NCBI GenBank assembly: GCA_007050995.1
Contig: VJOU01000009.1
Span: 1 to 64,000 of the forward strand
Length of the DNA: 64,000 nucleotides
Reading direction: 5' to 3'
DNA from: Glycocaulis profundi
GTDB lineage: Bacteria; Pseudomonadota; Alphaproteobacteria; Caulobacterales; Maricaulaceae
Shown: positions 1 through 64,000 of the stretch, piece after piece
Layout: each line of letters opens with the position of its first letter
Numbering within the stretch: position 1 is the stretch's first letter
Notes under the pieces: generated by a model
What the model was told of the DNA's origin: nothing
Databases searched by the model: none
The model's input: only the letters and a program-made list of their open reading frames with translations
Translations under genes and position numbers: made by a program

Positions 1-1125
1 GCCGCGGCGGCGGGCATCGCGGCGGGCGCGGCCTTCGACCAGCTGTGGATGAGCGCGGCCTTCGCGCTGCAGGCGCTGGCGGCGGCGTGGCTGTGGCGGC
101 GGGCGCCGAAGGCGGAGACCGGCGAGGGGCTGGGCGCGCTGAAGATCGCCGCGGCGGCCTTCGGCACGCTGGCGGTGGTGCGCCTGACCGTGCTGGGCGA
201 GGCGTTCGGATATGACGTGGGGCCGTGGCCGGTGCTCAACTGGCTGCTCTATGGGTATGGCGTCTCGGCGCTGGCCCTGTGGCTGGCCTCGCGCCAGCTC
301 GTTCGGGGCGGCGCGCCGGAGCGTTCGCGGGTGGTGCAGAGCCTGGTGGCCGGCGCGCTGACGCTGGGCGTGTTCCTGATCTCCATGCAGATCCGCCACG
401 CCCTGCATGGCGGGCGCATGGACGCCGGGTTCTACACCCTGCTCGAGATCGGGCTTCAGACCTCGGCCTGGCTGGGCACCGCGCTGGCGATCCGGGCCGC
501 GCTGGGGCCGTCGCCCGCCTTCGCGCCGCGCTGGGGCGTGCGCGTCCTGATCGGTCTGAGCGCGCTGCACGCGCTGGCCGTGACCACCGCGTTCAATCCG
601 TGGTGGGGCGGCGATCCGATGGGCGTGCAGGGCGGGACCGTGTTCAATTCGCTGCTGGCCGCCTATGGCGTTCCGGGCGCGCTGGCCGCGGCGCTGGCCA
701 TCGTGCTGCGGCGGCAGGGACTGCAGGCGGCGGGCACGATCACGGGGATGATCGCGGCGGTCTTCCTGTTCCAGTGGCTGGTGCTGGAGCTCCGCTTCGG
801 TTTCCACGGCCTGCTGATGTCACGTCTGCCGGTGGGGGAGGCGGAAAGCTGGGCCTATTCGGCGCTGGGTCTGGTCTATGCGGGCGCGCTGCTGGCGCTG
901 GGCGTGGTCCGGCGGCGGCCCTCGCTGCGCTATGCGGCGCTGGGCCTGCTGCTGGCGGTGACGGTCAAGGTGTTCGTGTTCGACCTCGCCGGGCTGGGCG
1001 GCGGCTTGAGGGCGCTGTCCTTCCTGGGACTGGGCGCGGTGCTGATGGCGGTCGCGGCGCTCTACCAGCGGGTCATCCTGCCGATGACCCGCCGGGAGGC
1101 CGAAGAGGCGGCGCTCAGAAGCTGA
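1..1125 (+). CDS. DUF2339 membrane protein, C-terminal part (5' end outside window)
   Basis: The reading frame is open from the first base, so only the last 374 or so residues are seen and the true start lies upstream. What remains is a string of hydrophobic segments separated by short Arg-rich loops, typical of a polytopic inner-membrane protein. The end, with KVFVFDLAGLGGGLRALSFL followed by a last helix and YQRVILP, matches the conserved C-terminus of the DUF2339 family. The function of this family is unknown. The stop overlaps the 3' end of the convergent TonB receptor gene by 11 bases. Confidence 0.8.
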   Translation, partial: AAAAGIAAGAAFDQLWMSAAFALQALAAAWLWRRAPKAETGEGLGALKIAAAAFGTLAVVRLTVLGEAFGYDVGPWPVLNWLLYGYGVSALALWLASRQLVRGGAPERSRVVQSLVAGALTLGVFLISMQIRHALHGGRMDAGFYTLLEIGLQTSAWLGTALAIRAALGPSPAFAPRWGVRVLIGLSALHALAVTTAFNPWWGGDPMGVQGGTVFNSLLAAYGVPGALAAALAIVLRRQGLQAAGTITGMIAAVFLFQWLVLELRFGFHGLLMSRLPVGEAESWAYSALGLVYAGALLALGVVRRRPSLRYAALGLLLAVTVKVFVFDLAGLGGGLRALSFLGLGAVLMAVAALYQRVILPMTRREAEEAALRS

Positions 1126-3781
1126 CGCCGATCCGCGCATAGCCGATCCGCCCACGCGGATCGTGGACCTTGGTGTCGAAGCCCAGCGGCGTCTGCACGA
1201 AGGGCGGGGCCTCGTCGGTCACGTTCTGGGCGCCCGTGGTCAGGGTCACCCGACGGCCGTCGATCTCGGTCGTCCACGAGCCCTGCAGGTCGAGCGCGGT
1301 CCACGACGCGATGTCGCCGCCCGCGCCCTCGTCATTGCGGTACCCGCCGACATGGCGCAGGCCCGCCCGCGCGCCGAACGCGCCCAGACTCCAGTCGAGA
1401 TGCGCGTTGGCGCGGAAGTCGGGAACCGAGCGCGCGAAATTGGCGAAGTTCCGGCTGCCCCGCCCGTCGATCTCCCGGTCCAGAACCGGATCGACCAGGG
1501 TGAAGGTCGTCACCCAGCTCGCCGAGCCGCCCCAGGACAGCGAGCCCCAGCCGCCCAGATCGACCGGATCGCCCGCGAGCTCGAGATCGATCCCGTCCGC
1601 CTCGACCCGCGGCGCGTTCACGAAGGCGGAGCGCACCAGCACCACCTCGCCCGCAGGCGACAGGTCGATGCGCGGATCATCGAGATCGTTTTCCAGCGCC
1701 TCGTTGATGATCGCCTGGGCGTTCTCGCGCACGATCAGGTCGCGATACTCCACCTTCCAGTAATCAAGGCTGGCCGACAGGCCGAAGCCGCGCCACACCG
1801 CGCCGCCGGTGACCGTGTCCGCCGTCTCGGGCGACAGATCGGGATTGCCCACCGTGCGCACGGGGCGGAACAGCGAGGAGGTCCCCACCGTCAGCGACTG
1901 CAGGGTGGTGGTGGCCGAGACCTGCTGGTGCAGGGACGGCGCGCGGAAGGAGCGCGAGAACGAGCCGCGGAATGACAAAGCCTCGGTGGCGTCGAACCGG
2001 GCGCCGATCTTGGGATCGGTGGAGCTGAACCCGCCCTGGTCCTCGTGCCTGACCGCGAGCTGCAGGCTCAGCCGGTCGGTGACCGGCGCGATGGCGTCCG
2101 CGAACACGGCCTTCGCGGTGCGCGCGCCCGCATAATCCGGCCCGCCCACGATGAAGAGGAAGTCGTCGTCATTGAACCGCTCGCCATTCTCCACCCGGTA
2201 GCTCTCGCGGCGAATCTGCGCGCCGAAGGCGGCCGAGACGTCGCCCGCGGGCAGGGCGAACAGGGCCGGGGTGGCGGCGCTCGCCTCGAACACGGCCAGA
2301 TCGGCGCGCGAATGGCGGACATTCTCCCCGATGATGAAGTCGATCACGTCCGGGGAATTGAAGCGCGGATCGGACGGATCGGTGACCAGGCCGCCCGAAC
2401 CGAAGGGGTTGAACCACGCGCACCCGTTCGCGCCCGGCTGTGTGCCGGAGCAGGCCGCGCCGCCGAACCCGGCCAGCGCGGCGTGGAACTCGTCGGCCAA
2501 TGTGTCCGTGATCGTCGCCATCAGCTCATTGCGCGAATAGGCGTAATTGCCCGTCAGGGTGAAGGGCGTGGCGCCCAGCGTCACGTCGCGCTCGGCCTCG
2601 GCCTCCAGCCGCCATGTGTCGTGTTCGAAGGTGCGGCGCGCGGCGCCCGCGGCCTCGCCCAGCGGACGGCCCAGGAAGACCACGTCGCGCCCGAACGGAT
2701 TGCCCGGATGATCGGCGGAGACCGTGGGGAAGCTGAGATCGGCCAGAGAGGGCGAATTGCCCCGCTCCAGCCGCTTCGCCGTTCCCGCCGCGCGGACCGT
2801 CAGCCGCGTGGCGCCGAGGTCGGCGCTCAGCGCGCCATAGCCCGACAGGGTCTCTTCTTCGGGCACGATGGAGAAGAACTGGGCGTAATCCAGCCCGCAC
2901 GAGCCCACGGGGCCGAAGGCGCTGTCCTGACCGCTGGGCATGACCATGCCGCCCGCCGCGGCGCAGTCGGGGTCGATGATGCTGGCCGGGCCGCCCGCGG
3001 GCGTGGTGACCGCGAAGCTGCCGTCATCGTTCAGGATGTAGAACCCGCCCGGCTGGCCCAGCGTGGAGATGCCGGTGCCCGGGACGAAGTCCGTCTCGAA
3101 GCCCTCCAACCCGGCGCGCTCGGACCATTCCACGGCGCCGGTCAGGTGGAGCGCGCCGAAATCACGGCCGGCGATGGCGGCCACGCGGGGGCCTGCGCCG
3201 GAGCCGGAATATTCCGTCGGTCCGCGCCATTCTGCGAAGACGTCGAGACCTGTGAACGAATCGCGGGTGATGACGTTGATCACGCCGGCCACCGCGTCCG
3301 AGCCATAAACCGGGCTGGCGCCGTCTTTGAGCACCTCGACCCGGTCCACGGCTATGGACGGGACCAGGGCGTTCAGGTCCACGAAGCTGGCGCCGTCGTC
3401 CGCGGCCACTGACGAGACCGTCTGGCGCCGCCCGTTCAGCAGCACCAGCGTGGAGCCCAGCCCCAGCCCGCGCAGATTGGCGTTCGCCGTGCCCGAGGTG
3501 TCGTTCTGGGTGCCCGGATCCTCGTTGAACTCCGACCCGCCCATGGCGGTGACGAAGGGCAGGGCGTCGCCCAGTCCGGCGAACCCGGCCCGGTCCAGCG
3601 ATTCGCCGGTCAGGATGGTCACCGGACGGTCGGCCATCGTGGCGCCCGGCGCGCGCCCGCCCACCTCGATCACCTCCAGCGGCGCGGCCTCCTGAGCGGC
3701 GGCTCCGGCGGTCAGGGCGAGAATACTGACGGAGGCGGACAGCAGGCGGCAGGGCGCGGACGCGCGGAAGCTGTGAAACAT
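1115..3781 (-). CDS. TonB-dependent outer-membrane receptor
   Basis: An 888-residue outer-membrane receptor that should import an unknown ligand using TonB/ExbBD energy. The start at 3781 gives a clear Sec signal peptide (MFHSFRASAPCRLL, hydrophobic core, cleavage near AAAQE), and AAAGG lies just upstream on the minus strand. A TonB-box-like LEVIEV follows. The plug domain carries LRGLGLGSTLVLLNGRR and VEVLKDGASPVYGSDAVAGV, both hallmark plug motifs, then a long beta-barrel ending in an aromatic residue (ARIGVSF), as needed for BAM insertion. An in-frame extension upstream to 3982 is unlikely because it would remove the signal peptide from the N-terminus. The neighbours do not reveal the substrate. 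Confidence 0.9.
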   Translation of the reverse strand: MFHSFRASAPCRLLSASVSILALTAGAAAQEAAPLEVIEVGGRAPGATMADRPVTILTGESLDRAGFAGLGDALPFVTAMGGSEFNEDPGTQNDTSGTANANLRGLGLGSTLVLLNGRRQTVSSVAADDGASFVDLNALVPSIAVDRVEVLKDGASPVYGSDAVAGVINVITRDSFTGLDVFAEWRGPTEYSGSGAGPRVAAIAGRDFGALHLTGAVEWSERAGLEGFETDFVPGTGISTLGQPGGFYILNDDGSFAVTTPAGGPASIIDPDCAAAGGMVMPSGQDSAFGPVGSCGLDYAQFFSIVPEEETLSGYGALSADLGATRLTVRAAGTAKRLERGNSPSLADLSFPTVSADHPGNPFGRDVVFLGRPLGEAAGAARRTFEHDTWRLEAEAERDVTLGATPFTLTGNYAYSRNELMATITDTLADEFHAALAGFGGAACSGTQPGANGCAWFNPFGSGGLVTDPSDPRFNSPDVIDFIIGENVRHSRADLAVFEASAATPALFALPAGDVSAAFGAQIRRESYRVENGERFNDDDFLFIVGGPDYAGARTAKAVFADAIAPVTDRLSLQLAVRHEDQGGFSSTDPKIGARFDATEALSFRGSFSRSFRAPSLHQQVSATTTLQSLTVGTSSLFRPVRTVGNPDLSPETADTVTGGAVWRGFGLSASLDYWKVEYRDLIVRENAQAIINEALENDLDDPRIDLSPAGEVVLVRSAFVNAPRVEADGIDLELAGDPVDLGGWGSLSWGGSASWVTTFTLVDPVLDREIDGRGSRNFANFARSVPDFRANAHLDWSLGAFGARAGLRHVGGYRNDEGAGGDIASWTALDLQGSWTTEIDGRRVTLTTGAQNVTDEAPPFVQTPLGFDTKVHDPRGRIGYARIGVSF

Positions 3782-3986
3782 GATCGGGCCTTTTATGGGA
3801 TTCCTGTCGGCGGCCCTGAGGGCACGCCGCCGGGTACCAGCCGGGGCGGGGAAGGGCAATAGCGGCGGGGCAGGCGCAGCCTGCTGCAACTGATCGCCGG
3901 GGGCGGGCGCGGAGCTATGGACAGGCCGGGCGGCCAGCCCTATAAACCGCGCTCTCCAACAGCCGGGTCCGACCCGGCGCACGGGC

Positions 3987-4062
3987 GCCCAGGTAGCTCA
4001 GTTGGTAGAGCAGCGGATTGAAAATCCGCGTGTCGCTGGTTCGATTCCGGCCCTGGGCACCA
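3987..4062 (+). tRNA. tRNA-Phe (anticodon GAA), CCA encoded
   Basis: A complete cloverleaf can be folded by eye. The acceptor stem GCCCAGG pairs with CCTGGGC, the D-arm is GCTC/GAGC, and the anticodon stem GCGGA/TCCGC holds the loop TTGAAAA with anticodon GAA at 4020-4022. The variable loop is GTGTC, the T-stem GCTGG/CCGGC has loop TTCGATT, and a genomically encoded ACCA tail follows. It is divergent from the receptor gene on its left. Confidence 0.97.
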
Positions 4063-4429
4063 TTTCCCCCAATAAGAGACTTCCGCTCCCGCCGTTTTCT
4101 CGCGCCGCCTGACAGGCTGCCGGGCTGGGCGATCTGTCGAAGTTTTCATTGCGGGCTTGTCATGGCTTCTGCAGGCGAACAGAACTTGAAACTTGAATTC
4201 ATGTCTCAGAAATTTCTCATTTATTATTCGTATTCGATGGTTTGAGGTCGTTAATTTAAAGCTATTATTTTCTGTTCTTCAGAAGCTCAGTTAACCATCT
4301 TGTCCGTGGTTCAGGTTGTAAAACAATAACTTGCTCTTCATCTCCAATTTGGGGGATGCGCGGGGCTCGCCTGCAGAGTGTATTAACGCCCGATTAAGAG
4401 GTTCAGACAGTCTGACTCGGGGGGGAAAT
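4063..4429. other. AT-rich intergenic region upstream of the curli locus
   Basis: No gene is seen in these 367 bases. The stretch from about 4190 to 4400 is strikingly AT-rich for this genome, with runs such as TTTATTATTCG and TTAATTTAAAGC. It ends in a small perfect palindrome just before csgF. It is the likely promoter and regulator-binding region for the curli genes. No precise -35/-10 pair can be assigned with confidence. Confidence 0.5.
4403..4415. promoter_or_regulatory. 13-base perfect palindrome before csgF
   Basis: TCAGAC-A-GTCTGA is a perfect inverted repeat ending 15 bases before the csgF start codon. It could be an operator or a small hairpin in the leader. No matching regulator gene is nearby. 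Confidence 0.35.
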
Positions 4430-4855
4430 ATGGTCAGAACGAGCGTTTGGCTTGCCTCGGTGGCGAGCGCGGCGGTGATGGGGGCGGCTTCAGCCGCGCA
4501 GGATCTGGTCTACGAACCGGTCAATCCCAATTTCGGCGGCAATCCGTTCAATTCCGCGCACCTTCTGGCCACGGCCGAAGCGCAGAATCGCTACACCCGT
4601 CCGGGGACGACCGGGCTGGGAACGTCCCAAGCCGATCTGTTCGTCCGCCAGCTCCAGAGCCGTCTGCTTTCAGGGCTGTCCGCGCAGATCGCCGATGCGA
4701 TTTTCGGAGAAAATCCGCAGGAAAGCGGCACGCTGGTGTTCGGCAACCAGACCATCACGTTCCAGCGGGGGCTGGATTCCATCACCCTGACGATTTTCGA
4801 CAGCGACACCGGGGAGACGACGACCATCGTGATTCCCCAGCTCGCCGTGAACTGA
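4430..4855 (+). CDS. csgF: Curli assembly component CsgF
   Basis: A 141-residue exported protein, close to the 138 residues of Escherichia coli CsgF. In the known system CsgF sits at the outer mouth of the CsgG pore and couples secretion to nucleation by the minor curlin. The start at 4430 gives a signal peptide (MVRTSVWLASVASAAVMG) cleaved before QDLVYEP. The mature N-terminus contains NPNFGGNPFNSAHLLATAEA, the conserved CsgF segment that inserts into the CsgG channel. GGGGGGAAAT precedes the ATG. The gene is 25 bases upstream of csgG and probably cotranscribed with it. Confidence 0.93.
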   Translation: MVRTSVWLASVASAAVMGAASAAQDLVYEPVNPNFGGNPFNSAHLLATAEAQNRYTRPGTTGLGTSQADLFVRQLQSRLLSGLSAQIADAIFGENPQESGTLVFGNQTITFQRGLDSITLTIFDSDTGETTTIVIPQLAVN

Positions 4856-4880
4856 CGCGGCTGGACCGGGGGGTAAGCCG

Positions 4881-5894
4881 ATGACCGGACGACTGATGAA
4901 GCGGGCCCTCGCAGGGGCCGCAGCTGCCGTGACGCTGGCGCTGGGCGCCTGCCAGACCGTGCCCGAGCGCATGGAACGCATGTCGGACGCGGAGATCGAT
5001 CCGCGCACGCAGGTGCGTCACCAGCTTTCCGCCCTGCCGCCGCCCGGCCAGCGCGTCGCGGTCGCGGTGTACGGTTTCGAGGACCAGACCGGCCAGTTCA
5101 AGCCCAGCGACACGGGCCAGACCCTGTCGCGGGCCGTCACCCAGGGCGCGTCGTCCATCCTGGTCAAGGCGCTGCGCGACGCGGGCGACCGGACCTGGTT
5201 CGACGTGGTCGAGCGTGAGAATCTCAATCACCTGCTGAACGAGCGCCAGATCATCACCCAGATGCGCCAGCAGTATCTGGGCGAAGACCTGGTCAATCCT
5301 CAGGCCCTGCCGCCACTGATGTTCGCGGGCGTCCTGCTCGAGGGCGGGATCATCAGCTATGACACCAACACCCGGACCGGGGGGCTGGGGGCCCGCTATC
5401 TGGGCATCGGCGGGCACACCATGTACCGCGAGGACACGGTGACGGTGTATCTGCGCGCGGTCAGCACCCGCACGGGAGAGGTGCTGTCCACCGTGACCAC
5501 GCAGCAGCGCGTGGCCTCGGTCGGGATCGCGGCGAACGCCTTCCGCTTCGTGTCCTTCCAGGAGCTGTTCGAGTTCGACTCCGGGATCACCGTGAACCAG
5601 CCCACGCAGCTCGCCGTCCAGCAGGCGATTGAAAAGGCGGTCTACGCGCTGGTCGTGGACGGGGCGATGAACGGGGTCTGGGGCTTCGCCGATCCGGTGG
5701 CCGGCGGGCAGGTGATCGACAGCTATCAGGCCGTTCTGAGCGGAATCTGGCCGGCCGACGCGCTCGCTGACCGCCCCGATCTGGCTCAGGCCGACCCGGA
5801 GATGATCCGGCCTGCCGCAGCCCCTGCGGACGCAGCCGCGCAGATCAACCAGGCCGCGCTCGCCCAGATTCTGGGCGCGGCGGCGAGCCAGTGA
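4881..5894 (+). CDS. csgG: Curli secretion channel lipoprotein CsgG
   Basis: A 337-residue outer-membrane lipoprotein that forms the nonameric curli export pore. The signal sequence ends in the lipobox LGAC with Cys24 as the acylation site. The body carries the CsgG fold, including VAVAVYGFEDQTGQFK, TWFDVVERENLNHLLNERQ, GVLLEGGIISYDTNTRTGG and the strand pair before SFQELFEFDSGITVNQP. It is longer than the 277 residues of the E. coli protein because of an Ala/Gln-rich tail after about residue 290. Neighbours csgF and two curlin genes confirm the role. A later ATG at 4896 (MKRAL) is possible and would keep the lipobox. Confidence 0.95.
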   Translation: MTGRLMKRALAGAAAAVTLALGACQTVPERMERMSDAEIDPRTQVRHQLSALPPPGQRVAVAVYGFEDQTGQFKPSDTGQTLSRAVTQGASSILVKALRDAGDRTWFDVVERENLNHLLNERQIITQMRQQYLGEDLVNPQALPPLMFAGVLLEGGIISYDTNTRTGGLGARYLGIGGHTMYREDTVTVYLRAVSTRTGEVLSTVTTQQRVASVGIAANAFRFVSFQELFEFDSGITVNQPTQLAVQQAIEKAVYALVVDGAMNGVWGFADPVAGGQVIDSYQAVLSGIWPADALADRPDLAQADPEMIRPAAAPADAAAQINQAALAQILGAAASQ

Positions 5895-6271
5895 TGAAGG
5901 GATGACGACGACATAAGACAGGACCCCCGGCGCACGTGTGTGGTGCTCGGACGCCGGGGGCCCCCAGGGCCGACTGAGACAGTCAGCGCTTTGAAGATAG
6001 GGCGACTCACGCCCTGCGGCAACGCGACCCGCCAAGGCGGGCATGGCGTCTCATCGGTCCTGACGGCTTCACGCGCGGGGAGGTTTTCCGTGCATGACCC
6101 TTTCCAGGACCGCCTGCCGGGCTCAGGCCCCGGCTTTCCTGGAACAAGACGAGACGGCGCCTCCGAAGGCGTCCGGGAAGTGTCCAATGGCGCACCGGAA
6201 AGGACGGCGTGGTGCTCGTCCCGGTGGCCGAACCGGTCCCGTCCGGGGCCATCAACCAGGAGACTGAGACA
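5895..6271. other. Intergenic leader between csgG and the curlin genes
   Basis: This stretch of 377 bases contains no convincing gene. It holds a GC-rich hairpin near its start (5924-5960), a short GACTG/CAGTC inverted repeat at 5972-5984, and AGGAG followed by ACTGAGACA directly before the curlin ATG. It probably carries a separate promoter for the curlin genes and a long 5' leader. Confidence 0.45.
5924..5960 (+). terminator. Hairpin after csgG (terminator-like, no T-tract)
   Basis: A perfect 9-bp stem, CCCCCGGCG (5924-5932) with CGCCGGGGG (5952-5960), encloses a 19-base loop. There is no following T-run, so it may be a weak or Rho-aided terminator that separates csgFG from the curlin genes. 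Confidence 0.4.
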
Positions 6272-7315
6272 ATGCGTTCCATCCTTATCGCGACCGCTTC
6301 CGCCTTCGCCCTCGCGGGCGCGGCCTTCGCTGACGAGTCCACCATCAACCAGACCGGCAACGACAACCAGGCCGAAGTCGACCAGAACGCCAGCAGGTAC
6401 AGCGAGTCCAACATCACCCAGACTGGCAACCAGCACGAAGCCACGGTCATCCAGAGCGGCCGGACCAACCTGTCGAACATCACCCAGAACGGCCCGGAGC
6501 GGGGAACCCGCGCCACGGTCAACCAGATCTCGACCGGCTTCACCGCGAACGAATCCAACATCACCCAGTCCACCGCGAACACTTCCGCGGGAGGCCCGCA
6601 GGGTTTCCGCGCCGTGGCCGAAGCCGAAGTCAGCCAGGTCGGCGCGGGCAACGTTTCGAACGTGACCCAGGGCCGGGCTTTCGATTCCGCCTATCCCACG
6701 CGCAGCCAGTGGGCGAGCGTGGAGCAGATCGGCCTGTACAACGAATCCACCATCGTGCAGGCGGGTTCTGATGGCGAAGCCGCGGTTTATCAGAGCGGCA
6801 CCTCGAATGACTCGTTCATCAGCCAGTCCGGTTTCTCCAACGAAGCCGGCAACCGCTCCAGCGCGGGCGTGACCCAGCTTGGCGGGCTGAACTCCAGCTA
6901 CATCACCCAGCCGGGCGAACTGAATGAAGCCACCGTGTTCCAGAGCGGCACCTTCAATGACAGCTACATCCAGCAAGGCGCCAGCCGTGACGTCGCGACG
7001 ATTGAACAGATCGGCGTGGGTCACACCAGCCAGGTCCGCCAGAACGCGCCCTCTGGCCGCGACTTCACCAACCTGGCCGAAATCAGCCAGACCGGCATCG
7101 GCCATGAGAGCTACATCGTTCAGGACAGCGTCGACGCGCCTGCCGGCGACGGCAACAGCGCTTCGGTGATCCAGTCCGGCCTTGGTGGCCACTTCTCCGA
7201 CATCTACCAGTCGGGCGGTGCGAACGTCGCCATGGTCGACCAGAGCGGCATCTACGCGAACAGCTCCGTGATCAACCAGACCGGCGCGGGCAACTTCGCC
7301 TCGGTCACGCAGTAA
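6272..7315 (+). CDS. csgA: Major curlin subunit (CsgA-like), about 13 repeats
   Basis: A 347-residue secreted amyloid subunit. A signal peptide (MRSILIATASAFALAGAAFA) is followed by an almost unbroken chain of curlin strands of the form S/A-x-x-V/I-x-Q, such as ESTINQ, QAEVDQ, ESNITQ, EATVIQ, DSFISQ, SSYITQ and FASVTQ at the very end. I count about 26 such strands, or 13 two-strand curlin repeats, against five in E. coli CsgA. The protein has no Cys and few Lys. AGGAG lies 9 bases before the ATG. A strong terminator follows the stop, so this gene can be expressed more highly than the next. Which of the two curlins nucleates is not proved. Confidence 0.9.
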   Translation: MRSILIATASAFALAGAAFADESTINQTGNDNQAEVDQNASRYSESNITQTGNQHEATVIQSGRTNLSNITQNGPERGTRATVNQISTGFTANESNITQSTANTSAGGPQGFRAVAEAEVSQVGAGNVSNVTQGRAFDSAYPTRSQWASVEQIGLYNESTIVQAGSDGEAAVYQSGTSNDSFISQSGFSNEAGNRSSAGVTQLGGLNSSYITQPGELNEATVFQSGTFNDSYIQQGASRDVATIEQIGVGHTSQVRQNAPSGRDFTNLAEISQTGIGHESYIVQDSVDAPAGDGNSASVIQSGLGGHFSDIYQSGGANVAMVDQSGIYANSSVINQTGAGNFASVTQ

Positions 7316-7327
7316 GCCTCACCAACC

Positions 7328-7370
7328 TCAGGCGCGGCGGTCCGCCGCCGCGCCTGATCCTTTCTTTTTT
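7328..7370 (+). terminator. Strong intrinsic terminator between the two curlin genes
   Basis: A perfect 13-bp stem, TCAGGCGCGGCGG with CCGCCGCGCCTGA, closes a 4-base TCCG loop and is followed by TCCTTTCTTTTTT. It begins 12 bases after the first curlin stop and ends 17 bases before the second curlin start, so it should act as a partial attenuator within one transcript. Confidence 0.9.
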
Positions 7371-7387
7371 CGCAGGAGTCCGGGGCC

Positions 7388-8134
7388 ATGACGCGTTTTC
7401 ATCGTGCAGTCTTCGGGGCGCTGGCGCTGGGCATTGCCGCGCTTCCCGCAGCGGCGGCTCAATCGGTGTCTTCGGTCGAGCAGATCGGCGAAGAGACGCT
7501 GGCGGTCATCGCCCATCAGGGCGAGGCCAACCGGTCTCTGGTCAGCCAGCAGGGACGCGACCTGCAGGCGAGCGTCACCATTCAAGGTCATGGCAACGGC
7601 GAGGACGTGCGGGGGCTGGTCGAACAGACCGGCGAGGGCTCATCGGCCACGGTGGACATCGTCGGCGACGGCAACCGCTTCGCGGTGCGTCAGTCCGGGT
7701 CGGGCGGGCCTGCGGGCAACGAAGCCTCGGTGGACATCGCGGGCAGCGACAACCAGGCCTACATCACACAGATCAACGATCTCGGCGTGGGTTACGGCAA
7801 TTACGCCGCGATCTCCCAGAGCGGGGAGGGCAACGAGGCGGGGATCCAGCAGACCGCCGCCGCCATGGGCGGGTTTGGGCCTAATCTCGCCGTCATCCGC
7901 CAGACCGGATACAATAATCTGGCCGGAATCAACCAGACCGGCGCGGACAATCAGGCGCGGATCAGCCAGGAGGGCGACTTCAACGAGGCTCTCATCGTCC
8001 AGGAAGGGTTCGGCAGCAATGTCCAGATCGAGCATCACGGATCGAACTTCATCGATTCCGTCACCCAGACGGGCTGCGGCGTCTCTGGCGGCTGTCCGCC
8101 CGTCCACATCATCCGGGGCATGCCCGGCGGCTGA
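7388..8134 (+). CDS. csgB: Second curlin subunit (CsgB-like)
   Basis: A 248-residue exported curlin-repeat protein with a signal peptide ending near AAAAQS. Curlin strands are more degenerate than in the preceding gene: VSSVEQ, RGLVEQ, FAVRQS, AYITQI, YAAISQ, LAVIRQ, LAGINQ, ARISQE and DSVTQT, about eight repeats in all. The C-terminus differs, with two Cys (GCGVSGGC) and a Pro/His-rich tail, so it resembles a minor, surface-attached or nucleating subunit rather than the bulk fibre. AGGAG lies 12 bases before the ATG. Translation starts shortly after the intrinsic terminator, which would lower its level relative to the major curlin. Confidence 0.85.
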   Translation: MTRFHRAVFGALALGIAALPAAAAQSVSSVEQIGEETLAVIAHQGEANRSLVSQQGRDLQASVTIQGHGNGEDVRGLVEQTGEGSSATVDIVGDGNRFAVRQSGSGGPAGNEASVDIAGSDNQAYITQINDLGVGYGNYAAISQSGEGNEAGIQQTAAAMGGFGPNLAVIRQTGYNNLAGINQTGADNQARISQEGDFNEALIVQEGFGSNVQIEHHGSNFIDSVTQTGCGVSGGCPPVHIIRGMPGG

Positions 8135-8161
8135 GCGCGGGGCCCCTGACGGAGGCGCGTC

Positions 8162-8737
8162 ATGATCAGGTTTCTCGCCGCAGCGGTCGCGGTTCTGGCC
8201 GCCGACCCCGGCGCGGTCGGGCAGGAGCCCGCCGACGAGGCCGTGGCCTCCGTCGATCAGATTTCGCCCGCCCCGGACGGTCGCATAACCGCCGACCAGC
8301 TCAACATCGCCATGGCCGAGGCTCTCGCTTCGGGGAGAATGGACCAGCTCGATCTGGGGGAGCGCGGCGTGGTCATCCTTCAGGCCGAGGGCGGGGCGGA
8401 TCGGTGCGATCCCACCGCTGAACAGCGCTCGGACTTCTGCGACGAGATCCTCGCCCGCCGCGAGGTGATGCTGCGCGCCCAGGCCGCAAGCCGTGCGGAG
8501 ACCGATCTGGCCACCGCCTCGCCCGGCGTGGCCCTGCGCTTCTCCTCAGATCCCGCCGCCACCGCCGACCAGATCGCCCGTGGCCGTCCCGAGAGCTTCG
8601 CCGCCCAGGCCGCGGGTGACGCGCTCCTGGGCCTGCATCGCCGACGGGAAGACCAGCCTCCGCCCGACGCGGCGCCCGAACTGTCGCCCGAACTGCTCGA
8701 AGCGATCATCCAGACGCCCGTCGGCGGAGGGTCGTGA
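8162..8737 (+). CDS. Exported protein of unknown function in the curli locus
   Basis: A 191-residue protein with a short signal peptide (MIRFLAAAVAVLAADPGAVG) and a strong GGAGG 8 bases before the ATG. I do not recognise the family. It is not obviously CsgE, CsgC or CsgH. The body is acidic and helical-looking, with two Cys (DRCDPTAEQRSDFC) that could form a disulphide in the periplasm and a Pro-rich C-terminal part (PPPDAAPELSPELLEA). It lies 27 bases after the second curlin gene and is probably cotranscribed. By position it is a candidate chaperone, inhibitor or assembly factor for the curlins, but the sequence alone does not show this. Confidence 0.6.
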   Translation: MIRFLAAAVAVLAADPGAVGQEPADEAVASVDQISPAPDGRITADQLNIAMAEALASGRMDQLDLGERGVVILQAEGGADRCDPTAEQRSDFCDEILARREVMLRAQAASRAETDLATASPGVALRFSSDPAATADQIARGRPESFAAQAAGDALLGLHRRREDQPPPDAAPELSPELLEAIIQTPVGGGS

Positions 8738-8829
8738 TCTCCGCCGCGCTGATCGTGCTCGCCCTGGCGAGCCAGTCTGACTCTGGCGGAGATGGATCGG
8801 TCGAGGCCTGGATCGAGGCGGGCGGCTGA
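8734..8829 (+). CDS. Possible 31-residue small protein coupled to the unknown curli-locus gene
   Basis: A GTG codon at 8734 overlaps the stop of the preceding gene (GTGA), the usual sign of translational coupling. It opens a short frame that starts ISAALIVLALASQ, a hydrophobic stretch like a signal peptide or membrane segment, then an acidic Gly-rich tail. It ends with TGA at 8827-8829. It may be a genuine small exported peptide, the degraded start of a longer gene, or chance. Confidence 0.3.
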   Translation: MISAALIVLALASQSDSGGDGSVEAWIEAGG

Positions 8830-8954
8830 GACCATATCCCTGATTGTCACGATTGCGTGATTGCTGCGTTGCGGCATGGCCATCAATTCCCGATTGTGCC
8901 ACCGGTTCCCTTCGCTCCGGGGTGGCCCGGCTGCGTCTCCTGAGGGGGCCCACC

Positions 8955-9479
8955 ATGTCTCTTGAAACCCGTCGTCTGAAGGCGCTGCATGATTACGCGA
9001 TCCTCGACACGCCGCCCCACCCGGCGTTCGACAGCCTGACCGCCACCGCCGCGCTGGCGCTTGACGCGCCCATCGCTCTGATTTCGCTGATCGACGCGGA
9101 GCGCCAATGGTTTAAATCCGTCATCGGGCTGGAGCTGACCGAAACGCCCCGCGCCATGTCCTTCTGCGAGCACGCGACGGAAGGCGAAGGAACACTGGCG
9201 GTGCGCGACGCGCGGGACGATCCGCGCTTCGCGGGCAATCCTCTGGTCACCGGTGCGCCGTTCATCCGCGCCTATGCGGGCGCGCCGCTGATCGACTCCG
9301 AAGGCTTCGGGCTGGGCGCGCTGTGCGTGATCGACACCCGCCCCCGGGACTTCTCCGCGCGGGATATGGACATTCTCTCGCATCTGGCTGAGGCCGCCAT
9401 GATCGCGGTGACCAGCCATCGTCTGTCGGGCGCGTTGCAGCGCACGCGGGTAATCCTCGCCGAACGTCTGGCGTCCTGA
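8955..9479 (+). CDS. Stand-alone GAF domain sensor protein
   Basis: A 174-residue cytoplasmic protein made almost entirely of one GAF domain. The pattern RLKALHDYAILDTPP, then IALISLIDAERQWFKSVIGL, FCEHA, the DARDDPRFAGNPLV stretch and GLGALCVIDTRPRDFS is typical of GAF domains usually found at the N-terminus of histidine kinases and diguanylate cyclases. Here no output domain follows, so it may act as a free ligand or redox sensor for a partner, or be the remnant of a larger kinase. TGAGGGGG lies 7 bases before the start at 8955. Confidence 0.85.
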   Translation: MSLETRRLKALHDYAILDTPPHPAFDSLTATAALALDAPIALISLIDAERQWFKSVIGLELTETPRAMSFCEHATEGEGTLAVRDARDDPRFAGNPLVTGAPFIRAYAGAPLIDSEGFGLGALCVIDTRPRDFSARDMDILSHLAEAAMIAVTSHRLSGALQRTRVILAERLAS

Positions 9480-9511
9480 CTTCATAGTCTTTGATGAACG
9501 GCTGACACGAC

Positions 9512-9548
9512 GAAGCCGGCCTTGCCGATGTCGGAGCAGGCCGGCTTC
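9512..9548. terminator. Bidirectional hairpin between convergent genes
   Basis: A perfect 11-bp stem, GAAGCCGGCCT (9512-9522) with AGGCCGGCTTC (9538-9548), lies between the convergent GAF and aminotransferase genes. There is no long T-tract on either side, but the position fits a shared terminator. Confidence 0.6.
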
Positions 9549-9665
9549 ATGTGCGCCTCACGAGGGGGCTGGAGGCGCCGGGGGGAGGTCGCGGCATTTC
9601 TTACCGCAAATGAAGTATGTATCGCCCTTAAATTGAGGTCAATCGGTTTCGGGGCGAGAGGGGGC

Positions 9666-10973
9666 TCATTTCCCTTCAGCCCACCGGGCCATCGCCTCTA
9701 TGCCCTCCACCACGTTCGGCGCATGGCGCTTGAGGAAGCCGTGATCGAGGGTCTCGCCCGCGGCCAGCGCGTCCATCGCCGCGCCGCCCTCGAAATCCAC
9801 ATAGGCCAGGCGCAGCGACAGCTCCGCGGGCGGCCTCCCGAAGGCCGAACCGGGCAGGGTCGCGACGCCGGTCTCCTCCAGCAGGCGTTCGCAGAGCTGC
9901 TGGCTGGTCTCGATCCCGCGCGCGGCGAGGCGGTCCTTCAGCGGATCGAAATTGGGGAAGGCGTAGAACCCGCCCCCGATGGGGTTCACCTCCGCCCCCG
10001 CCGCCGTCAGCGTGTCGGACACAAAACCGGCCAGCGCCTTCAGCACGGCGCGCGAGCGCTCCAGATAGGCGTCCATCTCCGCCCCGCCATCGAACCCGGC
10101 GATGGCTGCGTGCTGGATGGGGGCGGAGACCGAGGTGTAGGTCTCGCTGGCCGCGGCGGCCATGGCGTCCTTCAGCCAGGACAGGGATTTGGGGAAGGCG
10201 AAGAAGCCCAGCCGCCATCCGCCCGCTCCCGCCCATTTGGACAGCCCGTCGGAGATGATCGTGCCGCCGCGATAGTGCCGGGCCGCCGAGACGTGATCGC
10301 CGTCGAACTGCACCCCGCCATAGATCTCGTCCGACAGCAGCAGCACCCGGTGATCGCGCGCGACCTGGGCGATCCGGTCGAGATTGTCCGGCGTGTAGGT
10401 GGTGCCCGTGGGATTGCCGGGGCTGTTGAGGATCAGCAGGCGCGGACGGTGGGGATCGTCCTGGCAGACCGCCTTGAGCGCGCGGGGGGTGACGCCCAGA
10501 CCGGTCTCGATCTCTGTGGGCAGCCAGATGATCCGCCGCCCGAGTATCTGGGCCTGGGGCGCGTAGGAGACCCAGCTGGGCGTGGGGATGACCAGATCGC
10601 CGTAATAGGCGAGCTGGACCAGGAACATCAGCTCCTTGGTGCCCGGCCCGATCAGGATGTCCTCAGGATCGAAGTTCAGCCCTTGGGTCCGTTCGAGATA
10701 GCCGCAGATGGATTCGCGAAGCGGCCGCAGGCCCTGGACGGGCAGGTAGTCCTTCTGGTGGGCGTTGTCGGACAGCGCGCGGCGCATGATCTCCGGCACG
10801 GGGAAGGGCGACTGGCCCAGCCCCAGCCGCCGCACGGTCCGCCCGGCCTTCGCCAGTTCCGCGGACCGTTCGTTGATCGCCAGCGTCGCCGACAGGCCCA
10901 GCCCGCGGATGTTGAGATTGAGTTGCACGGAGGGGGAGAGCTCGAGCGGTTCAGGCGGAGCGTTGGCGAGCAT
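9666..10973 (-). CDS. PLP-dependent class I/II aminotransferase
   Basis: A 435-residue cytoplasmic aminotransferase of fold type I. Visible signatures are the N-terminal LGLGQSPFPVP, YLPVQGLRPLRESI, the PLP-phosphate region IGPGTKELMFL, the substrate loop LLILNSPGNPTGTTY, LLSDEIYGGV (Asp contacting the PLP nitrogen) and ISDGLSKWAGAGGWRLG, which contains the Schiff-base lysine and the conserved Arg. The pattern is that of aspartate/aromatic/alanine-type enzymes, but the donor and acceptor cannot be read from the sequence. It is divergent from the Rieske-less oxygenase gene across a 381-base region, so the two may be coregulated. Confidence 0.9.
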   Translation of the reverse strand: MLANAPPEPLELSPSVQLNLNIRGLGLSATLAINERSAELAKAGRTVRRLGLGQSPFPVPEIMRRALSDNAHQKDYLPVQGLRPLRESICGYLERTQGLNFDPEDILIGPGTKELMFLVQLAYYGDLVIPTPSWVSYAPQAQILGRRIIWLPTEIETGLGVTPRALKAVCQDDPHRPRLLILNSPGNPTGTTYTPDNLDRIAQVARDHRVLLLSDEIYGGVQFDGDHVSAARHYRGGTIISDGLSKWAGAGGWRLGFFAFPKSLSWLKDAMAAAASETYTSVSAPIQHAAIAGFDGGAEMDAYLERSRAVLKALAGFVSDTLTAAGAEVNPIGGGFYAFPNFDPLKDRLAARGIETSQQLCERLLEETGVATLPGSAFGRPPAELSLRLAYVDFEGGAAMDALAAGETLDHGFLKRHAPNVVEGIEAMARWAEGK

Positions 10974-11354
10974 GGCGGAGGGTCCTGATCTGGCTTTGCG
11001 CGCAAGGATAACCCGCTTTGCAGGGCGGGCGGCAAGCGGCGCCAGTCCCATCGGCTCACGGAAAGTTTCCCACAGAGTTTCAATGTCGCAGTCAGAAAGC
11101 TGTCGCGGAATTGATTCAATCAAGTTAGGTTGTCTGTGATCCTTAACGGGATCATGCGCTTCATTGGACGGGAGCGGCGGCCCACCCCCGGGTCGCCGTT
11201 TCCATTTGTGGCTCCGGAACGCGCCCCGACCCGCCGGTTTCCCTGCCTTGTCCCGCCCGTTACACGGCCTGTGCCGTCCGTCTTGCGGCCCGGATAATTG
11301 TATCGCAAGGTAGTTGGCGTTCGCCGTTCCGGCGTCCGCGATATCGGGGGCGTC
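10974..11354. other. Divergent intergenic region with a palindrome
   Basis: 381 bases between two divergent genes. They hold a perfect 13-base palindrome (11111-11123) in a locally AT-richer segment (about 11090-11150) that probably contains the promoters. The remaining part is GC-rich without a recognisable gene. Confidence 0.45.
11111..11123. promoter_or_regulatory. Palindrome TTGATT-C-AATCAA, candidate operator
   Basis: A perfect 13-base inverted repeat in the divergent region upstream of both the aminotransferase and the oxygenase-like gene. Its symmetry suits a dimeric regulator. No local regulator gene is seen. Confidence 0.4.
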
Positions 11355-12305
11355 ATGACGATTCAGAGCTGCGCCGGCTCGCTGCACACGCTCAAATCCG
11401 AGCCGGAACCGGCGGCTGCGGATCGTGCCTGCCCGCCTGCGGACGACGGTTTCATCCGCGATGTCTGGTATGTCGCCGCGCTGGCGACGGAGCTCAGGCG
11501 CGAACCGCTCCGGACCTGCCTGATGGGCGAAGCGCTTTCGCTGCGCCGCGATGCTGACGGCGTCACGCTGGACGGGCCTGAGGGCTGGACGGCGCGGGAC
11601 AGCGAGGGGCTGGTCTGGGTCCATGTGCCGTCCGATCCCCGCGCCGGGCCGCCCGCCGAGGGCCCGCCCCGGTTCGAGGGGCCGGGCGGCAAGGTGCGCT
11701 TCGTCGAGACCGCGACCCTGCCGGGCCATTTCGACGACGCGGTCTACGGCCTGCTCGACCCCGCCCACGGGCCTTACGTCCATGCCAGCCCGCTCTGGCG
11801 CTCCTCGCGCACGCTGAAGGAGAAGGCCAAGGCGTACGAGCCCACTCATCTGGGCTTCACCATGATGGCTCACGCCCCGGTCAACTCGACGGCCTACCGC
11901 CTGATCGGGGGCGGGGTGCAGGTGCAGATCGGCTTCCAGCTTCCCGCCCTGCGCTCGGAATCGATCTGGAACGCGAAGAACCGGGTGCTGGGCCTGACCG
12001 CCCTGACGCCGGTGGACGCGCAGACCACGATCATCCGGCAGATCTTCTACTGGGACTCCGCCATCCTGAATCTGGTCCGGCCCTTCGCGCGCGCCGTCAC
12101 CCGGCCCTTCCTGCAGCAGGACGTGACCATCATGGCCATGCGCCAGCAGGGGCTGAAGCACCAGCCGCGCCAGATGCTGATCCGCGACGCGGACCAGCTT
12201 TACATCTGGTACCAGAAGCTGAAGGCCGAATGGCAGGCCAGCCGGGCGGAGGGACGCGGGTTCGAGAACCCGGTCAGACCCGCCACCCTGCGCTGGCGGA
12301 CCTAG
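11355..12305 (+). CDS. Rieske-less paralogue of a ring-hydroxylating oxygenase alpha subunit
   Basis: A 316-residue protein clearly related to the full-length oxygenase at 21659-22747. Both start with FIR-x2-WY-x-A and end FENPV-[RK]-PATLRWR, and both share GLKH-x-PR-x-MLI-x-DAD near the end. Between about residues 75 and 95 the Rieske [2Fe-2S] segment of the paralogue (CPHR and CPYHGW, about 85 residues) is simply missing and replaced by a short linker. The mononuclear-iron motif DPAHGPYVH (D-x2-H-x4-H) and the downstream Asp are kept. The frame is intact with a plausible start, so this is not an obvious pseudogene. It cannot take electrons through its own Rieske centre. It could be a regulatory partner, a non-redox iron enzyme or a decaying copy. 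Confidence 0.8.
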
Positions 12306-13027
12306 CCCTTGAAGCCCAGCGCGACCAGATAGGTCTCCGAGCTGTCCGAACGGCTGGCGGCGGGCTTGGCGTGGCGGACCTTTTCAAAGCGCGGCTTGAG
12401 CCGGGCGAGGATTTCGCCCTCGGTGCCGCCCTGGAAGGCCTTGGCGATGAAGGCGCCGCCCGGCTTCAGGGTCTCCAGCGCGAACTCGGCGGCCTCCTCG
12501 ACCAGAGCGACGATCCTGAGGTGATCGGTCTTGCGATGGCCGGTCGTCCAGGGCGCGAGGTCGGACAGCACCACGTCCGCCGGCCCGCCCAGCGCGGCCT
12601 TGACCGCGTCGGGGGCGCCGGGATCGGTGAAGTCCATCTCGATCAGATCCGCGCCGGGGATGGGCTCCATCTCCAGAAGGTCGATGCCCACCACCTTGGC
12701 CGCGCCGCGCTTGAGCGTGACCTGCACCCAGCCGCCCGGCGCCGCGCCCAGATCGACCACGGCCGCGCCGCGTTTCAGGACGCGGAACTTGTCGTCGAGC
12801 TCGATCAGCTTGAAGGCCGCGCGGCTGCGCCAGCCCTCCATCTTCGCGCGCTGGACGTACGGGTCGTTGAGCTGGCGTTCCAGCCAGAGCTTGGAGGATA
12901 TCTTCCGCCCGCGGGCGGTCTTGACCTTGGTGTGGAACTGCTTGGCCGCGCGGCTGTCGCCGCCTTTGGTCACGGGGCCGGAGCGCCTGCGGCGGCGCGG
13001 CTCCTCGCCATCCTTGCCGTCAGTCAT
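12302..13027 (-). CDS. rlmE: 23S rRNA 2'-O-ribose methyltransferase RlmE (FtsJ/RrmJ)
   Basis: A 241-residue SAM-dependent methyltransferase that modifies U2552 in the A-loop of 23S rRNA. The SAM-binding motif [14 protein letters not shown] is present, and the K-D-K-E catalytic tetrad can be read in [23 protein letters not shown] and [10 protein letters not shown] basic N-terminal extension ([10 protein letters not shown]) precedes the core, as in other alphaproteobacterial members. Its start overlaps the end of the upstream ppx/gppA gene by 8 bases, so the two form an operon. Its stop shares the tetranucleotide CTAG with the convergent oxygenase-like gene. Confidence 0.95.
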
Positions 13028-14123
13028 CGGACGCTCCGTTCGGTTTGCGCCGGGCCCGGCGGCCGCGGCGGCGTTTCTTGCGCATCAGGTTCAGCAGCAG
13101 CCCTTCGCGCAGGCCCCGGTCGCCCACGCGCAGCCGCTCGGTGGGCCAGGCCTCCATGACCGCTTCCAGGATCGCGCAGCCCGCCAGCACCAGATCGGCG
13201 CGCTCGGTCCCGATGCAGCCCTCCTGCGCCCGGCCCTTCGCGTCCTTGGACGACAGCCGGTCGCAGGCGGCGCGGGTCTCGTCGGCGGTCATCCACAGCC
13301 CGTCCACCCGGGAGCGGTCATAGCGCTCGAGATTGAGATGCACCCCCGCCACGGAGGTCACCGTGCCCGAGGTGCCGACCATGTGGGCCATGCCCGCCTC
13401 GAACACCGGCCGCAGGCGGCGCGCGCCCTTGGGCGCGTTCATCAGCGAATGCACGTGCGCTTTCATGCCCGCGTACCATTCGTCCCGGCCCTCTGAGGGC
13501 TCGGGGAAGCGCTCGGACAGCGTCACCACGCCCACCGGCATGGTCGACCAGCCGCGCAGGGGCGGGCGGCCTCCGCCGTCGAAGCCGCCGCGATTGCGCC
13601 ACTCGGCGACATCCACCCAGCACATCTCCGTCGAGCCGCCGCCGATATCGACCACCACGGCCGCGTCGGCGGCCTCGTCGAGCAGGTCCAGGCTGCCCTG
13701 CACGGCCAGACGGGCCTCCTCCTCGGCGGTGATGCAGTCCAGCTCCAGCCCTGTCTCGGCCTTGACCCGTTCCAGGAAGGCGCCGCCGTTGGCCGCCGCG
13801 CGGCAGGCCTCGGTGGCGACGGCGCGGATTTTCGTGACGTTGCGGCGCTGGAGCTTCTGCGCGCAGATGCCCAGCGCTTCGACCGCCCGGTCCATGGCCG
13901 CCTCGGACAGGGCGCCGGTCGCGCCCAGCCCTTCGCCCAGCCGGACGATGCGCGAATAGGCGTCCACCACGCGGAAGCCCCCCGGCGTGCGCCGGGCGAG
14001 CAGCATGCGGCAGTTGTTGGTGCCCAGGTCGATCGCGCCATAGACCGTGTCATCGGTCCGGCGAGAGCGATTCCGCCTGGATGCCTGGCGCGCCGGTGGG
14101 GGTCCGGCTGCGGCCTGTGCCAT
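13020..14123 (-). CDS. Ppx/GppA family phosphatase
   Basis: A 367-residue member of the exopolyphosphatase / guanosine pentaphosphate phosphohydrolase family (ASKHA fold). Key motifs are [15 protein letters not shown] (first phosphate loop), [18 protein letters not shown] with the catalytic Glu, [11 protein letters not shown] (second phosphate loop) and [14 protein letters not shown]. It lacks the C-terminal HD-like extension of E. coli Ppx and corresponds to the short form. The N- and C-termini are basic. It may trim polyphosphate or (p)ppGpp, and the sequence does not decide between these. It is the first gene of an operon with rlmE. Confidence 0.9.
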
Positions 14124-14375
14124 GGCGCGCGTCCCTTTTCAGGTCCGCTGCGGGTCCGTCATGATGGTGGGCGCGCGTGAAAACGGCGCCTCCGCCCTCA
14201 TCCGCTCGGGCCCGAACGGACGTAATTCAGCAATATGTGTCGCGACCATAGCACGCATCGGCGGTGCGCAAAGCGGCGCTGCGGGCGCGGGCTGTCATGA
14301 ATTGTGCAAGAGCCGCTGGCGCGGCGGCGCGCCCGCCTTATTTTCCATGCCCCAGCAGAGCCGGACCCGACGTGA

Positions 14376-14714
14376 ATGACTGATACCCGACAGGCGAGAT
14401 TTTCCATCGGCGACGTGGTGCGCCACCGGATCTTCCCGTTCCGGGGGGTGGTGTTCGACGTGGATCCCGAATTCGCCAACACCGAGGAGTGGTGGCTGTC
14501 CATTCCCGAGGAGATCCGTCCGCGCCGGGACCAGCCTTTCTACCACCTGCTCGCGGAGAACGCGGAGAGCTTCTACACGGCCTATGTGTCCGAGCAGAAC
14601 CTGCTGCCCGACGCGGAGAACGGCGCGGTGGGCCACCCGGAGACCGCCGAGCTTTTCGAACGCTTCGACGGCGAGCGGTACCGCCTCAGGGGCGGGGCGG
14701 CGGGTGCGAACTAA
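14376..14714 (+). CDS. hspQ: Heat shock protein HspQ (YccV-like)
   Basis: A 112-residue protein of the HspQ/hemimethylated-DNA-binding family. It matches the family from ARFSIGDVVRHRIFPFRGVV through DVDPEF and EEWW to QPFYHLLAE and YVSEQNLLPD, and its length is typical. In enterobacteria HspQ modulates DnaA stability and acts as a specificity factor for Lon protease. It stands alone, divergent from ppx/gppA across 252 bases, and ends just before a palindromic repeat shared with the convergent hydrolase gene. Confidence 0.93.
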   Translation: MTDTRQARFSIGDVVRHRIFPFRGVVFDVDPEFANTEEWWLSIPEEIRPRRDQPFYHLLAENAESFYTAYVSEQNLLPDAENGAVGHPETAELFERFDGERYRLRGGAAGAN

Positions 14715-14742
14715 GGGCGAAGGCCCTGAGCATCATCCAGCG

Positions 14743-14828
14743 TCTTCCCGGCGGACGCCGGGATCCAGGGGCAGGGCACAGGCCGTGCTGCAGTTCAGCG
14801 TCCTGGACCCCGGCTTTCGCCGGGGAAA
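14743..14828. repeat. Long imperfect palindrome (REP-like) between convergent genes
   Basis: The left arm CTTCCCGGCGGACGCCGGG, then ATCCAGG, is an imperfect inverted copy of the right arm CCTGG-ACCCCGGCTTTCGCCGGGG. Elements with the same CCCGG...CCGGGAT core occur at 20266-20355 and 29594-29623. It lies between the 3' ends of hspQ and the fumarylacetoacetase-family gene and may serve as a terminator for both. Confidence 0.65.
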
Positions 14829-14844
14829 CCGCTGAGAGCGTCCC

Positions 14845-15858
14845 CTACCGCTCGTACCGCACCACCTCCTGCTCGATCGCCCCGAACACGGACTTGCCGT
14901 CGCGGCCCTTCATTTCGATGCGGATGGTGTCGCCCGGCTTCATGAAGGGGGTCCGGGGGGCGCCGTCATAGATCGTCTCGATCATGCGGACCTCGGCGAT
15001 GCACGAATAGCCCTTGCCGCCCTCGCTGATCGGCTTGCCCGGCCCGCCATCGAGCTTGTTGGACACCGTGCCGGAGCCCACGATCGTTCCCGCGGTCAGG
15101 GGGCGGGTCTTGGCGACGTGCGCGACCAGCTGGGGGAAGTCGAAGGTCATGTCGACCTCGCAGTCCGGCTCGCCGAAGGTCTCCCCGTTATAGCGCGAGC
15201 GCAGGGGCAGGCTGACCTTGTGGCCGTCCCACGCCTCGCCCAGCTCGTCGGGCGTGACTGCGACCGGCGAGAAGGCGCAGGGCGGCTTGGACTGGAAGAA
15301 GCCGAAGCCCTTGCCCAGCTCGGCGGGGATCAGGCCGCGCAGGGACACGTCGTTGACCAGCACGATCAGGCGGATGGCGTCCTTCGCCTCCTCAGGGGTG
15401 ATGCCCTGGGGCGCGTCGCCGGTGATGACACAGACCTCCGCCTCGAAATCGAGCCCCCAGGCGTCGTCGCCCAGCGGGATGGGATCGCGCGGCGCGAGGA
15501 AGGCGTCCGAGCCGCCCTGATACATCAGCGGATCGGTCCAGAAGCTCTCGGGCAGCTCCGCGCCACGGGCCTTGCGGACCAGCTCCACGTGATTGACGTA
15601 GGCCGAGCCGTCCGCCCACTGGAAGGCGCGGGGAAGGGGGCTCATCGCCTCGTGCTCGTGGAAGCGCTCGCGGGGGATGGATTCGCGGTGCAGCTCATCG
15701 GACAGCGTGCGCAGCTCGGGCTCGCAGCGCTCCCAGTCGTCCAGCGCCGCCTGCAGGGTGGGCGCGATCCGGGTCGCGTCCGTGCACCAGGCGAGGTCTT
15801 TGGAGACCACCACCAGGCGGCCGTCGCGCGTTGCGTTTTTGAGGGTGGCGAGCTTCAT
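14845..15858 (-). CDS. Fumarylacetoacetate hydrolase family protein
   Basis: A 337-residue enzyme of the FAH superfamily. The start at 15858 (MKLATLKNATRDGRL) is favoured because its ATG overlaps the stop of the upstream carbonic anhydrase gene (ATGA). The metal-binding segment DFEAEVCVITGD with its acidic ligands, the ND-x-SLRGL stretch, GFGFFQSKPPCAFSPV and GTIVGSGTVSN near the end are characteristic of the short bacterial fumarylacetoacetases. Its operon partner is homogentisate dioxygenase, so the most likely reaction is hydrolysis of (maleyl/)fumarylacetoacetate at the end of tyrosine breakdown. A maleylacetoacetate isomerase gene is not seen nearby. Confidence 0.88.
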   Translation of the reverse strand: MKLATLKNATRDGRLVVVSKDLAWCTDATRIAPTLQAALDDWERCEPELRTLSDELHRESIPRERFHEHEAMSPLPRAFQWADGSAYVNHVELVRKARGAELPESFWTDPLMYQGGSDAFLAPRDPIPLGDDAWGLDFEAEVCVITGDAPQGITPEEAKDAIRLIVLVNDVSLRGLIPAELGKGFGFFQSKPPCAFSPVAVTPDELGEAWDGHKVSLPLRSRYNGETFGEPDCEVDMTFDFPQLVAHVAKTRPLTAGTIVGSGTVSNKLDGGPGKPISEGGKGYSCIAEVRMIETIYDGAPRTPFMKPGDTIRIEMKGRDGKSVFGAIEQEVVRYER

Positions 15859-16520
15859 GGGGTGTGCGTCCTGCTTGCTTGTTCGTTGTCGAGTTCGGCG
15901 CTGACCGAGCGGAACGTGCCGTCGGCCTGCAGCCATTCCAGATCGCCGTCCGCGATGCCGAAGCGCGCCCCGTGAAGGGTCAGCGCGCCGGATTTCACCG
16001 CGTCGGCGACGAAGGGAAAGCCCATCAGCCGGCCGATGGAGTGGCGCACCGAGCGCAGCTCCATGTCGTCGCTGAGGGTGGCGTCGTCGGTCTCGCCCAG
16101 CTCGGCGATGGCTTCGGCGCGCACGGGCACGAGCGGGTCGATCCAGCGTTCGAGGAATTCGGTGCCCGCCGCCCCGCCGGTGGCCGCGGCGTGAACCCCG
16201 CCGCAGCTCTTGTGGCCCAGCACGACGATATGCCCGACCTTGAGTGCCTTGACCGCGAACTCCAGCGCCGCCGAGACGCCGTGGTGTGCGCCGTCAGGCT
16301 CGTAGGGCGGGACCAGATTGGCCACGTTGCGCACGACGAACAGCTCGCCCGGGCCCGCGTCGAAGATCGCGCCGGGATCCACCCGGCTGTCCGCGCACCC
16401 GATGATCAGGGCATGGGGCGTCTGGCCCTTGGCCAGCTCGCGCCATTCCCGCTGCTTCTTCTCGAATTTGTCGGCACGGAAACGCCGGAAGCCATCCTTG
16501 AGCGGGGAGGGTATGGGCAT
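15855..16520 (-). CDS. Beta-class carbonic anhydrase
   Basis: A 221-residue beta-carbonic anhydrase that interconverts CO2 and bicarbonate. The zinc ligands are visible in IIGCADSRVDP (Cys and Asp) and LGHKSCGGV (His and Cys), with the conserved VVRNVANLVPPYEPDG between them and EFAVKALKVGHIVV before the His. There is no signal peptide, so it is cytoplasmic. It sits between hmgA and the FAH-family gene on the same strand, 83 bases after hmgA and overlapping the next gene by 4 bases, an unusual place for this enzyme. Confidence 0.93.
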   Translation of the reverse strand: MPIPSPLKDGFRRFRADKFEKKQREWRELAKGQTPHALIIGCADSRVDPGAIFDAGPGELFVVRNVANLVPPYEPDGAHHGVSAALEFAVKALKVGHIVVLGHKSCGGVHAAATGGAAGTEFLERWIDPLVPVRAEAIAELGETDDATLSDDMELRSVRHSIGRLMGFPFVADAVKSGALTLHGARFGIADGDLEWLQADGTFRSVSAELDNEQASRTHTP

Positions 16521-16603
16521 GGAGAACTCCTCAAGCTGATGGCGGCGGGGCAGATGGACCTATCGGCTCGGGGCGGGCCTGTCGAGCCCGCCCCGGCGGA
16601 TCG

Positions 16604-17752
16604 TCACTCCGCCGCCTCCTTCGGCTTCCACGAGTTCACGTAGTCGGTGTTCTCCACGCTGGCGGCGTGGTCGCCCACGTCCAGCGGGTCGCGGGTGTCG
16701 ATCATCACCGCGTATTCGTCGGTCGCTTCCTTGGTCTGCTTCATCATGCTTTTGAGCGCCTTGGGGTGCGGCCCGTGGGTGAAGCCCGCCGGGTGGAAGG
16801 TCATCATCCCCGCATCGATGTTGTCGCGGCTGAAGAAGTCGCCCGCATGGTAGAACAGCACTTCGTCATAGTCGTTGTTGTTGTGGAAGAACGGCACCTT
16901 GAGCGCGCCCGGATCGGTTTCGAAGGGACGCGGGGCGAAGGTGCAGACCACGAAGCGGTCCGACACGAAGGTGGTGTGGGCGCTGGGGGGCACGTGATAG
17001 CGGTGGCTCATCAGCGGGCGGATGTGGCGCACATTGATCCGAACCGGGTGCAGCTCGCCGTGCCAGCCAACCGCGTCCAGCGGGTTGTGGCCATAGGTGA
17101 TCCGGCTGGTCGCGCCGCGCTTCTTCACGTGCACGGTCCACTCGTGGTCCTCGTCGTTGACCTGCGCGAGGAAGGCGTCGTCCATCGCGGGCACGTCGAA
17201 CATGGCCGGGTCGAAGATGGCGTGCGGACCCATCAGGCCCTTGTCGGGCAGGGTGTAGTGGGTATTGCTGGCCTCGACCATCAGCACCGCGGTGGGCTCG
17301 GACGGGGTCAGCCGCCACATGGTCGCGCGCGGCAGCACGATGTAGTCGCCCGCCTCGTATTCCAGATGCCCGAAATCGCAGAACAGAGAGCCCGCGCCCT
17401 GATGGATGAACAGGAGCTGGTCGCCGTCGCCGTTGCGGACGAGGTTCTCCATCGGCCGGTCGAGCTTCCAGAAGCGGATCTCGCAGGATTTGTTGTGCAG
17501 CACGACCGGGGAGTCCCAGGCGATCTCCTCGGCCCGGTTCAGGCGCGCCAGATCGAAGGCGCGCGGCTGGAGCGGGCCTTCGAATTTCACCCAGGCGGTC
17601 GGCGGGCGGCGGTGATGCAGGAAGGCGGCGGGGCCGAAAAAGCCCTCCTTGCTCATCTCGCGCTCATACGGCCCGCTCTCGGGGAAGTCCGCATGGGCCT
17701 GGCGCGAGGCCTCGCCTTCGGAACGCGGGGCGTGGATCCAGTGTCGGGCCAT
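16604..17752 (-). CDS. hmgA: Homogentisate 1,2-dioxygenase (short bacterial form)
   Basis: A 382-residue cupin-fold iron dioxygenase that opens the homogentisate ring to maleylacetoacetate. Recognisable are HKSCEIRFWKLDRPMENL, DQLLFIHQGAGSLFCDFG, the region VPFFHNNNDYDEVLFYHAGD with likely His and Glu iron ligands, and TFHPAGFTHGPHP with the last His. It is shorter than the roughly 430-residue classical HmgA but matches the variant common in alphaproteobacteria. It is first in a run of three same-strand genes. A palindromic operator lies 38 bases upstream of the start, pointing to repression by a local or distant regulator. Confidence 0.9.
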   Translation of the reverse strand: MARHWIHAPRSEGEASRQAHADFPESGPYEREMSKEGFFGPAAFLHHRRPPTAWVKFEGPLQPRAFDLARLNRAEEIAWDSPVVLHNKSCEIRFWKLDRPMENLVRNGDGDQLLFIHQGAGSLFCDFGHLEYEAGDYIVLPRATMWRLTPSEPTAVLMVEASNTHYTLPDKGLMGPHAIFDPAMFDVPAMDDAFLAQVNDEDHEWTVHVKKRGATSRITYGHNPLDAVGWHGELHPVRINVRHIRPLMSHRYHVPPSAHTTFVSDRFVVCTFAPRPFETDPGALKVPFFHNNNDYDEVLFYHAGDFFSRDNIDAGMMTFHPAGFTHGPHPKALKSMMKQTKEATDEYAVMIDTRDPLDVGDHAASVENTDYVNSWKPKEAAE

Positions 17753-17789
17753 GGTCGGACTCCTCGTGTGCGATGAACCTACGGCCGAT

Positions 17790-17811
17790 TTTAGTTACAA
17801 ATGAAACTAAA
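17790..17811. promoter_or_regulatory. Inverted repeat TTTAGTT-N8-AACTAAA upstream of hmgA
   Basis: A perfect 7-bp inverted repeat in AT-rich DNA directly upstream of the homogentisate operon. The placement and symmetry suit the operator of a dimeric repressor of tyrosine/homogentisate genes, for example of the MarR type. The regulator gene is not in this window. Confidence 0.55.
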
Positions 17812-17844
17812 TGGAAGCGCCTCCGAACCGATCATCGGCGCCGG

Positions 17845-18909
17845 TCACAGCGGATCGGCGCAGCCTCGGAACGCGGCCACCGCGTCCTGCCGGGTCTGCA
17901 GCACGTCATAGGCCTCGATGTGCAGGTCGGTGGCGAGGATGTCGACCAGACCTTCGGTGAAATCGAGGAAGGGGGCGGGGTCGCCGCTCTCGCGGATATC
18001 GTCGTCCAGCCGCCACATCGTGCCCGCCGAAACCAGCAGACCCTCTTCGGTCAGCATGGACCACAGCGCCTCGCGCCGCTCCCGGCCGATGCCGGTCCAG
18101 GCGATCAGACGTTCGCGGTCCCCGCCCGCCTCGATCAGGGCGTCCAACTGGTCCGGTTCGGTGATCTGCAGCGAGAAGACGATGCCCTCGCCCTGCTCGC
18201 TGACCGTGACCGCGTCCTCGGTGTTGTAAGTGATGATCTTGGCGAAGCCCTCGGCATTGTTGCGCCGGACCGCCTCGACCACGTCGGCCACGTCCACGTC
18301 GCGCTTGACGTCCAGCTGGAGAATCGCGCGGCCGCGGGCCCAGTCGAGCACCTCGTCCAGGCTGGGCGCGCGGAAGTCGGTGACCTCGCCCTCGTCGTCG
18401 ATCAGGTTCAGGGCCTGGATGTCCGCCCAGTCGATCTCGCGGATGACGCCTTCACCGGTCGTGGTGCGGTCGAGCGTGTCGTCATGCATGATCATCAGCA
18501 CGCCGTCGGCGGTCTGGCGGATGTCCATCTCCAGCATCATCGGCCCGTGGGCGAGGGTGTTGGCGAAGGTCTCCAGCGCATTCTCCGGCCAGCCGGGCAG
18601 CGGGCCGCCGCGATGAGCGCTGACCACGACCGCGCCCACGCCGCCGGTGACGCACTGCAGGTATCTCACGAGGTCGCCGCCGGGAACGTCCACCGCGAAA
18701 GCCGGGGCGGGAAGGTCGGTGCCGAGCGCCACCGGCTCGGCCATCGCCAGCTCGTCCTGAAGGCCGGTTTCCGCCTCGCCGTTCTCTTCAGGCTGCTGCT
18801 CGACCGCCTCGGGCGGGCTGGCCTCGGGCAGAACGCCCTCCTGGGCGGGATCGCAGGCGATCAGGATCAGGGCGGAGGCGGACAGGCCGAGAAGAGCGCG
18901 CAGGGTCAT
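17845..18909 (-). CDS. Glycerophosphodiester phosphodiesterase family lipoprotein
   Basis: A 354-residue lipoprotein with lipobox LIAC (Cys19), an acidic Gln/Glu-rich linker to about residue 60, and a GDPD TIM barrel. Catalytic signatures are SAHRGG (His), PENALETFANTL (Glu), LEMDIRQTADGVLMIMHD (Glu, Asp, His) and LQLDVKRD. It should hydrolyse glycerophosphodiesters or related lipid headgroup products in the periplasm. Alternatives within the family such as sphingomyelinase-type activities cannot be excluded. The gene lies downstream of the asparaginase-like gene on the same strand, with a hairpin between them. Confidence 0.88.
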   Translation of the reverse strand: MTLRALLGLSASALILIACDPAQEGVLPEASPPEAVEQQPEENGEAETGLQDELAMAEPVALGTDLPAPAFAVDVPGGDLVRYLQCVTGGVGAVVVSAHRGGPLPGWPENALETFANTLAHGPMMLEMDIRQTADGVLMIMHDDTLDRTTTGEGVIREIDWADIQALNLIDDEGEVTDFRAPSLDEVLDWARGRAILQLDVKRDVDVADVVEAVRRNNAEGFAKIITYNTEDAVTVSEQGEGIVFSLQITEPDQLDALIEAGGDRERLIAWTGIGRERREALWSMLTEEGLLVSAGTMWRLDDDIRESGDPAPFLDFTEGLVDILATDLHIEAYDVLQTRQDAVAAFRGCADPL

Positions 18910-18928
18910 GGAAGTCCTCGAAACGGAG

Positions 18929-18950
18929 AAGGGAGCCGGGTTGCTCCCTT
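18929..18950 (-). terminator. Hairpin between asparaginase-like and GDPD genes
   Basis: AAGGGAGC (18929-18936) and GCTCCCTT (18943-18950) form a perfect 8-bp stem with a 6-base loop. On the minus strand it lies 19 bases before the GDPD start codon, with only a short pyrimidine tract behind it. It is a weak terminator or a leader structure. Confidence 0.4.
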
Positions 18951-18987
18951 CCTAACGCCCGGACATGACGAAATGAAGCAGAAGCGC

Positions 18988-20028
18988 CTACTCGTCGTCG
19001 AAGATGGCCACGTAAGGCTCGCCGTCATGGGTCTGGCTGGCGCGGTACATGCCCGAGGTGTTCATCGACCAGACCGGCTGGCCGCCGATCAGGGCCACGA
19101 TGCCGCCATCGCCTTCGATGTCCGTGAGCTCGTCCATCACCCGGTCGGCGGCGGCCTGGCCGTCGAGGCCCGTTTCCGACAGCAGGCAGATGCGCGCGGC
19201 GACCGACAGGCGGATGAAATACTCGCCAGTGCCGGTGGCCGATACGCCGCAGTCATTGGCGGCATAGGTGCCCGCGCCGATGATCGGGGTGTCGCCCACC
19301 CGGCCCCATCGCTTGGCGGTCGTCCCGCCGGTGGTGGTGCCCGCCACGAGCTCGCCCGACTGGTCCAGCGCGACCACGCCGATGGTGCCGAAGCGCTTTT
19401 CCCGGTCGAGGATGTCAAGCATGCCTTCGCGGACCGGCTCGGGCTCGGGCGCGCCTTCGGGGCGCTCGGGCACGGGCAGGCCCATGGCCTCGACCGCGCG
19501 GACCATGGCCTGCCAGCGGCGCTCGGTGAAGTAGAAGGCCTGATCGACCCGCTCCAGCCCCTGCTCGTCGGCGAAGGCGCTGGCGCCGTCCGCGATCAGC
19601 ATGACGTGGGGGGAGTGCTCCATGACCGCGCGCGCCAGGCTGATGGGGTGGCGCACGTTCATCACGCCGCCGACCGCGCCCGCCTGCATGTCCGAGGCGC
19701 GCATGATCGAGGCGTCGTTCTCAACCGTGCCTTCGGAGGTGTAGACCGAGCCCCGGCCTGCGTTGAACAGCGGATCGTCCTCGAGGATCCACGCGACCTG
19801 CTCGACCGCGTCCATGGCCGAGCCGCCGCCCGCCAGAATCTCCCGGCCCGCCTCCAGCGCGCCCGACAGGGCCTCGCGATAGGCGGCCTCGGTGTCCGCG
19901 TCCATCTGCCCGCGCTCGATCACCCCGGCGCCGCCATGGATGATGATGGACCAGCCCCCATCGTCCTGAGCCAGCGCGGCGGGCGCGGCGGCGGACATGA
20001 GGGCGGCGGCGAGGGCGGTGCGGATCAT
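18988..20028 (-). CDS. Exported isoaspartyl peptidase / plant-type L-asparaginase
   Basis: A 346-residue Ntn-hydrolase precursor. The start at 20028 gives a signal peptide cut after AALAQ, so the enzyme is periplasmic. The mature protein begins with IIIHGGAGVI and contains the FNAGRGSVYTSEGTVENDAS region, HPISLAR and the self-processing site FGTIGVVALDQSG, where the Thr becomes the N-terminal nucleophile of the beta subunit. GTTTGGTTAKRWGRVGDTPIIG and YAANDCGVSATGTGE complete the active-site region. The expected activity is removal of beta-aspartyl residues or hydrolysis of asparagine. Confidence 0.93.
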   Translation of the reverse strand: MIRTALAAALMSAAAPAALAQDDGGWSIIIHGGAGVIERGQMDADTEAAYREALSGALEAGREILAGGGSAMDAVEQVAWILEDDPLFNAGRGSVYTSEGTVENDASIMRASDMQAGAVGGVMNVRHPISLARAVMEHSPHVMLIADGASAFADEQGLERVDQAFYFTERRWQAMVRAVEAMGLPVPERPEGAPEPEPVREGMLDILDREKRFGTIGVVALDQSGELVAGTTTGGTTAKRWGRVGDTPIIGAGTYAANDCGVSATGTGEYFIRLSVAARICLLSETGLDGQAAADRVMDELTDIEGDGGIVALIGGQPVWSMNTSGMYRASQTHDGEPYVAIFDDE

Positions 20029-20128
20029 GATGGTCTCCCCGGGAATGCGATTGTCGTTGGCGCGCATGCTGGCCCGAGGGGGGAAGAAAAGCAAAGCGGG
20101 GGAGTCAGGGGCAATGAGGCGGTCGCTT

Positions 20129-20238
20129 CCTCCCCCTGCCAGGGGGAGGTGAGGAGGGGGTCAAAGGACCGGGCCATCCTCGAAACGTCTCCAGTGCTGA
20201 ACCCGACCCCCTCCCGGCCTCCCCCTTGCAGGGGGAGG
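20129..20238. repeat. Composite palindrome with nested CCTCCCCCT hairpins
   Basis: Two small hairpins, CCTCCCCCT-GCC-AGGGGGAGG (20129-20149) and CCTCCCCCT-TGC-AGGGGGAGG (20218-20238), flank an outer inverted repeat GAGGGGGTC (20154-20162) with GACCCCCTC (20205-20213). This is the structure of a mobile palindromic (BIME/MITE-like) intergenic element. Confidence 0.7.
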
Positions 20239-20265
20239 AGAAGAAGGGGCGGCGCCTCCTGAACC

Positions 20266-20355
20266 GTCATCCCGGACGGCCCAGAGGGCCGATCCGGGAC
20301 CTTGTGGCCATCCTGAACGAGGTCCCGGCTCTGCGCTTCGCTTGGCCGGGATGAC
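20266..20355. repeat. REP-like palindromic element (GTCATCCCGG ... CCGGGATGAC)
   Basis: Perfect 10-base outer arms GTCATCCCGG (20266-20275) and CCGGGATGAC (20346-20355) enclose internal hairpins such as GGCCCAGAGGGCC. It shares its core with the elements at 14743-14828 and 29594-29623. Confidence 0.7.
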
Positions 20356-20371
20356 GGCGGGGGGCGGGGAA

Positions 20372-20450
20372 TCCCGGCGGCGCAGCCGCCGCAAGGGCGA
20401 CCGCCCGCCCGCAGCGCAGCGAGGACCGACTGACCGGAGGGAAGGAGGAC
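20372..20450. repeat. 78-base GC-rich repeat, copy A
   Basis: The first of two head-to-tail units beginning TCCCGGCGGCGCAGCCGCC and ending GAAGGAGGAC. It is similar along its length to copies B, C and D, but this copy is the most diverged in its right half. Confidence 0.7.
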
Positions 20451-20460
20451 GGAGAAACAA

Positions 20461-20537
20461 TCCCGGCGCAGCCGCCGCCAGCGCGACCGCGCGCCCGCGC
20501 TCGTGCGCGGAACCGACCGAGCGGAGCGAAGGAGGAC
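20461..20537. repeat. 78-base GC-rich repeat, copy B
   Basis: The second tandem unit, containing CAGCCGCCGC, then GCGCTCGTGCGCGGAACCGA and CGAGCGGAGCGAAGGAGGAC. Its middle and right parts are nearly identical to copy D at 30283-30358. It ends three bases from the stop of the quinone oxidoreductase gene. Confidence 0.75.
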
Positions 20538-20539
20538 CC

Positions 20540-21514
<975 letters not shown>

Positions 21515-21658
21515 GGCCGGGAAGCCTCCTTCAAATATCCGGTATGGTGGGGCGACCATAGAGCGGCGCGGAACCGGACGGAAGGGCCTGAAGGCTTGAA
21601 GCCCGCCCCGGCCCGCCCCATAAGGTCCGCCACGCGTTTTCAGCAAGGCGGGCCGCCC

Positions 21659-22747
21659 ATGTTCATCCGCAACACCTGGTACTACGCCGCTCCTGCGCGG
21701 GAGCTGAAGGCGGGCGGGATGCTGTCAAAGGTGCTGCTGGGCGAGCCGGTGGTGTTCGCGCGGGACGCGGACGGCACGCCCTTCGCCATGCGCGATCTGT
21801 GCCCGCACCGGGGCGTGCCGCTCAGCTTCGGGCGGGTCTGCCCCAAGGGCGAGGTGATGGACGGCGCGGCCCTGCCCACCGCGCAGATCGAGTGCCCCTA
21901 TCACGGCTGGCGCTTCGGCCCGGACGGTCGCTGCGCGGCGATCCCGTCTCTGGTCGAGGGCCAGGAGATGGACGTGGGGAAAATCCGCGTGCGGCGCTAT
22001 CCGGTGCGCGAGATCCAGGGCGCGCTGTGGGTGTGGATGAGCGACGAGCCCGTGGACCGGCCCGTGCTGGACGACGGCGCGGAGCCCGACCATGAACCCC
22101 CGGTCATGCCTGAAGTGGGCGACCGCGCGCCGGCGCTGATCGAACGGCAGATCTTCGACTGCCATACGGACCATGCCGTGATCGGCCTGATGGACCCCGC
22201 CCACGGGCCTTACGTGCACAAGTCCGTCTTCTGGCGCTCGGCCAAGTCCATGCACGCCAAGCAGAAGGAATTCGGCCCCAGCGAGATGGGCTTCACCATG
22301 CTGCCCCATCCGCCGTCCAAGAACTCGAAATTCTACAAAATCCTGGGCGGCGACCTGACCACGGCCATCGCCTTCCGCCTGCCCGGCATCCGCACCGAGC
22401 ACATCACGGTGGGCGACAAGGGCCATGTGGTGGGCCTGACGGCGGTGACGCCGATCGATGAAAACACCACCGAGGTCACCCAGAGCTTTTACTGGACCCT
22501 GCCGTGGCTGGGCATGCTCAAGCCCATGCTCAAGCCCTTCGCGCGCCGCTTCCTGGGCCAGGACCGGGACATGGTGAACCTGCAGAAGGAAGGGCTGAAG
22601 CACGACCCGCGCCTGATGCTCATCAACGACGCGGACATGCAGGCCAAATGGTATTTCCGCCTCAAGAAGGCGTGGGAGGATTCCGGCCAGTCCCGCGCCG
22701 CCTTCGAAAACCCCGTCAAACCCGCCACGCTGCGCTGGCGAAGCTGA
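21659..22747 (+). CDS. Rieske-type aromatic ring-hydroxylating oxygenase, alpha-like subunit
   Basis: A 362-residue two-domain oxygenase. The N-terminal Rieske [2Fe-2S] domain has CPHRG and CPYHGW, giving the two Cys and two His ligands. The C-terminal catalytic domain has [19 protein letters not shown], containing D-x2-H-x4-H of the mononuclear iron site, and a downstream conserved Asp in LINDAD. It resembles the oxygenases that act on large or lipophilic substrates (vanillate/phthalate-like family) rather than multi-subunit naphthalene dioxygenase, and no beta subunit or reductase is nearby. The start at 21659 puts FIRNTWYYAA at the N-terminus as in its paralogue at 11355. An AbgT transporter follows 88 bases downstream. 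Confidence 0.9.
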   Translation: MFIRNTWYYAAPARELKAGGMLSKVLLGEPVVFARDADGTPFAMRDLCPHRGVPLSFGRVCPKGEVMDGAALPTAQIECPYHGWRFGPDGRCAAIPSLVEGQEMDVGKIRVRRYPVREIQGALWVWMSDEPVDRPVLDDGAEPDHEPPVMPEVGDRAPALIERQIFDCHTDHAVIGLMDPAHGPYVHKSVFWRSAKSMHAKQKEFGPSEMGFTMLPHPPSKNSKFYKILGGDLTTAIAFRLPGIRTEHITVGDKGHVVGLTAVTPIDENTTEVTQSFYWTLPWLGMLKPMLKPFARRFLGQDRDMVNLQKEGLKHDPRLMLINDADMQAKWYFRLKKAWEDSGQSRAAFENPVKPATLRWRS

Positions 22748-22835
22748 GGAGCGGCGTTCAGCGCCGAACTGGACCTTTCAGGCCCCGGCGGGCATGGTGC
22801 GCGCCTTCCCCATCATCTGACGCCGTGAGCTTCGA

Positions 22836-24518
22836 GTGACCGATTCCTCCGACGCCGCCCGCGCGGGCGAGCCCTCCAAGCGCAATTTCTTCACCCGCTT
22901 CCTCGATGGCGTGGAATGGCTGGGCAATCTGCTGCCTCACCCGGTCACGCTGTTCGCGATCCTGGCGGGCCTGATGATCCTGGCGTCGGGCCTGTTCGGC
23001 GGGATCATGGAGCTGTCGGTGGCCGACCCGCGCCCCGAAGGCGCATCGGGACGGGCCGAGGACGGCATGATCCGCGCGGTCAGCCTGATGAACGAGGACG
23101 GCTTCCGCCGCATCTTCACCAGCCTGACCGACAACTTCACCAGCTTCGCCCCGCTGGGCGTGGTGCTGGTGGCGATGCTGGGCGTGGGCGTGGCGGAGAA
23201 GTCCGGCCTGCTGTCGGCGGCCGTGCGCTCCATCGTGCTGGGCGCGAACAAGCACACCGTCACCGTGGCGGTGGTGTTCGCGGGTGTGCTGTCCAACACC
23301 GCTTCGGAAATGGGCTACGTGGTTCTGGTGCCGCTGGCGGGCGCTGTGTTCTACGCGCTGGGCCGGCATCCGCTGGCGGGCATGGCGGCGGCGTTCGCGG
23401 GCACGTCGGGCGGCTACAGCGCGAACCTGCTGATCGGCACCATCGACCCGCTGCTGGCGGGCATCACCACCGAGGCGGCCCAGCTCATCGACCCCGGCTA
23501 CGTGGTCGCCGCGCCCGCCAACTGGTTCTTCATGGTGATCTCCACCGCCCTGATCACCACCGTGGGCTCGCTGGTCACGATCTTCATCGTCGAGCCCAAG
23601 CTGGGGCCGTACGACTCCAGCCGCGCCGACCCGTCGGTGTTCGACAAGAACATGATGCAGCCCGTGTCGGGCGAGGAGAAGCGCGGCCTGATGTGGGCGG
23701 GCCTGGCCTCGCTGGCGCTGTTCGGAGCCATGGCCTGGACGCTGATGCCCCAGGGCGGGTTCTCTGAATGGCTGCCCGGCTGGGGCGCGCTGCGCAATCC
23801 GGTGACGGGTTCGATCTTCCAGCAGGCGCCCTTCTTCACCGGCTTCGTGACCTGGATCTTCCTGTTCTTCCTGATCGTGGGCTTCGCCTATGGCCGGGCG
23901 GCGGGCACGATGCGCAACGACCGCGACGTGATCGACGGCATGGCCTCGGCGATCTCCACGCTTGGCCTCTATATCGTGCTGGTCTTCTTCGCCGCCCAGT
24001 TCGTGGCCTTCTTCGGCTGGTCCAATCTGGGCGCCATCACCGCGGTGACCGGCGCGCAGTTCCTGACCGACACCGGCCTGACCGGCCCGGCCATCTTCAT
24101 CGGCTTTATCCTGATGTGCTGCTTCGTGAACCTGATGCTGGGCTCGGCGAGCGCGCAGTGGGCGGTGACCGCGCCCATTTTCGTGCCGATGCTGATGCTG
24201 GTGGGCTACTCGCCCGAGGTGATCCAGGCCGCCTACCGGATCGGAGATTCTTCGACCAACATCATCACCCCGATGATGAGCTATTTCGGCCTGATCCTGG
24301 CGTGGATGACCCGCTACGACAAAAAGCTGGGGATCGGCACGGTCATCGCGATGATGCTGCCCTACTCGATCTTCTTCCTGGTCACCTGGATCGCGCTGTT
24401 CTTCCTGTGGACCTTCGGGCTGGGCCTGCCGGTCGGCCCCGGCTCGCCCACCTATTTCGACATCAACGCGGTGCAGGCGGGCATCGAGGCGGTTCAGACG
24501 CCCCAGACCGGCGGGTAG
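22836..24518 (+). CDS. AbgT family transporter
   Basis: A 560-residue polytopic inner-membrane transporter of the AbgT family, known for import of p-aminobenzoyl-glutamate and, in some members, export of sulfonamides. It begins FLDGVEWLGNLLPHPVTLF, shows ADPRPEGASGRAEDG, the NTASEMGYVVLVPLAGAVF and AGTSGGYSANL helical hairpin regions, and GDSSTNIITPMMSYFGLIL near the end, all strongly conserved in the family. The start is GTG at 22836, with an in-frame stop shortly before it. It probably shares a transcript with the upstream oxygenase. Its 3' end overlaps the convergent acetyltransferase gene by 25 bases. Confidence 0.95.
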   Translation: MTDSSDAARAGEPSKRNFFTRFLDGVEWLGNLLPHPVTLFAILAGLMILASGLFGGIMELSVADPRPEGASGRAEDGMIRAVSLMNEDGFRRIFTSLTDNFTSFAPLGVVLVAMLGVGVAEKSGLLSAAVRSIVLGANKHTVTVAVVFAGVLSNTASEMGYVVLVPLAGAVFYALGRHPLAGMAAAFAGTSGGYSANLLIGTIDPLLAGITTEAAQLIDPGYVVAAPANWFFMVISTALITTVGSLVTIFIVEPKLGPYDSSRADPSVFDKNMMQPVSGEEKRGLMWAGLASLALFGAMAWTLMPQGGFSEWLPGWGALRNPVTGSIFQQAPFFTGFVTWIFLFFLIVGFAYGRAAGTMRNDRDVIDGMASAISTLGLYIVLVFFAAQFVAFFGWSNLGAITAVTGAQFLTDTGLTGPAIFIGFILMCCFVNLMLGSASAQWAVTAPIFVPMLMLVGYSPEVIQAAYRIGDSSTNIITPMMSYFGLILAWMTRYDKKLGIGTVIAMMLPYSIFFLVTWIALFFLWTFGLGLPVGPGSPTYFDINAVQAGIEAVQTPQTGG

Positions 24519-24991
24519 CCGACCTTCGCGCCGTCCTCGAGCGCGCCGGGGACCAGTTCCAGCGCCATGAAGGCCTCGCCCGAGAACGGCGCGTCGACCC
24601 GTTCGGCCAGCGCCGGGGAGAAGCCGAAGCGGGGATAATACTCCGGGTGGCCCAGCACGATGACGGCGTGGGCTCCCGCCCGCCGCGCCGCGTCCAGACC
24701 CGCCCCGATCAGGGCGGCGCCCACGCCGCGCTTCTGATGGCCGGGCCGGACCGCCATGGGCGCCAGGGCAGCGGCCTTCAGCGGGCCTTCCGTCTCCAGC
24801 CATGTGAACAGGATATGCCCCACCGGCGCGCCGTCAGCCTCGGCGACCAGCGAGGCCAGCTCCAGCCCCGCGTCCTGCAGCGCCTCGACCAGATCCGCCT
24901 CGTCGGGCCGGCCGAAGGCCTCGGCGTTGATCGCGCGCACCGCGTCGCGGTCGGCGGGCAGGGGCGTCTGGCGGCGGACATGAAGGGTCAT
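24494..24991 (-). CDS. GNAT family N-acetyltransferase
   Basis: A 165-residue cytoplasmic acetyltransferase. The acetyl-CoA-binding motif is seen in LAPMAVRPGHQKRGVGAALI (R/Q-x2-G-x-G/A), followed by AHAVIVLGHPEYYPRFGF, the signature of the predicted N-acetyltransferase YhbS-like subgroup. The substrate is unknown. Single gene, convergent with and overlapping the AbgT gene. Confidence 0.88.
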   Translation of the reverse strand: MTLHVRRQTPLPADRDAVRAINAEAFGRPDEADLVEALQDAGLELASLVAEADGAPVGHILFTWLETEGPLKAAALAPMAVRPGHQKRGVGAALIGAGLDAARRAGAHAVIVLGHPEYYPRFGFSPALAERVDAPFSGEAFMALELVPGALEDGAKVGYPPVWGV

Positions 24992-25099
24992 GCCCGGCTT
25001 CTAGAAACGCGACGACACTGAGGCAAGCGGGAACAGGCGGAGAGGGCGGGCGTTGGATCATCACAACCCCTGATGAATCCAACGCCGAAGGTTTCCCCC

Positions 25100-26266
25100 A
25101 TGACGCACGCCCCTCTCCCCCGCCTGCGCGCCACCCTGCTCGCCGCGGGCGCGGCCCTGGCCTTCACCGCCGCGGCCAGCGCCGAAGAGCATTCCACCGA
25201 CCATCATTCCGCGGTCTCCGAGGTGATCGCCGAAGGGCTGGAGCATCCGTGGGCGCTCGCCTTTCTGCCGGACGGCCGCTATCTGGTGACCGAGCGCAAT
25301 CCGGGCAGCATCCGCATCGGCGACGCCGATGGCGGGCTGTCCGAGCCCATCGGGAACGTGCCGGACATCTTCCGCTACGAAGGACCGCTGGAGCGCAGCC
25401 AGGGCGGGTTGTTCGACATCAAGCTGCATCCTGATTTCGCCGAGAACCAGCAGGTCTACATCAGCTTTTCGGCCCCCACCGACCGCGGCGCGGCGCCCAC
25501 CATCTCCCGCGCGCGGCTGGTCGAGGACGCCGACGACGGCACGGCGAGCTTTGAAGACGTCGAAACCATCTTCCAGATGGCCGAGGACGGGCAGGACAGC
25601 GCCGGCGCCCATTTCGGCGGCCGCATGGCCATCGACCCCGATGACGGCTCGATCTACCTGACCATCGGCGACCGCCGCGACATGTCCCGCTCGCAGGACG
25701 CCGACGATCAGGCCGGCGCGATCATCCGAGTGACGTCCGACGGCGAGGCCCATTCGGACAATTCGGTCGACGGCGACGGCTACATCCACAGCTACGGACA
25801 CCGCAACAGCCAGGGTCTGGCGTTCGATGCCGACGGCCAGCTCTGGGCCAACGAGCACGGCCAGCTCGGCGGCGACATGATCCAGCGGATCGAGGGCGGG
25901 CTGAACTATGGCTGGCCCATGCTGTCGGCGGGGCCGGACTATTCGGGCGCGCCGCTGGGCGTGGGCACCGAGCACGAGGGCATGGAGACCGCCTTCCACT
26001 ATTTCGACGAGACCGTCGCGCCCTCGGGCATGGTCTTCTATTCGGGCGACGCCTTCCCCGAATGGGAGGGCGACCAGCTTCACGGCGCGCTCTACGGCGA
26101 ATCCATCGTCCGGGTCAGGACCTCGGACGGCGAGGTCGACGAGGAGGAATGGATGTTCACCGGCATCGGCCGGGTGCGCGACATCCAGATCGCCGATGAC
26201 GGCGCGGTGTGGATCGTCACCGACGCGGAGGACGGCCAGGTCATCCGCATCTCGTCAGGCGACTGA
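25100..26266 (+). CDS. PQQ-dependent sugar dehydrogenase (soluble GDH / YliI-like)
   Basis: A 388-residue exported beta-propeller of the soluble glucose dehydrogenase family. The start at 25100 gives a Sec signal peptide ending near AASAEE. An earlier ATG at 25073 would add nine residues. Family motifs are LEHPWALAFLPDGRYLVTER, GGLFDIKLHPDFAEN, HFGGRMAIDPDDG, YGHRNSQGLAFDADGQLWAN, EHG and GGLNYGWP, which line the PQQ and calcium sites. It likely oxidises aldoses in the periplasm. No PQQ synthesis genes are seen in this window. Confidence 0.9.
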   Translation: MTHAPLPRLRATLLAAGAALAFTAAASAEEHSTDHHSAVSEVIAEGLEHPWALAFLPDGRYLVTERNPGSIRIGDADGGLSEPIGNVPDIFRYEGPLERSQGGLFDIKLHPDFAENQQVYISFSAPTDRGAAPTISRARLVEDADDGTASFEDVETIFQMAEDGQDSAGAHFGGRMAIDPDDGSIYLTIGDRRDMSRSQDADDQAGAIIRVTSDGEAHSDNSVDGDGYIHSYGHRNSQGLAFDADGQLWANEHGQLGGDMIQRIEGGLNYGWPMLSAGPDYSGAPLGVGTEHEGMETAFHYFDETVAPSGMVFYSGDAFPEWEGDQLHGALYGESIVRVRTSDGEVDEEEWMFTGIGRVRDIQIADDGAVWIVTDAEDGQVIRISSGD

Positions 26267-26271
26267 TCCGC

Positions 26272-27222
26272 TCAGGCCCCGTCGTCCGCGCATTCGGCCA
26301 GCCTGCCGAGCGCGCGTTCGACCACGGGCCGGGCCTCATCCTCGGTGAGCTTCGCAAGGTCCGCGAGCGGCATGTCCCGTGCCGCTTCGCGGGCCGCGAG
26401 CTTGCCGACATAGTAGCCGAAGCGCGGCGGCAGCCGGTCGTTCAGCCGCGAGGTGCTGAACAGCGCGGCATGGTCGTCCGGCGCTTCGGAATCCAACCTG
26501 TCAGAGACCGCGCAGACGGCTTCGTCCATGTTGGCGTCGACCGTGTCGCGAATGGGCTCGGGCCAGTCCAGAAGCAGTTCGGCGTCGTCCGCCCCGGGAT
26601 TGAGGGTCGCGGCGGCATGGGTCGCCAGCCCTTCGATCCACAGATAGCACCACATCTGCGGGCAGCCCGTGAAGGCCTGCTGGAAGTGGTGCACATGGAA
26701 CAGCTCGTGGTGAAAGAAGGCGGTCCAGTCGGTTATCGGGCTGGCCGCCATCCGGTCGGCCCCGAACACCAGCATGACGCGGTCGTTGATATAGCGCGTC
26801 CCGCCGTCCATCTCCCCCAGGCTGTGCAGGATGTAGATCTCGCCGATGGGTTCGAGATCGGGAAAGGTCTGCAGGAAGCTGGCATGGGCGGGAGCAAGCA
26901 TGTCGGCGAACGCCCCGGCCGTCTCGCGATAGGGCTCACGGATTTCGGGGAAGCTCTCCAGCGAGCCCGCGATCCAGGCGTGATATCTCTCCGCGGATAT
27001 CCCGATCGCGTTCATCCGGTCGGTGTCGTAAAAGCCGGGAAAGACCTCGTGCAGCCCGGCCTTGATCCGCGCCACCCGGCCATCCCGGGCCATGTCGGCC
27101 GTCTGGTCGAAGAGACGGGCGTAATCCTCCGTCAGATCAACCAGGTCATAGGGCGGCGGATTTTCGCCGGGCGGGCTGAGGCTGAGCGCCGCGACGGCGG
27201 CCGTCATTGCGAAACAGTGCAT
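26272..27222 (-). CDS. Exported zinc metalloprotease-like protein
   Basis: A 316-residue protein with a signal peptide (CFAMTAAVAALSLS) and a gluzincin-type active site. WTAFFHHELFHVHHF contains HExxH, and IEGLATHAA about 30 residues later offers the third ligand Glu, as in DUF2268-like predicted Zn-dependent proteases. The start at 27222 is chosen because GAGGGG lies 7 bases upstream; the ATG at 27228 is the alternative. The gene ends five bases from the sugar dehydrogenase stop, convergent with it. The target is unknown. Confidence 0.75.
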   Translation of the reverse strand: MHCFAMTAAVAALSLSPPGENPPPYDLVDLTEDYARLFDQTADMARDGRVARIKAGLHEVFPGFYDTDRMNAIGISAERYHAWIAGSLESFPEIREPYRETAGAFADMLAPAHASFLQTFPDLEPIGEIYILHSLGEMDGGTRYINDRVMLVFGADRMAASPITDWTAFFHHELFHVHHFQQAFTGCPQMWCYLWIEGLATHAAATLNPGADDAELLLDWPEPIRDTVDANMDEAVCAVSDRLDSEAPDDHAALFSTSRLNDRLPPRFGYYVGKLAAREAARDMPLADLAKLTEDEARPVVERALGRLAECADDGA

Positions 27223-27277
27223 GAGCATTCCCCTCGACAGGGGCCAAGTCTGTGAAATTCACGCCGCCGGCGCAAGG

Positions 27278-27312
27278 ATGGCGGGGGCGATTGTAACTCG
27301 CCGCCATTTTTT
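27278..27312 (+). terminator. Intrinsic terminator-like hairpin upstream of the DUF892 gene
   Basis: ATGGCGG-GGG-CGA pairs with TCGCCGCCAT (with a 3-base bulge) and is followed by a run of six T. On the plus strand there is no plus-strand gene directly upstream, so it may insulate the stress promoter that follows from read-through. Confidence 0.55.
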
Positions 27313-27385
27313 CTGTGTAATTTCTTGGCGCAGCCGCCGTCAGGACTTCGCTGCGGGCCTGCTGAGGACGGCCCCGGCGGCTCCG

Positions 27386-27410
27386 GAACGCCCGCCGCGC
27401 GCGGGCGTTC
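27386..27410 (+). promoter_or_regulatory. EcfG/SigT general-stress promoter
   Basis: GGAAC (27386-27390), a 16-base spacer and CGTT (27407-27410) match the alphaproteobacterial EcfG consensus GGAAC-N16/17-CGTT exactly. It stands 36 bases upstream of the DUF892 start codon, so the leader would be short. The two elements also form the arms of a perfect 10-bp hairpin (GAACGCCCGC / GCGGGCGTTC). Confidence 0.8.
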
Positions 27411-27446
27411 GCTTTTCAGGGGAGGGATCGGACAGGAGCGCTCCAG

Positions 27447-27941
27447 ATGACCCTCAAAAATCTCAAAGACGTCTATATCGACCAGCTGCAGGACCTCTAC
27501 AGCGCTAACAAGCAGGCGGTGGGCGCGACGCAGAAGCTGCAGACCCAGTGCCACGACCCCGATCTGAAGGACGCGCTCAAGCGCGGCGTCGAGGGCATCA
27601 ATGAAGGCATCCAGACCGTCGAGCGGATCATCCTGGCTCATGGCGAGGACCCAACGGCCGAGTTCTGCAAAGGCATGCAGGGGCTGGTCAAGGAAGCCCA
27701 GGCCCACGCCATCGACGCCGATTTCGCCGATGGCACGGTGCGCGACGCCATGATCATCACCCAGTACCAGCGCATGACCCATTACGGCATGGCCGGGTAT
27801 GGCTGCGTGGCCGCCTTCGCGCGCCAGCTCGGCCTGAACGACGAGGCCGCCGAGCTCAAGCGCTGCCTGGAGGCCACCCGCCACGGCGACAGGACGATGA
27901 GCGAACTGGCCGAAGGCAAGATCAATCTCGACGCGGCCTGA
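27447..27941 (+). CDS. DUF892 / YciF-type ferritin-like stress protein
   Basis: A 164-residue four-helix protein of the DUF892 family (YciF in E. coli). It begins TLKNLKDVYIDQLQDLYSAN and carries the ferritin-like carboxylate/His pattern in EGINEGIQTVERI, DAMIITQYQRMTHYGMAGYG and ATRHGDRTMSELAE, which form a dinuclear metal site. Family members are induced by general stress. The upstream EcfG promoter fits that role exactly. AGGAG is found 10 bases before the ATG, and a perfect intrinsic terminator follows, so it is a single-gene unit. Confidence 0.93.
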   Translation: MTLKNLKDVYIDQLQDLYSANKQAVGATQKLQTQCHDPDLKDALKRGVEGINEGIQTVERIILAHGEDPTAEFCKGMQGLVKEAQAHAIDADFADGTVRDAMIITQYQRMTHYGMAGYGCVAAFARQLGLNDEAAELKRCLEATRHGDRTMSELAEGKINLDAA

Positions 27942-27968
27942 TCCGGTCTTTTCGTGACGCAAGGGCGA

Positions 27969-27994
27969 GCCCGCCGGTGTTCCGGCGGGCTTTT
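27969..27994 (+). terminator. Intrinsic terminator of the DUF892 gene
   Basis: GCCCGCCGG-TGTT-CCGGCGGGC followed by TTTT is a perfect 9-bp hairpin 28 bases after the stop codon. Confidence 0.92.
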
Positions 27995-28086
27995 CCGTAT
28001 CCGGCTGCGTTCGGAACGCAGGCGGCGCTTTGACGGGGAGGCCAAGTCTGGTAAAGCGCCCTCGCAAGAGAAAAGGAGGTCTCCCC

Positions 28087-29577
28087 ATGGAGATTCGTGA
28101 AGGCCTGACCTTCGACGACGTGCTCTTGCAGCCCGGAAAATCCGAAGTCCTGCCCGCCGACGCGGACGTGCGCACCCGCGCCACCTCCGGCGTGTCGCTG
28201 AACATCCCCATCCTGTCCGCGGCCATGGACACCGTCACCGAGGCCCCGCTGGCCATCGCGATGGCGCAGGCGGGCGGCATGGGCGTGATCCACCGCAACC
28301 TGACCATCGCCGAGCAGGCCGAGGAGGTCCGCCGGGTCAAACGCTTTGAAAGCGGGATGGTGGTCAACCCGATCACCATCGGCCCCAAGGCGACCCTCGC
28401 CGAGCTCAAGGCCCTGATGGACCACCACAAGATCTCGGGCATCCCGGTGGTCGAGGGCGGGGGCAGCCAGGGCGGTCCCGCGGCCAAGCCCGGCCGGCTG
28501 GTCGGCATCATCACCAACCGCGACGTGCGCTTCGCCGACGACCTGAACGAAACCGTCGCCAGCCTGATGACGAAGGATGATCTGGTCACCGTCAGACCCG
28601 GCGCCGATCAGGCCGAAGCCCGGCGCCTGCTGCACAAGCACCGCATAGAGCGCCTGCTGGTGGTGGACGACGAAGGCCGCTGCGTGGGCCTGATGACGGT
28701 CAAGGACATGGAGAAGGCCCAGGCCTATCCCAGCGCCGCCAAGGACGAGCACGGCCGCCTGCGCGTCGCCGCCGCCACCACGGTGGGCGATGCGGGCTTC
28801 GAGCGCGCCGAGGCCCTGATGGAAGCGGGCGTGGACGTGGTCGTCATCGACACCGCCCACGGCATGAGCGCCTCGGTGCTCTCCCAGGTCGATCGCATCA
28901 AGCGCGCCTCGAACGCCACCCAGGTCGTGGCGGGCAACATCGCCACCTATGACGGCGCGAAGGCGCTGTTCGACGTGGGCGCGGACTGCGTGAAGGTGGG
29001 CATCGGGCCGGGCTCGATCTGCACCACCCGCATCGTGGCGGGCGTGGGCGTGCCCCAGCTGACCGCCGTCATGGAGGCCCGGCGCGCCGCGGAAGGTTTC
29101 AACGGCGCGGTGATCGCCGACGGCGGCATCAAGTATTCGGGCGATCTGGCCAAGGCCATCGCGGCGGGCGCGGACTGCGTGATGATGGGCTCGATGCTGG
29201 CGGGGACCGAGGAGGCGCCCGGCGAGGTCTTCCTGTTCAAGGGCCGCTCCTACAAGGCCTATCGCGGCATGGGCAGCGTGGGCGCCATGGCCCGCGGCTC
29301 GGCGGACCGGTACTTCCAGAAGGAGGTCACCGACCGCATGAAGCTGGTGCCCGAGGGCATCGAGGGCCAGGTGCCCTACAAGGGCCCGGTCGGACCGATC
29401 CTGCACCAGATGGTCGGCGGCCTGCGCGCGGCCATGGGCTACACCGGCGCGACCAGCATCGCGGACTTCCAGGACAAGGCCGTGTTCGTGCGCATCACCA
29501 ATGCCGGCCTGCGTGAAAGCCACGTCCACGACGTGTCCATCACCCGCGAGGCGCCCAACTACCCCACGCCCTCATAG
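28087..29577 (+). CDS. guaB: Inosine-5'-monophosphate dehydrogenase
   Basis: A 496-residue IMP dehydrogenase, the NAD-dependent step from IMP to XMP in guanine nucleotide synthesis. The TIM barrel starts with [20 protein letters not shown]. Two CBS domains fill about residues 95-210. GPGSICTTR holds the catalytic Cys, and [10 protein letters not shown] and the mobile flap [10 protein letters not shown] follow. The start at 28087 is supported by a near-perfect Shine-Dalgarno AAAGGAGGT 7 bases upstream. A possible promoter, TTGACG (28030) with TAAAGC (28052), lies just before. The gene is split from guaA by three other genes. Confidence 0.97.
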
Positions 29578-29593
29578 ACTGTGAGGCGCCTCA

Positions 29594-29623
29594 TCCCGGA
29601 CGCCGCCTCGCGGCGATCCGGGA
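29594..29623. repeat. REP-like hairpin after guaB
   Basis: TCCCGGACGCCGC-CTC-GCGGCG-A-TCCGGGA is a near-perfect 13-bp stem 16 bases after the guaB stop, with the same TCCCGG core as the other palindromic elements in the window. It may help terminate guaB transcription. Confidence 0.65.
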
Positions 29624-29710
29624 GCCCGGGGAGCAGCGGTAAACGCCTGCTGGCGGTTCTGGCCACCCGCGTCTAGGCTCGCCCTGAAACTCACAGGGGA
29701 GGGCGCGGCC

Positions 29711-30151
29711 ATGCTGCTGCTTGACGTCTATCCGATGCTGGGGCCGATCATGGCTCAGGCGCTGATCTTCTTCGTGCTGGCGCTGCTGGCGGTACAGGCC
29801 CGCGCCGGGGCGCTGAGCTCAGGCGCGGTGAAGGCCCGCGATGTGGCGCTGGAAACCACCGCCTACCCCGAGAAGGCGCGCAAGATCGCGGGCGCTTTCA
29901 ACAACCAGTTCGAGACGCCGGTCTATTTCTTCGCCGCGGCGATCCTGTCTCTGATGCTCCAGCTTCAGGACATCTGGATGGTGGGCGCGGCGTGGCTCTA
30001 CATCGTCTCGCGCGTGCTGCACGCGGTGGTGTTCATGACCGTCAATCGGGTCCGCCCGCGCTTCTTCATGTTCTTCCTGGGCTATGTGGCGCTCGCGATC
30101 ATGTGGATCCGCATAGCGGTGCAGGTCATCACCAGCGGCCCCCCGATCTGA
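29711..30151 (+). CDS. MAPEG family membrane protein
   Basis: A 146-residue inner-membrane protein with four predicted helices, of the MAPEG (eicosanoid/glutathione) family. The conserved FNNQFETPVYFFAAAILSL, followed by ASRVLHA-like WLYIVSRVLHAVV, then NRVRPRFFMFFLGY, corresponds to the family core. The substrate in bacteria is generally unknown. It lies between guaB and rsmB on the same strand. Confidence 0.88.
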   Translation: MLLLDVYPMLGPIMAQALIFFVLALLAVQARAGALSSGAVKARDVALETTAYPEKARKIAGAFNNQFETPVYFFAAAILSLMLQLQDIWMVGAAWLYIVSRVLHAVVFMTVNRVRPRFFMFFLGYVALAIMWIRIAVQVITSGPPI

Positions 30152-30196
30152 CGCAGCGGCCGCGTCTGGCCGGACCGCGCCCGTCTCGCTAGAACG

Positions 30197-30274
30197 CCCG
30201 GCGGTCAGCCGCCGCAAGGCCGACCGGCCGCCCGCGCTCGTGCGCGGAACCGACGCCCCGCAGGGGCGGAGGAC
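30197..30274. repeat. 78-base GC-rich repeat, copy C
   Basis: Begins CCCGGCGGTCAGCCGCCGC, continues with GGCCGACCGGCC and GCGCTCGTGCGCGGAACCGA, and ends GGCGGAGGAC. It is a tandem partner of copy D and homologous to the pair at 20372-20537. Confidence 0.75.
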
Positions 30275-30282
30275 AGAGAATA

Positions 30283-30358
30283 CGGCGGTCAGCCGCCGCA
30301 AGGCCGACCGGCCGCCCGCGCTCGTGCGCGGAACCGACCGAGCGGAGCGAGAGAGGAC
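30283..30358. repeat. 78-base GC-rich repeat, copy D, forming the rsmB leader
   Basis: Nearly identical to copy C for its first 55 bases. It contains several small hairpins (GGCGG/CCGCC, GGCC/GGCC, GCGC/GCGC). Its right end, GAGAGAGGAC, stands seven bases from the rsmB ATG and supplies the ribosome-binding site. Confidence 0.8.
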
Positions 30359-30364
30359 TGAACA

Positions 30365-31678
30365 ATGAGAGACGGCGGACGCATCGCCGCCGCGATCGAG
30401 GTGCTCGACGCGGTGCTGAACCGGCATCAGCCGGTCAAGGACGCCCTGCGCGACTGGGGCAAGGCCCATCGCTTCGCGGGGTCGGGCGACCGCGCCTGGA
30501 TTTCCGGTCTGGTCATGGACGCCCTTCGCCGCAAGGGTTCGAGCGCGCACCTGATGGGCGACGACGCCCCCCGCGCGCTGGTGCTGGGCGCGCTGGCCTT
30601 CGGCTGGGACATGGACGCGGAGGCCATCACGGCGGCCTTCGAAGCCGACGAGCATGCCCCCGAACCCCTGACCCCCGCCGAGCGCGCAGGCCTGCTGCGC
30701 GGCTTCGACGCGACCTCGCCGGTCCACGCCCGCGCGGACATTCCCGACTGGCTGGAGGGCAGCTTCCGCCGGGCCTTCGGAACGGACGCGGAGACCGAGG
30801 GCCGGGCCATGGCCGGGCGGGCGCCGGTCGATCTCAGGGTCAACACCCTCAAGACCGACCCTGAAAAGGCGCTCGCGGCGGTCGTCGCCAAGCTCAGGGC
30901 CGAGCCCGGCGCGCTGGTCTCCACCTCCATCCGCATCCCCGAGACCGACCCGAAGGCCAAATCCCCGCCCGCCGACGCCATCCCCGCCTATGGCAAGGGC
31001 TGGGTGGAGGTGCAGGACATCGGCAGCCAGCTCGCCGCCCTCGCCGCGGGCGGGATCGAGGGAAAGCAGGTGCTGGACTACTGCGCGGGGGCGGGGGGCA
31101 AGACGCTGGCCCTGTCCGCGCTGATGGCCAATCAGGGCCAGCTCTACGCCTGGGATTACGACTGGCGGCGTCTGCGCGCGATCTGGCCGCGGCTGCAGCG
31201 GGCGGGCGCGCGCAACGTGCAGGTCCGCGACGGCAAGGAGGCCGAGGCGCTGGGCGAGCTGGAAGGGAAGATGGACCTCGTCTTCGTGGACGCGCCCTGC
31301 ACCGGATCGGGCACGTGGCGGCGGCGGCCCGATTCCAAATGGCGGCTCAAACCCGCCGCCCTGGCCCAGCGCATCCGCCAGCAGGACGAGGTGCTGGACA
31401 AGGCCGCGAAATACGTCGCCCCCGGCGGGCGGCTGGTCTACGTGACCTGCTCGGTCCTGCCCGAGGAGAACGAGGACCGGGTGGCGGCCTTCCTCGACGC
31501 CCGCGACGGCTTCACGCCCGTGCCCGCGCTGGACGCCATGAAACAGAGCGGCCGGCTCACCGGCGAAGGCGAAGTCCAGACCGGCGCCTGCGCAGGCCGC
31601 TTCGGCGCCGTCCAGCTGACGCCCGCGCGCACCGGCACGGACGGGTTTTACGTGTGCGTGCTGGAAAAGGCGGGTTAG
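30365..31678 (+). CDS. rsmB: 16S rRNA m5C methyltransferase family (RsmB/Sun)
   Basis: A 437-residue RNA (cytosine-5-)-methyltransferase of the NOL1/NOP2/Sun family. An N-terminal helical NusB-like part (about 1-140) leads to VEVQDIGSQLAAL, the SAM motif VLDYCAGAGGKTLALSA, WDYDWRRLRAI, and both catalytic Cys: DAPCTGSGTWRRRPD (motif IV) and VTCSVLPEENEDRV (motif VI). The most probable target is C967-equivalent of 16S rRNA, although the exact site is not provable here. The ribosome-binding site lies inside a repeat element. The stop overlaps that of the convergent membrane protein gene (TTAG). Confidence 0.88.
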   Translation: MRDGGRIAAAIEVLDAVLNRHQPVKDALRDWGKAHRFAGSGDRAWISGLVMDALRRKGSSAHLMGDDAPRALVLGALAFGWDMDAEAITAAFEADEHAPEPLTPAERAGLLRGFDATSPVHARADIPDWLEGSFRRAFGTDAETEGRAMAGRAPVDLRVNTLKTDPEKALAAVVAKLRAEPGALVSTSIRIPETDPKAKSPPADAIPAYGKGWVEVQDIGSQLAALAAGGIEGKQVLDYCAGAGGKTLALSALMANQGQLYAWDYDWRRLRAIWPRLQRAGARNVQVRDGKEAEALGELEGKMDLVFVDAPCTGSGTWRRRPDSKWRLKPAALAQRIRQQDEVLDKAAKYVAPGGRLVYVTCSVLPEENEDRVAAFLDARDGFTPVPALDAMKQSGRLTGEGEVQTGACAGRFGAVQLTPARTGTDGFYVCVLEKAG

Positions 31679-32268
31679 CCCTGGCGCCCGAAAACCGGGC
31701 GTTGTCGTCCGGGCGCCGGGCGGTTCGTCCGCTGCGGGCCGGACAACGCGCCTGAACGAGCCTGGGCGATGGCCGTCATCAGGGCATGAGGTTCGGCGCG
31801 CAGCCAGATCGTCGGCAGGGTGAACCGATTGGGTTTCGCCCAGAACAATGATCGCAAGGGCGCCGGGATCAGGCGGGGCGGGTAGAGACGCGCGTTTCGC
31901 AGCGAAAAGGTGAGCACCGGCGGCTTGGCGTTCACGTCCACGCTCACGTCAGCGATGTCACGCCACGGTATGAATCCCCTCATGGGGCTGCTGATTCCCT
32001 TCGGTCCGATCTCGAGAGAGACCGTGCCCGCGAAGAGCAGTCTGACCAGGAGGGCGGCCCCCGACACGCTGAAAATCAGCATAAACCAAGCCAGACCGTG
32101 AACCAGCCAGGGGATCGGCAGCCGCGGCAGATCGCGGATGGCCTCTGCGTCCATGGAAAGCAAGCTCATCGACATGGCGATCAGAATGGCCAGAGAGGCC
32201 GCGCCTTTCACGAAAGGGGCGGCCCGATAGCCTACGACAAACAGTCGGCGTCCTGTATCGTAACGCAT
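31675..32268 (-). CDS. Hypothetical two-helix membrane protein with PH-like domain
   Basis: A 197-residue protein with two hydrophobic helices near the N-terminus ([20 protein letters not shown] and [19 protein letters not shown]), then a beta-rich part of the form [11 protein letters not shown]...[12 protein letters not shown]...[11 protein letters not shown], which resembles bacterial PH-like (YdbT/STM3941-type) domains. The tail is Arg/Pro-rich. Function unknown. The start at 32268 has GGGAGG 10 bases upstream; 32289 is an alternative. It is divergent from guaA. Confidence 0.65.
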
Positions 32269-32384
32269 TCTCGCCCTGCCTCCCCGCAAACTCGCTGTTG
32301 CGGTTCATCTCGCAACTTCCGGGCCGGGCAGAAGAGGCGCCCCGCCTCTCGCCAACCGCGCAGATTCGCGCTATCGGGCGGGCC

Positions 32385-33950
32385 ATGAGCATCCCGTCTG
32401 AACACGAGCGCGCCCTGATCGTCGATTTCGGCTCTCAGGTGACCCAGCTCATCGCCCGGCGCCTCCGCGAGAGCGGGGTGTATTGCGAGGTCCATCCGTA
32501 TAACCGCGCCACGGCGGATTTCGTCCGGGCCTATGACCCCAAGGCGATCATCCTGTCGGGCAGTCCGCATTCGACGGGCTGGGACAAGGCCCCCAAGGCC
32601 GACCCCTATCTGTTCGAGGCCGGCGTGCCGGTTCTCGGCATCTGCTATGGCGAGCAGACCATGTGCGCCCAGCTGGGCGGGCGGGTGGAGACCCACGACC
32701 ATCGCGAGTTCGGCCGCGCCGACATCACCATCACCGCCGAGAGCCCCCTGTTCGACGGAATCGGCGGGGTGGGGCATGAAGAGCGGGTGTGGATGAGCCA
32801 TGGCGACCGGGTGATCGCCGCGCCGGAGGGCTTCCATGCCATCGCGGCCAGCGCGGGCGCGCCCTTCGCGGCCATCGCCGACGAGGCGCGGCGCTTTTAC
32901 GGCGTGCAGTTCCACCCCGAGGTGGTCCACACCCCGCGCGGCGCGCTGATCCTGCGCAATTTCACGCATAAGATCGCGGGCATGAAGGGCGACTGGACCA
33001 TGGCCGCCTTCAAGGACGAGGCCATGGCGCGCATCCGCGAGCAGGTGGGCTCGGGCCGGGTGATCTGCGGGCTGTCGGGCGGAGTGGATTCCGCGGTCGC
33101 CGCGGTGCTGATCCACGAGGCCATCGGCGACCAGCTGACCTGCGTGTTCGTGGACACCGGGCTGATGCGCCACGGCGAGGCCGAAGAGGTCGTCAGCCTG
33201 TTCCGCGAGCACTACAACATCCCGCTGGTCGCCGCCGACGAGGAAGAGCGCTTCCTGTCCGCCCTGGACGGGCTCGACGATCCCGAAAAGAAGCGCAAGA
33301 CCATCGGCAGGCTGTTCATCGACGTGTTCGAGGAGAAGGCGAAGGCGGCGGGCGGGGCGGACTTCCTCGCCCAGGGCACGCTTTATCCGGACGTGATCGA
33401 AAGCGTCAGCTTCGACGGCGGCCCCTCGGTGACCATCAAATCCCACCACAATGTCGGCGGCCTGCCCGAGCGCATGAACATGAAGCTCGTCGAGCCCCTG
33501 CGCGAGCTGTTCAAGGACGAGGTCAGGGCGCTGGGCCGCGAGCTTGGCCTGCCCGAGGCCTTCGTGGGCCGCCATCCCTTCCCCGGGCCGGGCCTGGCCA
33601 TCCGCATCCCCGGCGCGGTCAGCAAGGACAAGGCCGACACCCTGCGCGCCGCCGACCGGATCTATATCGAGGAGATCAAGAAGGCGGGCCTGTACGATTC
33701 CATCTGGCAGGCCTTCTGCGTGCTTCTGCCCGTGCGCACCGTGGGCGTGATGGGCGACGAGCGCACCTACGACAACGTGCTCGCCTTGCGCGCGGTCACC
33801 TCGGTGGACGGCATGACGGCGGACTATTTCCCCTTCGACCACGACTTCCTGGGCCGAACCGCCACCCGCATCATCAACGAAGTCCGCGGCGTGAACCGCG
33901 TCGTCTACGACGTGACCAGCAAACCCCCGGGGACCATCGAGTGGGAATGA
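32385..33950 (+). CDS. guaA: GMP synthase (glutamine-hydrolysing)
   Basis: A 521-residue GMP synthetase converting XMP to GMP. The class I glutamine amidotransferase half shows [26 protein letters not shown] with the nucleophilic Cys, and [11 protein letters not shown] with the His. The ATP-pyrophosphatase half shows [16 protein letters not shown] (P-loop), then [12 protein letters not shown] and [12 protein letters not shown], ending IEWE as in all orthologues. The start at 32385 ([16 protein letters not shown]) is preferred over an in-frame ATG at 32298. It completes the pathway begun by guaB about 3 kb upstream. Confidence 0.97.
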
Positions 33951-34306
33951 TCCGGCGTCCGGCAATGTCCGGCGCCTGACGGCAAGACATCGGTATTAAG
34001 CCTTGTGCGAGCAAGCGCTCAAGTTGGAGCTGGATCGGCGAGGCCTCCCGACGGCAGTTCTGAATGTGCGTGAAGATGGCGCGGAAGCATGTAAATGTGC
34101 CGCCGCGGCGAGCAACGATGCCGAAGCGGCATATGCTGTGGGAGAAGGAGGCTTCTCCAGACGCTCTCTCAGGGCGGAACGCGTGTCAGCGTCTCGACTT
34201 GGCCGCCCCGCCAAAACAGCGGTCATGGCAGGTTGATCCTCGACAGGATGCGCCTCCCTTTTCTTCCATACATGGATGACCCCTGCAGGGCGCGGAGGAT
34301 GCTGAC
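33951..34306. other. Intergenic region between guaA and the secretion locus
   Basis: This 356-base stretch is less GC-rich and looks compositionally different from its surroundings between about 33990 and 34250. Several short overlapping frames exist, but none has a convincing start, domain or codon pattern. A weak resemblance of one frame to GxxExxY-type proteins was not strong enough to call. GGAGG at 34294-34298 is the ribosome-binding site of the following gene. Confidence 0.4.
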
Positions 34307-34789
34307 GTGATGGAGTTTCTGACCCTGGCGCTGACGATCACGGGCGCGGCGCTGCTCGTCGCGGCTGCGGTCATCGACGCGCGGACCCGGCGGCTGCCCG
34401 ACGTCCTGACCCTTCCCCTGATCGCGCTGGGGCTGCTGGCGGCGTGGGCTCTGGGCCTGCCGCTCTGGCTGCATGGTCTGGGCGCGGCGCTGGGCTATCT
34501 GCTCATGGCCGGGCTGGAGCTGGGCTATCGCCGGATCCGGGGCCGTGACGGGCTGGGGCGGGGCGACGCCAAGCTGCTGGCGGCGGGCGGGGCGTGGTGC
34601 GGGGCGCTGGGCCTGGCGCCCGTCCTGCTGATCGCCAGCGCGTCGGGCCTGCTCTTCGTGTTGATCCTGCGCGTTGCGGGGCGCGCGATCTCCGCGGACG
34701 CGGCCATCGCCTTCGGGCCCTTCCTGGCGTTCGGGATCGCGCTGGTCTGGAGCTTCCAGCGGACCGGCCTGTGGCCTGCGGCCTTGTAA
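34307..34789 (+). CDS. Short type IV prepilin peptidase (GspO/CpaA-like, A24 family)
   Basis: A 160-residue inner-membrane aspartic peptidase containing only the catalytic half of GspO/PilD. The first catalytic Asp is in AAVIDARTRRLPDVLTLP and the second in GRDGLGRGDAKLLAAGGAW, the G-x-G-D-x-K/F motif. The N-terminal methyltransferase domain is absent, as in CpaA/TadV. GTG at 34307 is 8 bases after GGAGG; the ATG at 34310 is also usable. Placed at the head of the type II secretion locus, it is the likely peptidase for the pseudopilins GspG-K. Without the second domain the mature pseudopilins would need another enzyme for N-methylation or remain unmethylated. Confidence 0.85.
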   Translation: MMEFLTLALTITGAALLVAAAVIDARTRRLPDVLTLPLIALGLLAAWALGLPLWLHGLGAALGYLLMAGLELGYRRIRGRDGLGRGDAKLLAAGGAWCGALGLAPVLLIASASGLLFVLILRVAGRAISADAAIAFGPFLAFGIALVWSFQRTGLWPAAL

Positions 34790-34829
34790 TCAAACCGCAA
34801 TGAAATCGTCACGATCCACAGCATTCAGC

Positions 34830-34885
34830 CTGTGTCTTCAAGCTGTCGCGCAGGCGTCACCTCACTGACAACAAGAGTGTTTAAC
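34830..34885 (+). promoter_or_regulatory. Candidate Pho-box-like promoter of the lipoprotein/receptor/T2SS locus
   Basis: Three 7-mers at exact 11-base intervals, CTGTCGC (34843), GCGTCAC (34854) and CTGACAA (34865), resemble the PhoB consensus CTGTCAT repeated every 11 bases, though each has mismatches. A -10-like TTTAAC follows at 34880-34885. The spacing is right for a PhoB-activated promoter, but the match is partial. Confidence 0.3.
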
Positions 34886-35003
34886 AGGGAACCCGGCTTA
34901 CCCGCCATGCAGGTCATGCCGGGGAGTGATCTGAGCACGTCTGTCAGCACGCGCGGAGGCCGGGCAGGGAACCGAGCGGCCGCCGCCGAACAAGGGGCAT
35001 CCC

Positions 35004-37766
35004 ATGTCTTTGAGGGTTTACGCGAGCGTCATCGCGCTGGGTCTGGCCGCCGCGGCCTGCACCCAGGGATCGGACATAAACACGCCGGGCGACACCAATC
35101 CGGGCACGCCTCCGGGCGGCGGCACCCCGCCTCCGGGCGGCGGCACGCCCCCGCCGGGCGGCGCGTCCTGCCCGTCAGGCTTCACCCAGGGCGAGCCGGT
35201 CGCTGGCCTGACCAGCTGCCTGCTGTCGGGCACGATCCTTGAAAACCTGACCCTGCCCTTCGTGGACGGCGTGGCCTACCGGCTGGACGGCCGTGTGGAC
35301 GTGGGCGTCGACGTGGGCGCGGACGGGTCCGACCCTGACGGGGTGAACGCGCGCCTGACCATCGAGCCGGGCGTGACGGTGTTCGGCGCGGACGGATCGG
35401 ACTTCCTGGTCATCAATCGCGGCTCGCAGATCATCGCCGACGGCCGCGCGGACGCGCCCATCGTGATGACGTCCGACGAAGACCTGATCCGCCGCGCCGC
35501 CGATCCGTCCGACACGGGCGGCGAGCTTAACGGCGAGTGGGGCGGGCTGGTCGTTCTGGGCCGCGCGCCGATCAACCGCTGCCGCGACGCGGCGACCCCG
35601 GGCACGGCGGACTGCCAGAACCTGGTGGAAGGCGTGACCAATCCCGACGCCCTGTATGGCGGCGCGGACGGGGACGACGACAGCGGGATCATGCGCTATC
35701 TGCGCGTCCAGTTCGCCGGGTTCGAGCTGACCCCGGGCAACGAGCTGAACGGCATCACGCTGGGCGGCGTGGGCCGGGGCACCGTGATGGAGTACATCCA
35801 GGTCCACAACAACGCCGATGACGGCGTGGAGTATTTCGGCGGCACGGTGAACACCCGCTATCTCGTCCTGACCAACATGGACGACGACTCCATCGACACT
35901 GACAATGGCTGGGACGGCCGCATCCAGTACGCGCTGGTGGTCCAGGGCGAGGGCGTGGGCGACAACATCGTCGAAGCCAGCTCCTCGGCGCCGGGCGTGC
36001 AGCCTTTCTCGGGCGGCATCACCTCCAACTTCACCTTCGTGGGCGCCCGCACCAACGCCTTCCGTCTGAACACCGGCACGGTCGGGCGTTACGTGAACGG
36101 CGTGGTGGATTACGGCGCGGAATGCTTCCGCTGGGAAAGCTCCGCCGGCGACGGTCAGGCCGGCTACAGCGCCGGCGCCGATCCGCGCTTCGACTCGGTC
36201 GTCTTCGACTGCAATGGCGGGCTGGCCACGGCCAACTCCGACACCGCGGCCGCGCAGGGTGCCGTCTCGGGCGGCTCGAACAACGTGGTGGGCGAAAGCT
36301 CGCTGTCGGGCATCCTGTTCCCCGGCCCGGTCGAGCAGGGTGTGACCCCGTTCGACGTGGCCGCCCTCGACGACTGGTTCGATGATGTCGATTACATCGG
36401 CGCGTTCAGCCCCGACGAGACCGAAACCGACAACTGGGCCGCGGGCTGGACCATCGGCCTGTTTCCCGAACCGGCCTGCCCGGCGGGCACAGCCGACACC
36501 GGCTTTCAGCGCGCCGGTCAGACCGTCTGCCGCCTGTCTGGGGTCTACACCTCCGACCTGCGCCTGACCCGCGGCAACATCTATGAACTCGCCGGCCGGG
36601 TAGACATCGGCAACGACACCGGAGCCGACGGCAACGCGGCGGGGGGGGATCCGGCCATCCTGACCATCGAGGCCGGCGTGACCATCTACGGCAGCTCGGG
36701 CGCCGACTTCCTCGTGGTGAACCGCGGCTCGCAGATCTTCGCAAACGGCACCCGCCAGAACCCGGTCATCATGACCTCCGAAAACGACGTCGCGGGGATC
36801 GGCGATCGCGCGAACGCCTTCGGTGAATGGGGCGGGCTGGTGATCCTGGGCAAGGCTCCGATCAACCGTTGCCGTGACGCGGCGACGCCCGGGACAGCCC
36901 AGTGCCAGAACCTCGTGGAAGGGGTGACCAATCCCGATGCGATCTATGGCGGCGCCATCCCTGACGACAATTCGGGCTCTATGACCTACTTGCAGGTCAA
37001 GTTCGCCGGTTTCGAGCTGACCCCGGGCAACGAGCTGAACGGCATCACTCTGGGCGGCGTCGGCAACGGCACGGTCATGGAATACATCCAGGTGCACAAC
37101 AACGCCGACGACGGGGTGGAGTATTTCGGCGGCACGGTGAACACCCGCTATCTGGTGCTCACGGGCAATGACGACGACTCCATCGACACCGACAACGGCT
37201 GGCAGGGCAACATCCAGTTCGCCATCGTCATCCAGCCTGACGGCGTGGGCGACAACATCGTCGAAGCGAGCTCTGTCGGCGCGGGCGTCGCGCCCCTGTC
37301 GGACGGCCGCATCTCCAACTTCACCTTCATCGGCAATCGCACCAACGCCTTCCGCCTGAACACCGGCACCGTGGGCCGTTATGTGAACGGCGTGGTGAGC
37401 TACGGACAGGAATGTTTCCGCTGGGAGCCCTCAGCGGGCGACGGCCAGGCCGGCTACAGCGCCGGGAACGACCCGGCCTTCGACTCGGTCCTGTTCGACT
37501 GCGCGGGCGGCCTGTCCACGGCCAACTCCGACACGGCGGCGGCGCAGGGCTCGGTTGACGCCGGCTCGAACAACTCCACCGACGTGGCCAGCACGCTGAC
37601 CTCGGTCTTCGTGAACGGCCCGGCCGAGAGCGCGGTCACTCCGTTCGACCCGACCACCTTCGATCCGTGGTTCCGGGCCGTCGACTACATCGGCGCGGTC
37701 CGCGACGCGGACGACCGCTGGTGGGCGGACTGGACGTGCGGGCTCGAAGCCTCGCGGCCCTGCTAG
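35004..37766 (+). CDS. Large lipoprotein made of two tandem beta-helix-like halves
   Basis: A 920-residue lipoprotein. The signal sequence ends in a lipobox around AAAAC with Cys19. A flexible Gly/Pro linker of GGTPPPG repeats (about 29-55) follows. The remainder is an internal duplication: residues 56-491 and 492-920 align throughout. Each half opens with CP-x-G, shows LTIE-[PA]-GVT-[VI]-[FY]-G, RGSQI, GEWGGLV-[VI]-LG-[RK]-APINRC, VEGVTNPDA, ELTPGNELNGITLGGVG, YIQVHNNADDGVEYFGG and DDDSIDTDNGW, and ends with WTIGLFPEPAC or WTCGLEASRPC. The regular short strands suggest a right-handed beta-helix. It stands between the prepilin peptidase and a TonB receptor and upstream of gspC-N, so it is a likely surface partner of that receptor and a likely T2SS substrate (inference). 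Confidence 0.85.
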   Translation: MSLRVYASVIALGLAAAACTQGSDINTPGDTNPGTPPGGGTPPPGGGTPPPGGASCPSGFTQGEPVAGLTSCLLSGTILENLTLPFVDGVAYRLDGRVDVGVDVGADGSDPDGVNARLTIEPGVTVFGADGSDFLVINRGSQIIADGRADAPIVMTSDEDLIRRAADPSDTGGELNGEWGGLVVLGRAPINRCRDAATPGTADCQNLVEGVTNPDALYGGADGDDDSGIMRYLRVQFAGFELTPGNELNGITLGGVGRGTVMEYIQVHNNADDGVEYFGGTVNTRYLVLTNMDDDSIDTDNGWDGRIQYALVVQGEGVGDNIVEASSSAPGVQPFSGGITSNFTFVGARTNAFRLNTGTVGRYVNGVVDYGAECFRWESSAGDGQAGYSAGADPRFDSVVFDCNGGLATANSDTAAAQGAVSGGSNNVVGESSLSGILFPGPVEQGVTPFDVAALDDWFDDVDYIGAFSPDETETDNWAAGWTIGLFPEPACPAGTADTGFQRAGQTVCRLSGVYTSDLRLTRGNIYELAGRVDIGNDTGADGNAAGGDPAILTIEAGVTIYGSSGADFLVVNRGSQIFANGTRQNPVIMTSENDVAGIGDRANAFGEWGGLVILGKAPINRCRDAATPGTAQCQNLVEGVTNPDAIYGGAIPDDNSGSMTYLQVKFAGFELTPGNELNGITLGGVGNGTVMEYIQVHNNADDGVEYFGGTVNTRYLVLTGNDDDSIDTDNGWQGNIQFAIVIQPDGVGDNIVEASSVGAGVAPLSDGRISNFTFIGNRTNAFRLNTGTVGRYVNGVVSYGQECFRWEPSAGDGQAGYSAGNDPAFDSVLFDCAGGLSTANSDTAAAQGSVDAGSNNSTDVASTLTSVFVNGPAESAVTPFDPTTFDPWFRAVDYIGAVRDADDRWWADWTCGLEASRPC

Positions 37767-37859
37767 CAGCCTGACCGGCGCCGTCCGCGCCCGCCTCCGT
37801 CACGGAGCGGGCGCGGCGGCGCTGGGTCCCGGTGAAGATCAGATCAAAGGTTGGGAACC

Positions 37860-40451
37860 ATGACATCCCTGAAGACACTGAGCGGAGCGCTGCTGGCGAC
37901 CAGCATGCTGATCGCGCCATCCGCCCACGCCCGCCAGACCGCGGGCGACATCGCCGCCGAGGCCACGGACCAGCCGGTCGAACAGATCGAGGTCCGCGGC
38001 CAGTTCATCCCCGACGCCCAGCGCCGGACCTCCCAGGTCGCGAGCTTCGTGACCAGCGCCGATCTCGACCGGTCGGGCGACGCCAACGCCGCCATCGCCC
38101 TGACCCGGGTGTCGGGCCTGTCGGTGGTGGGCGGCCGCTTCGCCTATGTGCGCGGTCTGGGCGACCGCTACGCGGCGGCGACCCTGAACGGCTCGCCCCT
38201 GCCCAGCCCCGAGCCGCTTCGGCGGATCGTGCCGCTGGACCTGTTCCCGGCCGAAGTGCTGGACGGGGCGGCGGTGCAGAAGACCTATTCGGCCAACTAT
38301 CCCGGCGAGTTCGGGGGCGGGGTCATCGACCTGACCACCCTGCGCCAGCCCGCCGAGCCCTTCTTCAACATCCGCTCGTCGGTGGGCTACAACACCGTGA
38401 CCACGGGCGAACAGGGCGTGTTCCACCGCGGCACGACCGGCGACTGGTCGAGCTTCTCCGGCCCGGCGCGCGACATTCCCCGTCCGATCCAGGCGGTCAT
38501 CGACAGCCAGACCCGCCTCAACCAGCTCACCCCGGCCCAGCTCGAGGAAGCCGGCGAGAGCCTGGTGCGCCCCAACCTGCTGGTCGTCCAGTCCGGCGAG
38601 CTGGGACCGGACTTCTCCGCCTCCGCGGACGCGGGCTTCGGGTTCAACCGCGGCGGTCTCGAGGTCGGCCTCGTCGGCGCCATCGGCTACGACACCGGCT
38701 GGACCATCGAGGAATCCACGCGCCAGCGCGTCCGCGGCGACGTGCTGGGCTCGGACCTGCGCACCCAGGTCGGCGCGCTGGACACCACGGTCAACGCGCT
38801 GGGCACCCTGTCGCTGGGCTATGACGACCATGAGGTCCAGTTCACCACCTTCCTGGTCAATTCGGGCCGCAAGGACACCCAGGTCACCCGCGGCGAGGAG
38901 TTCAACGCGCCCGGCGGCCGGCCGATCTATGAAGAGTTCACCGGCTGGTTCGAGCGCCGCCTGATGATGTTCCAGACCTCGGGCCGGCACGGCTTCGGCG
39001 ATCTGGAAGTCCGCTGGCGCGGCTCGGTGTCCCAGGCCCGGCGCGACACGCCCTTCCTCCAGCGCCTCCTGCGCTATGAGGACGCGAACGGCGTGCCGGT
39101 CTATTCGTTCGCCAACCGCTACTCCATCGAGTTCACCGAGCTGACCGACGACCTGACCAGCTTCGGCGGGGAGGCGGCCTACACCTTCACGCTGCCCGGC
39201 CAGCGCGAGCTGGTCCTGACCGCGGGCGGCGACACCGCGCGCACCGAGCGGGATTTCCGCTCGCTCTTCTTCCGGCTCGGCGGGGGCAGCGCGCTGCCTG
39301 ACGACGTGCGCCGGGCGCGGCCGGACTTCCTGTTCTCTCCGGCCAACATCGGCCCGAACCGCTTCGTGCTGACCGAGACCCAGACGCCCCAGTCCAACTA
39401 TGAGGGCCGTCTGGACGTGGACGCGGCCTTCGTGCAGGCCGACGTGGACGTCACGCCCTACATCCGCGCCACCGTGGGCGCGCGTTACGAGGACGCCGTC
39501 CAGCAGGTGCAGACCTTCTCCCGCTTCGGCCAGCTCGGCCGCGGCGCCACGCTGGAGAACGACTACATCCTGCCCGCCGCCACCGTGACGTGGAACTTCG
39601 CCTCCGATCTGCAGCTCCGGCTGGGTTACTCGGAAACCATCGCCCGGCCCCAGTTCCGCGAGTTCGCCAATTCGGGCTTCTTCGATCCCGAGACCCAGCG
39701 CAGCTATCGCGGCTTCGACGGCCTGGTGGACAGCCGCCTGACGAACTACGACGCGCGTCTGGAATACTATCTGGGCCGCGACCAGTTCATCACCGGCGCG
39801 GTCTTCTACAAGGAGATCGAGAACCCGATCGAGGAGGTCCAGTTCGAGACCGCTTCCTTCGTGACCGAGACCACCTTCTTCAACTCGCCCAAGGCCGAGC
39901 TGACCGGGCTGGAGCTCGAATACCGGCAGATGTTCCAGTTCCCGCTGGACGTGCCGTGGTTCCGCGATCAGGACTGGCGCTTCGCGGTCAACTACACCTA
40001 CACCAAGTCGGAGGTGATCGCCCCGGCGGGCACGCTGGTGCTCGACCCGATCACCGACACCCTGCGCGACGCGGCCTTCTTCAATCTGGACGGCTCCCAG
40101 CTCCAGGGCACGCCGGAGAACATCGTCAACGCCCAGTTCGGCTGGGAGGGCGAGCGCGACCAGTTCACCATCCTGGTCAACTGGCTGGACGAGCGCATCC
40201 TCCAGCGCGGCTTCGACAGCCCGTCCGGCGTCCTGCCCGACGTGATCGAGGAGCCGGGCGTGCAGCTCGACATGGTTTATCGCCGCAGCTTCCAGATCCT
40301 CGACCGGGAGCTCCGGCTGGGCCTGAGCGGGCGCAACCTGCTCGACGAGCGTCACCGGGAATTCCAGCGCAACGAGACCATCGGAGCGACGGAATTCAAC
40401 ACCTATGACCGCGGCCGCAGCTTCTCTGTGAGCCTGACCGCCGCGTTCTGA
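37860..40451 (+). CDS. TonB-dependent receptor paired with the duplicated lipoprotein
   Basis: An 863-residue outer-membrane receptor. The signal peptide (MTSLKTLSGALLATSMLIAP) is cut near AHARQ, a TonB-box-like QIEVRGQ follows, then a plug with FAYVRGLGDRYAAATLNGSP, LPSPEPLRRIVPLDLFPAEV and YSANYPGEFGGGVIDLTT. This plug signature (VRGLGDRY...LNG...PSPEP) marks a distinct TBDR subfamily. The barrel ends in ...SFSVSLTAAF with terminal Phe. The start at 37860 is the first ATG after AAAGG. It lies 93 bases after the lipoprotein gene and 150 bases before gspC, all on the same strand. The cargo is unknown. Confidence 0.92.
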   Translation: MTSLKTLSGALLATSMLIAPSAHARQTAGDIAAEATDQPVEQIEVRGQFIPDAQRRTSQVASFVTSADLDRSGDANAAIALTRVSGLSVVGGRFAYVRGLGDRYAAATLNGSPLPSPEPLRRIVPLDLFPAEVLDGAAVQKTYSANYPGEFGGGVIDLTTLRQPAEPFFNIRSSVGYNTVTTGEQGVFHRGTTGDWSSFSGPARDIPRPIQAVIDSQTRLNQLTPAQLEEAGESLVRPNLLVVQSGELGPDFSASADAGFGFNRGGLEVGLVGAIGYDTGWTIEESTRQRVRGDVLGSDLRTQVGALDTTVNALGTLSLGYDDHEVQFTTFLVNSGRKDTQVTRGEEFNAPGGRPIYEEFTGWFERRLMMFQTSGRHGFGDLEVRWRGSVSQARRDTPFLQRLLRYEDANGVPVYSFANRYSIEFTELTDDLTSFGGEAAYTFTLPGQRELVLTAGGDTARTERDFRSLFFRLGGGSALPDDVRRARPDFLFSPANIGPNRFVLTETQTPQSNYEGRLDVDAAFVQADVDVTPYIRATVGARYEDAVQQVQTFSRFGQLGRGATLENDYILPAATVTWNFASDLQLRLGYSETIARPQFREFANSGFFDPETQRSYRGFDGLVDSRLTNYDARLEYYLGRDQFITGAVFYKEIENPIEEVQFETASFVTETTFFNSPKAELTGLELEYRQMFQFPLDVPWFRDQDWRFAVNYTYTKSEVIAPAGTLVLDPITDTLRDAAFFNLDGSQLQGTPENIVNAQFGWEGERDQFTILVNWLDERILQRGFDSPSGVLPDVIEEPGVQLDMVYRRSFQILDRELRLGLSGRNLLDERHREFQRNETIGATEFNTYDRGRSFSVSLTAAF

Positions 40452-40485
40452 CCGGCCGTCCGGGGCGCAAGTCTCTGGAATCAGA

Positions 40486-40526
40486 CAGCCCCCGTTCCCG
40501 CTGCTTTCAGGCGGGGGCGGGGGCTG
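40486..40526 (+). terminator. Hairpin between the receptor gene and gspC
   Basis: CAGCCCCCG (40486-40494) pairs perfectly with CGGGGGCTG (40518-40526), with an inner CCCGC/GCGGG stem. No T-tract follows, so it may be a leaky terminator that lets some transcription into gspC. Confidence 0.5.
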
Positions 40527-40601
40527 CCCTGTAATACAACCGTCGCATCTTTGAGATAGACAGGCGGTCGAGCGGGGATAGAGCGGGTACGGATCATTCT
40601 C

Positions 40602-41441
40602 ATGGCGTTTCCGACCGATGCCGGACGACCCGGAAGGGGGCTCCGCGCCCTCACCGGTCCGCGTCTGGCGGCGTTCGCGCCGCGTCTCGCCGAGGCCGCC
40701 GCGGCGGTCGTCATCGGCCTTCTCGCCGCCCGCATCATCTGGTTCGTGCTGTATGGCGCCAGCCCGGCGCTGGACCTGCCGGTCCGCAGCGCAGAGGCCG
40801 CTGCCACGCGCGGCGCGGTCTCCGCGACCGCCCGCCCGGCCGACATCTTCCGCGACGCCAGCCGGCCTCAGGCCGAAATCTCCGAAGACGCGCTGCCGCG
40901 CACCAGCCTCGATCTGGTCCTGTACGGCGTGCGCGCGGGCGCCGATCCGCGCTCCGGCTCGGCCATCATCGAGGCGGGCGCGGCCGGGCAGCGGGCCATA
41001 CCCGCCGGCGGGCGCATCGCCGAGGGCGTGACGCTGGAGGAGATCCGCGAGGACCGCGTCATCATCAGCCGCCGCGGCGTGCGCGAGGCCCTGATGCTGC
41101 GCGCCCGCGAGGGCGATGCCGCTCCGGGAGCCGCCTCCCAGCCCGCGGCGCCGGCCGCCACCGCGTCCGGCGAGGCCCCGCTCCCGCGCCTGATGGACGG
41201 GCTCAGGGCGCATTCGGAGGACGGCGCCTTCGCCGGGATCCGGGTCGAGGACGATCCGGTGCCCGACCTCATTTCCGCGCTCGGCCTTCAGGCGGGCGAC
41301 ATCATCACCGCGCTGGACGGGCACGCGCTCGACACGCCTGAAGCCCGCGCCATTCTTTCATCCTTTCCCCGGCAGGCCCCCGCCGAGCTCACGGTGAGAC
41401 GGCGCGGCGAGACGATCAGCCTGCGAGCGAGCCAGCCATGA
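40602..41441 (+). CDS. gspC: Type II secretion protein GspC with PDZ domain
   Basis: A 279-residue inner-membrane protein that links the secretin to the inner-membrane platform. A single membrane helix is seen near residues 31-51 (AEAAAAVVIGLLAARIIWFV). The periplasmic HR domain covers about 100-170 (LDLVLYGVRAG...AGGRIAEGVTLEEIREDRVI), and a C-terminal PDZ domain spans about 205-275 (IRVEDDPVPDLISALGLQAG, DIITALDGHALD). Low sequence similarity is normal for GspC. Its stop overlaps gspD by 4 bases. Confidence 0.88.
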   Translation: MAFPTDAGRPGRGLRALTGPRLAAFAPRLAEAAAAVVIGLLAARIIWFVLYGASPALDLPVRSAEAAATRGAVSATARPADIFRDASRPQAEISEDALPRTSLDLVLYGVRAGADPRSGSAIIEAGAAGQRAIPAGGRIAEGVTLEEIREDRVIISRRGVREALMLRAREGDAAPGAASQPAAPAATASGEAPLPRLMDGLRAHSEDGAFAGIRVEDDPVPDLISALGLQAGDIITALDGHALDTPEARAILSSFPRQAPAELTVRRRGETISLRASQP

Positions 41442-43411
41442 CCTTCCTGCGATCCATCGTGCTCGGCGCGGCCCTGTTCGCCGCGTCCGCCTCCGCGCTC
41501 TCCGCCCAGGAGGAGCGCGGCACGCTGAACTTCCGCAACGCCGAGCTCCAGGCCGTGATCGAGGACGTCTCGGTGCTGACGGGCTACACCTTCGTGGTCG
41601 ACCCCCAGGTGCGCGGGGTGGTCAACATCACCTCCCAGGCGCCCATGACGCGCGAGGAGATTTTCGAGGCCTTCCTCGCCGCGCTCAGGGTCCACGGCTA
41701 TGTCGCCGTCCCTTCGGGGCCGGGCGTGTACCAGATCCGGCCCGAGCGCGAGGGCGCGCGGGGCGGGGCGGGGCTGGCGCGCGAGGGCGACCCCGACGTG
41801 TTCGTCACCTCGGTGGTCCGGCTCAATTCGGCCAGCGCCCGGGAGGCGGTCCGCACCATCCTGCCCATGCTGTCCGCGCCGGGCTCGGCGAACGCGCTGG
41901 AAAGCGGCAACTCCATCGTCATCACCGACTTCGCCTCGAACGTCCGCGCCATGGAGGACGCCCTGCGGGCGCTGGACCGGGACAATTCGGTGGTCGAGCT
42001 GCTGACGCTGGAGAACGTGTCCGCAGACGAGATGTCGCGCATCATCGAGCGCATGCGCGCGCCGCTCTTCCAGGGCGAGGACAACCGCCGCTTCGCGATC
42101 AGCGCCGCGCCGATTCCGGCGTCCAACTCCCTGCTGATCCGGGGCGAGGCGTCCGCGGTGCGCGAGCTGGTCTCGCTGGCCCGGCGGGTGGACGCGGTCA
42201 GCCGCTCCAATCAGAGCTTCCGGGTCATCCCGCTCAGCCATGCCGACGGGTCGGGCCTTCTGCCCATCCTCGAGCAGGCGGTCGCCACCCTGGCCTCGGC
42301 CGAAGGCGAGGCGGGCGCCCAGGCCGCGCGCCGGACCACCGTCGCCCACCATCCCGCGACCAACTCCATCATCATCAACGCCGATCCCGAGCGCCTGCGC
42401 GAGCTGGAGCTGGTGATACGCCAGCTCGACGTGCGCCGCCCGCAGGTGCTGGTCGAGGCGATCATCGTGGAGGTGTCCGACACCGCCGCGCGCGATCTGG
42501 GTGTCCAGCTCCTGCTGGCGGGCGATGACGGCAGCGCGGTCCCCTTCGCGGCCACCCGCTACGGCGCGGGCGGCGCGGACGCGCTGGCCATCGCGGGCGC
42601 CATCGCGGCGGGCCGCGAGGACAGCGACGCGGCGGACGATCTGCGCCAGCTCGCCATCTCCTCGCTGCTGGGCTCGCGCGGGGCCATCGCGGGCATCGGG
42701 GGCAGCAGCTCGGGGATCACGTTCGGGCTGATCCTGAACGCGCTGGAGCAGGACACTGGCTCGAACGTGCTGTCCAAACCCTCCATCCTGACGCTGGACA
42801 ACGAGGAAGCCTCCTTCATCGTCGGCCAGCAGATCCCGATCACCACCGGCGAGGTGCTGGGGGCGAACAACACCAATCCGTTCCGTACCATCGAGCGTCT
42901 GGACGTGGGCGTGCAGCTCGAAGTCCGCCCGCAGATTTCCGAAGGCGACACCATCCGTCTCTACATCCGCCAGGAAGTGTCCTCGGTGGCCGGGCCGGTG
43001 AGCCAGAACTTCGCCGAACTGATCACAAACAACCGCGCGCTGGAGACCACCGTGCTGGCCGATGACGGCGAGATCATCGTGCTGGGCGGGCTGATCGGGC
43101 GCGACGAGCAGCTCGATGACGGACGCATCCCCGGTCTGGGCTCCATACCTGGCCTGGGGCGTCTGTTCCGCAATGAGAGCATTTCCAGCCAGCGCACCAA
43201 CCTGATGATCTTCCTGCGCCCCACCATCGTGCGAAACGCCGAGGACATGCGTATCCTGTCCGCCCAGGCCTATGCGGGCATGGCCGCCGAGCAGCGCCGC
43301 GCCACCCGGGGGCAGACCTCCAGCCTCGAAGAGATCGTGGACATGATGATGCGCCAGGACGCCGCGCTGGGCGGGCCGGGCGCATCGCCGGAGCTTCAGG
43401 AGGGCCGCTGA
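41438..43411 (+). CDS. gspD: Type II secretion secretin GspD
   Basis: A 657-residue outer-membrane secretin. The signal peptide ends near ALSAQ. The N0 domain has LNFRNAELQAVIEDVSVLTG, and three N1-N3 repeats follow, with conserved LRLIE-like blocks such as HPATNSIIINADPERL. The secretin core holds GSNVLSKPSILTLDNEEASF and the C-terminal VLGGLIGRDE, then IPGLGSIPGLGRLFRNE, the hallmark V-P-x-L-G-type gate region. It should form the multimeric export channel. It overlaps gspE by one base (TGATG). Confidence 0.96.
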   Translation: MTFLRSIVLGAALFAASASALSAQEERGTLNFRNAELQAVIEDVSVLTGYTFVVDPQVRGVVNITSQAPMTREEIFEAFLAALRVHGYVAVPSGPGVYQIRPEREGARGGAGLAREGDPDVFVTSVVRLNSASAREAVRTILPMLSAPGSANALESGNSIVITDFASNVRAMEDALRALDRDNSVVELLTLENVSADEMSRIIERMRAPLFQGEDNRRFAISAAPIPASNSLLIRGEASAVRELVSLARRVDAVSRSNQSFRVIPLSHADGSGLLPILEQAVATLASAEGEAGAQAARRTTVAHHPATNSIIINADPERLRELELVIRQLDVRRPQVLVEAIIVEVSDTAARDLGVQLLLAGDDGSAVPFAATRYGAGGADALAIAGAIAAGREDSDAADDLRQLAISSLLGSRGAIAGIGGSSSGITFGLILNALEQDTGSNVLSKPSILTLDNEEASFIVGQQIPITTGEVLGANNTNPFRTIERLDVGVQLEVRPQISEGDTIRLYIRQEVSSVAGPVSQNFAELITNNRALETTVLADDGEIIVLGGLIGRDEQLDDGRIPGLGSIPGLGRLFRNESISSQRTNLMIFLRPTIVRNAEDMRILSAQAYAGMAAEQRRATRGQTSSLEEIVDMMMRQDAALGGPGASPELQEGR

Positions 43412-44904
43412 TGACCGGCACGCGCCTTCTCGGATACGGCTTCGCCCGCGAACGCGGCGTCGCCCTGAGAGGGGGCGATGCGCCCGCGCTGCTGATGCGC
43501 CGGGGCGCGGACCCGCTGGCCCTGATCGAGGCGGGCCGGGCGGCGGGCGGATTTCCGGTCGTGCTGGAGCTGGACCCGGCCGAGTACGACCGCGCCCTGT
43601 CGGACATCTACGCCGCCGCGGCTATCGACGGCGGCGAAGCCGAGCAGGCGGTGTCGGGCGAGGAGAGCCTGTCGCGGCTCATCGACGAGATGCCGCGGGC
43701 GGACGACCTGCTGGCGGCGGATTCCGACGCCCCGGTGATCCGGCTGATCAACGGGCTGATCGCCGAGGCCATCCGGGCTGCCGCCTCCGACATCCATGTC
43801 GAGCCCTTCGAGGACCGTGTCTCGGTGCGCTTCCGGCTCGATGGCGTGCTCAGCGAGCGGGTCGCCCTGCCGCCCCGCCTCGCGCCCGCGCTGGTCTCGC
43901 GCCTGAAGGTCATGGCCCGGCTGGACATCGCCGAGCGGCGCGTGCCTCAGGACGGACGGGTCACGCTGACGCTGGCGGGCCGGGGGGTGGACGTGCGCGT
44001 CTCCACCCTGCCGTCGCGCCATGGCGAGCGGGTGGTCATGCGCCTGCTGGACAAGTCCTCCGCCCTGATGTCGCTGGACGCGCTGGGCATGCCGCCCGCC
44101 GTCCTGTCGGGCTTCAGCCGCGCGCTGGCCCAGCCCAACGGCATCGTGCTGGTCACCGGCCCCACCGGCGCGGGCAAGACCACCACGCTGTATGCCGGGC
44201 TGACCCGGCTGAACGACCGGACCCGCAACATCCTGACCGTGGAAGACCCGGTGGAGTACGCCGTGGACGGGGTGGGCCAGACCCAGGTGAACGCCAAGGT
44301 CGGCATGACCTTCGCCGCGGGGCTGCGGGCCATTCTGCGCCAGGACCCCGACGTGGTGATGGTGGGCGAGATCCGCGACGCGGAGACGGCCCGCATCGCC
44401 GTTCAGGCCAGCCTGACCGGCCATCTCGTCCTGTCCACCGTGCACACCAATTCCGCCGCCGCCGCCATCGCGCGCCTGCGCGACATGGGGGTGGAGAGCT
44501 ATCTGCTGGCCACCACCCTGACTGCGGTGCTCGCCCAGCGCCTGGTCCGCCGTCTCTGCCCGTCCTGCCGGGAGCCCTACGAGGCGGACGTCACCGAGAA
44601 GCGGCTGGCCGGCGTCCCCGTCCATGACGGCCTGACCCTGTGGCGCGCGCCGGGCTGCGAGGCCTGCAAGGGGCAGGGCCATGCCGGGCGGCTGGGCGTC
44701 TATGAGTTCATCGCCGTGGACGATCCCTTGCGCGCGATGATCCACGCCGACGCGCGCGAAGGCGACATCGAGGCGCACGCCTTCGCGAATGGCGGGACCA
44801 GCCTGTTCCGTGCCGGGATGGCGCTGGCCCGGGAGGGCGCGACCAGCCTGGCTGAAGTCCTGCGCGTCTGCCGCGAGGAGGGCGAGCGCCATGCCGGCGT
44901 TTGA
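43411..44904 (+). CDS. gspE: Type II secretion ATPase GspE
   Basis: A 497-residue cytoplasmic secretion ATPase. ASDIHVEPFEDRVSVRFRLD is the conserved N2 motif. The Walker A is VTGPTGAGKTTTLYAG, the Asp box is DPVEYAVDGVGQ, the Walker B is DPDVVMVGEIRDAETA and the His box is HLVLSTVHTNSA. A four-Cys zinc module is present as CPSCREPY and CEACKGQGHAG, typical of GspE rather than twitching ATPases. It overlaps gspF by 14 bases. Confidence 0.97.
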   Translation: MTGTRLLGYGFARERGVALRGGDAPALLMRRGADPLALIEAGRAAGGFPVVLELDPAEYDRALSDIYAAAAIDGGEAEQAVSGEESLSRLIDEMPRADDLLAADSDAPVIRLINGLIAEAIRAAASDIHVEPFEDRVSVRFRLDGVLSERVALPPRLAPALVSRLKVMARLDIAERRVPQDGRVTLTLAGRGVDVRVSTLPSRHGERVVMRLLDKSSALMSLDALGMPPAVLSGFSRALAQPNGIVLVTGPTGAGKTTTLYAGLTRLNDRTRNILTVEDPVEYAVDGVGQTQVNAKVGMTFAAGLRAILRQDPDVVMVGEIRDAETARIAVQASLTGHLVLSTVHTNSAAAAIARLRDMGVESYLLATTLTAVLAQRLVRRLCPSCREPYEADVTEKRLAGVPVHDGLTLWRAPGCEACKGQGHAGRLGVYEFIAVDDPLRAMIHADAREGDIEAHAFANGGTSLFRAGMALAREGATSLAEVLRVCREEGERHAGV

Positions 44905-46111
44905 ATATGTCGCCCTGGACGCGCGCGGAAAGCGCACGAAAGGCCTCGTCTCCGCCGAGACCGGACCCGCCGCCCGCGCCGAGCTGCGCCGCCGCCAGCT
45001 CTCCCCCCTGAAGATCGCCCGCGCCGACGCGCGGCAGGAGAGAACGGGCGGATCGCCGCTCTCTTCGGGGCCGCGCCTGACCGGCGCTCAGCGCGTGCTG
45101 GTCACGCGGCAGATGGCGACGCTGGTTTCCGCCGGGCTGCCTGTGGCCGAGGCGCTGGGCGCGGTCGCCGGGCAGGGGCTGGCCGCCGGGCCGCGCCGGA
45201 TCGTGCTGGGCCTGCGCGCCCGCGTGGTGGAGGGCGAACGGCTGTCGCTGGCCATGGCCGGTTATCCGGCCGCCTTCCCGCCGCTCTACCGCGCCCTGAT
45301 CGCGGCGGGCGAGACCACCGGCGCGCTGGGCGCGGTGATGGAGCGGCTGGCCGAGCATCTGGAGAAGTCCGCCGCCCTGTCGCGGCGCATCACGCTGGCG
45401 CTGATCTACCCTTCCGCGCTGGCGGTGACGGCGCTGGCCGTGATCGCGGTGCTGATGGTCGCCATCGTGCCGCGCATCGCCGAGCAGTTCGGCTCGATGG
45501 GCGTCACCCTGCCGCTGCTGACCCGCATCATGATCGCAACGTCCGAGTTCCTGCAGGACTGGTGGCCGGGCCTGCTGGCGCTCGTGGTCGCCCTGCCGTT
45601 CGCCCTCCGTCTGCTGGCCCGGCGGCCCGCGGTCCGCGCGCGTCTGGACCGGCTGGTCCTGTCGCTGCCCCTGATCGGGGCGCAGGCGCGCAAGATCGAG
45701 GCGGCGCGGTTCTCGCGCACCACGGCGGTTCTGCTGGCCTCCGGCGTGGTCCTGCCCGACGCCCTGCGCGCGGCCTGGCAGGCCAGCGCGAACACCGTGT
45801 TCCGCCAGTCGGTCGCCCGCGTGCGCGAGGCCGTCGAGGGCGGGCGGGGCCTGCCCGACGCGCTTCAGGCCGAGGCGATCCTGCCGCCGCTGGCCCTGCA
45901 CATGGTCGCGGCGGGCGACCGGGCGGGCGATCCCGCCGCCATGCTCGCCCGCGCCGCCGTTCAGATGGAGACCGAGATCGACGGGACGGTCTCGGTCGCC
46001 CTGAGCCTGCTCGAACCCGCCATCATCATCGCGATGGGCGGCGTGGTCGCCGTCATCGTCCTGTCCATCCTCCTGCCCATCCTCCAGCTCAACACGCTGG
46101 CGATGGGCTGA
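44891..46111 (+). CDS. gspF: Type II secretion inner-membrane platform protein GspF
   Basis: A 406-residue polytopic protein of the GspF/PilC family, the rotor-like base on which pseudopilins assemble. The N-terminal MPAFEYVALDARGKRTKGL and LVTRQMATLVSAGLPVAEAL are diagnostic, as are two repeated four-helix domains each ending in a transmembrane helix, with a third helix at the C-terminus (IIIAMGGVVAVIVLSILLPI). The start at 44891 lies within the end of gspE. Confidence 0.96.
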   Translation: MPAFEYVALDARGKRTKGLVSAETGPAARAELRRRQLSPLKIARADARQERTGGSPLSSGPRLTGAQRVLVTRQMATLVSAGLPVAEALGAVAGQGLAAGPRRIVLGLRARVVEGERLSLAMAGYPAAFPPLYRALIAAGETTGALGAVMERLAEHLEKSAALSRRITLALIYPSALAVTALAVIAVLMVAIVPRIAEQFGSMGVTLPLLTRIMIATSEFLQDWWPGLLALVVALPFALRLLARRPAVRARLDRLVLSLPLIGAQARKIEAARFSRTTAVLLASGVVLPDALRAAWQASANTVFRQSVARVREAVEGGRGLPDALQAEAILPPLALHMVAAGDRAGDPAAMLARAAVQMETEIDGTVSVALSLLEPAIIIAMGGVVAVIVLSILLPILQLNTLAMG

Positions 46112-46125
46112 ACAAGGAGCCGCCC

Positions 46126-46557
46126 ATGACCCGCAAGCGCCGCGAAGAAGGCTTCACCCTCGTCGAGCTGATGGTCGTCGTCGTCATCATCGGCCTGCTG
46201 GCGACGGTCGTGGTCCTGAACGTGCTGCCCAGCCAGGACCGCGCCCGCATCGAGAAGGCCCGCGCCGACATCGGCCGGATCGAGCAGGCGCTGGAGATGT
46301 TCCGGCTCGACATGGGCCGTTACCCGACCACCGACGAGGGGCTGGACGCGCTGGTCCTGCCGCCGTCCGATCCGCGCCTGTCGGCGAACTATCCCGAGGG
46401 CGGCTACATCAACCGCCTGCCCGACGACCCGTGGGGCGGGCAGTATCAGTATCTCTTCCCCGGTGAGCATGGGCGCTTCGACGTCTTCACCCTGGGCGCG
46501 GACGGCCGCACCGGCGGCGACGGCCCCGCCGCGGACATCGGCAACTGGCAGGGCTGA
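46126..46557 (+). CDS. gspG: Major pseudopilin GspG
   Basis: A 143-residue class III prepilin-like protein. The cleavage site is EEG/FTLVELMVVVVIIGLLA with the conserved Glu5 of the mature form. The body has the GspG pattern ALEMFRLDMGRYPTTDEGL, LPDDPWGGQYQY and DVFTLGADGRTGGDG, where the last segment carries the calcium-binding Asp residues. AAGGAG lies before the ATG. The stop overlaps gspH by one base. Confidence 0.97.
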   Translation: MTRKRREEGFTLVELMVVVVIIGLLATVVVLNVLPSQDRARIEKARADIGRIEQALEMFRLDMGRYPTTDEGLDALVLPPSDPRLSANYPEGGYINRLPDDPWGGQYQYLFPGEHGRFDVFTLGADGRTGGDGPAADIGNWQG

Positions 46558-47057
46558 TGTGCCGTGCACGCGGTCATAAACGCGAGGCGGGCTTCACCCT
46601 GGTGGAGGTGATGGTCGCGGTCGCGATCATCGCCACGCTGGCGATGGCGGCCTTGGTGGCGCTGCCCTCAGGGCCGCCGCCCGCGCGCGCCGAGGCCGAC
46701 GCGCTGGCCCTGCGGCTGAACGCGGCGCGGGTCAGGGCGGTGACGTCCGGCGAGATCATCGGCTTCTCCGCGGAAGCGGACGGCGCGGGCTACGTCTTCA
46801 TGGTCTATGGGGCGGAGGGCTGGGCGGTGCTGCATGGCGACCGCTCGCTGGGGCCGCGCGCGCTGGCCGGGGGCGTGTCCCTCGCCCGCGCCGACCATCC
46901 GCCCCAATGGACCGCGCGCGCCTCTGAGGCCGCCGCGCCCCAGATCTGGTTCGACCCCGCCGGGGCCACCCCGTCCGCGGCGTGGCGGGTGACGGGGCGG
47001 GACGGGAGCGTGACCGTCGCCGCGGACGGGCGTGACGGGTTCGAGGTGCGGCCATGA
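46557..47057 (+). CDS. gspH: Minor pseudopilin GspH
   Basis: A 166-residue pseudopilin with prepilin motif REAG/FTLVEVMVAVAIIATLA. The following AEADALALRLNAARVRAVTSG matches the helix of GspH. The C-terminal part is a beta-rich globular domain. Position between gspG and gspI supports the call. Confidence 0.9.
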   Translation: MCRARGHKREAGFTLVEVMVAVAIIATLAMAALVALPSGPPPARAEADALALRLNAARVRAVTSGEIIGFSAEADGAGYVFMVYGAEGWAVLHGDRSLGPRALAGGVSLARADHPPQWTARASEAAAPQIWFDPAGATPSAAWRVTGRDGSVTVAADGRDGFEVRP

Positions 47058-47422
47058 GGCGCGAGGACGGCTTTTCGCTGGTTGAGATGCTGGCCGCTCT
47101 GGGCGTGCTGGCCATCGCGGGTCTGGCGCTGGTCAGCGCCCTGACCCAGTCCGCCCGCGCCGCCACTCTGGCCGAAGACCGCGCGCTCGCCGCGCTGGCC
47201 GCCGAGACGGTGCTGACCGAAGCCCGGCTGGACGGGACGGAGGGTCTGCGCGCGCGCTCCGGCGCGGGACGGAAGGCCTTCGCCGACCGTGACTGGGACT
47301 GGCGCATAACCCTCGCCCCCACCCCCGATCCGGGGCTGGAGCGGGTGACGGTGGAGGTTTCCGCAGAGGGCGCCCGCCGGGCGGGCTATGTCCTGATCAG
47401 CTTCCAGAGGGCGGCGCGATGA
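47054..47422 (+). CDS. gspI: Minor pseudopilin GspI
   Basis: A 122-residue pseudopilin with REDG/FSLVEMLAALGVLAIAGLA and the characteristic AALAAETVLTEARL after the helix. The length is typical for GspI. It overlaps both neighbours by 4 bases. Confidence 0.92.
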   Translation: MRREDGFSLVEMLAALGVLAIAGLALVSALTQSARAATLAEDRALAALAAETVLTEARLDGTEGLRARSGAGRKAFADRDWDWRITLAPTPDPGLERVTVEVSAEGARRAGYVLISFQRAAR

Positions 47423-48057
47423 GCCGGGAGGCGGGTTTTTCCCTGATCGAGGTGCTGGCCGCGGTGCTGGTCTTCGCCATCGTGGGCACGATGTCCACCG
47501 GACTTCTGGTGACATCGCTCGACGCGAAGGACCGGAACGCGGCGGCGCTGGACCGGCTGAGTTCGCTTCAGCAGGTCCGCGCCCTGCTGCGCGATGACGC
47601 CGCCCAGATGCTCGACCGGCCCGCCCGCGCGGGCCGCGACGGCGAGCCGATGGCCGCCTTCCGCTCGGACGCGGGCCTGCCGGGCATGGCACGGACCGGG
47701 GAAGGAACGCTCCTGCTCGGGCTGGTGCGCCGGGGCCGCGCCAATCCGGGCGGCGCCGAGCCGCGGTCCAGCCTTCAGCGGGTCGACTGGCGGCTCGAGG
47801 ACGGAGCGCTGGTGCGCGCGGTCTGGCCGCTGCCCGACACGGCCCCGGATGCTGTCCCTGAACGCCTCGTGCTGGCCGAGGGCCTGTCGGAAGTGGCCGT
47901 GGAGTTCTTCCACGGCGGGGTGTGGCGGGATGCGCCCCTGCGCGCGGCGGGAGGGGACGCCCCGCCGCCCGCCGCCATCCGCCTGCGCTATCTCGATCCT
48001 GCGGGCTGCGCGATGGAGCATGTGGTGGTCACCGCCATCGGGGAGGCGCGGGCATGA
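47419..48057 (+). CDS. gspJ: Minor pseudopilin GspJ
   Basis: A 212-residue pseudopilin with REAG/FSLIEVLAAVLVFAIVGTM, LSSLQQVRALLRDDAAQMLD and a beta-rich C-terminal domain containing FHGGVWRDAPL. It should form the tip complex with GspI and GspK. Confidence 0.92.
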   Translation: MSREAGFSLIEVLAAVLVFAIVGTMSTGLLVTSLDAKDRNAAALDRLSSLQQVRALLRDDAAQMLDRPARAGRDGEPMAAFRSDAGLPGMARTGEGTLLLGLVRRGRANPGGAEPRSSLQRVDWRLEDGALVRAVWPLPDTAPDAVPERLVLAEGLSEVAVEFFHGGVWRDAPLRAAGGDAPPPAAIRLRYLDPAGCAMEHVVVTAIGEARA

Positions 48058-49034
48058 GCGCGCCGCGCGACGCCGAGCGCGGCTCCGCGCTAGTCACGGC
48101 CCTGCTGATCGTGGCGGTGATGGCCTTGGTCAGCGTGGGGCTGGTCGATCTGTCCATGAGCGCGCTCCAGCGCACCGGCACGATGGACGCGCGGACCCAG
48201 GCCGCCGCGTATCTCGATGGCGCGCAGGCCTTCACCGAAGCCGCGCTGGTCCGGGCGTCCGAGCTGGACGAGGGGCGGCTGCGGCCCGACGGCCCGTGGG
48301 ACGGCGCCCCGCGCGTGTTCGATATCGAGGACGGGCGGCTGGCGGGCCGGGTCAGGGATGCGTCCAACTGCCTGAACCTGAACGCCCTGCACGACCCCGA
48401 TGGCGCGCCCGAGGCCGACGCCCGCGCCGCCGACCGCATCCGCGCGCTGTTCCGGGCGCTCGGCCTGCCTGCAGCGGATGGCGAGGCTCTGATCGCGCAA
48501 GGCTCCGACTGGATCGACGCCGACCGAGCGCCCCGGCCCGGCGGGGCGGAGGACGATCATTACCTGCGCCTGCCCATGCCTCACCGCGCCGCCAACCAGC
48601 CCTTCGCCGAGATCGAGGAGCTGCGCGCCCTGCCGGTGATGACGCCGGACCTGTTCGACGCCCTGCGCCCGCATCTGTGCGTCCTGCCCCAGCCGGCCCA
48701 GCCGCCCCTGAACGTGAACACGCTGCGGCTGGAAGAGGCGGTGATGCTGACCGCCATGAGCGGCGGGCTGATCACGCCCAACGAGGCGCGCGCCCTGATC
48801 TTCCGCCGCCCTTCCACGGGTTATGCGTCCGTCGAGGCCTTCTGGGCCGACCCTTCCGCCGCGCCTTTCACCGACAGCCTGCCCGCCTCGGCGGTGGCGC
48901 TCGGCTCGGACTGGTTCGAGACCGAGATCACCGTGGAACTGGACCGCGCGCGCCTGACGCGCCGCCAGCTCGTCCGCCTGTCGGGCAATGGCGAGGTCCG
49001 GCGCTTCACCCCCATCCAGGGAGCAGTGCTATGA
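48054..49034 (+). CDS. gspK: Tip pseudopilin GspK
   Basis: A 326-residue large pseudopilin. The prepilin site ERG/SALVTALLIVAVMALV lacks the Glu at mature position 5, a known property of GspK. The conserved ASNCLNLNALHD, WIDADRAPRPGGAEDDHYL, PFAEIEELRALPVMTPDLF and LNVNTL are seen, covering the SAM-like inserted domain and calcium site. Confidence 0.94.
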   Translation: MSAPRDAERGSALVTALLIVAVMALVSVGLVDLSMSALQRTGTMDARTQAAAYLDGAQAFTEAALVRASELDEGRLRPDGPWDGAPRVFDIEDGRLAGRVRDASNCLNLNALHDPDGAPEADARAADRIRALFRALGLPAADGEALIAQGSDWIDADRAPRPGGAEDDHYLRLPMPHRAANQPFAEIEELRALPVMTPDLFDALRPHLCVLPQPAQPPLNVNTLRLEEAVMLTAMSGGLITPNEARALIFRRPSTGYASVEAFWADPSAAPFTDSLPASAVALGSDWFETEITVELDRARLTRRQLVRLSGNGEVRRFTPIQGAVL

Positions 49035-50239
49035 CCGCCACCCTCGTCATCCGGCTGCCCGCGCCGGACCGGGCCGACGACGCGCCGGTCGCATGGACCC
49101 TGTTCGACGAGGACGCGCGCGCCGCGACGGGCGAGGCTGCGCCCGGATCAGCGCCGGACCTGCCCCCCGGTGCGGCGCCCGACCGCCTGATCGCGCTGGC
49201 GCCCGCCGACCATGTCAGCATGGTCCGGCTTCTCATCCCCGCCCGGTCCGACCGCGAGGCGGCCCAGGCCGCGCCCTTCGCCATCGAGGACCGGCTCGCC
49301 GCGCCGCTGGAGACTCAGACCGTCGCCGCCGGTCCCGCCGGGCCGGACGGGGCGCGCCTCGTCATGGCCGCCGAGGCTGGGCTGGCCGCGCGCTGGAGCG
49401 CGCTCGTGACCGCGACGGGAATCCGCCCCGTCCACGTGCTGCCCGACGCCATGGCGCTGGAGACGGACGCGGCGCTGGCGCTCGCCCGGGAGGCGGGCCG
49501 CATCCTGTTCCGCGCGAGCTGTGATGAGCTGCCCCTGTGCGGGGCCTTCCCGGAGGCGCTGGCCGACAGGATGCTTCCCGCGCTGATCGAGCGGGCGGGG
49601 GAGGGGAGGATCGTTCTTCAGGGCTTTGATCCGGCTGTCCTTTCTCAAGCCGAGCACCTGCCGCCTTCTGACCTCGACGTTGCCGCGGCGGGGATGGACG
49701 ATGCGGCCCTTCGGCTGCTCTCGCCCCTGCTGGGGCCTGGGCTGGCGGCGCGGCTGGACTGGGCGGGCGCGCTGAGGCCCTGGCGCGGCGCGGCGGTGGC
49801 GGCCGGCATCGCGGGCGCGCTGGCGCTGGGCGCGGCGCTGGCGGAGGGGCTGTGGCTCGATCACCGGGCGCAGGCGTATGGCGACGCCGCCCGCACAGCC
49901 TTCGCAGAAGCCTTCCCGGACGTGCGCCGGGTGGTCAATCCGCGCGCCCAGCTCGCCCAGCGGCTCGCCGCCGCCGGTCCCGCGGCGGGCACGGGCCAGT
50001 TCCTCGATCTGTCCTCTACGCTCGCCATGCTGCTGGAGGCCGCCCCGCAGGTGCGGGTGGAGGCGCTGCGCTATGACGCCGACCGGGGCGTGCTGGCGGT
50101 CACGGCGGTCTATGGCGGGTTCGATGATTTCGAGACCCTGCGCGCCGCCGCCGAGGCGTCGGGCGTGAGCATTGAGGATTCCGGCGCCCGGCAGGGTCCG
50201 GACGGGGTGGTGGGCGATTTTCTGGTGAGGCTGCGATGA
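49031..50239 (+). CDS. gspL: Type II secretion protein GspL
   Basis: A 402-residue bitopic protein. A cytoplasmic actin-like N-terminal half (ADHVSMVRLLIPARSDREAA) should bind GspE. One membrane helix is near residues 257-277 (AAVAAGIAGALALGAALAEG), and a periplasmic ferredoxin-like domain with VRRVVNPRAQLAQRL and VRVEALRYDADRGVLAV follows. It overlaps gspK and gspM by 4 bases. Confidence 0.9.
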   Translation: MTATLVIRLPAPDRADDAPVAWTLFDEDARAATGEAAPGSAPDLPPGAAPDRLIALAPADHVSMVRLLIPARSDREAAQAAPFAIEDRLAAPLETQTVAAGPAGPDGARLVMAAEAGLAARWSALVTATGIRPVHVLPDAMALETDAALALAREAGRILFRASCDELPLCGAFPEALADRMLPALIERAGEGRIVLQGFDPAVLSQAEHLPPSDLDVAAAGMDDAALRLLSPLLGPGLAARLDWAGALRPWRGAAVAAGIAGALALGAALAEGLWLDHRAQAYGDAARTAFAEAFPDVRRVVNPRAQLAQRLAAAGPAAGTGQFLDLSSTLAMLLEAAPQVRVEALRYDADRGVLAVTAVYGGFDDFETLRAAAEASGVSIEDSGARQGPDGVVGDFLVRLR

Positions 50240-50754
50240 GCGGCGTGCGGACCCTGATGGCGGCCCCGGGCCGGGCCTGGCGCACGCGCACCGCGCGCGA
50301 GCAGACCCTGCTGGCGGGGAGCGCGACCGTTCTCGCCGCTGTGCTGGGCTGGACGCTGGCCGTCCAGCCGCTGCTGACGTTCCGCGACGGCGCGCAGACG
50401 CGCTACGCCGCCGCCATGGCCGAGCATCTGGAGATCCATCAGGGGCTGGAGCGCCATCGCGCGCTCGCCGCCACCGCCACCGAATACGACGACCGGGGCC
50501 TGCCCCTGCGCGCGGTCGTGGCCCAGGGCGCGGCGCGGGCCGGGGTGACGCTGGCGCGGGTTCTGCCCGACGAGAGCGGGCGGCTGAATGTCTGGATCGA
50601 GAGCGCCGATCCGGGGGCGCTGATGGGCTGGCTGGAGGCGCTGTCCGCCGACAGCGCCATCACCGCGACCCGCGCCAGCATCGACCGCGCCGCCCCCGGC
50701 AGCGACCAGGTCCGCGCCCAGCTCCTGCTCGAACGCCCCGGAGGCGGGTCATGA
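50236..50754 (+). CDS. gspM: Type II secretion protein GspM
   Basis: A 172-residue bitopic protein with basic cytoplasmic start, one membrane helix (LAGSATVLAAVLGWTLAVQP) and a small periplasmic ferredoxin-like domain containing RAGVTLARVLPDESGRLNVW. Length and position after gspL are standard. Confidence 0.88.
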   Translation: MSGVRTLMAAPGRAWRTRTAREQTLLAGSATVLAAVLGWTLAVQPLLTFRDGAQTRYAAAMAEHLEIHQGLERHRALAATATEYDDRGLPLRAVVAQGAARAGVTLARVLPDESGRLNVWIESADPGALMGWLEALSADSAITATRASIDRAAPGSDQVRAQLLLERPGGGS

Positions 50755-51479
50755 GCCGCTGGATCATGGCCGCCCTCGGCGCGCTGGCTCTTCTCGCGGG
50801 TCTGATCGCCTTCGCGCCCGCGCGGATGGCTCATGACGTCTGGCTGCGGCCGAACGGGGTGTCCGCCTATGCCGTGGAGGGCACGGTCTGGCGCGCGGGC
50901 CTGCATGAAGCCACGGTGCGCGGACGCCGGGTGGCCTCGGTCCGGACGGAGACGCGCCTGCTGCCCCTGCTCGCGGGCCGGGCCGAGACGCGCTTCGAGA
51001 TCGCCGACCCCGAGCTGCGCCTGACCGGCCAGGCCTCGGTTTCACGGTCGGGCTGGGCGCTCGGCGAAGCGTCGGGCATGGCCCGCCTGCCGAGAGACGC
51101 GGGCCTGCCCGCGGCGCTGGCCGGACAGCCGCTGCGGGTCGAGGGTCTGGCCGTGCGGTATTCGCAGACGGGATGCGAGACCGCGTCGGGCCGAGCGCGC
51201 ACCGGCGCTCTGGCCGCGGCGGGCGAGCGGCACGGCGTCGCCCTGCCCATGCTCGAAGGCGGATTCGCGTGCGAGGGGCGGGACGTCATTCTGCGCCTGT
51301 CGGGGCGGTCGGAGCTTGTGGGCGTCGAGGGCTGGGCGCGGATCGGCGCGCGCGGGATCGACTGGAGCTTCGAGGCCGTGCCCGCCGGGCCCGATGTCGC
51401 CGTGCTCCTGCCCGCGCTGGGCTTTTCTGAGCAGGAGGGCGCATGGCGGATCAGCGGGACCGGCCGCGCGGCGGGCTGA
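50751..51479 (+). CDS. gspN: Type II secretion protein GspN
   Basis: A 242-residue protein with one N-terminal membrane helix (WIMAALGALALLAGLIAFAP) and a periplasmic beta-rich body including VEGTVWRAGLHEA and GRAETRFEIADPELRLTG, the usual GspN pattern. GspN is present only in part of the known T2SS loci. Its 3' end overlaps the next gene by 37 bases, more than elsewhere in the operon. Confidence 0.82.
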   Translation: MSRWIMAALGALALLAGLIAFAPARMAHDVWLRPNGVSAYAVEGTVWRAGLHEATVRGRRVASVRTETRLLPLLAGRAETRFEIADPELRLTGQASVSRSGWALGEASGMARLPRDAGLPAALAGQPLRVEGLAVRYSQTGCETASGRARTGALAAAGERHGVALPMLEGGFACEGRDVILRLSGRSELVGVEGWARIGARGIDWSFEAVPAGPDVAVLLPALGFSEQEGAWRISGTGRAAG

Positions 51480-51925
51480 AACCCGCCCTTGCGGCGGGGC
51501 TGGGGCTGTTGGCGGCGGCCTGCGCCACCGCGCCCGGCCCGGGGTCCGCGTCCGGCCTGCCCGCGCTCGCCGGCGACAGCCTCCCGCCCCAGACCCTCCG
51601 GCCCGGTGAATGCGCCCTGTTCGTCTGGACCGCCACGGCCCCTCATCGCCTCGTCCTGTTCGAAGCCTTCGGGCGGGGCGAGGCGCTGCTGCGGGCAGAG
51701 GGCCGGGACATCGCGCTCCGACCTCTCTCGGATGCTTTTGACATTGGCGAGGGTGCGCTTGCACTGGCCTATGAAAGCCGGTCAGGCGGACTGCGCGCGG
51801 AGCTGTCGGGACAGGCGGAAACCGTCGAGGGAGAAGGGTTCGAGCTGTCTCGAGCGGTGCTGAGGGTGCTGGACCAGGCGGGTCTGACGGTCACGCCGGT
51901 CGGAGGAGTAGGGGCCTGCCGATGA
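51443..51925 (+). CDS. Small lipoprotein at the end of the T2SS operon
   Basis: A 160-residue predicted lipoprotein. The signal sequence LAAGLGLLAAAC gives a lipobox at Cys27, followed by a Pro/Ser/Gly linker. The globular part contains CALFVWTATAPHRLVLFEAF and a C-terminal Cys, so one disulphide is possible. I do not recognise the family. The place at the end of a T2SS operon and the lipid anchor make it a candidate pilotin for the GspD secretin, or another outer-membrane accessory protein. This is inference, as no GspS/AspS signature is visible. Confidence 0.6.
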   Translation: MADQRDRPRGGLKPALAAGLGLLAAACATAPGPGSASGLPALAGDSLPPQTLRPGECALFVWTATAPHRLVLFEAFGRGEALLRAEGRDIALRPLSDAFDIGEGALALAYESRSGGLRAELSGQAETVEGEGFELSRAVLRVLDQAGLTVTPVGGVGACR

Positions 51926-52075
51926 CGCGGCTCGTCGCAATCCCGGCGGGCGCCTGACCGCGCTGTGGGTCTTCGCCGAAGGCGGAATGACGGGTAGGCT
52001 CCGCAATCTCAGCTGCTGTCGGGGACTTCCCTTCGTGGCGAGACTGGCAACCCGATGACTTAAAGGGGTATTTTT

Positions 52076-53866
52076 TTGCTTATTGATGTTCGAGTGGGAG
52101 TAGGGGCTTCATCCGGGTCGATCAGCCGCCGCACGCTGCTGGCCGGGGCCGCGTCGGGCGTTGCGGCGCTGGCGTTTCCCGCAGGCGGGATGGCCAGAGC
52201 GGAAGAAACCGCGGACGACAGCCTCGCCTCAATGCTGTCGCGTCACGCGGAACAGCTCGGCGGAGACGGGTCCCGCATCGTGCGGGACCACTCCCTCGAA
52301 GCGCGCGCCCGAGCGGCTGCCGCCAACGCTGCCAGACTGGCAGAGCTTGACGAACTGGACCCCGCCGCGCTGTCTCCAGCCGCAGCGGCGGACCATGACA
52401 CGGCCCGCTTCGTTTATGAGGCGATGGCCGACCAGCACGCCCGCTACGGATTCAACGACATCAACCTGCGGCCCAGCCCCTTCGTCGTCAGCCAGATGAA
52501 CGGCGCGTATTACTGGCTGCCCGACCGCATAGGCGGCTTGGCCCGCGCGTCGCACGGCGACGATGGCGAAACCCATCTGCGCGCACTGGACGAGTTCGCT
52601 GAAGCGCTCGACGCTGAAACCGCGCATATCCGTCACGACGCCGGGCTCGGCGTCGCGCCTCCCGATTTCATTCTGGACAAGACCCTCGCCCAGCTCGCCC
52701 GGCTGGAAAGCTCGTCCGCCGAGACGAACCCGCTTCTCGTCCCCGCCGGAGACCCGTCTGGCGCCTCGGCCCGGGCCGAGGCCAGATTCGAAGAGCTGGT
52801 CCGTCCCGCTCTGAACCGGCAGATCGACGCGCTCGAGGCGCTGCGTCCGATGGCCGGGACGGACGCGGGGGTCTGGGCCCTGCCCGACGGGGAGGCGTAT
52901 TACCGCTCCGCGCTGGGTTCCAACACCACCACGGCGCTGGCCCCCGACGCGCTGCACGCGACGGGGCTCGAATGGGTGGCCGAACTGAGCGGCGTCATCG
53001 ACGCTCTGCTGCGGGCCGAGGGCATGAGCGAGGGTTCGGTGTCGTCCCGGCTGGCGGCGCTGGACGTCGATCCGCGCTTCGTCATGGCCGAAACCGATGA
53101 AGGCCGCCAGGCGATTCTGGATGCCGCCCAGGGCAGTCTCGACCGGATGCGGTCGCTGCTGCCGGGCGGCTTCAACGTGATCCCTGACGATCCGGTGGAC
53201 ATCCGCCGGGTGTCGCCGGCCATCGAGGACGGCGCGCCGGGCGGCCTGTACAGCCAGAGCCGCGATCCCGCCGAGCCGTCCGTGATCTATCTCAATCTCC
53301 GCTCCACCGCGGAGAATGCCCTGTGGCGTCTGCCCACCCTCATCCACCATGAGGGGCTGCCCGGGCACCATCTGCAGGCGGGGGTTCTCAACCGTGCCGG
53401 GCTCAGCGCCTTCCGGCGCATCGTCCGCTTCTCGGCCTGGACCGAAGGCTGGGCCCTTTACGCCGAGCAGCTCGCTGACGAGCTGGGCGCGTATGAGGAC
53501 GATCCGTTCGGCCGGATCGGCTATCTGCAGGCCCAGCTTTTCCGCGCCTGCCGGGTTGTCGTGGACACTGGGATCCATCATGCGCGCTGGACCCGCGAGC
53601 AGGCCATCGCGTGGATGATCGAAAACGCCGGAGAGACGCCTCAGGCCGCAGAGCGCGAGATCGACCGCTACTGCGTCTATCCCGGCCAGGCCTGCAGCTT
53701 CGCGGTGGGCCACAAAGCCATTCTGGACTGCCGCGAGAACGCGCGTTCTTTGATGGGCGCCCGGTTCGACGGGCGGGCCTTCAACGACATGGTGCTCGCC
53801 TCCGGTCCGATGCCGATGGCGGTTCTGGCGCGACATGCCGAACGTTGGGCGGTCGGGGAAAGCTGA
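52076..53866 (+). CDS. Tat-exported DUF885 family protein (putative metallopeptidase)
   Basis: A 596-residue protein. A twin-arginine signal (SRRTLLAGAASGVAALAFP) indicates folded export. The DUF885 core has IHHEGLPGHHLQ at about residues 424-434, the HExxPGHH motif of this putative zinc-peptidase family, then FSAWTEGWALYAEQLADELG with a further acidic ligand and PGQACSFAVGHKAIL near the end. TTG at 52076 follows AAAGGGG at a good distance. GTG at 52094 is the alternative and also keeps the Tat motif. The substrate is unknown. Single gene. Confidence 0.85.
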   Translation: MLIDVRVGVGASSGSISRRTLLAGAASGVAALAFPAGGMARAEETADDSLASMLSRHAEQLGGDGSRIVRDHSLEARARAAAANAARLAELDELDPAALSPAAAADHDTARFVYEAMADQHARYGFNDINLRPSPFVVSQMNGAYYWLPDRIGGLARASHGDDGETHLRALDEFAEALDAETAHIRHDAGLGVAPPDFILDKTLAQLARLESSSAETNPLLVPAGDPSGASARAEARFEELVRPALNRQIDALEALRPMAGTDAGVWALPDGEAYYRSALGSNTTTALAPDALHATGLEWVAELSGVIDALLRAEGMSEGSVSSRLAALDVDPRFVMAETDEGRQAILDAAQGSLDRMRSLLPGGFNVIPDDPVDIRRVSPAIEDGAPGGLYSQSRDPAEPSVIYLNLRSTAENALWRLPTLIHHEGLPGHHLQAGVLNRAGLSAFRRIVRFSAWTEGWALYAEQLADELGAYEDDPFGRIGYLQAQLFRACRVVVDTGIHHARWTREQAIAWMIENAGETPQAAEREIDRYCVYPGQACSFAVGHKAILDCRENARSLMGARFDGRAFNDMVLASGPMPMAVLARHAERWAVGES

Positions 53867-53888
53867 CGCGTTCCGCTGCGGCTGAACC

Positions 53889-56063
53889 TCACCCCGCCTT
53901 TTCAGCCAGCGCGATCCCGCCACCCGCAGACAGCGCCAGCGCGGCGTCCGCGCTGAGGGGGCGGCCCAGCAGGAAGCCCTGCGCGGTGCCGCAGCCCAGC
54001 GCGACGAGATTGGCGAGCTGGGCCTCGTTCTCCACGCCTTCGCCGGTGGTCGCGATGCCCAGATCGCGGGCCATGGTCGCGACCGCGCGCACCACCGCCG
54101 CCGAGCCGGTGTCGCTGGGGCAGGCGCCGATGAAGCTGCGGTCGATCTTGATCCGGTCGAGCTCGAACTCGCGCAGATGGGCCAGCGAGGAATAGCCAGT
54201 GCCGAAATCGTCCATGGCGATGCGCACGCCCAGCGCGCGCAGCCCCGCCAGCGCCGCGGCGATGCGGCCGCTGTCCTCGACCAGCGCGGTCTCGGTGATC
54301 TCGATCTCCACGCGCCGGGGCAGCAGGCCGTTGCGGTCCAGCGCGCCGGTCAGGCGGCGCAGGATGTCCGCCGAGCGCAGCTGGACGGGGGAGACGTTGA
54401 TCGACACGTAAAGGTCGCCCGGCCACGCCGCGGCCTGACGGCAGGCCTCCTCGATCACCCACGCGCCGATGGGCTCGATCATGCCGTTCTGCTCGGCCAG
54501 GGGGATGAAGTCCGACGGCGGGACCAGACCGCGCTCGGGATGGCGCCAGCGCAGCAGGGCCTCGAACCCGGACAGCTCCCGCCCCGGCAGGCTGTAGAGC
54601 GGCTGGAAGTGCAGCTCGAACTGATCGTGGACGATGGCGGCGGCCAGCTCGGCCTCCGTCTCGCGGCGGCGCTCGGCGGCCTCGATCATGCCCTCGCGGT
54701 AGGTTTCCACCCTCTGGCGGCCCTTCTGTTTGGCTTCATACAGGGCCAGATCGGCCTTGCGCTGGACCAGGCCGGGATCGTCGCCCGGGGCGGCGAAGGC
54801 GAGGCCCGCGCTGGCGCCGATGGAGATCGCCTGCTCGTCGATGAAGAAGGGCGCGGTCATGGCCGCCACGATCCGGTCGGCCAGATCACGGGCGGCGACC
54901 GGTTCGAGCGTGGTCAGCGCCGCCAGCTCGTCCCCGCCCAGCCGGAAGGGCGGCTCGTCGGGGCTGCACAGCTCGCGCAGGCGGCGCGCGGCCTCTTTCA
55001 GCACCCGGTCGCCCACCGCATGGCCCAGCGTGTCGTTGACCTGCTTGAAGCGGTCCAGATCGATCATCACCATGGCGAAGCCGCCGTCTGCGGCCAGTTC
55101 GTCCAGCCGGTCGGAGAAGCCGCGCCGGTTGGCCAGCCCCGTCAGCGCGTCATGGAAGGCCATGTGGGTGATCCGGCGCTGGCCCTCGCGCGCCTCGGTC
55201 ACGTCGTCATAGGTCAGGATAGCGCCGCCGCCGGGCAGGGGGCGGCAGGAGATCGACAGGATCTTGCCGTCGTCGAAATGATGCTCGACCCGCGTGATCG
55301 CGTCCTTGGCCATCCAGAGCCGGTGATTGGCGATCACCCGCTCGAGCCGCGCCGCGTCCCAGCCGCAGACCCCGCCCACATGGCTCAGATACTCCGCCAG
55401 CGGCATGCCGATGCCCAGCGCCTCGGGGCCGACCGCGAACAGCTCGAGCACGCGTTTGTTGTAGAGCCCGATCCGGCCGTCGGGCCGCACCATCACCAGC
55501 CCGTTGGACATGTGGTTGAGCGCGTGGGACGCGTCCGAGCGCGCCGTCTTCAGGGCGGTGACCGAGTTGTTGAAATCGGTGCGCAGGGCGTCGAGCGAAG
55601 GGATGAAGGGCGCGGTTATCTCGCAGTTCAGATCGTCCTCGGCCAGGCAGCCCAGCCCGGCCCCGATCTCGCTGACCGCCCGGACGCGCCCGGTGATGTC
55701 GGTGGCGAACTTGACCACTTTGGCCACCGCGCCCTCGCTGTCGAAGACGGGATTGTAGGAGGCCTGGATCCAGACCTGACGTCCGCCCCTGCCGATCCGG
55801 CGCACCTCGTCGACGAAGAAATCGCCCGCGCGCAGCCGGCGCCAGAACTCCGCATAGCCCTCGCTCAGCGCATAGGCGGGATCGACCAGCAGGCGGTGAT
55901 TGCGCCCGACCAGCTCGCCGGCCTCATAGCCCATCAGATCGAGAAAGTTCTCGTTCGCGGCGAGGACGTCGCCCTGGGGATCGAACTCGATCATCGCCAG
56001 CGACCGGTTCATGGCCGTCAGGATCGCGTCCGATCCGGTCGCGGCGTTCGATTGATGCGGCAT
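53889..56063 (-). CDS. PAS-PAS-GGDEF-EAL cyclic-di-GMP protein
   Basis: A 724-residue soluble signalling protein. PAS 1 (about 10-130) reads MIEFDPQGDVLAANENFLDL. A linker follows, then PAS 2 (about 180-290) with MVRPDGRIGLYNKRVLELF. The GGDEF domain (about 300-455) has MIDLDRFKQVNDTLGHAVGD, but the active site reads RLGGDELAAL, with Leu for the final Phe, so cyclase activity is possible but uncertain. The EAL domain (about 470-715) is complete: FEALLRW, NVSPVQL, EITETALVED, DDFGTGYSSL, KIDRSFI and EGVE. Phosphodiesterase activity is therefore likely. The first PAS resembles aerotaxis-type domains with WIQASYNPV. Confidence 0.93.
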   Translation of the reverse strand: MPHQSNAATGSDAILTAMNRSLAMIEFDPQGDVLAANENFLDLMGYEAGELVGRNHRLLVDPAYALSEGYAEFWRRLRAGDFFVDEVRRIGRGGRQVWIQASYNPVFDSEGAVAKVVKFATDITGRVRAVSEIGAGLGCLAEDDLNCEITAPFIPSLDALRTDFNNSVTALKTARSDASHALNHMSNGLVMVRPDGRIGLYNKRVLELFAVGPEALGIGMPLAEYLSHVGGVCGWDAARLERVIANHRLWMAKDAITRVEHHFDDGKILSISCRPLPGGGAILTYDDVTEAREGQRRITHMAFHDALTGLANRRGFSDRLDELAADGGFAMVMIDLDRFKQVNDTLGHAVGDRVLKEAARRLRELCSPDEPPFRLGGDELAALTTLEPVAARDLADRIVAAMTAPFFIDEQAISIGASAGLAFAAPGDDPGLVQRKADLALYEAKQKGRQRVETYREGMIEAAERRRETEAELAAAIVHDQFELHFQPLYSLPGRELSGFEALLRWRHPERGLVPPSDFIPLAEQNGMIEPIGAWVIEEACRQAAAWPGDLYVSINVSPVQLRSADILRRLTGALDRNGLLPRRVEIEITETALVEDSGRIAAALAGLRALGVRIAMDDFGTGYSSLAHLREFELDRIKIDRSFIGACPSDTGSAAVVRAVATMARDLGIATTGEGVENEAQLANLVALGCGTAQGFLLGRPLSADAALALSAGGGIALAEKAG

Positions 56064-56310
56064 TCGCAGCCCCCGGCAGCGGAAAAATTCGCCTCACAGG
56101 CGTCTCTCCTTGCTAACCCTCAGACATTGAACGGGTCTTAACGCCGTTCGCGGGGCAGAAGCGGTCGTCCGGCCTCATCAGCAAAGCCGCGGGGTGGGAC
56201 GGGCTCGGGCTTCAACCCGGATATCGGGCCGTCAAGCCATGCGCCTTCGCAGGCCCGAAAATGGCGCTGACGGCGTCGCTTGCTCATCGTCCGGCGGGCG
56301 GGTATCAGAT

Positions 56311-56328
56311 GAGAATGATTTTCATTCA
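56311..56328. promoter_or_regulatory. Fur-box-like site upstream of the DUF6746 gene
   Basis: GAATGA-TTT-TCATTC is a perfect 6-3-6 inverted repeat matching the core of the classical iron box (AATGAT...TCATT). It ends 16 bases before the DUF6746 start codon, a position where bound Fur would block transcription. Confidence 0.7.
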
Positions 56329-56343
56329 CTTGGAGCCATCGCC

Positions 56344-56712
56344 ATGAAAGCCCTGCTCGCCGGTCTGTCCGCCATCGCCCTTTTCGCCATGCCCGCCGCC
56401 CATGCGGACGAGGACGACCATTTCGAAGGCCTCCCGTCGGAGACCCTGCAGGAGGCTGTCTCCAATCTCGACGCGTACACCGCGCTTCTGGAGACCGCGC
56501 TCGCCGGTGAGGTCGATCAGGAGGCGATGATGGACATCCACGAGCTCAGCTACACGCTGGAGAACGCCGTGCAGCGCCTGTCCGCCGAGATCGAGGCCCT
56601 GGCGGAGGCCCTTGAAGAGGTCCATCTGGCGTCCGAGCAGTGGGACGACGAGACCGTCAAGGCCCAGGGCGAGGTCTTCACGAGCGGCGTTCGGACCATC
56701 CTGCCTCGCTAG
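56344..56712 (+). CDS. Small exported DUF6746-type protein
   Basis: A 122-residue periplasmic protein. The signal peptide MKALLAGLSAIALFAMPAA is cleaved near AHADE. The mature part begins DDHFEGLPSETLQEAVSNLD and contains MDIHELSYTLENAVQRL and LEEVHLASEQWDDETVKAQG, the pattern of DUF6746 proteins that are found beside iron and PepSY genes in many proteobacteria. It is all-helical and acidic, with a Fur-like site just upstream and a strong terminator just downstream, so it is an iron-responsive single-gene unit. Function unknown. Confidence 0.8.
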   Translation: MKALLAGLSAIALFAMPAAHADEDDHFEGLPSETLQEAVSNLDAYTALLETALAGEVDQEAMMDIHELSYTLENAVQRLSAEIEALAEALEEVHLASEQWDDETVKAQGEVFTSGVRTILPR

Positions 56713-56724
56713 CATCGACGCATG

Positions 56725-56758
56725 AAAGGCGCGTTCCGGCACCGGAGCGCGCCTTTTT
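56725..56758 (+). terminator. Intrinsic terminator after the DUF6746 gene
   Basis: GGCGCGTTCCGG pairs with CCGGAGCGCGCC with a single mismatch, preceded by AAA and followed by TTTTT, 12 bases after the stop. Confidence 0.9.
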
Positions 56759-56779
56759 GCTGCGCCCGCTCAATCGCGG

Positions 56780-56821
56780 TTGACAGGGCGTCCGCCATTT
56801 TGTTTATGCGAATAATTCTCA
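56780..56821 (+). promoter_or_regulatory. Sigma70-type promoter with overlapping Fur-like box
   Basis: TTGACA (56780-56785), a 17-base spacer and TTTATG (56803-56808) form a good housekeeping promoter. The following TGCGAATAATTCTCA (56807-56821) resembles a Fur-type site overlapping the expected transcription start. It controls the PepSY-DUF2271-DUF4198-ApbE-reductase operon. Confidence 0.65.
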
Positions 56822-56849
56822 CTCTTAGTCGCAAAAGTCGTCGTCATTC

Positions 56850-57467
56850 ATGCCGTCTCCCGTCATCACCCGCGCTTTCTGGCTGCGCCAGCTGCATCTC
56901 TGGCACTGGGTGAGTTCGGCGGTCTGCCTAGTCGGCATGGTTCTGTTCGCCGTCACGGGGATCACCCTCAATCACGCCGGCGCCATCGAGGCGCGCCCTG
57001 AGGTCACCGAGATCGAGACGGTCCTGCCGGACGGGCTGCTGGCGGCGCTGGAAGAGGGAGCGGGCGACGGCGCGCCGCTGCCCGAGCCGGTCCGCGCCTG
57101 GCTGTCGGCCGAGCTCGGCGTGCGCGCGGGCGCCCGCAGCGCGGAATGGTCGCCCTCGGACGTCTACCTGTCGATGCCGCGGCCGGGCGGCGACGCCTGG
57201 CTCAGCATCGATTTCGGGTCCGGCGAGGTCTTCGTCGAGCATACCGACCGCGGCTGGATCGCCTTCCTGAACGATCTGCACAAGGGCCGGAGCACGGGCG
57301 CGGCCTGGAGCTGGTTCATCGACGTGTTCGCCATCGCCTGCGTGGTGTTCTGCCTGACGGGGCTGATGCTGCTGCAGTTCCATGCCCGGGGCAGGCCGTC
57401 CACATGGCCGATGGTCGGGCTCGGCCTGGTGGTCCCGCTGGTTCTCATCCTGCTGTTCATCCACTGA
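56850..57467 (+). CDS. PepSY-type transmembrane protein
   Basis: A 205-residue inner-membrane protein with a PepSY_TM-like layout. Helix 1 is near residues 15-40 (LHLWHWVSSAVCLVGMVLFA then TGITLNHAG). A periplasmic loop with a PepSY-like fold follows (WLSIDFGSGEVFVEHTDRGW), then LHKG and two C-terminal helices (WFIDVFAIACVVFCLTGLML and VGLGLVVPLVLILLFIH). Conserved His residues in LHLWHW, LNHAG and LHKG could bind haem b, as proposed for PepSY reductases. It is first in the Fur-controlled operon and should pass electrons across the inner membrane. Confidence 0.85.
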   Translation: MPSPVITRAFWLRQLHLWHWVSSAVCLVGMVLFAVTGITLNHAGAIEARPEVTEIETVLPDGLLAALEEGAGDGAPLPEPVRAWLSAELGVRAGARSAEWSPSDVYLSMPRPGGDAWLSIDFGSGEVFVEHTDRGWIAFLNDLHKGRSTGAAWSWFIDVFAIACVVFCLTGLMLLQFHARGRPSTWPMVGLGLVVPLVLILLFIH

Positions 57468-57478
57468 CGAGGTCGATC

Positions 57479-57991
57479 ATGCGCCTTCTCGCTTCCGCCG
57501 CGCTCACGGGCGCTTTCGCCGCTCCGGCCTTCGCCGGTCAGATGACGGTGAACGTGGAGATCCCCCGCCTGAACGTCGCTGAATATCACCGCCCCTATGT
57601 GGCGATCTGGGTGGAGAACGCCGACCAGACCTCCGCCGGGACGCTGGCGGTCTGGTACGACGTCGCCATGGCGAGGGCCGAAGGGACGACCTGGCTGAAA
57701 GACATGCGCCAGTGGTGGCGCCGCGAGGGCCGGGCACTGGACATGCCCGTTGACGGGATCAGCGGCGCCACCCGCCCGCCGGGCCGGCACGATGCGGCCT
57801 TCGCCGCGGATCATCCCGTCCTCGCCGCGCTGCCGCCGGGCGAATACAGCCTGGCCGTCGAAGCGGCCCGCGAAGTGGGCGGCCGCGAACTGATCCGCAT
57901 TCCCTTCACCTGGCCGCCCGCCGGTCCCGGGACTTTCCAGGAGGCCGGGGAGCACGAGCTCGGCGCGGTTTCCATGACCATCGAACCTTAG
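57479..57991 (+). CDS. Exported DUF2271 protein, probable flavinylated electron carrier
   Basis: A 170-residue periplasmic protein. The signal peptide MRLLASAALTGAFAAPAFAG precedes a beta-rich DUF2271 domain (VNVEIPRLNVAEYHRPYVAI, WVENADQ, LKDMRQWWRREG). Residues 92-98 read DGISGAT, matching the D-G-x-[ST]-G-A-T motif on which ApbE attaches FMN through a phosphoester bond to the Thr (here Thr98) in NqrC, RnfG and related proteins. An ApbE gene is two genes downstream. Its job is probably to carry electrons in the periplasm after the PepSY protein. Confidence 0.85.
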   Translation: MRLLASAALTGAFAAPAFAGQMTVNVEIPRLNVAEYHRPYVAIWVENADQTSAGTLAVWYDVAMARAEGTTWLKDMRQWWRREGRALDMPVDGISGATRPPGRHDAAFAADHPVLAALPPGEYSLAVEAAREVGGRELIRIPFTWPPAGPGTFQEAGEHELGAVSMTIEP

Positions 57992-58008
57992 CGCAGGAGA
58001 TCCACGAC

Positions 58009-58824
58009 ATGCTGAACAGACCCCTCGCGGCCGCCGCCGCCCTCGCCCTGGCCGCCGCGGCCGCAGGCTCGGCCGAAGCGCACCGCATGTGGCTGCACCC
58101 GTCCGCCACCGTGCTGTCGGGCGAAGATCCGTGGGTCACCGTGGACGCGGCGATCTCCAACGACCTGTTCTATTTCGAGCACCATCCGCTGCGGCTGGAC
58201 GGGCTGGACGTGACCGGGCCGGGCGGGGCGTCGTTCCAGGTCGAGAACCCGGCGACGGGCCGGTACCGCTCGACCTTCGACGTGAACCTGACCGAGCCGG
58301 GCACCTACCGCATCGCCATCGCCAGCTCGGGCCTCATGGCCAGCTATGTCGAGGATGGCGAGCGCCGCCGCTGGCGGGGCGGGCCGGACAGCTTCGCCGC
58401 CGAAGTGCCCCAGGACGCGCAGGAGCTGCAGGTCACCGAGATGGCACGCCGGATCGAGACCTTCGCCACCCGCGGCGCGCCCGACGACTCGGCGCTGGCC
58501 GCCACCGGACGCGGGCTCGAAATGGTGCCGGTCTCCCATCCCAACGACCTGTTCGAAGGCGAGGAGGCGCGCTTCCAGCTGCTGCTCGAGGGCGAGCCCG
58601 CAGCGGGAGTCGCGGTGGAGATCGTGCCCGGCGGCAGCCGCTATCGCGACCAGGTGGGCGACTGGACCGTCACCACCGGCGAGGACGGCGTGTTCGCCGC
58701 GACCTGGCCTGAGCCGGGCATGTACTGGCTGGAAGCCTCCGTCGATGACGACAATGCGAGTTTCGAGGGTGCCGCGCGCCGCCGGGCGAGCTATGTGGCG
58801 ACCCTGGAGGTCCTGCCCCAGTGA
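58009..58824 (+). CDS. Exported DUF4198 protein
   Basis: A 271-residue periplasmic protein. The signal peptide is cut near GSAEAHR, and the mature protein starts HRMWLHPSATVLSGED, the typical DUF4198 N-terminus with a potential metal-binding His at or near the new N-terminus. Ig-like beta domains follow (GLDVTGPGGASFQVENP, SHPNDLFEGEEARFQLL, TWPEPGMYWLEASVDDDN). Relatives occur beside TonB receptors and metal-uptake genes. Here it may bind or present a metal. Overlaps apbE by 4 bases (GTGA). Confidence 0.85.
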   Translation: MLNRPLAAAAALALAAAAAGSAEAHRMWLHPSATVLSGEDPWVTVDAAISNDLFYFEHHPLRLDGLDVTGPGGASFQVENPATGRYRSTFDVNLTEPGTYRIAIASSGLMASYVEDGERRRWRGGPDSFAAEVPQDAQELQVTEMARRIETFATRGAPDDSALAATGRGLEMVPVSHPNDLFEGEEARFQLLLEGEPAAGVAVEIVPGGSRYRDQVGDWTVTTGEDGVFAATWPEPGMYWLEASVDDDNASFEGAARRRASYVATLEVLPQ

Positions 58825-59828
58825 GCCTGAACCGGGTTCTTCTCCCGCCAGCGCTCGATCCCGGGCGGCTGACCGCCCGGGCGGGGGGACCGCAGGTCCT
58901 TAGGCTGGCGGGGGAGACCATGGGCACGACATGGTCGGCCATGCTGGCGGATCCGGCGGGGCTCGATTCCGGCTCGGTGCGGGCCGCGCTCGAGACTGTC
59001 TTCGCGGACGTGATCCGCGAAACGAGCCCCTGGGCGCCGGAGTCCGAACTGTCGGCCTTCAACGCCGCGCCCGCGGGCTCGGCCCACATCATCTCGCCGG
59101 GCTTCGCCCAGACGCTGGCCGCGGCTCTCGCGCTCGCCGCCGACAGCGGCGGGGCTTTCGACCCCGCCGCGGGCGGTCTCGCCGATCTGTGGGGGTTCGG
59201 TCCCGCGGGGGCGGTCGCGTCCCCGCCCGCCGCGTCTGATCTGGAGCGGGCGGGCGGGGGAGCGGGCTGGCGGGACGTCCGCTTCGATCCCGCTCTGAGG
59301 CTGGCCGTCCAGCCGGGCGGCGTGCGGCTGGACCTGTGCGGCATCGCCAAGGGCCATGCCGTCGACCGGTGCGCGGACGCGCTCGAAGCGCTGGGCGTGC
59401 ATGACTACCTCGTGGAGATCGGCGGCGAAATGCGCGGGGCGGGCGCCAAACCTGACGGACGGCCCTTCTGGGTCCGGCTGGAGGATCCGCCCGGTTTCGG
59501 CGGCGACCCGCTCATCGTCGCCCTCCATGGCCTGGCGGTGGCCGGATCGGGCGATTACCGGCGCTTTTTCGATCATGGCGGCCGACGCTATGCCCACACT
59601 CTCGACCCTGTTCGCCGCGCGCCCGCCAGCCACGGCGTCGCGGCGGTGTCCGTCATTCATCCTTCCTGCATGGCCTGCGACGGCCTGGCCACGGCGCTGG
59701 GGGCGATGACTCCGGACGCGGGCATGGCGTTCGCGGCGACGCGCGGGATCGCAGCCCGGATCGTCCTGCGCACGGCGGACGGGTTCGAGGAGCGCCTGAG
59801 CCCGGCCTTCGAGGCGCTGCTGTCATGA
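58821..59828 (+). CDS. apbE: FAD:protein FMN transferase (ApbE)
   Basis: A 335-residue flavinyltransferase that moves FMN from FAD to a Thr in target proteins. Family motifs are GETMGTTWSAM, FDPAAGGLADLWGFG, LCGIAKGHAVDRCADALEAL, YLVEIGGEMRGAG and the C-terminal HTLDP with CDGLATALGAM. The start is GTG at 58821. No signal peptide or lipobox can be seen at this start, although most Gram-negative ApbE proteins are exported. The clear target is the DUF2271 product of the same operon. Coupled to its neighbours by 4-base overlaps. Confidence 0.93.
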   Translation: MSLNRVLLPPALDPGRLTARAGGPQVLRLAGETMGTTWSAMLADPAGLDSGSVRAALETVFADVIRETSPWAPESELSAFNAAPAGSAHIISPGFAQTLAAALALAADSGGAFDPAAGGLADLWGFGPAGAVASPPAASDLERAGGGAGWRDVRFDPALRLAVQPGGVRLDLCGIAKGHAVDRCADALEALGVHDYLVEIGGEMRGAGAKPDGRPFWVRLEDPPGFGGDPLIVALHGLAVAGSGDYRRFFDHGGRRYAHTLDPVRRAPASHGVAAVSVIHPSCMACDGLATALGAMTPDAGMAFAATRGIAARIVLRTADGFEERLSPAFEALLS

Positions 59829-61306
59829 GCGCGGTCGCGGCGGGCGCCGTCATCGCATCATGGCTGGCCTTCTCGGTGGGAATCCACGTCCGGCATCACC
59901 AGCGCCAGCGCGGCCGGCGGGCAGAGGCGGCGGCGCTGGCCACCGGCGCGGGAGACGCGATCCTCATCGCCTGCGCCAGCCAGACCGGAACCGCTGAGGA
60001 ACGTGCCTGGCAGGCGGCGGACGCGCTCAAGGCGGCGGGCGCCGCCGTCCGTCTTATGGCGCTGGCGGACGTGGACGCCGCCGCGCTGCGCGATGCCCGC
60101 CGCGCGCTGTTCGTCGCCAGCACCACCGGAGAAGGTGACGCGCCCGACAACGCGGCGGCGTTCGAGCGGCGGGTGATGAGCGAGGCTGCCGATCTGAGCA
60201 GTCTGAGTTACGGCGTGCTGGCGCTAGGGGACCGGTCCTATGCGGAGTTCTGCGCCTTTGGCCGGCGTCTGGACGCCTGGCTGGCCGGTCAGGGCGCGCG
60301 CCCGCTCTTTCCTAGGATCGAGGCGGATGGCGCGGACCCCGAGGCGTTCTCGCGCTGGCGCGCCGCGCTGGCCGGGCTGGGCGCGGCGCGGATCGCGCCT
60401 GCCGCGCCCGCCATCACGGACTGGACCCTTGTCCGACGCCGCCGCCTCAATCCCGGCGGAGCGGGACTGCCTGCGTGGAGCGTGACTCTCGGCCCGCCCG
60501 AGCCCGCGCCGGACTGGCGGGCCGGCGACATCGCCGTTATCGCCCCGCGCAACGACCCTGATGAAACAGCCGCCGCGCTGGAGGCGCTGGGCGAGGCGGG
60601 GGCGGGTCTGGCGGACAGGCTGGCGCAGAGCGTGCTCCCGCCGCTCGAGACGCTGGCGGGACTGCGCGAACGGAGCCCCGAAGCGGTCGCCGCCGCGCTC
60701 GAACCGCTCCCCCCGCGAGAATATTCCATCGCATCGCTGCCTGCGGATGGCGAACTTGAGCTCATCGTGCGCGAAACCGTGCGGCCCTGCGGCCGCGCGG
60801 GCATCGGGTCGGGCTGGCTGTGCCGCCACGCGGGCGCGGGAGACGCTGCGCCGCTGCGCATCCGGACCAACCGGGCCTTTCACGGTCCGGCGGACGACCG
60901 GCCCATGATCCTGATCGGCGCGGGCACGGGCCTTGCCGGACTTTCAGCCCATGTCCGCGAGCGCGCGGCGGCGAGACGGCGCCGCAACTGGCTGATCTAT
61001 GGCGAGCGCACCGAGCGCGATCTGCTGAACCGTGACGTGATCGAAGCGTGGACGGGCGCCGGCGCGCTCGAACGCTGCGATCTGGCCCTGTCCCGTCAAG
61101 GCGAGGGAGCCCGCCACGTGCAGGATGTCCTGCGGCGGGAGGCGGCGGATCTGCGCGGCTGGCTGGAGACGGGCGCGGCGATCTATGTCTGCGGCAGCCG
61201 TGCGGGCATGGGCGAGGGGGTGGATGCCGCGCTGCGGGCGATGCTGGGCGGGCCGCAGGTCGACCGGCTCCAGAGCGCAGGCCTGTATCGCCGTGACGTG
61301 TATTAG
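59825..61306 (+). CDS. Membrane-anchored flavodoxin/ferredoxin-reductase-like flavoprotein
   Basis: A 493-residue protein of the sulfite reductase alpha / cytochrome P450 reductase type. One N-terminal membrane helix (AVAAGAVIASWLAFSVGIHV) is followed by a flavodoxin-like FMN domain (LIACASQTGTAEERAWQAAD, VASTTGEGDAPDNAAAF, LALGDRSYAEFCAFG), an FAD domain with PREYSIAS (R-x-Y-S) and an NADPH domain (LIGAGTGLAGLSAHVRERA, YGERTERDLLN, YVCGSRAGMGEGV). It is the probable entry point of NADPH electrons into the PepSY-DUF2271 chain. The stop overlaps the next convergent gene in TTAG. Confidence 0.9.
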   Translation: MSAVAAGAVIASWLAFSVGIHVRHHQRQRGRRAEAAALATGAGDAILIACASQTGTAEERAWQAADALKAAGAAVRLMALADVDAAALRDARRALFVASTTGEGDAPDNAAAFERRVMSEAADLSSLSYGVLALGDRSYAEFCAFGRRLDAWLAGQGARPLFPRIEADGADPEAFSRWRAALAGLGAARIAPAAPAITDWTLVRRRRLNPGGAGLPAWSVTLGPPEPAPDWRAGDIAVIAPRNDPDETAAALEALGEAGAGLADRLAQSVLPPLETLAGLRERSPEAVAAALEPLPPREYSIASLPADGELELIVRETVRPCGRAGIGSGWLCRHAGAGDAAPLRIRTNRAFHGPADDRPMILIGAGTGLAGLSAHVRERAAARRRRNWLIYGERTERDLLNRDVIEAWTGAGALERCDLALSRQGEGARHVQDVLRREAADLRGWLETGAAIYVCGSRAGMGEGVDAALRAMLGGPQVDRLQSAGLYRRDVY

Positions 61307-62070
61307 GGCGCTTCGATCACCGCGATCTCGTAGACATGGGGCCACAGCTTGCCGGTGACGAAGACGCGGCCGGTTTCGGCGTCCCAGGCGATGCCGTTCA
61401 GCACGTCGTCATTCCCCGAGGGGCCGTCCTGGCGCAGGCCGGTGAGGTCGATCCAGCTCGCGACCTCGCCGGTGCCGGGGTCGATGCGGGCGATGCGGTC
61501 GGTCATCCAGACATTCGCCCAGATCTCGCCCTCGATCCATTCCAGCTCGTTGATCCGGTCCAGGGGCGCGCCGCCGGCGGTGACTTCGAAGCGGCCGGTC
61601 TCCTCCAGCGTGTCGGGATCGAGGCGGCGGATCTGGGCCGTGCCGTCGCTCATGTAGAGCGCGTCCGGCCCGGTGGTCAGGCCCCAGCCTTCGCCGCGAT
61701 AGCGGAAGGCGGCCTCGGGCTCGAGCGTGTCCAGATCGAACACGAAGCCCACTCCTGAGCGCCAGGTCAGCATGACGAGCTGATCGCCGCGCACGGTCAG
61801 GCCCTCGCCGAAATACTGGAAGGGCAGGTCGGTGCGCGCCAGCACCTCGCCGGTTTCGAGATCGACCCGGCGCACCGAGGACTCCCCGTGCCGCCCGGTG
61901 CTCTCGTAGATGTGGCTGTCATGGAACAGGAAGCCCTGGGTAAAGGCGCCCCGATCGTGGGGATGGGTCGCCACGATTTCATAGCCATGGACCGGCGCGG
62001 CCCGGCCCGGTTCGTCGGCGGACGCGCAGGCGGCCAGCAGGAGGGCGGGGAGCAGGGCGAGCGCGGTCAC
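61303..62070 (-). CDS. Glutaminyl-peptide cyclotransferase-like lipoprotein (beta-propeller)
   Basis: A 255-residue protein of the plant/bacterial-type glutamine cyclotransferase family, which forms N-terminal pyroglutamate. Signatures are HPHDRGAFTQGFLFHDSHIY, ESTGRHGESSVRRVDLETGE, FGEGLTVRGDQLVMLTWRSG, EGWGLTTGPDALYMSDGTA and NELEWIEGEIWANVWMTDRI. GTG at 62070 opens a lipoprotein signal with lipobox LAAC at Cys15. The n-region lacks basic residues, so a start further upstream cannot be excluded. Confidence 0.88.
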   Translation of the reverse strand: MTALALLPALLLAACASADEPGRAAPVHGYEIVATHPHDRGAFTQGFLFHDSHIYESTGRHGESSVRRVDLETGEVLARTDLPFQYFGEGLTVRGDQLVMLTWRSGVGFVFDLDTLEPEAAFRYRGEGWGLTTGPDALYMSDGTAQIRRLDPDTLEETGRFEVTAGGAPLDRINELEWIEGEIWANVWMTDRIARIDPGTGEVASWIDLTGLRQDGPSGNDDVLNGIAWDAETGRVFVTGKLWPHVYEIAVIEAP

Positions 62071-62138
62071 GGGCGTCCTCAGGGAAGGCGGCGGGTCTGG
62101 CGCACACGATACCCGTTGCCGCGGCGCGCGCCAGCGGC

Positions 62139-62468
62139 TCAGTCCGCCTCGTCCTCCACATGGGTTTTCAGGCGGTCCAGAGCGTCGTCCCACTGACCGG
62201 CGATCTCGTCGAGCCAGACGCGCGCCTGGGCGAGCTGCTCGGGCTGGAGGGCGAAGCGGGTCTCGCGGCCCTGCCTGCGGCCCGCGACCAGCCCGGCGGC
62301 CTCCAGCACCCGCAGGTGCTTGGCGACCGCCTGGCGGGTCATGCCCAGCCCTTCGCCCAGCTCGGCGATGGACCGCCGCGCCGCGCCGCGCAGGCGCCGC
62401 ACCAGCTCCAGCCGGGTGGGATCGCCCAGCGCGGCGAACACCGCGGGCGCGGCCTCAGCGCTCGACAT
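62139..62468 (-). CDS. ArsR family transcriptional regulator
   Basis: A 109-residue winged-helix repressor. AALGDPTRLELVRRLRGA and GLGMTRQAVAKHLRVLEAAG are the conserved ArsR/SmtB helices including the recognition helix. No metal-binding Cys pair is seen, as is usual in the subgroup coupled to SRPBCC proteins. It overlaps the upstream SRPBCC gene by 14 bases and probably binds the inverted repeat upstream of that gene. Confidence 0.93.
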   Translation of the reverse strand: MSSAEAAPAVFAALGDPTRLELVRRLRGAARRSIAELGEGLGMTRQAVAKHLRVLEAAGLVAGRRQGRETRFALQPEQLAQARVWLDEIAGQWDDALDRLKTHVEDEAD

Positions 62469-62919
62469 GGGCCTTGATGTTCGTCGCCTGCTCGTCCCAG
62501 CCGCCTGAATTGAGGCGGAAGGCGGTGGGGGCGTAATCGGCGGGCAGCTTGGAAAACCCCCGCTCCACGATCCTCAGCCGCGTGCCGGAGCCTTCGGGGG
62601 CGAGGGTGAACTCCACGGTTAGGACGTCATCGGGGCCGGGTGCGGGGCCGTCCTCGCCGTAATAGGCGTCCCATTCCCAGACCAGACGGCGATCGGGCTC
62701 CATGGCGGTGATCGTCATGGTCCAGACCAGATGCTCCAGCCCCTCATAGGTGCAGCGGCAGCCCACCCGGGCGCCCGGCGCGAAGGGGCGGTCGGTCTTC
62801 ACTCGGAACCAGGCGCCGAATTGCTCGTGATCGCTCAGGGCGCGCCAGACCCGCGAAGGTGGCGCGTCCAGCGTGATCTCGCGTTCGATGGCGTCCTGCA
62901 TTTCGATGGCGTCGCGCAT
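62455..62919 (-). CDS. SRPBCC (AHSA1-like) domain protein
   Basis: A 154-residue START-fold protein. It begins IEREITLDAPPSRVWRALSD and shows FGAWFRV, MEPDRRLVWEWDAY, LAPEGSGTRLRIVERGF and GGWDEQ, typical of AHSA1/CalC-type SRPBCC proteins paired with ArsR regulators. The ligand is unknown. AGGAGG lies 5 bases before the ATG. First gene of the two-gene operon. Confidence 0.93.
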   Translation of the reverse strand: MRDAIEMQDAIEREITLDAPPSRVWRALSDHEQFGAWFRVKTDRPFAPGARVGCRCTYEGLEHLVWTMTITAMEPDRRLVWEWDAYYGEDGPAPGPDDVLTVEFTLAPEGSGTRLRIVERGFSKLPADYAPTAFRLNSGGWDEQATNIKAHVER

Positions 62920-62968
62920 GGCGTCCTCCTGTCTCTGACGGGAGGATCATGCGCACTGTGGCGCAAAC

Positions 62969-62988
62969 ACGCAACCAAAAAGTTGCGT
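62969..62988. promoter_or_regulatory. Inverted repeat ACGCAAC-N6-GTTGCGT, probable ArsR operator
   Basis: A perfect 7-bp inverted repeat 50 bases upstream of the SRPBCC start. SRPBCC-linked ArsR proteins are commonly autoregulated through sites of this form. Confidence 0.65.
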
Positions 62989-62995
62989 ATCAGAC

Positions 62996-63994
62996 TCAGG
63001 CCGCCTCGAGGCGGTCCGCGCAGGCTTCGGCCAGGATTTCGAACGAGCGGCGCCGGGCGGCGTGATCGAAGACCTGGGAGGTGACCATGATCTCGTCCGC
63101 GCCGGTGCGGCGGGCGAAGGCGTCCACCGCGGCGCGGACCTGCGCCCCGGTGCCGACCGCCGAGCAGGACAGCGCCGCGTCCAGCCGGGCGCGGGCCATC
63201 GGGTCCAGCTGCGCCTCGTAATTCTCGACCGGCGCGGGCAGGGGGCCGGTCTCGCCCCGGCCCAGCCGAACGAAGGCCTGCTGCAGCGAGCTCATCATCA
63301 GCCGCGCCTCGGCTTCGGTGTCCGCGGCGAACACGTTCATGGCGGCCATCACATGGGGCCGGTCCAGATGGGGCGAGGGGCGGAAGCGCTCGCGATAGAT
63401 CGCGATGGCGTCGTCCAGCGCGGCCGGGGCGAAATGGCTGGCGAAGGCGTAGGGCAGGCCCAGAGCTGCGGCGAGCTGGGCGCCGTACAGGCTGGAGCCC
63501 AGCATCCAGAACTCCACGCTCTCGCCCTCGCCGGGGATGGCGCGGACCTTCCGGCCCGGCTCCGGGCGGAAATAGTCCATCAGCTCGACCACGTCGGCGG
63601 GGAAGTTCTCCGCGCCGGCCTCGAGATTGCGGCGCAGGGCGCGGGCGGTGGCCATGTCCGTGCCGGGCGCGCGGCCCAGCCCCAGATCGATGCGGCCCGG
63701 ATGCAGGGCGGCCAGCGTGCCGAACTGCTCGGCGATGATCAGCGGCGCGTGGTTGGGCAGCATGATGCCGCCCGCGCCCACGCGGATGGTTTTCGTCGCG
63801 GCGGCCACGTGCCCGATCACCACCGACGTCGCCGCGCTGGCGATGCCGGGCATGGAGTGATGCTCGGCCAGCCAGAAACGGTGAAATCCCAGTCCTTCGG
63901 CCAGCTGCGCCAGATCGGCGGCATTGGCCAGCGCCTGCCCCGCGCTCATGCCTTCGGGAATGGGGGCGAGGTCGAGGACGGACAGGCGGGACAT
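62996..63994 (-). CDS. LLM class flavin-dependent oxidoreductase
   Basis: A 332-residue luciferase-like monooxygenase of the MsnO8/YhbW-like group. It begins [20 protein letters not shown], shows [57 protein letters not shown] and [20 protein letters not shown], all typical of the group. It should use reduced FMN (or F420) and oxygen. The substrate is unknown. It ends 76 bases upstream of the SRPBCC gene on the same strand; the ArsR operator lies between. Confidence 0.93.
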
Positions 63995-64000
63995 GGGCGG

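Follow-up and report, generated by a model that had tools for sequence, protein, structure and literature searches.

On the + strand of the window, by which we mean the whole 64-kb stretch of DNA analysed, ORFs were found in the order gspO, a 920-residue lipoprotein, a TonB-dependent receptor, gspC to gspN, and a last small lipoprotein. The gene order, strand, and overlaps given in the preliminary description were borne out by the ORF coordinates and Pfam matches. Its statement that only short gaps separate the genes holds in general but not between gspO and the lipoprotein gene, where a gap of 214 bases contains a Pho-box-like array (34832..34871, + strand; four 7-mers resembling CTGTCAY and recurring every 11 bases). 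The gspO gene (34310..34789) encodes a prepilin peptidase of 159 residues (Peptidase_A24, Pfam PF01478, E 2.4e-19), and the elpS-like lipoprotein (35004..37766) is followed by a receptor of 863 residues (37860..40451), which contains a plug (PF07715) and a barrel (PF00593) and is cc0171-like by order. The remaining genes, likewise on the + strand, are gspC (40602..41441, PF11356), the secretin gene gspD (41438..43411), the ATPase gene gspE (43411..44904), gspF (44891..46111, PF00482), gspG for the major pseudopilin (46126..46557, PF08334), gspH (46557..47057, PF12019), gspI (47054..47422, PF02501), gspJ (47419..48057, PF11612), gspK (48054..49034, PF21687/PF03934), gspL (49031..50239, PF05134/PF12693), gspM (50236..50754, PF04612), and gspN (50751..51479, PF01203). 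The starts of gspO, the receptor gene, gspF, gspG, gspK, and gspL are corrected positions. Pfam and NCBIfam assigned a type II secretion system (T2SS) set of secretin, ATPase, GspF, pseudopilins G-K, C, L, M, and prepilin peptidase. GspD (TIGR02517, E 1.5e-154) and GspE (TIGR02533, E 5.5e-192) passed the NCBIfam cut-offs, GspF was slightly below that of TIGR02120 (409.6 vs 424 bits), and GspC was below that of TIGR01713 (69.3 vs 101.6 bits). The small exported protein 3' of gspN (51443..51925, + strand), which has a lipobox here, matched nothing in Pfam or NCBIfam and has relatives in 14 fetched loci (E ≤1e-4, 26-43% identity).

The lipoprotein carries the lipobox AAAC with Cys19 and is indeed duplicated, its two modules being 67% identical across 434 columns. 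No Pfam or NCBIfam family, the SusD family included, matched the 920-residue protein at E 0.001, and searches of PDB sequences were empty for the lipoprotein at E ≤1 and for the receptor at E ≤0.01. Of five structural models of module 2, built on 8 sequences (pLDDT 43-75), the one used has pLDDT 75 and pTM 0.82. Foldseek gave a best E of 0.023 and nothing at E 0.001 with the module model, and VIA-align Z scores were 17.6-20.6 over 244-317 residues among the 50 matches listed, whose chains we take to be beta-helices. The lipoprotein is thus modelled as a tandem of two right-handed parallel beta-helix domains. A loose lipobox pattern was unmatched in 5 of 89 lipoprotein frames; start or pattern problems look likely for L056 and L066, the latter of which shows VACS, while the lipobox may be truly absent in L124, L128, and L129.

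The preliminary description knew of no characterised counterpart to this gene set, but the cc0170 (ElpS)-cc0171-gspC-N locus of Caulobacter crescentus, described by Le Blastier et al. in 2010, matches it (PMC2996285). The window shows the same one-strand succession of a lipobox lipoprotein, a TonB receptor, and gspC onward, and the two loci are alike in lipobox, T2SS set, and receptor as well as in gene order. They differ in the lipoprotein, which has two modules and 920 residues in the window whereas C. crescentus ElpS is about 50 kDa, and in gspO, which lies upstream on the same strand in the window but downstream in opposite orientation in C. crescentus. The identification of the window lipoprotein as the putative Cc0170 counterpart rests on order, size, and lipobox, and on Brevundimonas relatives, which are 43-49% identical in the best segment. 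Hyphomonas neptunium, Sphingomonas alaskensis, and Xanthomonas campestris were named as sharing the tandem (PMC2996285).

ElpS is induced by starvation, lipidated, and surface-exposed independently of gspC-N, whereas its release is T2SS-dependent; in delta-gspC-N cells it was still sensitive to proteinase K at the surface, and release alone was lost (PMC2996285). Since ElpS stays on the surface in this mutant, the nearest system that has been tested contradicts the earlier inference that the T2SS places the lipoprotein there. The T2SS as an obligate surface router is ruled out for the Caulobacter protein by the same experiment (PMC2996285). Surface arrival without the secretin had been named beforehand, in the preliminary description itself, as refuting its model. 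The notion of a wholly novel T2SS-lipoprotein-receptor system is therefore corrected: the kind was reported in 2010 with its surface placement already tested. In the same report, a protease was suggested to shed ElpS, ElpS production continued after deletion of cc0171, cc0171 was constitutive by RT-PCR, and no change in intracellular phosphate was detected (PMC2996285). A paper on a secreted beta-helix protein of Caulobacter mentions neither the T2SS nor ElpS.

The lipoprotein (E ≤0.001) and the receptor (E ≤1e-60) were both detected in the same 44 of the 61 genomes searched, and the two genes were adjacent in 43 of these, the window's included; in the 44th, contig ends interrupt the locus. 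Because their order recurs in 43 of 44 genomes, it is more than chance, and the pair is a conserved unit, in support of the preliminary description. It is also usually found beside gsp genes (30 of 44 genomes). In 50 of 90 pair loci, however, no T2SS is adjacent (39 adjoin neither system and 11 adjoin a type IV system); the T2SS is thus an associate rather than a fixed part. Of the four named Brevundimonas loci, L034 and L035 show lipoprotein, receptor, and gspD in the same order, while L036 and L037 have no gspD after the pair; in Amphiplicatus the pair is followed by gspC-J. The sampled family f3 includes B. halotolerans, and L037 is identical to L075 over the 4000 bases compared. One genome outside the class (G432) carries two lipoprotein genes of this kind and lacks both GspD and a type IV system next to them, and G351 has a second, weaker lipoprotein match outside the loci analysed.

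The 66 alphaproteobacterial pair loci were divided into 40 adjoining a T2SS, 11 adjoining a VirB type IV system, and 15 adjoining neither. Across all pair loci, flanks of about 0.1 to 16 kb were covered on each side, and the label 'neither' is unsure for L066 and L106, which lie near contig ends. GspD was absent at E ≤1e-60 in 10 of the 11 virB-linked genomes and present in the 55 others. VirD4, the coupling protein of conjugation and effector type IV systems, was not detected near the pair in any of the 11 virB-linked genomes, nor anywhere in five of them (PF02534, E ≤1e-5). Pfam assigned VirB2, B3, B4, B6, B9, B10, and B11 to L138, and VirB2, B3, B4, B6, B8, B9, and B11 to L053. In tblastn searches, VirB10 of the genus of L053 gave only a partial match, in L145, and VirB8, for which the L053 protein was the sole query, gave no match in the seven f15 loci L136-L142 or in L134 of genome G054. 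The virB genes are codirectional and downstream in family f4 but divergent and upstream in f3 and f15. A DUF1800-DUF1501 gene pair has gspD as a near neighbour in G017; in G046 and genus g22 it stands beside virB.

The receptor tree came from a quick LG+G4 search in which long branches were flagged. It contained 87 of 90 rows (L089 was dropped for a mis-extracted receptor ORF, and L128 and L129 for having no receptor within 6 kb) and requires the virB label to change four times; in the VirB4 tree one row, L131, is very long. The independent-pairs test gave the expected direction in 3 of 3 alphaproteobacterial contrasts and in 3 of 4 overall, numbers too small to reach significance, and with just three independent GspD-loss contrasts in the alphaproteobacteria the statistical weight is limited. 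GspD loss is not peculiar to genomes with the pair, since 5 of 17 relatives without the pair also lack GspD. We tentatively suggest, at somewhat less than even chance, that the pair depends on a secretion machine of the cell envelope and can swap the T2SS, where it is lost, for an unrelated VirB system without VirD4. The VirB system would then do the job of the T2SS, the second-step export of folded periplasmic or surface proteins, and DUF1800-DUF1501 would be a second cargo set making the same exchange. Pertussis toxin is a case of a VirB-type system moving folded proteins out in a second step. The location of the pair beside an unrelated VirB system in some relatives without a T2SS is new here, and we found no earlier report of such a link in titles and abstract starts of the open-licence literature. 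If true, two unrelated secretion machines would be exchanged for one task, and a function would be supplied for chromosomal VirB systems without a coupling protein.

The window array has a four-unit score of 21/28, higher than anywhere else on either strand of the 64 kb (the next being 18); its two-unit score alone is unremarkable (rank 2, 11 ties in the window). Upstream of the lipoprotein gene, 67 of 89 loci contain a two-unit Pho-box-like match of at least 11/14, where shuffled sequences predict 4.3; L069 was left out because a contig end removes its lipoprotein ORF. The regions upstream of the receptor gene do not exceed background (4 of 87 loci vs 5.8 expected). The enrichment is smaller against real upstream regions than against shuffles: 11/14 is reached by 12% of other ORFs (135/1108), and by 21% of those with a gap of at least 120 bases (91/442), compared with 75% for the lipoprotein. 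Among alphaproteobacterial loci adjoining neither system, only 7 of 15 reach this score upstream of the lipoprotein. On the Alteromonas macleodii plasmid pBGP9 (NZ_OX359244.1), the order is phoB, phoR, phosphate-binding protein gene pstS, oxygenase, lipoprotein, TonB receptor, DUF3450, exbB, exbB, exbD, and tonB, and phoB and/or an exbB-exbD-tonB set lie near the pair in 12 of 24 non-alphaproteobacterial loci. These neighbours fit TonB-driven uptake and support the receptor half of the earlier inference. A 2024 report assigns the T2SS, along with various TonB receptors, to the PhoB regulon of C. crescentus (PMC11208175), which is at odds with the 2010 description of the T2SS as constitutive (PMC2996285).

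Taken together, the locus probably serves nutrient capture during phosphate starvation and belongs to the ElpS-Cc0171-T2SS kind. Low phosphate would induce the ElpS-like lipoprotein via PhoB, as suggested by the array and the relatives and in line with the starvation induction known in Caulobacter. Anchored through its lipid, the lipoprotein would sit on the external side of the outer membrane, which it may reach without the T2SS as in Caulobacter, and together with the adjacent TonB receptor, to judge from co-occurrence and gene context, it may take up a phosphorus-containing ligand. The T2SS would export other proteins of the same response, probably hydrolases and the predicted ElpS-shedding protease. 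Gene order suggests that the pair can be served by different systems, the T2SS in most alphaproteobacterial relatives and VirB in GspD-less lineages. Several observations speak against this explanation: the continued ElpS production without cc0171, the unchanged intracellular phosphate, and the constitutive cc0171 and T2SS of the 2010 report (PMC2996285), the smaller Pho-box enrichment against real upstream regions and in loci adjoining neither system, the two Brevundimonas loci with no gspD after the pair, and G432. For the little-followed 2010 system, the comparison points to PhoB-controlled, TonB-driven capture of phosphorus as a likely role.

It is rather unlikely that the gene order is a mere conserved neighbourhood, in which general secretion genes and an uptake pair under Pho control have a promoter region or chromosomal site in common but no joint function. 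No secretion system adjoins the pair in any of the 24 non-alphaproteobacterial loci or in 15 of the 66 alphaproteobacterial loci, and a constitutive T2SS would agree with this explanation, but the T2SS-dependent release of ElpS (PMC2996285), the membership of the T2SS in the PhoB regulon (PMC11208175), and the two geometries of the virB linkage argue against it. We give about the same small chance to the lipoprotein being not a passive binder but a surface enzyme, acting as a phosphatase or on polysaccharides, that makes a product for import by the receptor. The beta-helix fold is common to many polysaccharide lyases and epimerases but is also found in non-enzymes such as pertactin, and no catalytic family matched in Pfam or NCBIfam. 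ElpS overproduction was accompanied by raised secreted alkaline phosphatase activity, although what is available of that report shows an association with the activity and not ElpS as the enzyme (PMC2996285). Least probable is that the T2SS itself brings the lipoprotein to the cell surface to feed the receptor there, since the gene adjacency, the cited pullulanase precedent, and the toxicity of overproduced ElpS without the T2SS (PMC2996285) are set against the surface ElpS of delta-gspC-N cells and the 39 of 90 loci adjoining neither system.

Among other known systems, Pseudoalteromonas Slr4 resembles the proposed nutrient-capture lipoprotein in being predicted beta-helical, surface located, and encoded beside gsp/T2SS genes, but it is an S-layer protein, likened here by description, and the available part of its report mentions no receptor (PMC7821379). 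SusC/SusD is an analogy of working, since in both cases a surface lipoprotein is encoded with a TonB receptor; the lipoprotein here differs in being modelled as a beta-helix and in having no SusD Pfam match. The Alteromonas macleodii plasmid pBGP9 has a homologous lipoprotein followed by a TonB receptor, and differs in that the stretch shown contains no secretion system but has its own regulators and TonB energiser.

The locus occupies 34310-51925 and, as the preliminary description had it, runs on the forward strand from gspO through a gene for a 920-residue lipoprotein, a TonB-dependent receptor gene and gspC to gspN to a gene for a small exported protein (51443-51925, +). Pfam supported the receptor and all gsp assignments, and GspD and GspE scored above the NCBIfam cut-offs. 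The gene preceding gspO is presumably GMP synthase, and a DUF885 protein (Pfam) is encoded 3' of the last gene. The small protein has relatives in 14 fetched loci; two cysteines are conserved by eye, and the lipobox is missing in some relatives (L045, L046, L074). That it is a pilotin is only a guess.

The lipoprotein, whose lipobox cysteine is Cys19, consists of two modules that are 67% identical across 434 columns; no curated family matched it in Pfam and NCBIfam at E 0.001. Module 2 was modelled from an alignment of eight rows (the window and named-locus sequences). The best model had a mean pLDDT of 75 and a pTM of 0.82, and the four others were lower, down to 43. The Foldseek matches were all weak (best E 0.023) and mostly to beta-helix proteins, and VIA-align gave Z scores up to 20.6 against folds of this kind, among them NosD, pertactin, tailspikes and alginate epimerases. 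The modelled beta-helix would not tell an enzyme from a binder.

The preliminary description had called for a test of the lipoprotein-receptor-gsp order, and the order of the first two genes proved conserved. In the close sample, made up of the window's genome and 60 relatives (61 in all), lipoprotein and receptor were found in the same 44 genomes and were adjacent in 43, contig ends cutting the remaining one (G037). This pair was linked to the type II secretion system (T2SS) in 30 of the 44, to virB genes in 4 and to neither in 10. In the class and phylum samples, which overlap and both count the window's genome, the lipoprotein was present in 9/289 and 57/397 genomes. When 90 pair loci from 89 genomes (the window and 89 fetched loci) were labelled by their neighbours, 40 adjoined gspD and gspE, 11 adjoined virB4 and 39 adjoined neither. 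The window's class accounts for 66 of these loci (40 T2SS-linked, 11 virB-linked, 15 neither), and neither system adjoined the pair in any of the 24 loci of other classes. The T2SS arrangement also occurs on named plasmid records of Sphingomonas parapaucimobilis and Indioceanicola profundi. The receptor of G044 adjoins a GspN-like gene (L047 10256-11122) and gspD lies on a different contig, which would fit a relocation of the gsp cluster away from the pair. Five genomes of family f15 (L153, L155-L158) carry a gsp cluster in a different order, distant from the pair.

In three genomes of family f4 (G039, G047, G055), virB1, 2, 3, 4, 6, 8, 9 and 11 lie downstream of the pair in the same orientation, with only a partial match for VirB10 (L145). 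In G054 (family f3) and seven f15 genomes (G184, G265, G333, G470, G526, G604, G674), virB1 and the rest lie upstream of the pair and are divergent. The f4 VirB8 query found no match in these eight loci, although it does match VirB8 in L149-L151, L132 and L133. A VirD4 family search detected none near the pair in all 11 virB-linked genomes and none genome-wide in five. GspD (TIGR02517, E up to 1e-60) was not found in 10 of the 11, and the exception, G470, encodes a weaker GspD ~50 kb off. GspD was present in 40/40 T2SS-linked and 15/15 unlinked alphaproteobacterial pair genomes, and in 12/17 relatives without the pair. A strong VirB4 (E up to 1e-20) is encoded in 16 of the pair genomes, and in 11 of these it lies beside the pair. 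Genus g29 has both arrangements: the pair adjoins virB in G054, which lacks GspD, and the T2SS in G569, which has no strong VirB4 and whose lipoprotein and receptor show 73% and 71% best-segment identity to a query set including those of G054.

Because the neighbour is either a T2SS or, in alphaproteobacterial genomes lacking GspD, a VirB system, these results suggest that having a secretion machine alongside benefits the pair and that the two machines are exchangeable; judged from gene order, VirB would stand in the T2SS's place. A quick receptor tree (87 rows) required 4 changes of the virB label, all 4 forced by starred branches, against a shuffled mean of 10.5. In a VirB4 tree of 18 rows, the pair-linked VirB4 formed three groups, requiring 3 changes of which 2 were forced, with that of G054 sister to that of G046, which adjoins DUF1800 and DUF1501 genes. 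GspD loss in alphaproteobacteria provides only three independent contrasts, all in the expected direction, and therefore falls short of significance; G432, outside the class, is a counter-example with neither GspD nor adjacent virB.

DUF1800 and DUF1501 genes adjoin each other beside virB genes in G039, G047, G055 and G046, and 2.7 kb before gspD in G017 (coordinates include L143 15711-19026, L130 13024-16315 and L154 2926-5925). Like the lipoprotein and receptor genes, these two have either type of secretion system as a neighbour; DUF1501 occurs in 31/71 genomes searched, mostly elsewhere. In G504 and G584 (L149, L151), genes identified by eye as encoding YD repeats are found near virB operons from the same broad lineage, and one such operon on a Sphingomonas aerolata plasmid (L160) lies near an annotated RHS protein.

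The gap between gspO and the lipoprotein gene contains four repeats near the Pho-box consensus CTGTCAY at a spacing of 11 bases (34832-34871). The array is the top four-unit place in the window, scoring 21/28 against 18 for the next. In a two-unit scan, 67/89 lipoprotein upstream regions reached at least 11/14, against 4.3 expected from first-order shuffles; receptor upstream regions were not enriched (4/87 against 5.8 expected). The lipoprotein regions reaching this score were 28/39 T2SS-linked, 10/11 virB-linked, 7/15 alphaproteobacterial with neither system and 22/24 from other classes. Against real upstream regions (135/1108 other ORFs; 91/442 when the upstream gap was 120 bases or longer), the enrichment is smaller than against shuffles but still clear. 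An Alteromonas macleodii plasmid carries the pair flanked by phoB, phoR and a phosphate-binding protein gene on one side and DUF3450-exbB-exbB-exbD-tonB on the other; its lipoprotein gene (L162 8375-12445) has 4071 bases and exceeds the window's two-module form. A search of the 24 other-class loci with this plasmid's proteins found phoB (at least 76% identity) in 8 (L090, L098-L103, L127), the DUF3450-exbB-exbD-tonB set in 10 (L091-L093, L096, L099-L103, L127) and one or both in 12. NCBIfam supported PhoB and PhoR in L090. The most likely reading of the pair is a PhoB-controlled unit, in which a ligand would be captured at the surface and then taken up by TonB-driven transport.

The preliminary description knew of no characterised system of this composition; Le Blastier et al. 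2010 (PMC2996285) already describe one in Caulobacter crescentus, where cc0170 (ElpS), cc0171 (TonB receptor) and gspC-N have the same order as in the window. The tandem is also named there for Hyphomonas neptunium, Sphingomonas alaskensis and Xanthomonas campestris. ElpS is produced under phosphate starvation, palmitoylated and exposed on the surface. Without gspC-N it still reached the surface and only its release was lost, and protease inhibitors also blocked release (PMC2996285). The proposal that the T2SS places the lipoprotein on the surface thus fails in the species tested, C. crescentus, where the system is not needed for this step; it is more likely that the adjoining T2SS would export partner proteins. 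The same paper terms the T2SS and cc0171 constitutive, whereas a 2024 study (PMC11208175) places the T2SS and various TonB receptors within the PhoB regulon. In four named Brevundimonas loci, the receptor directly follows the lipoprotein; gspD lies beyond the receptor in L034 and L035 and was not seen after the pair in L036 and L037. The Brevundimonas lipoprotein (best segment 43-49% identical) is single-module, whereas that of the window has two modules.
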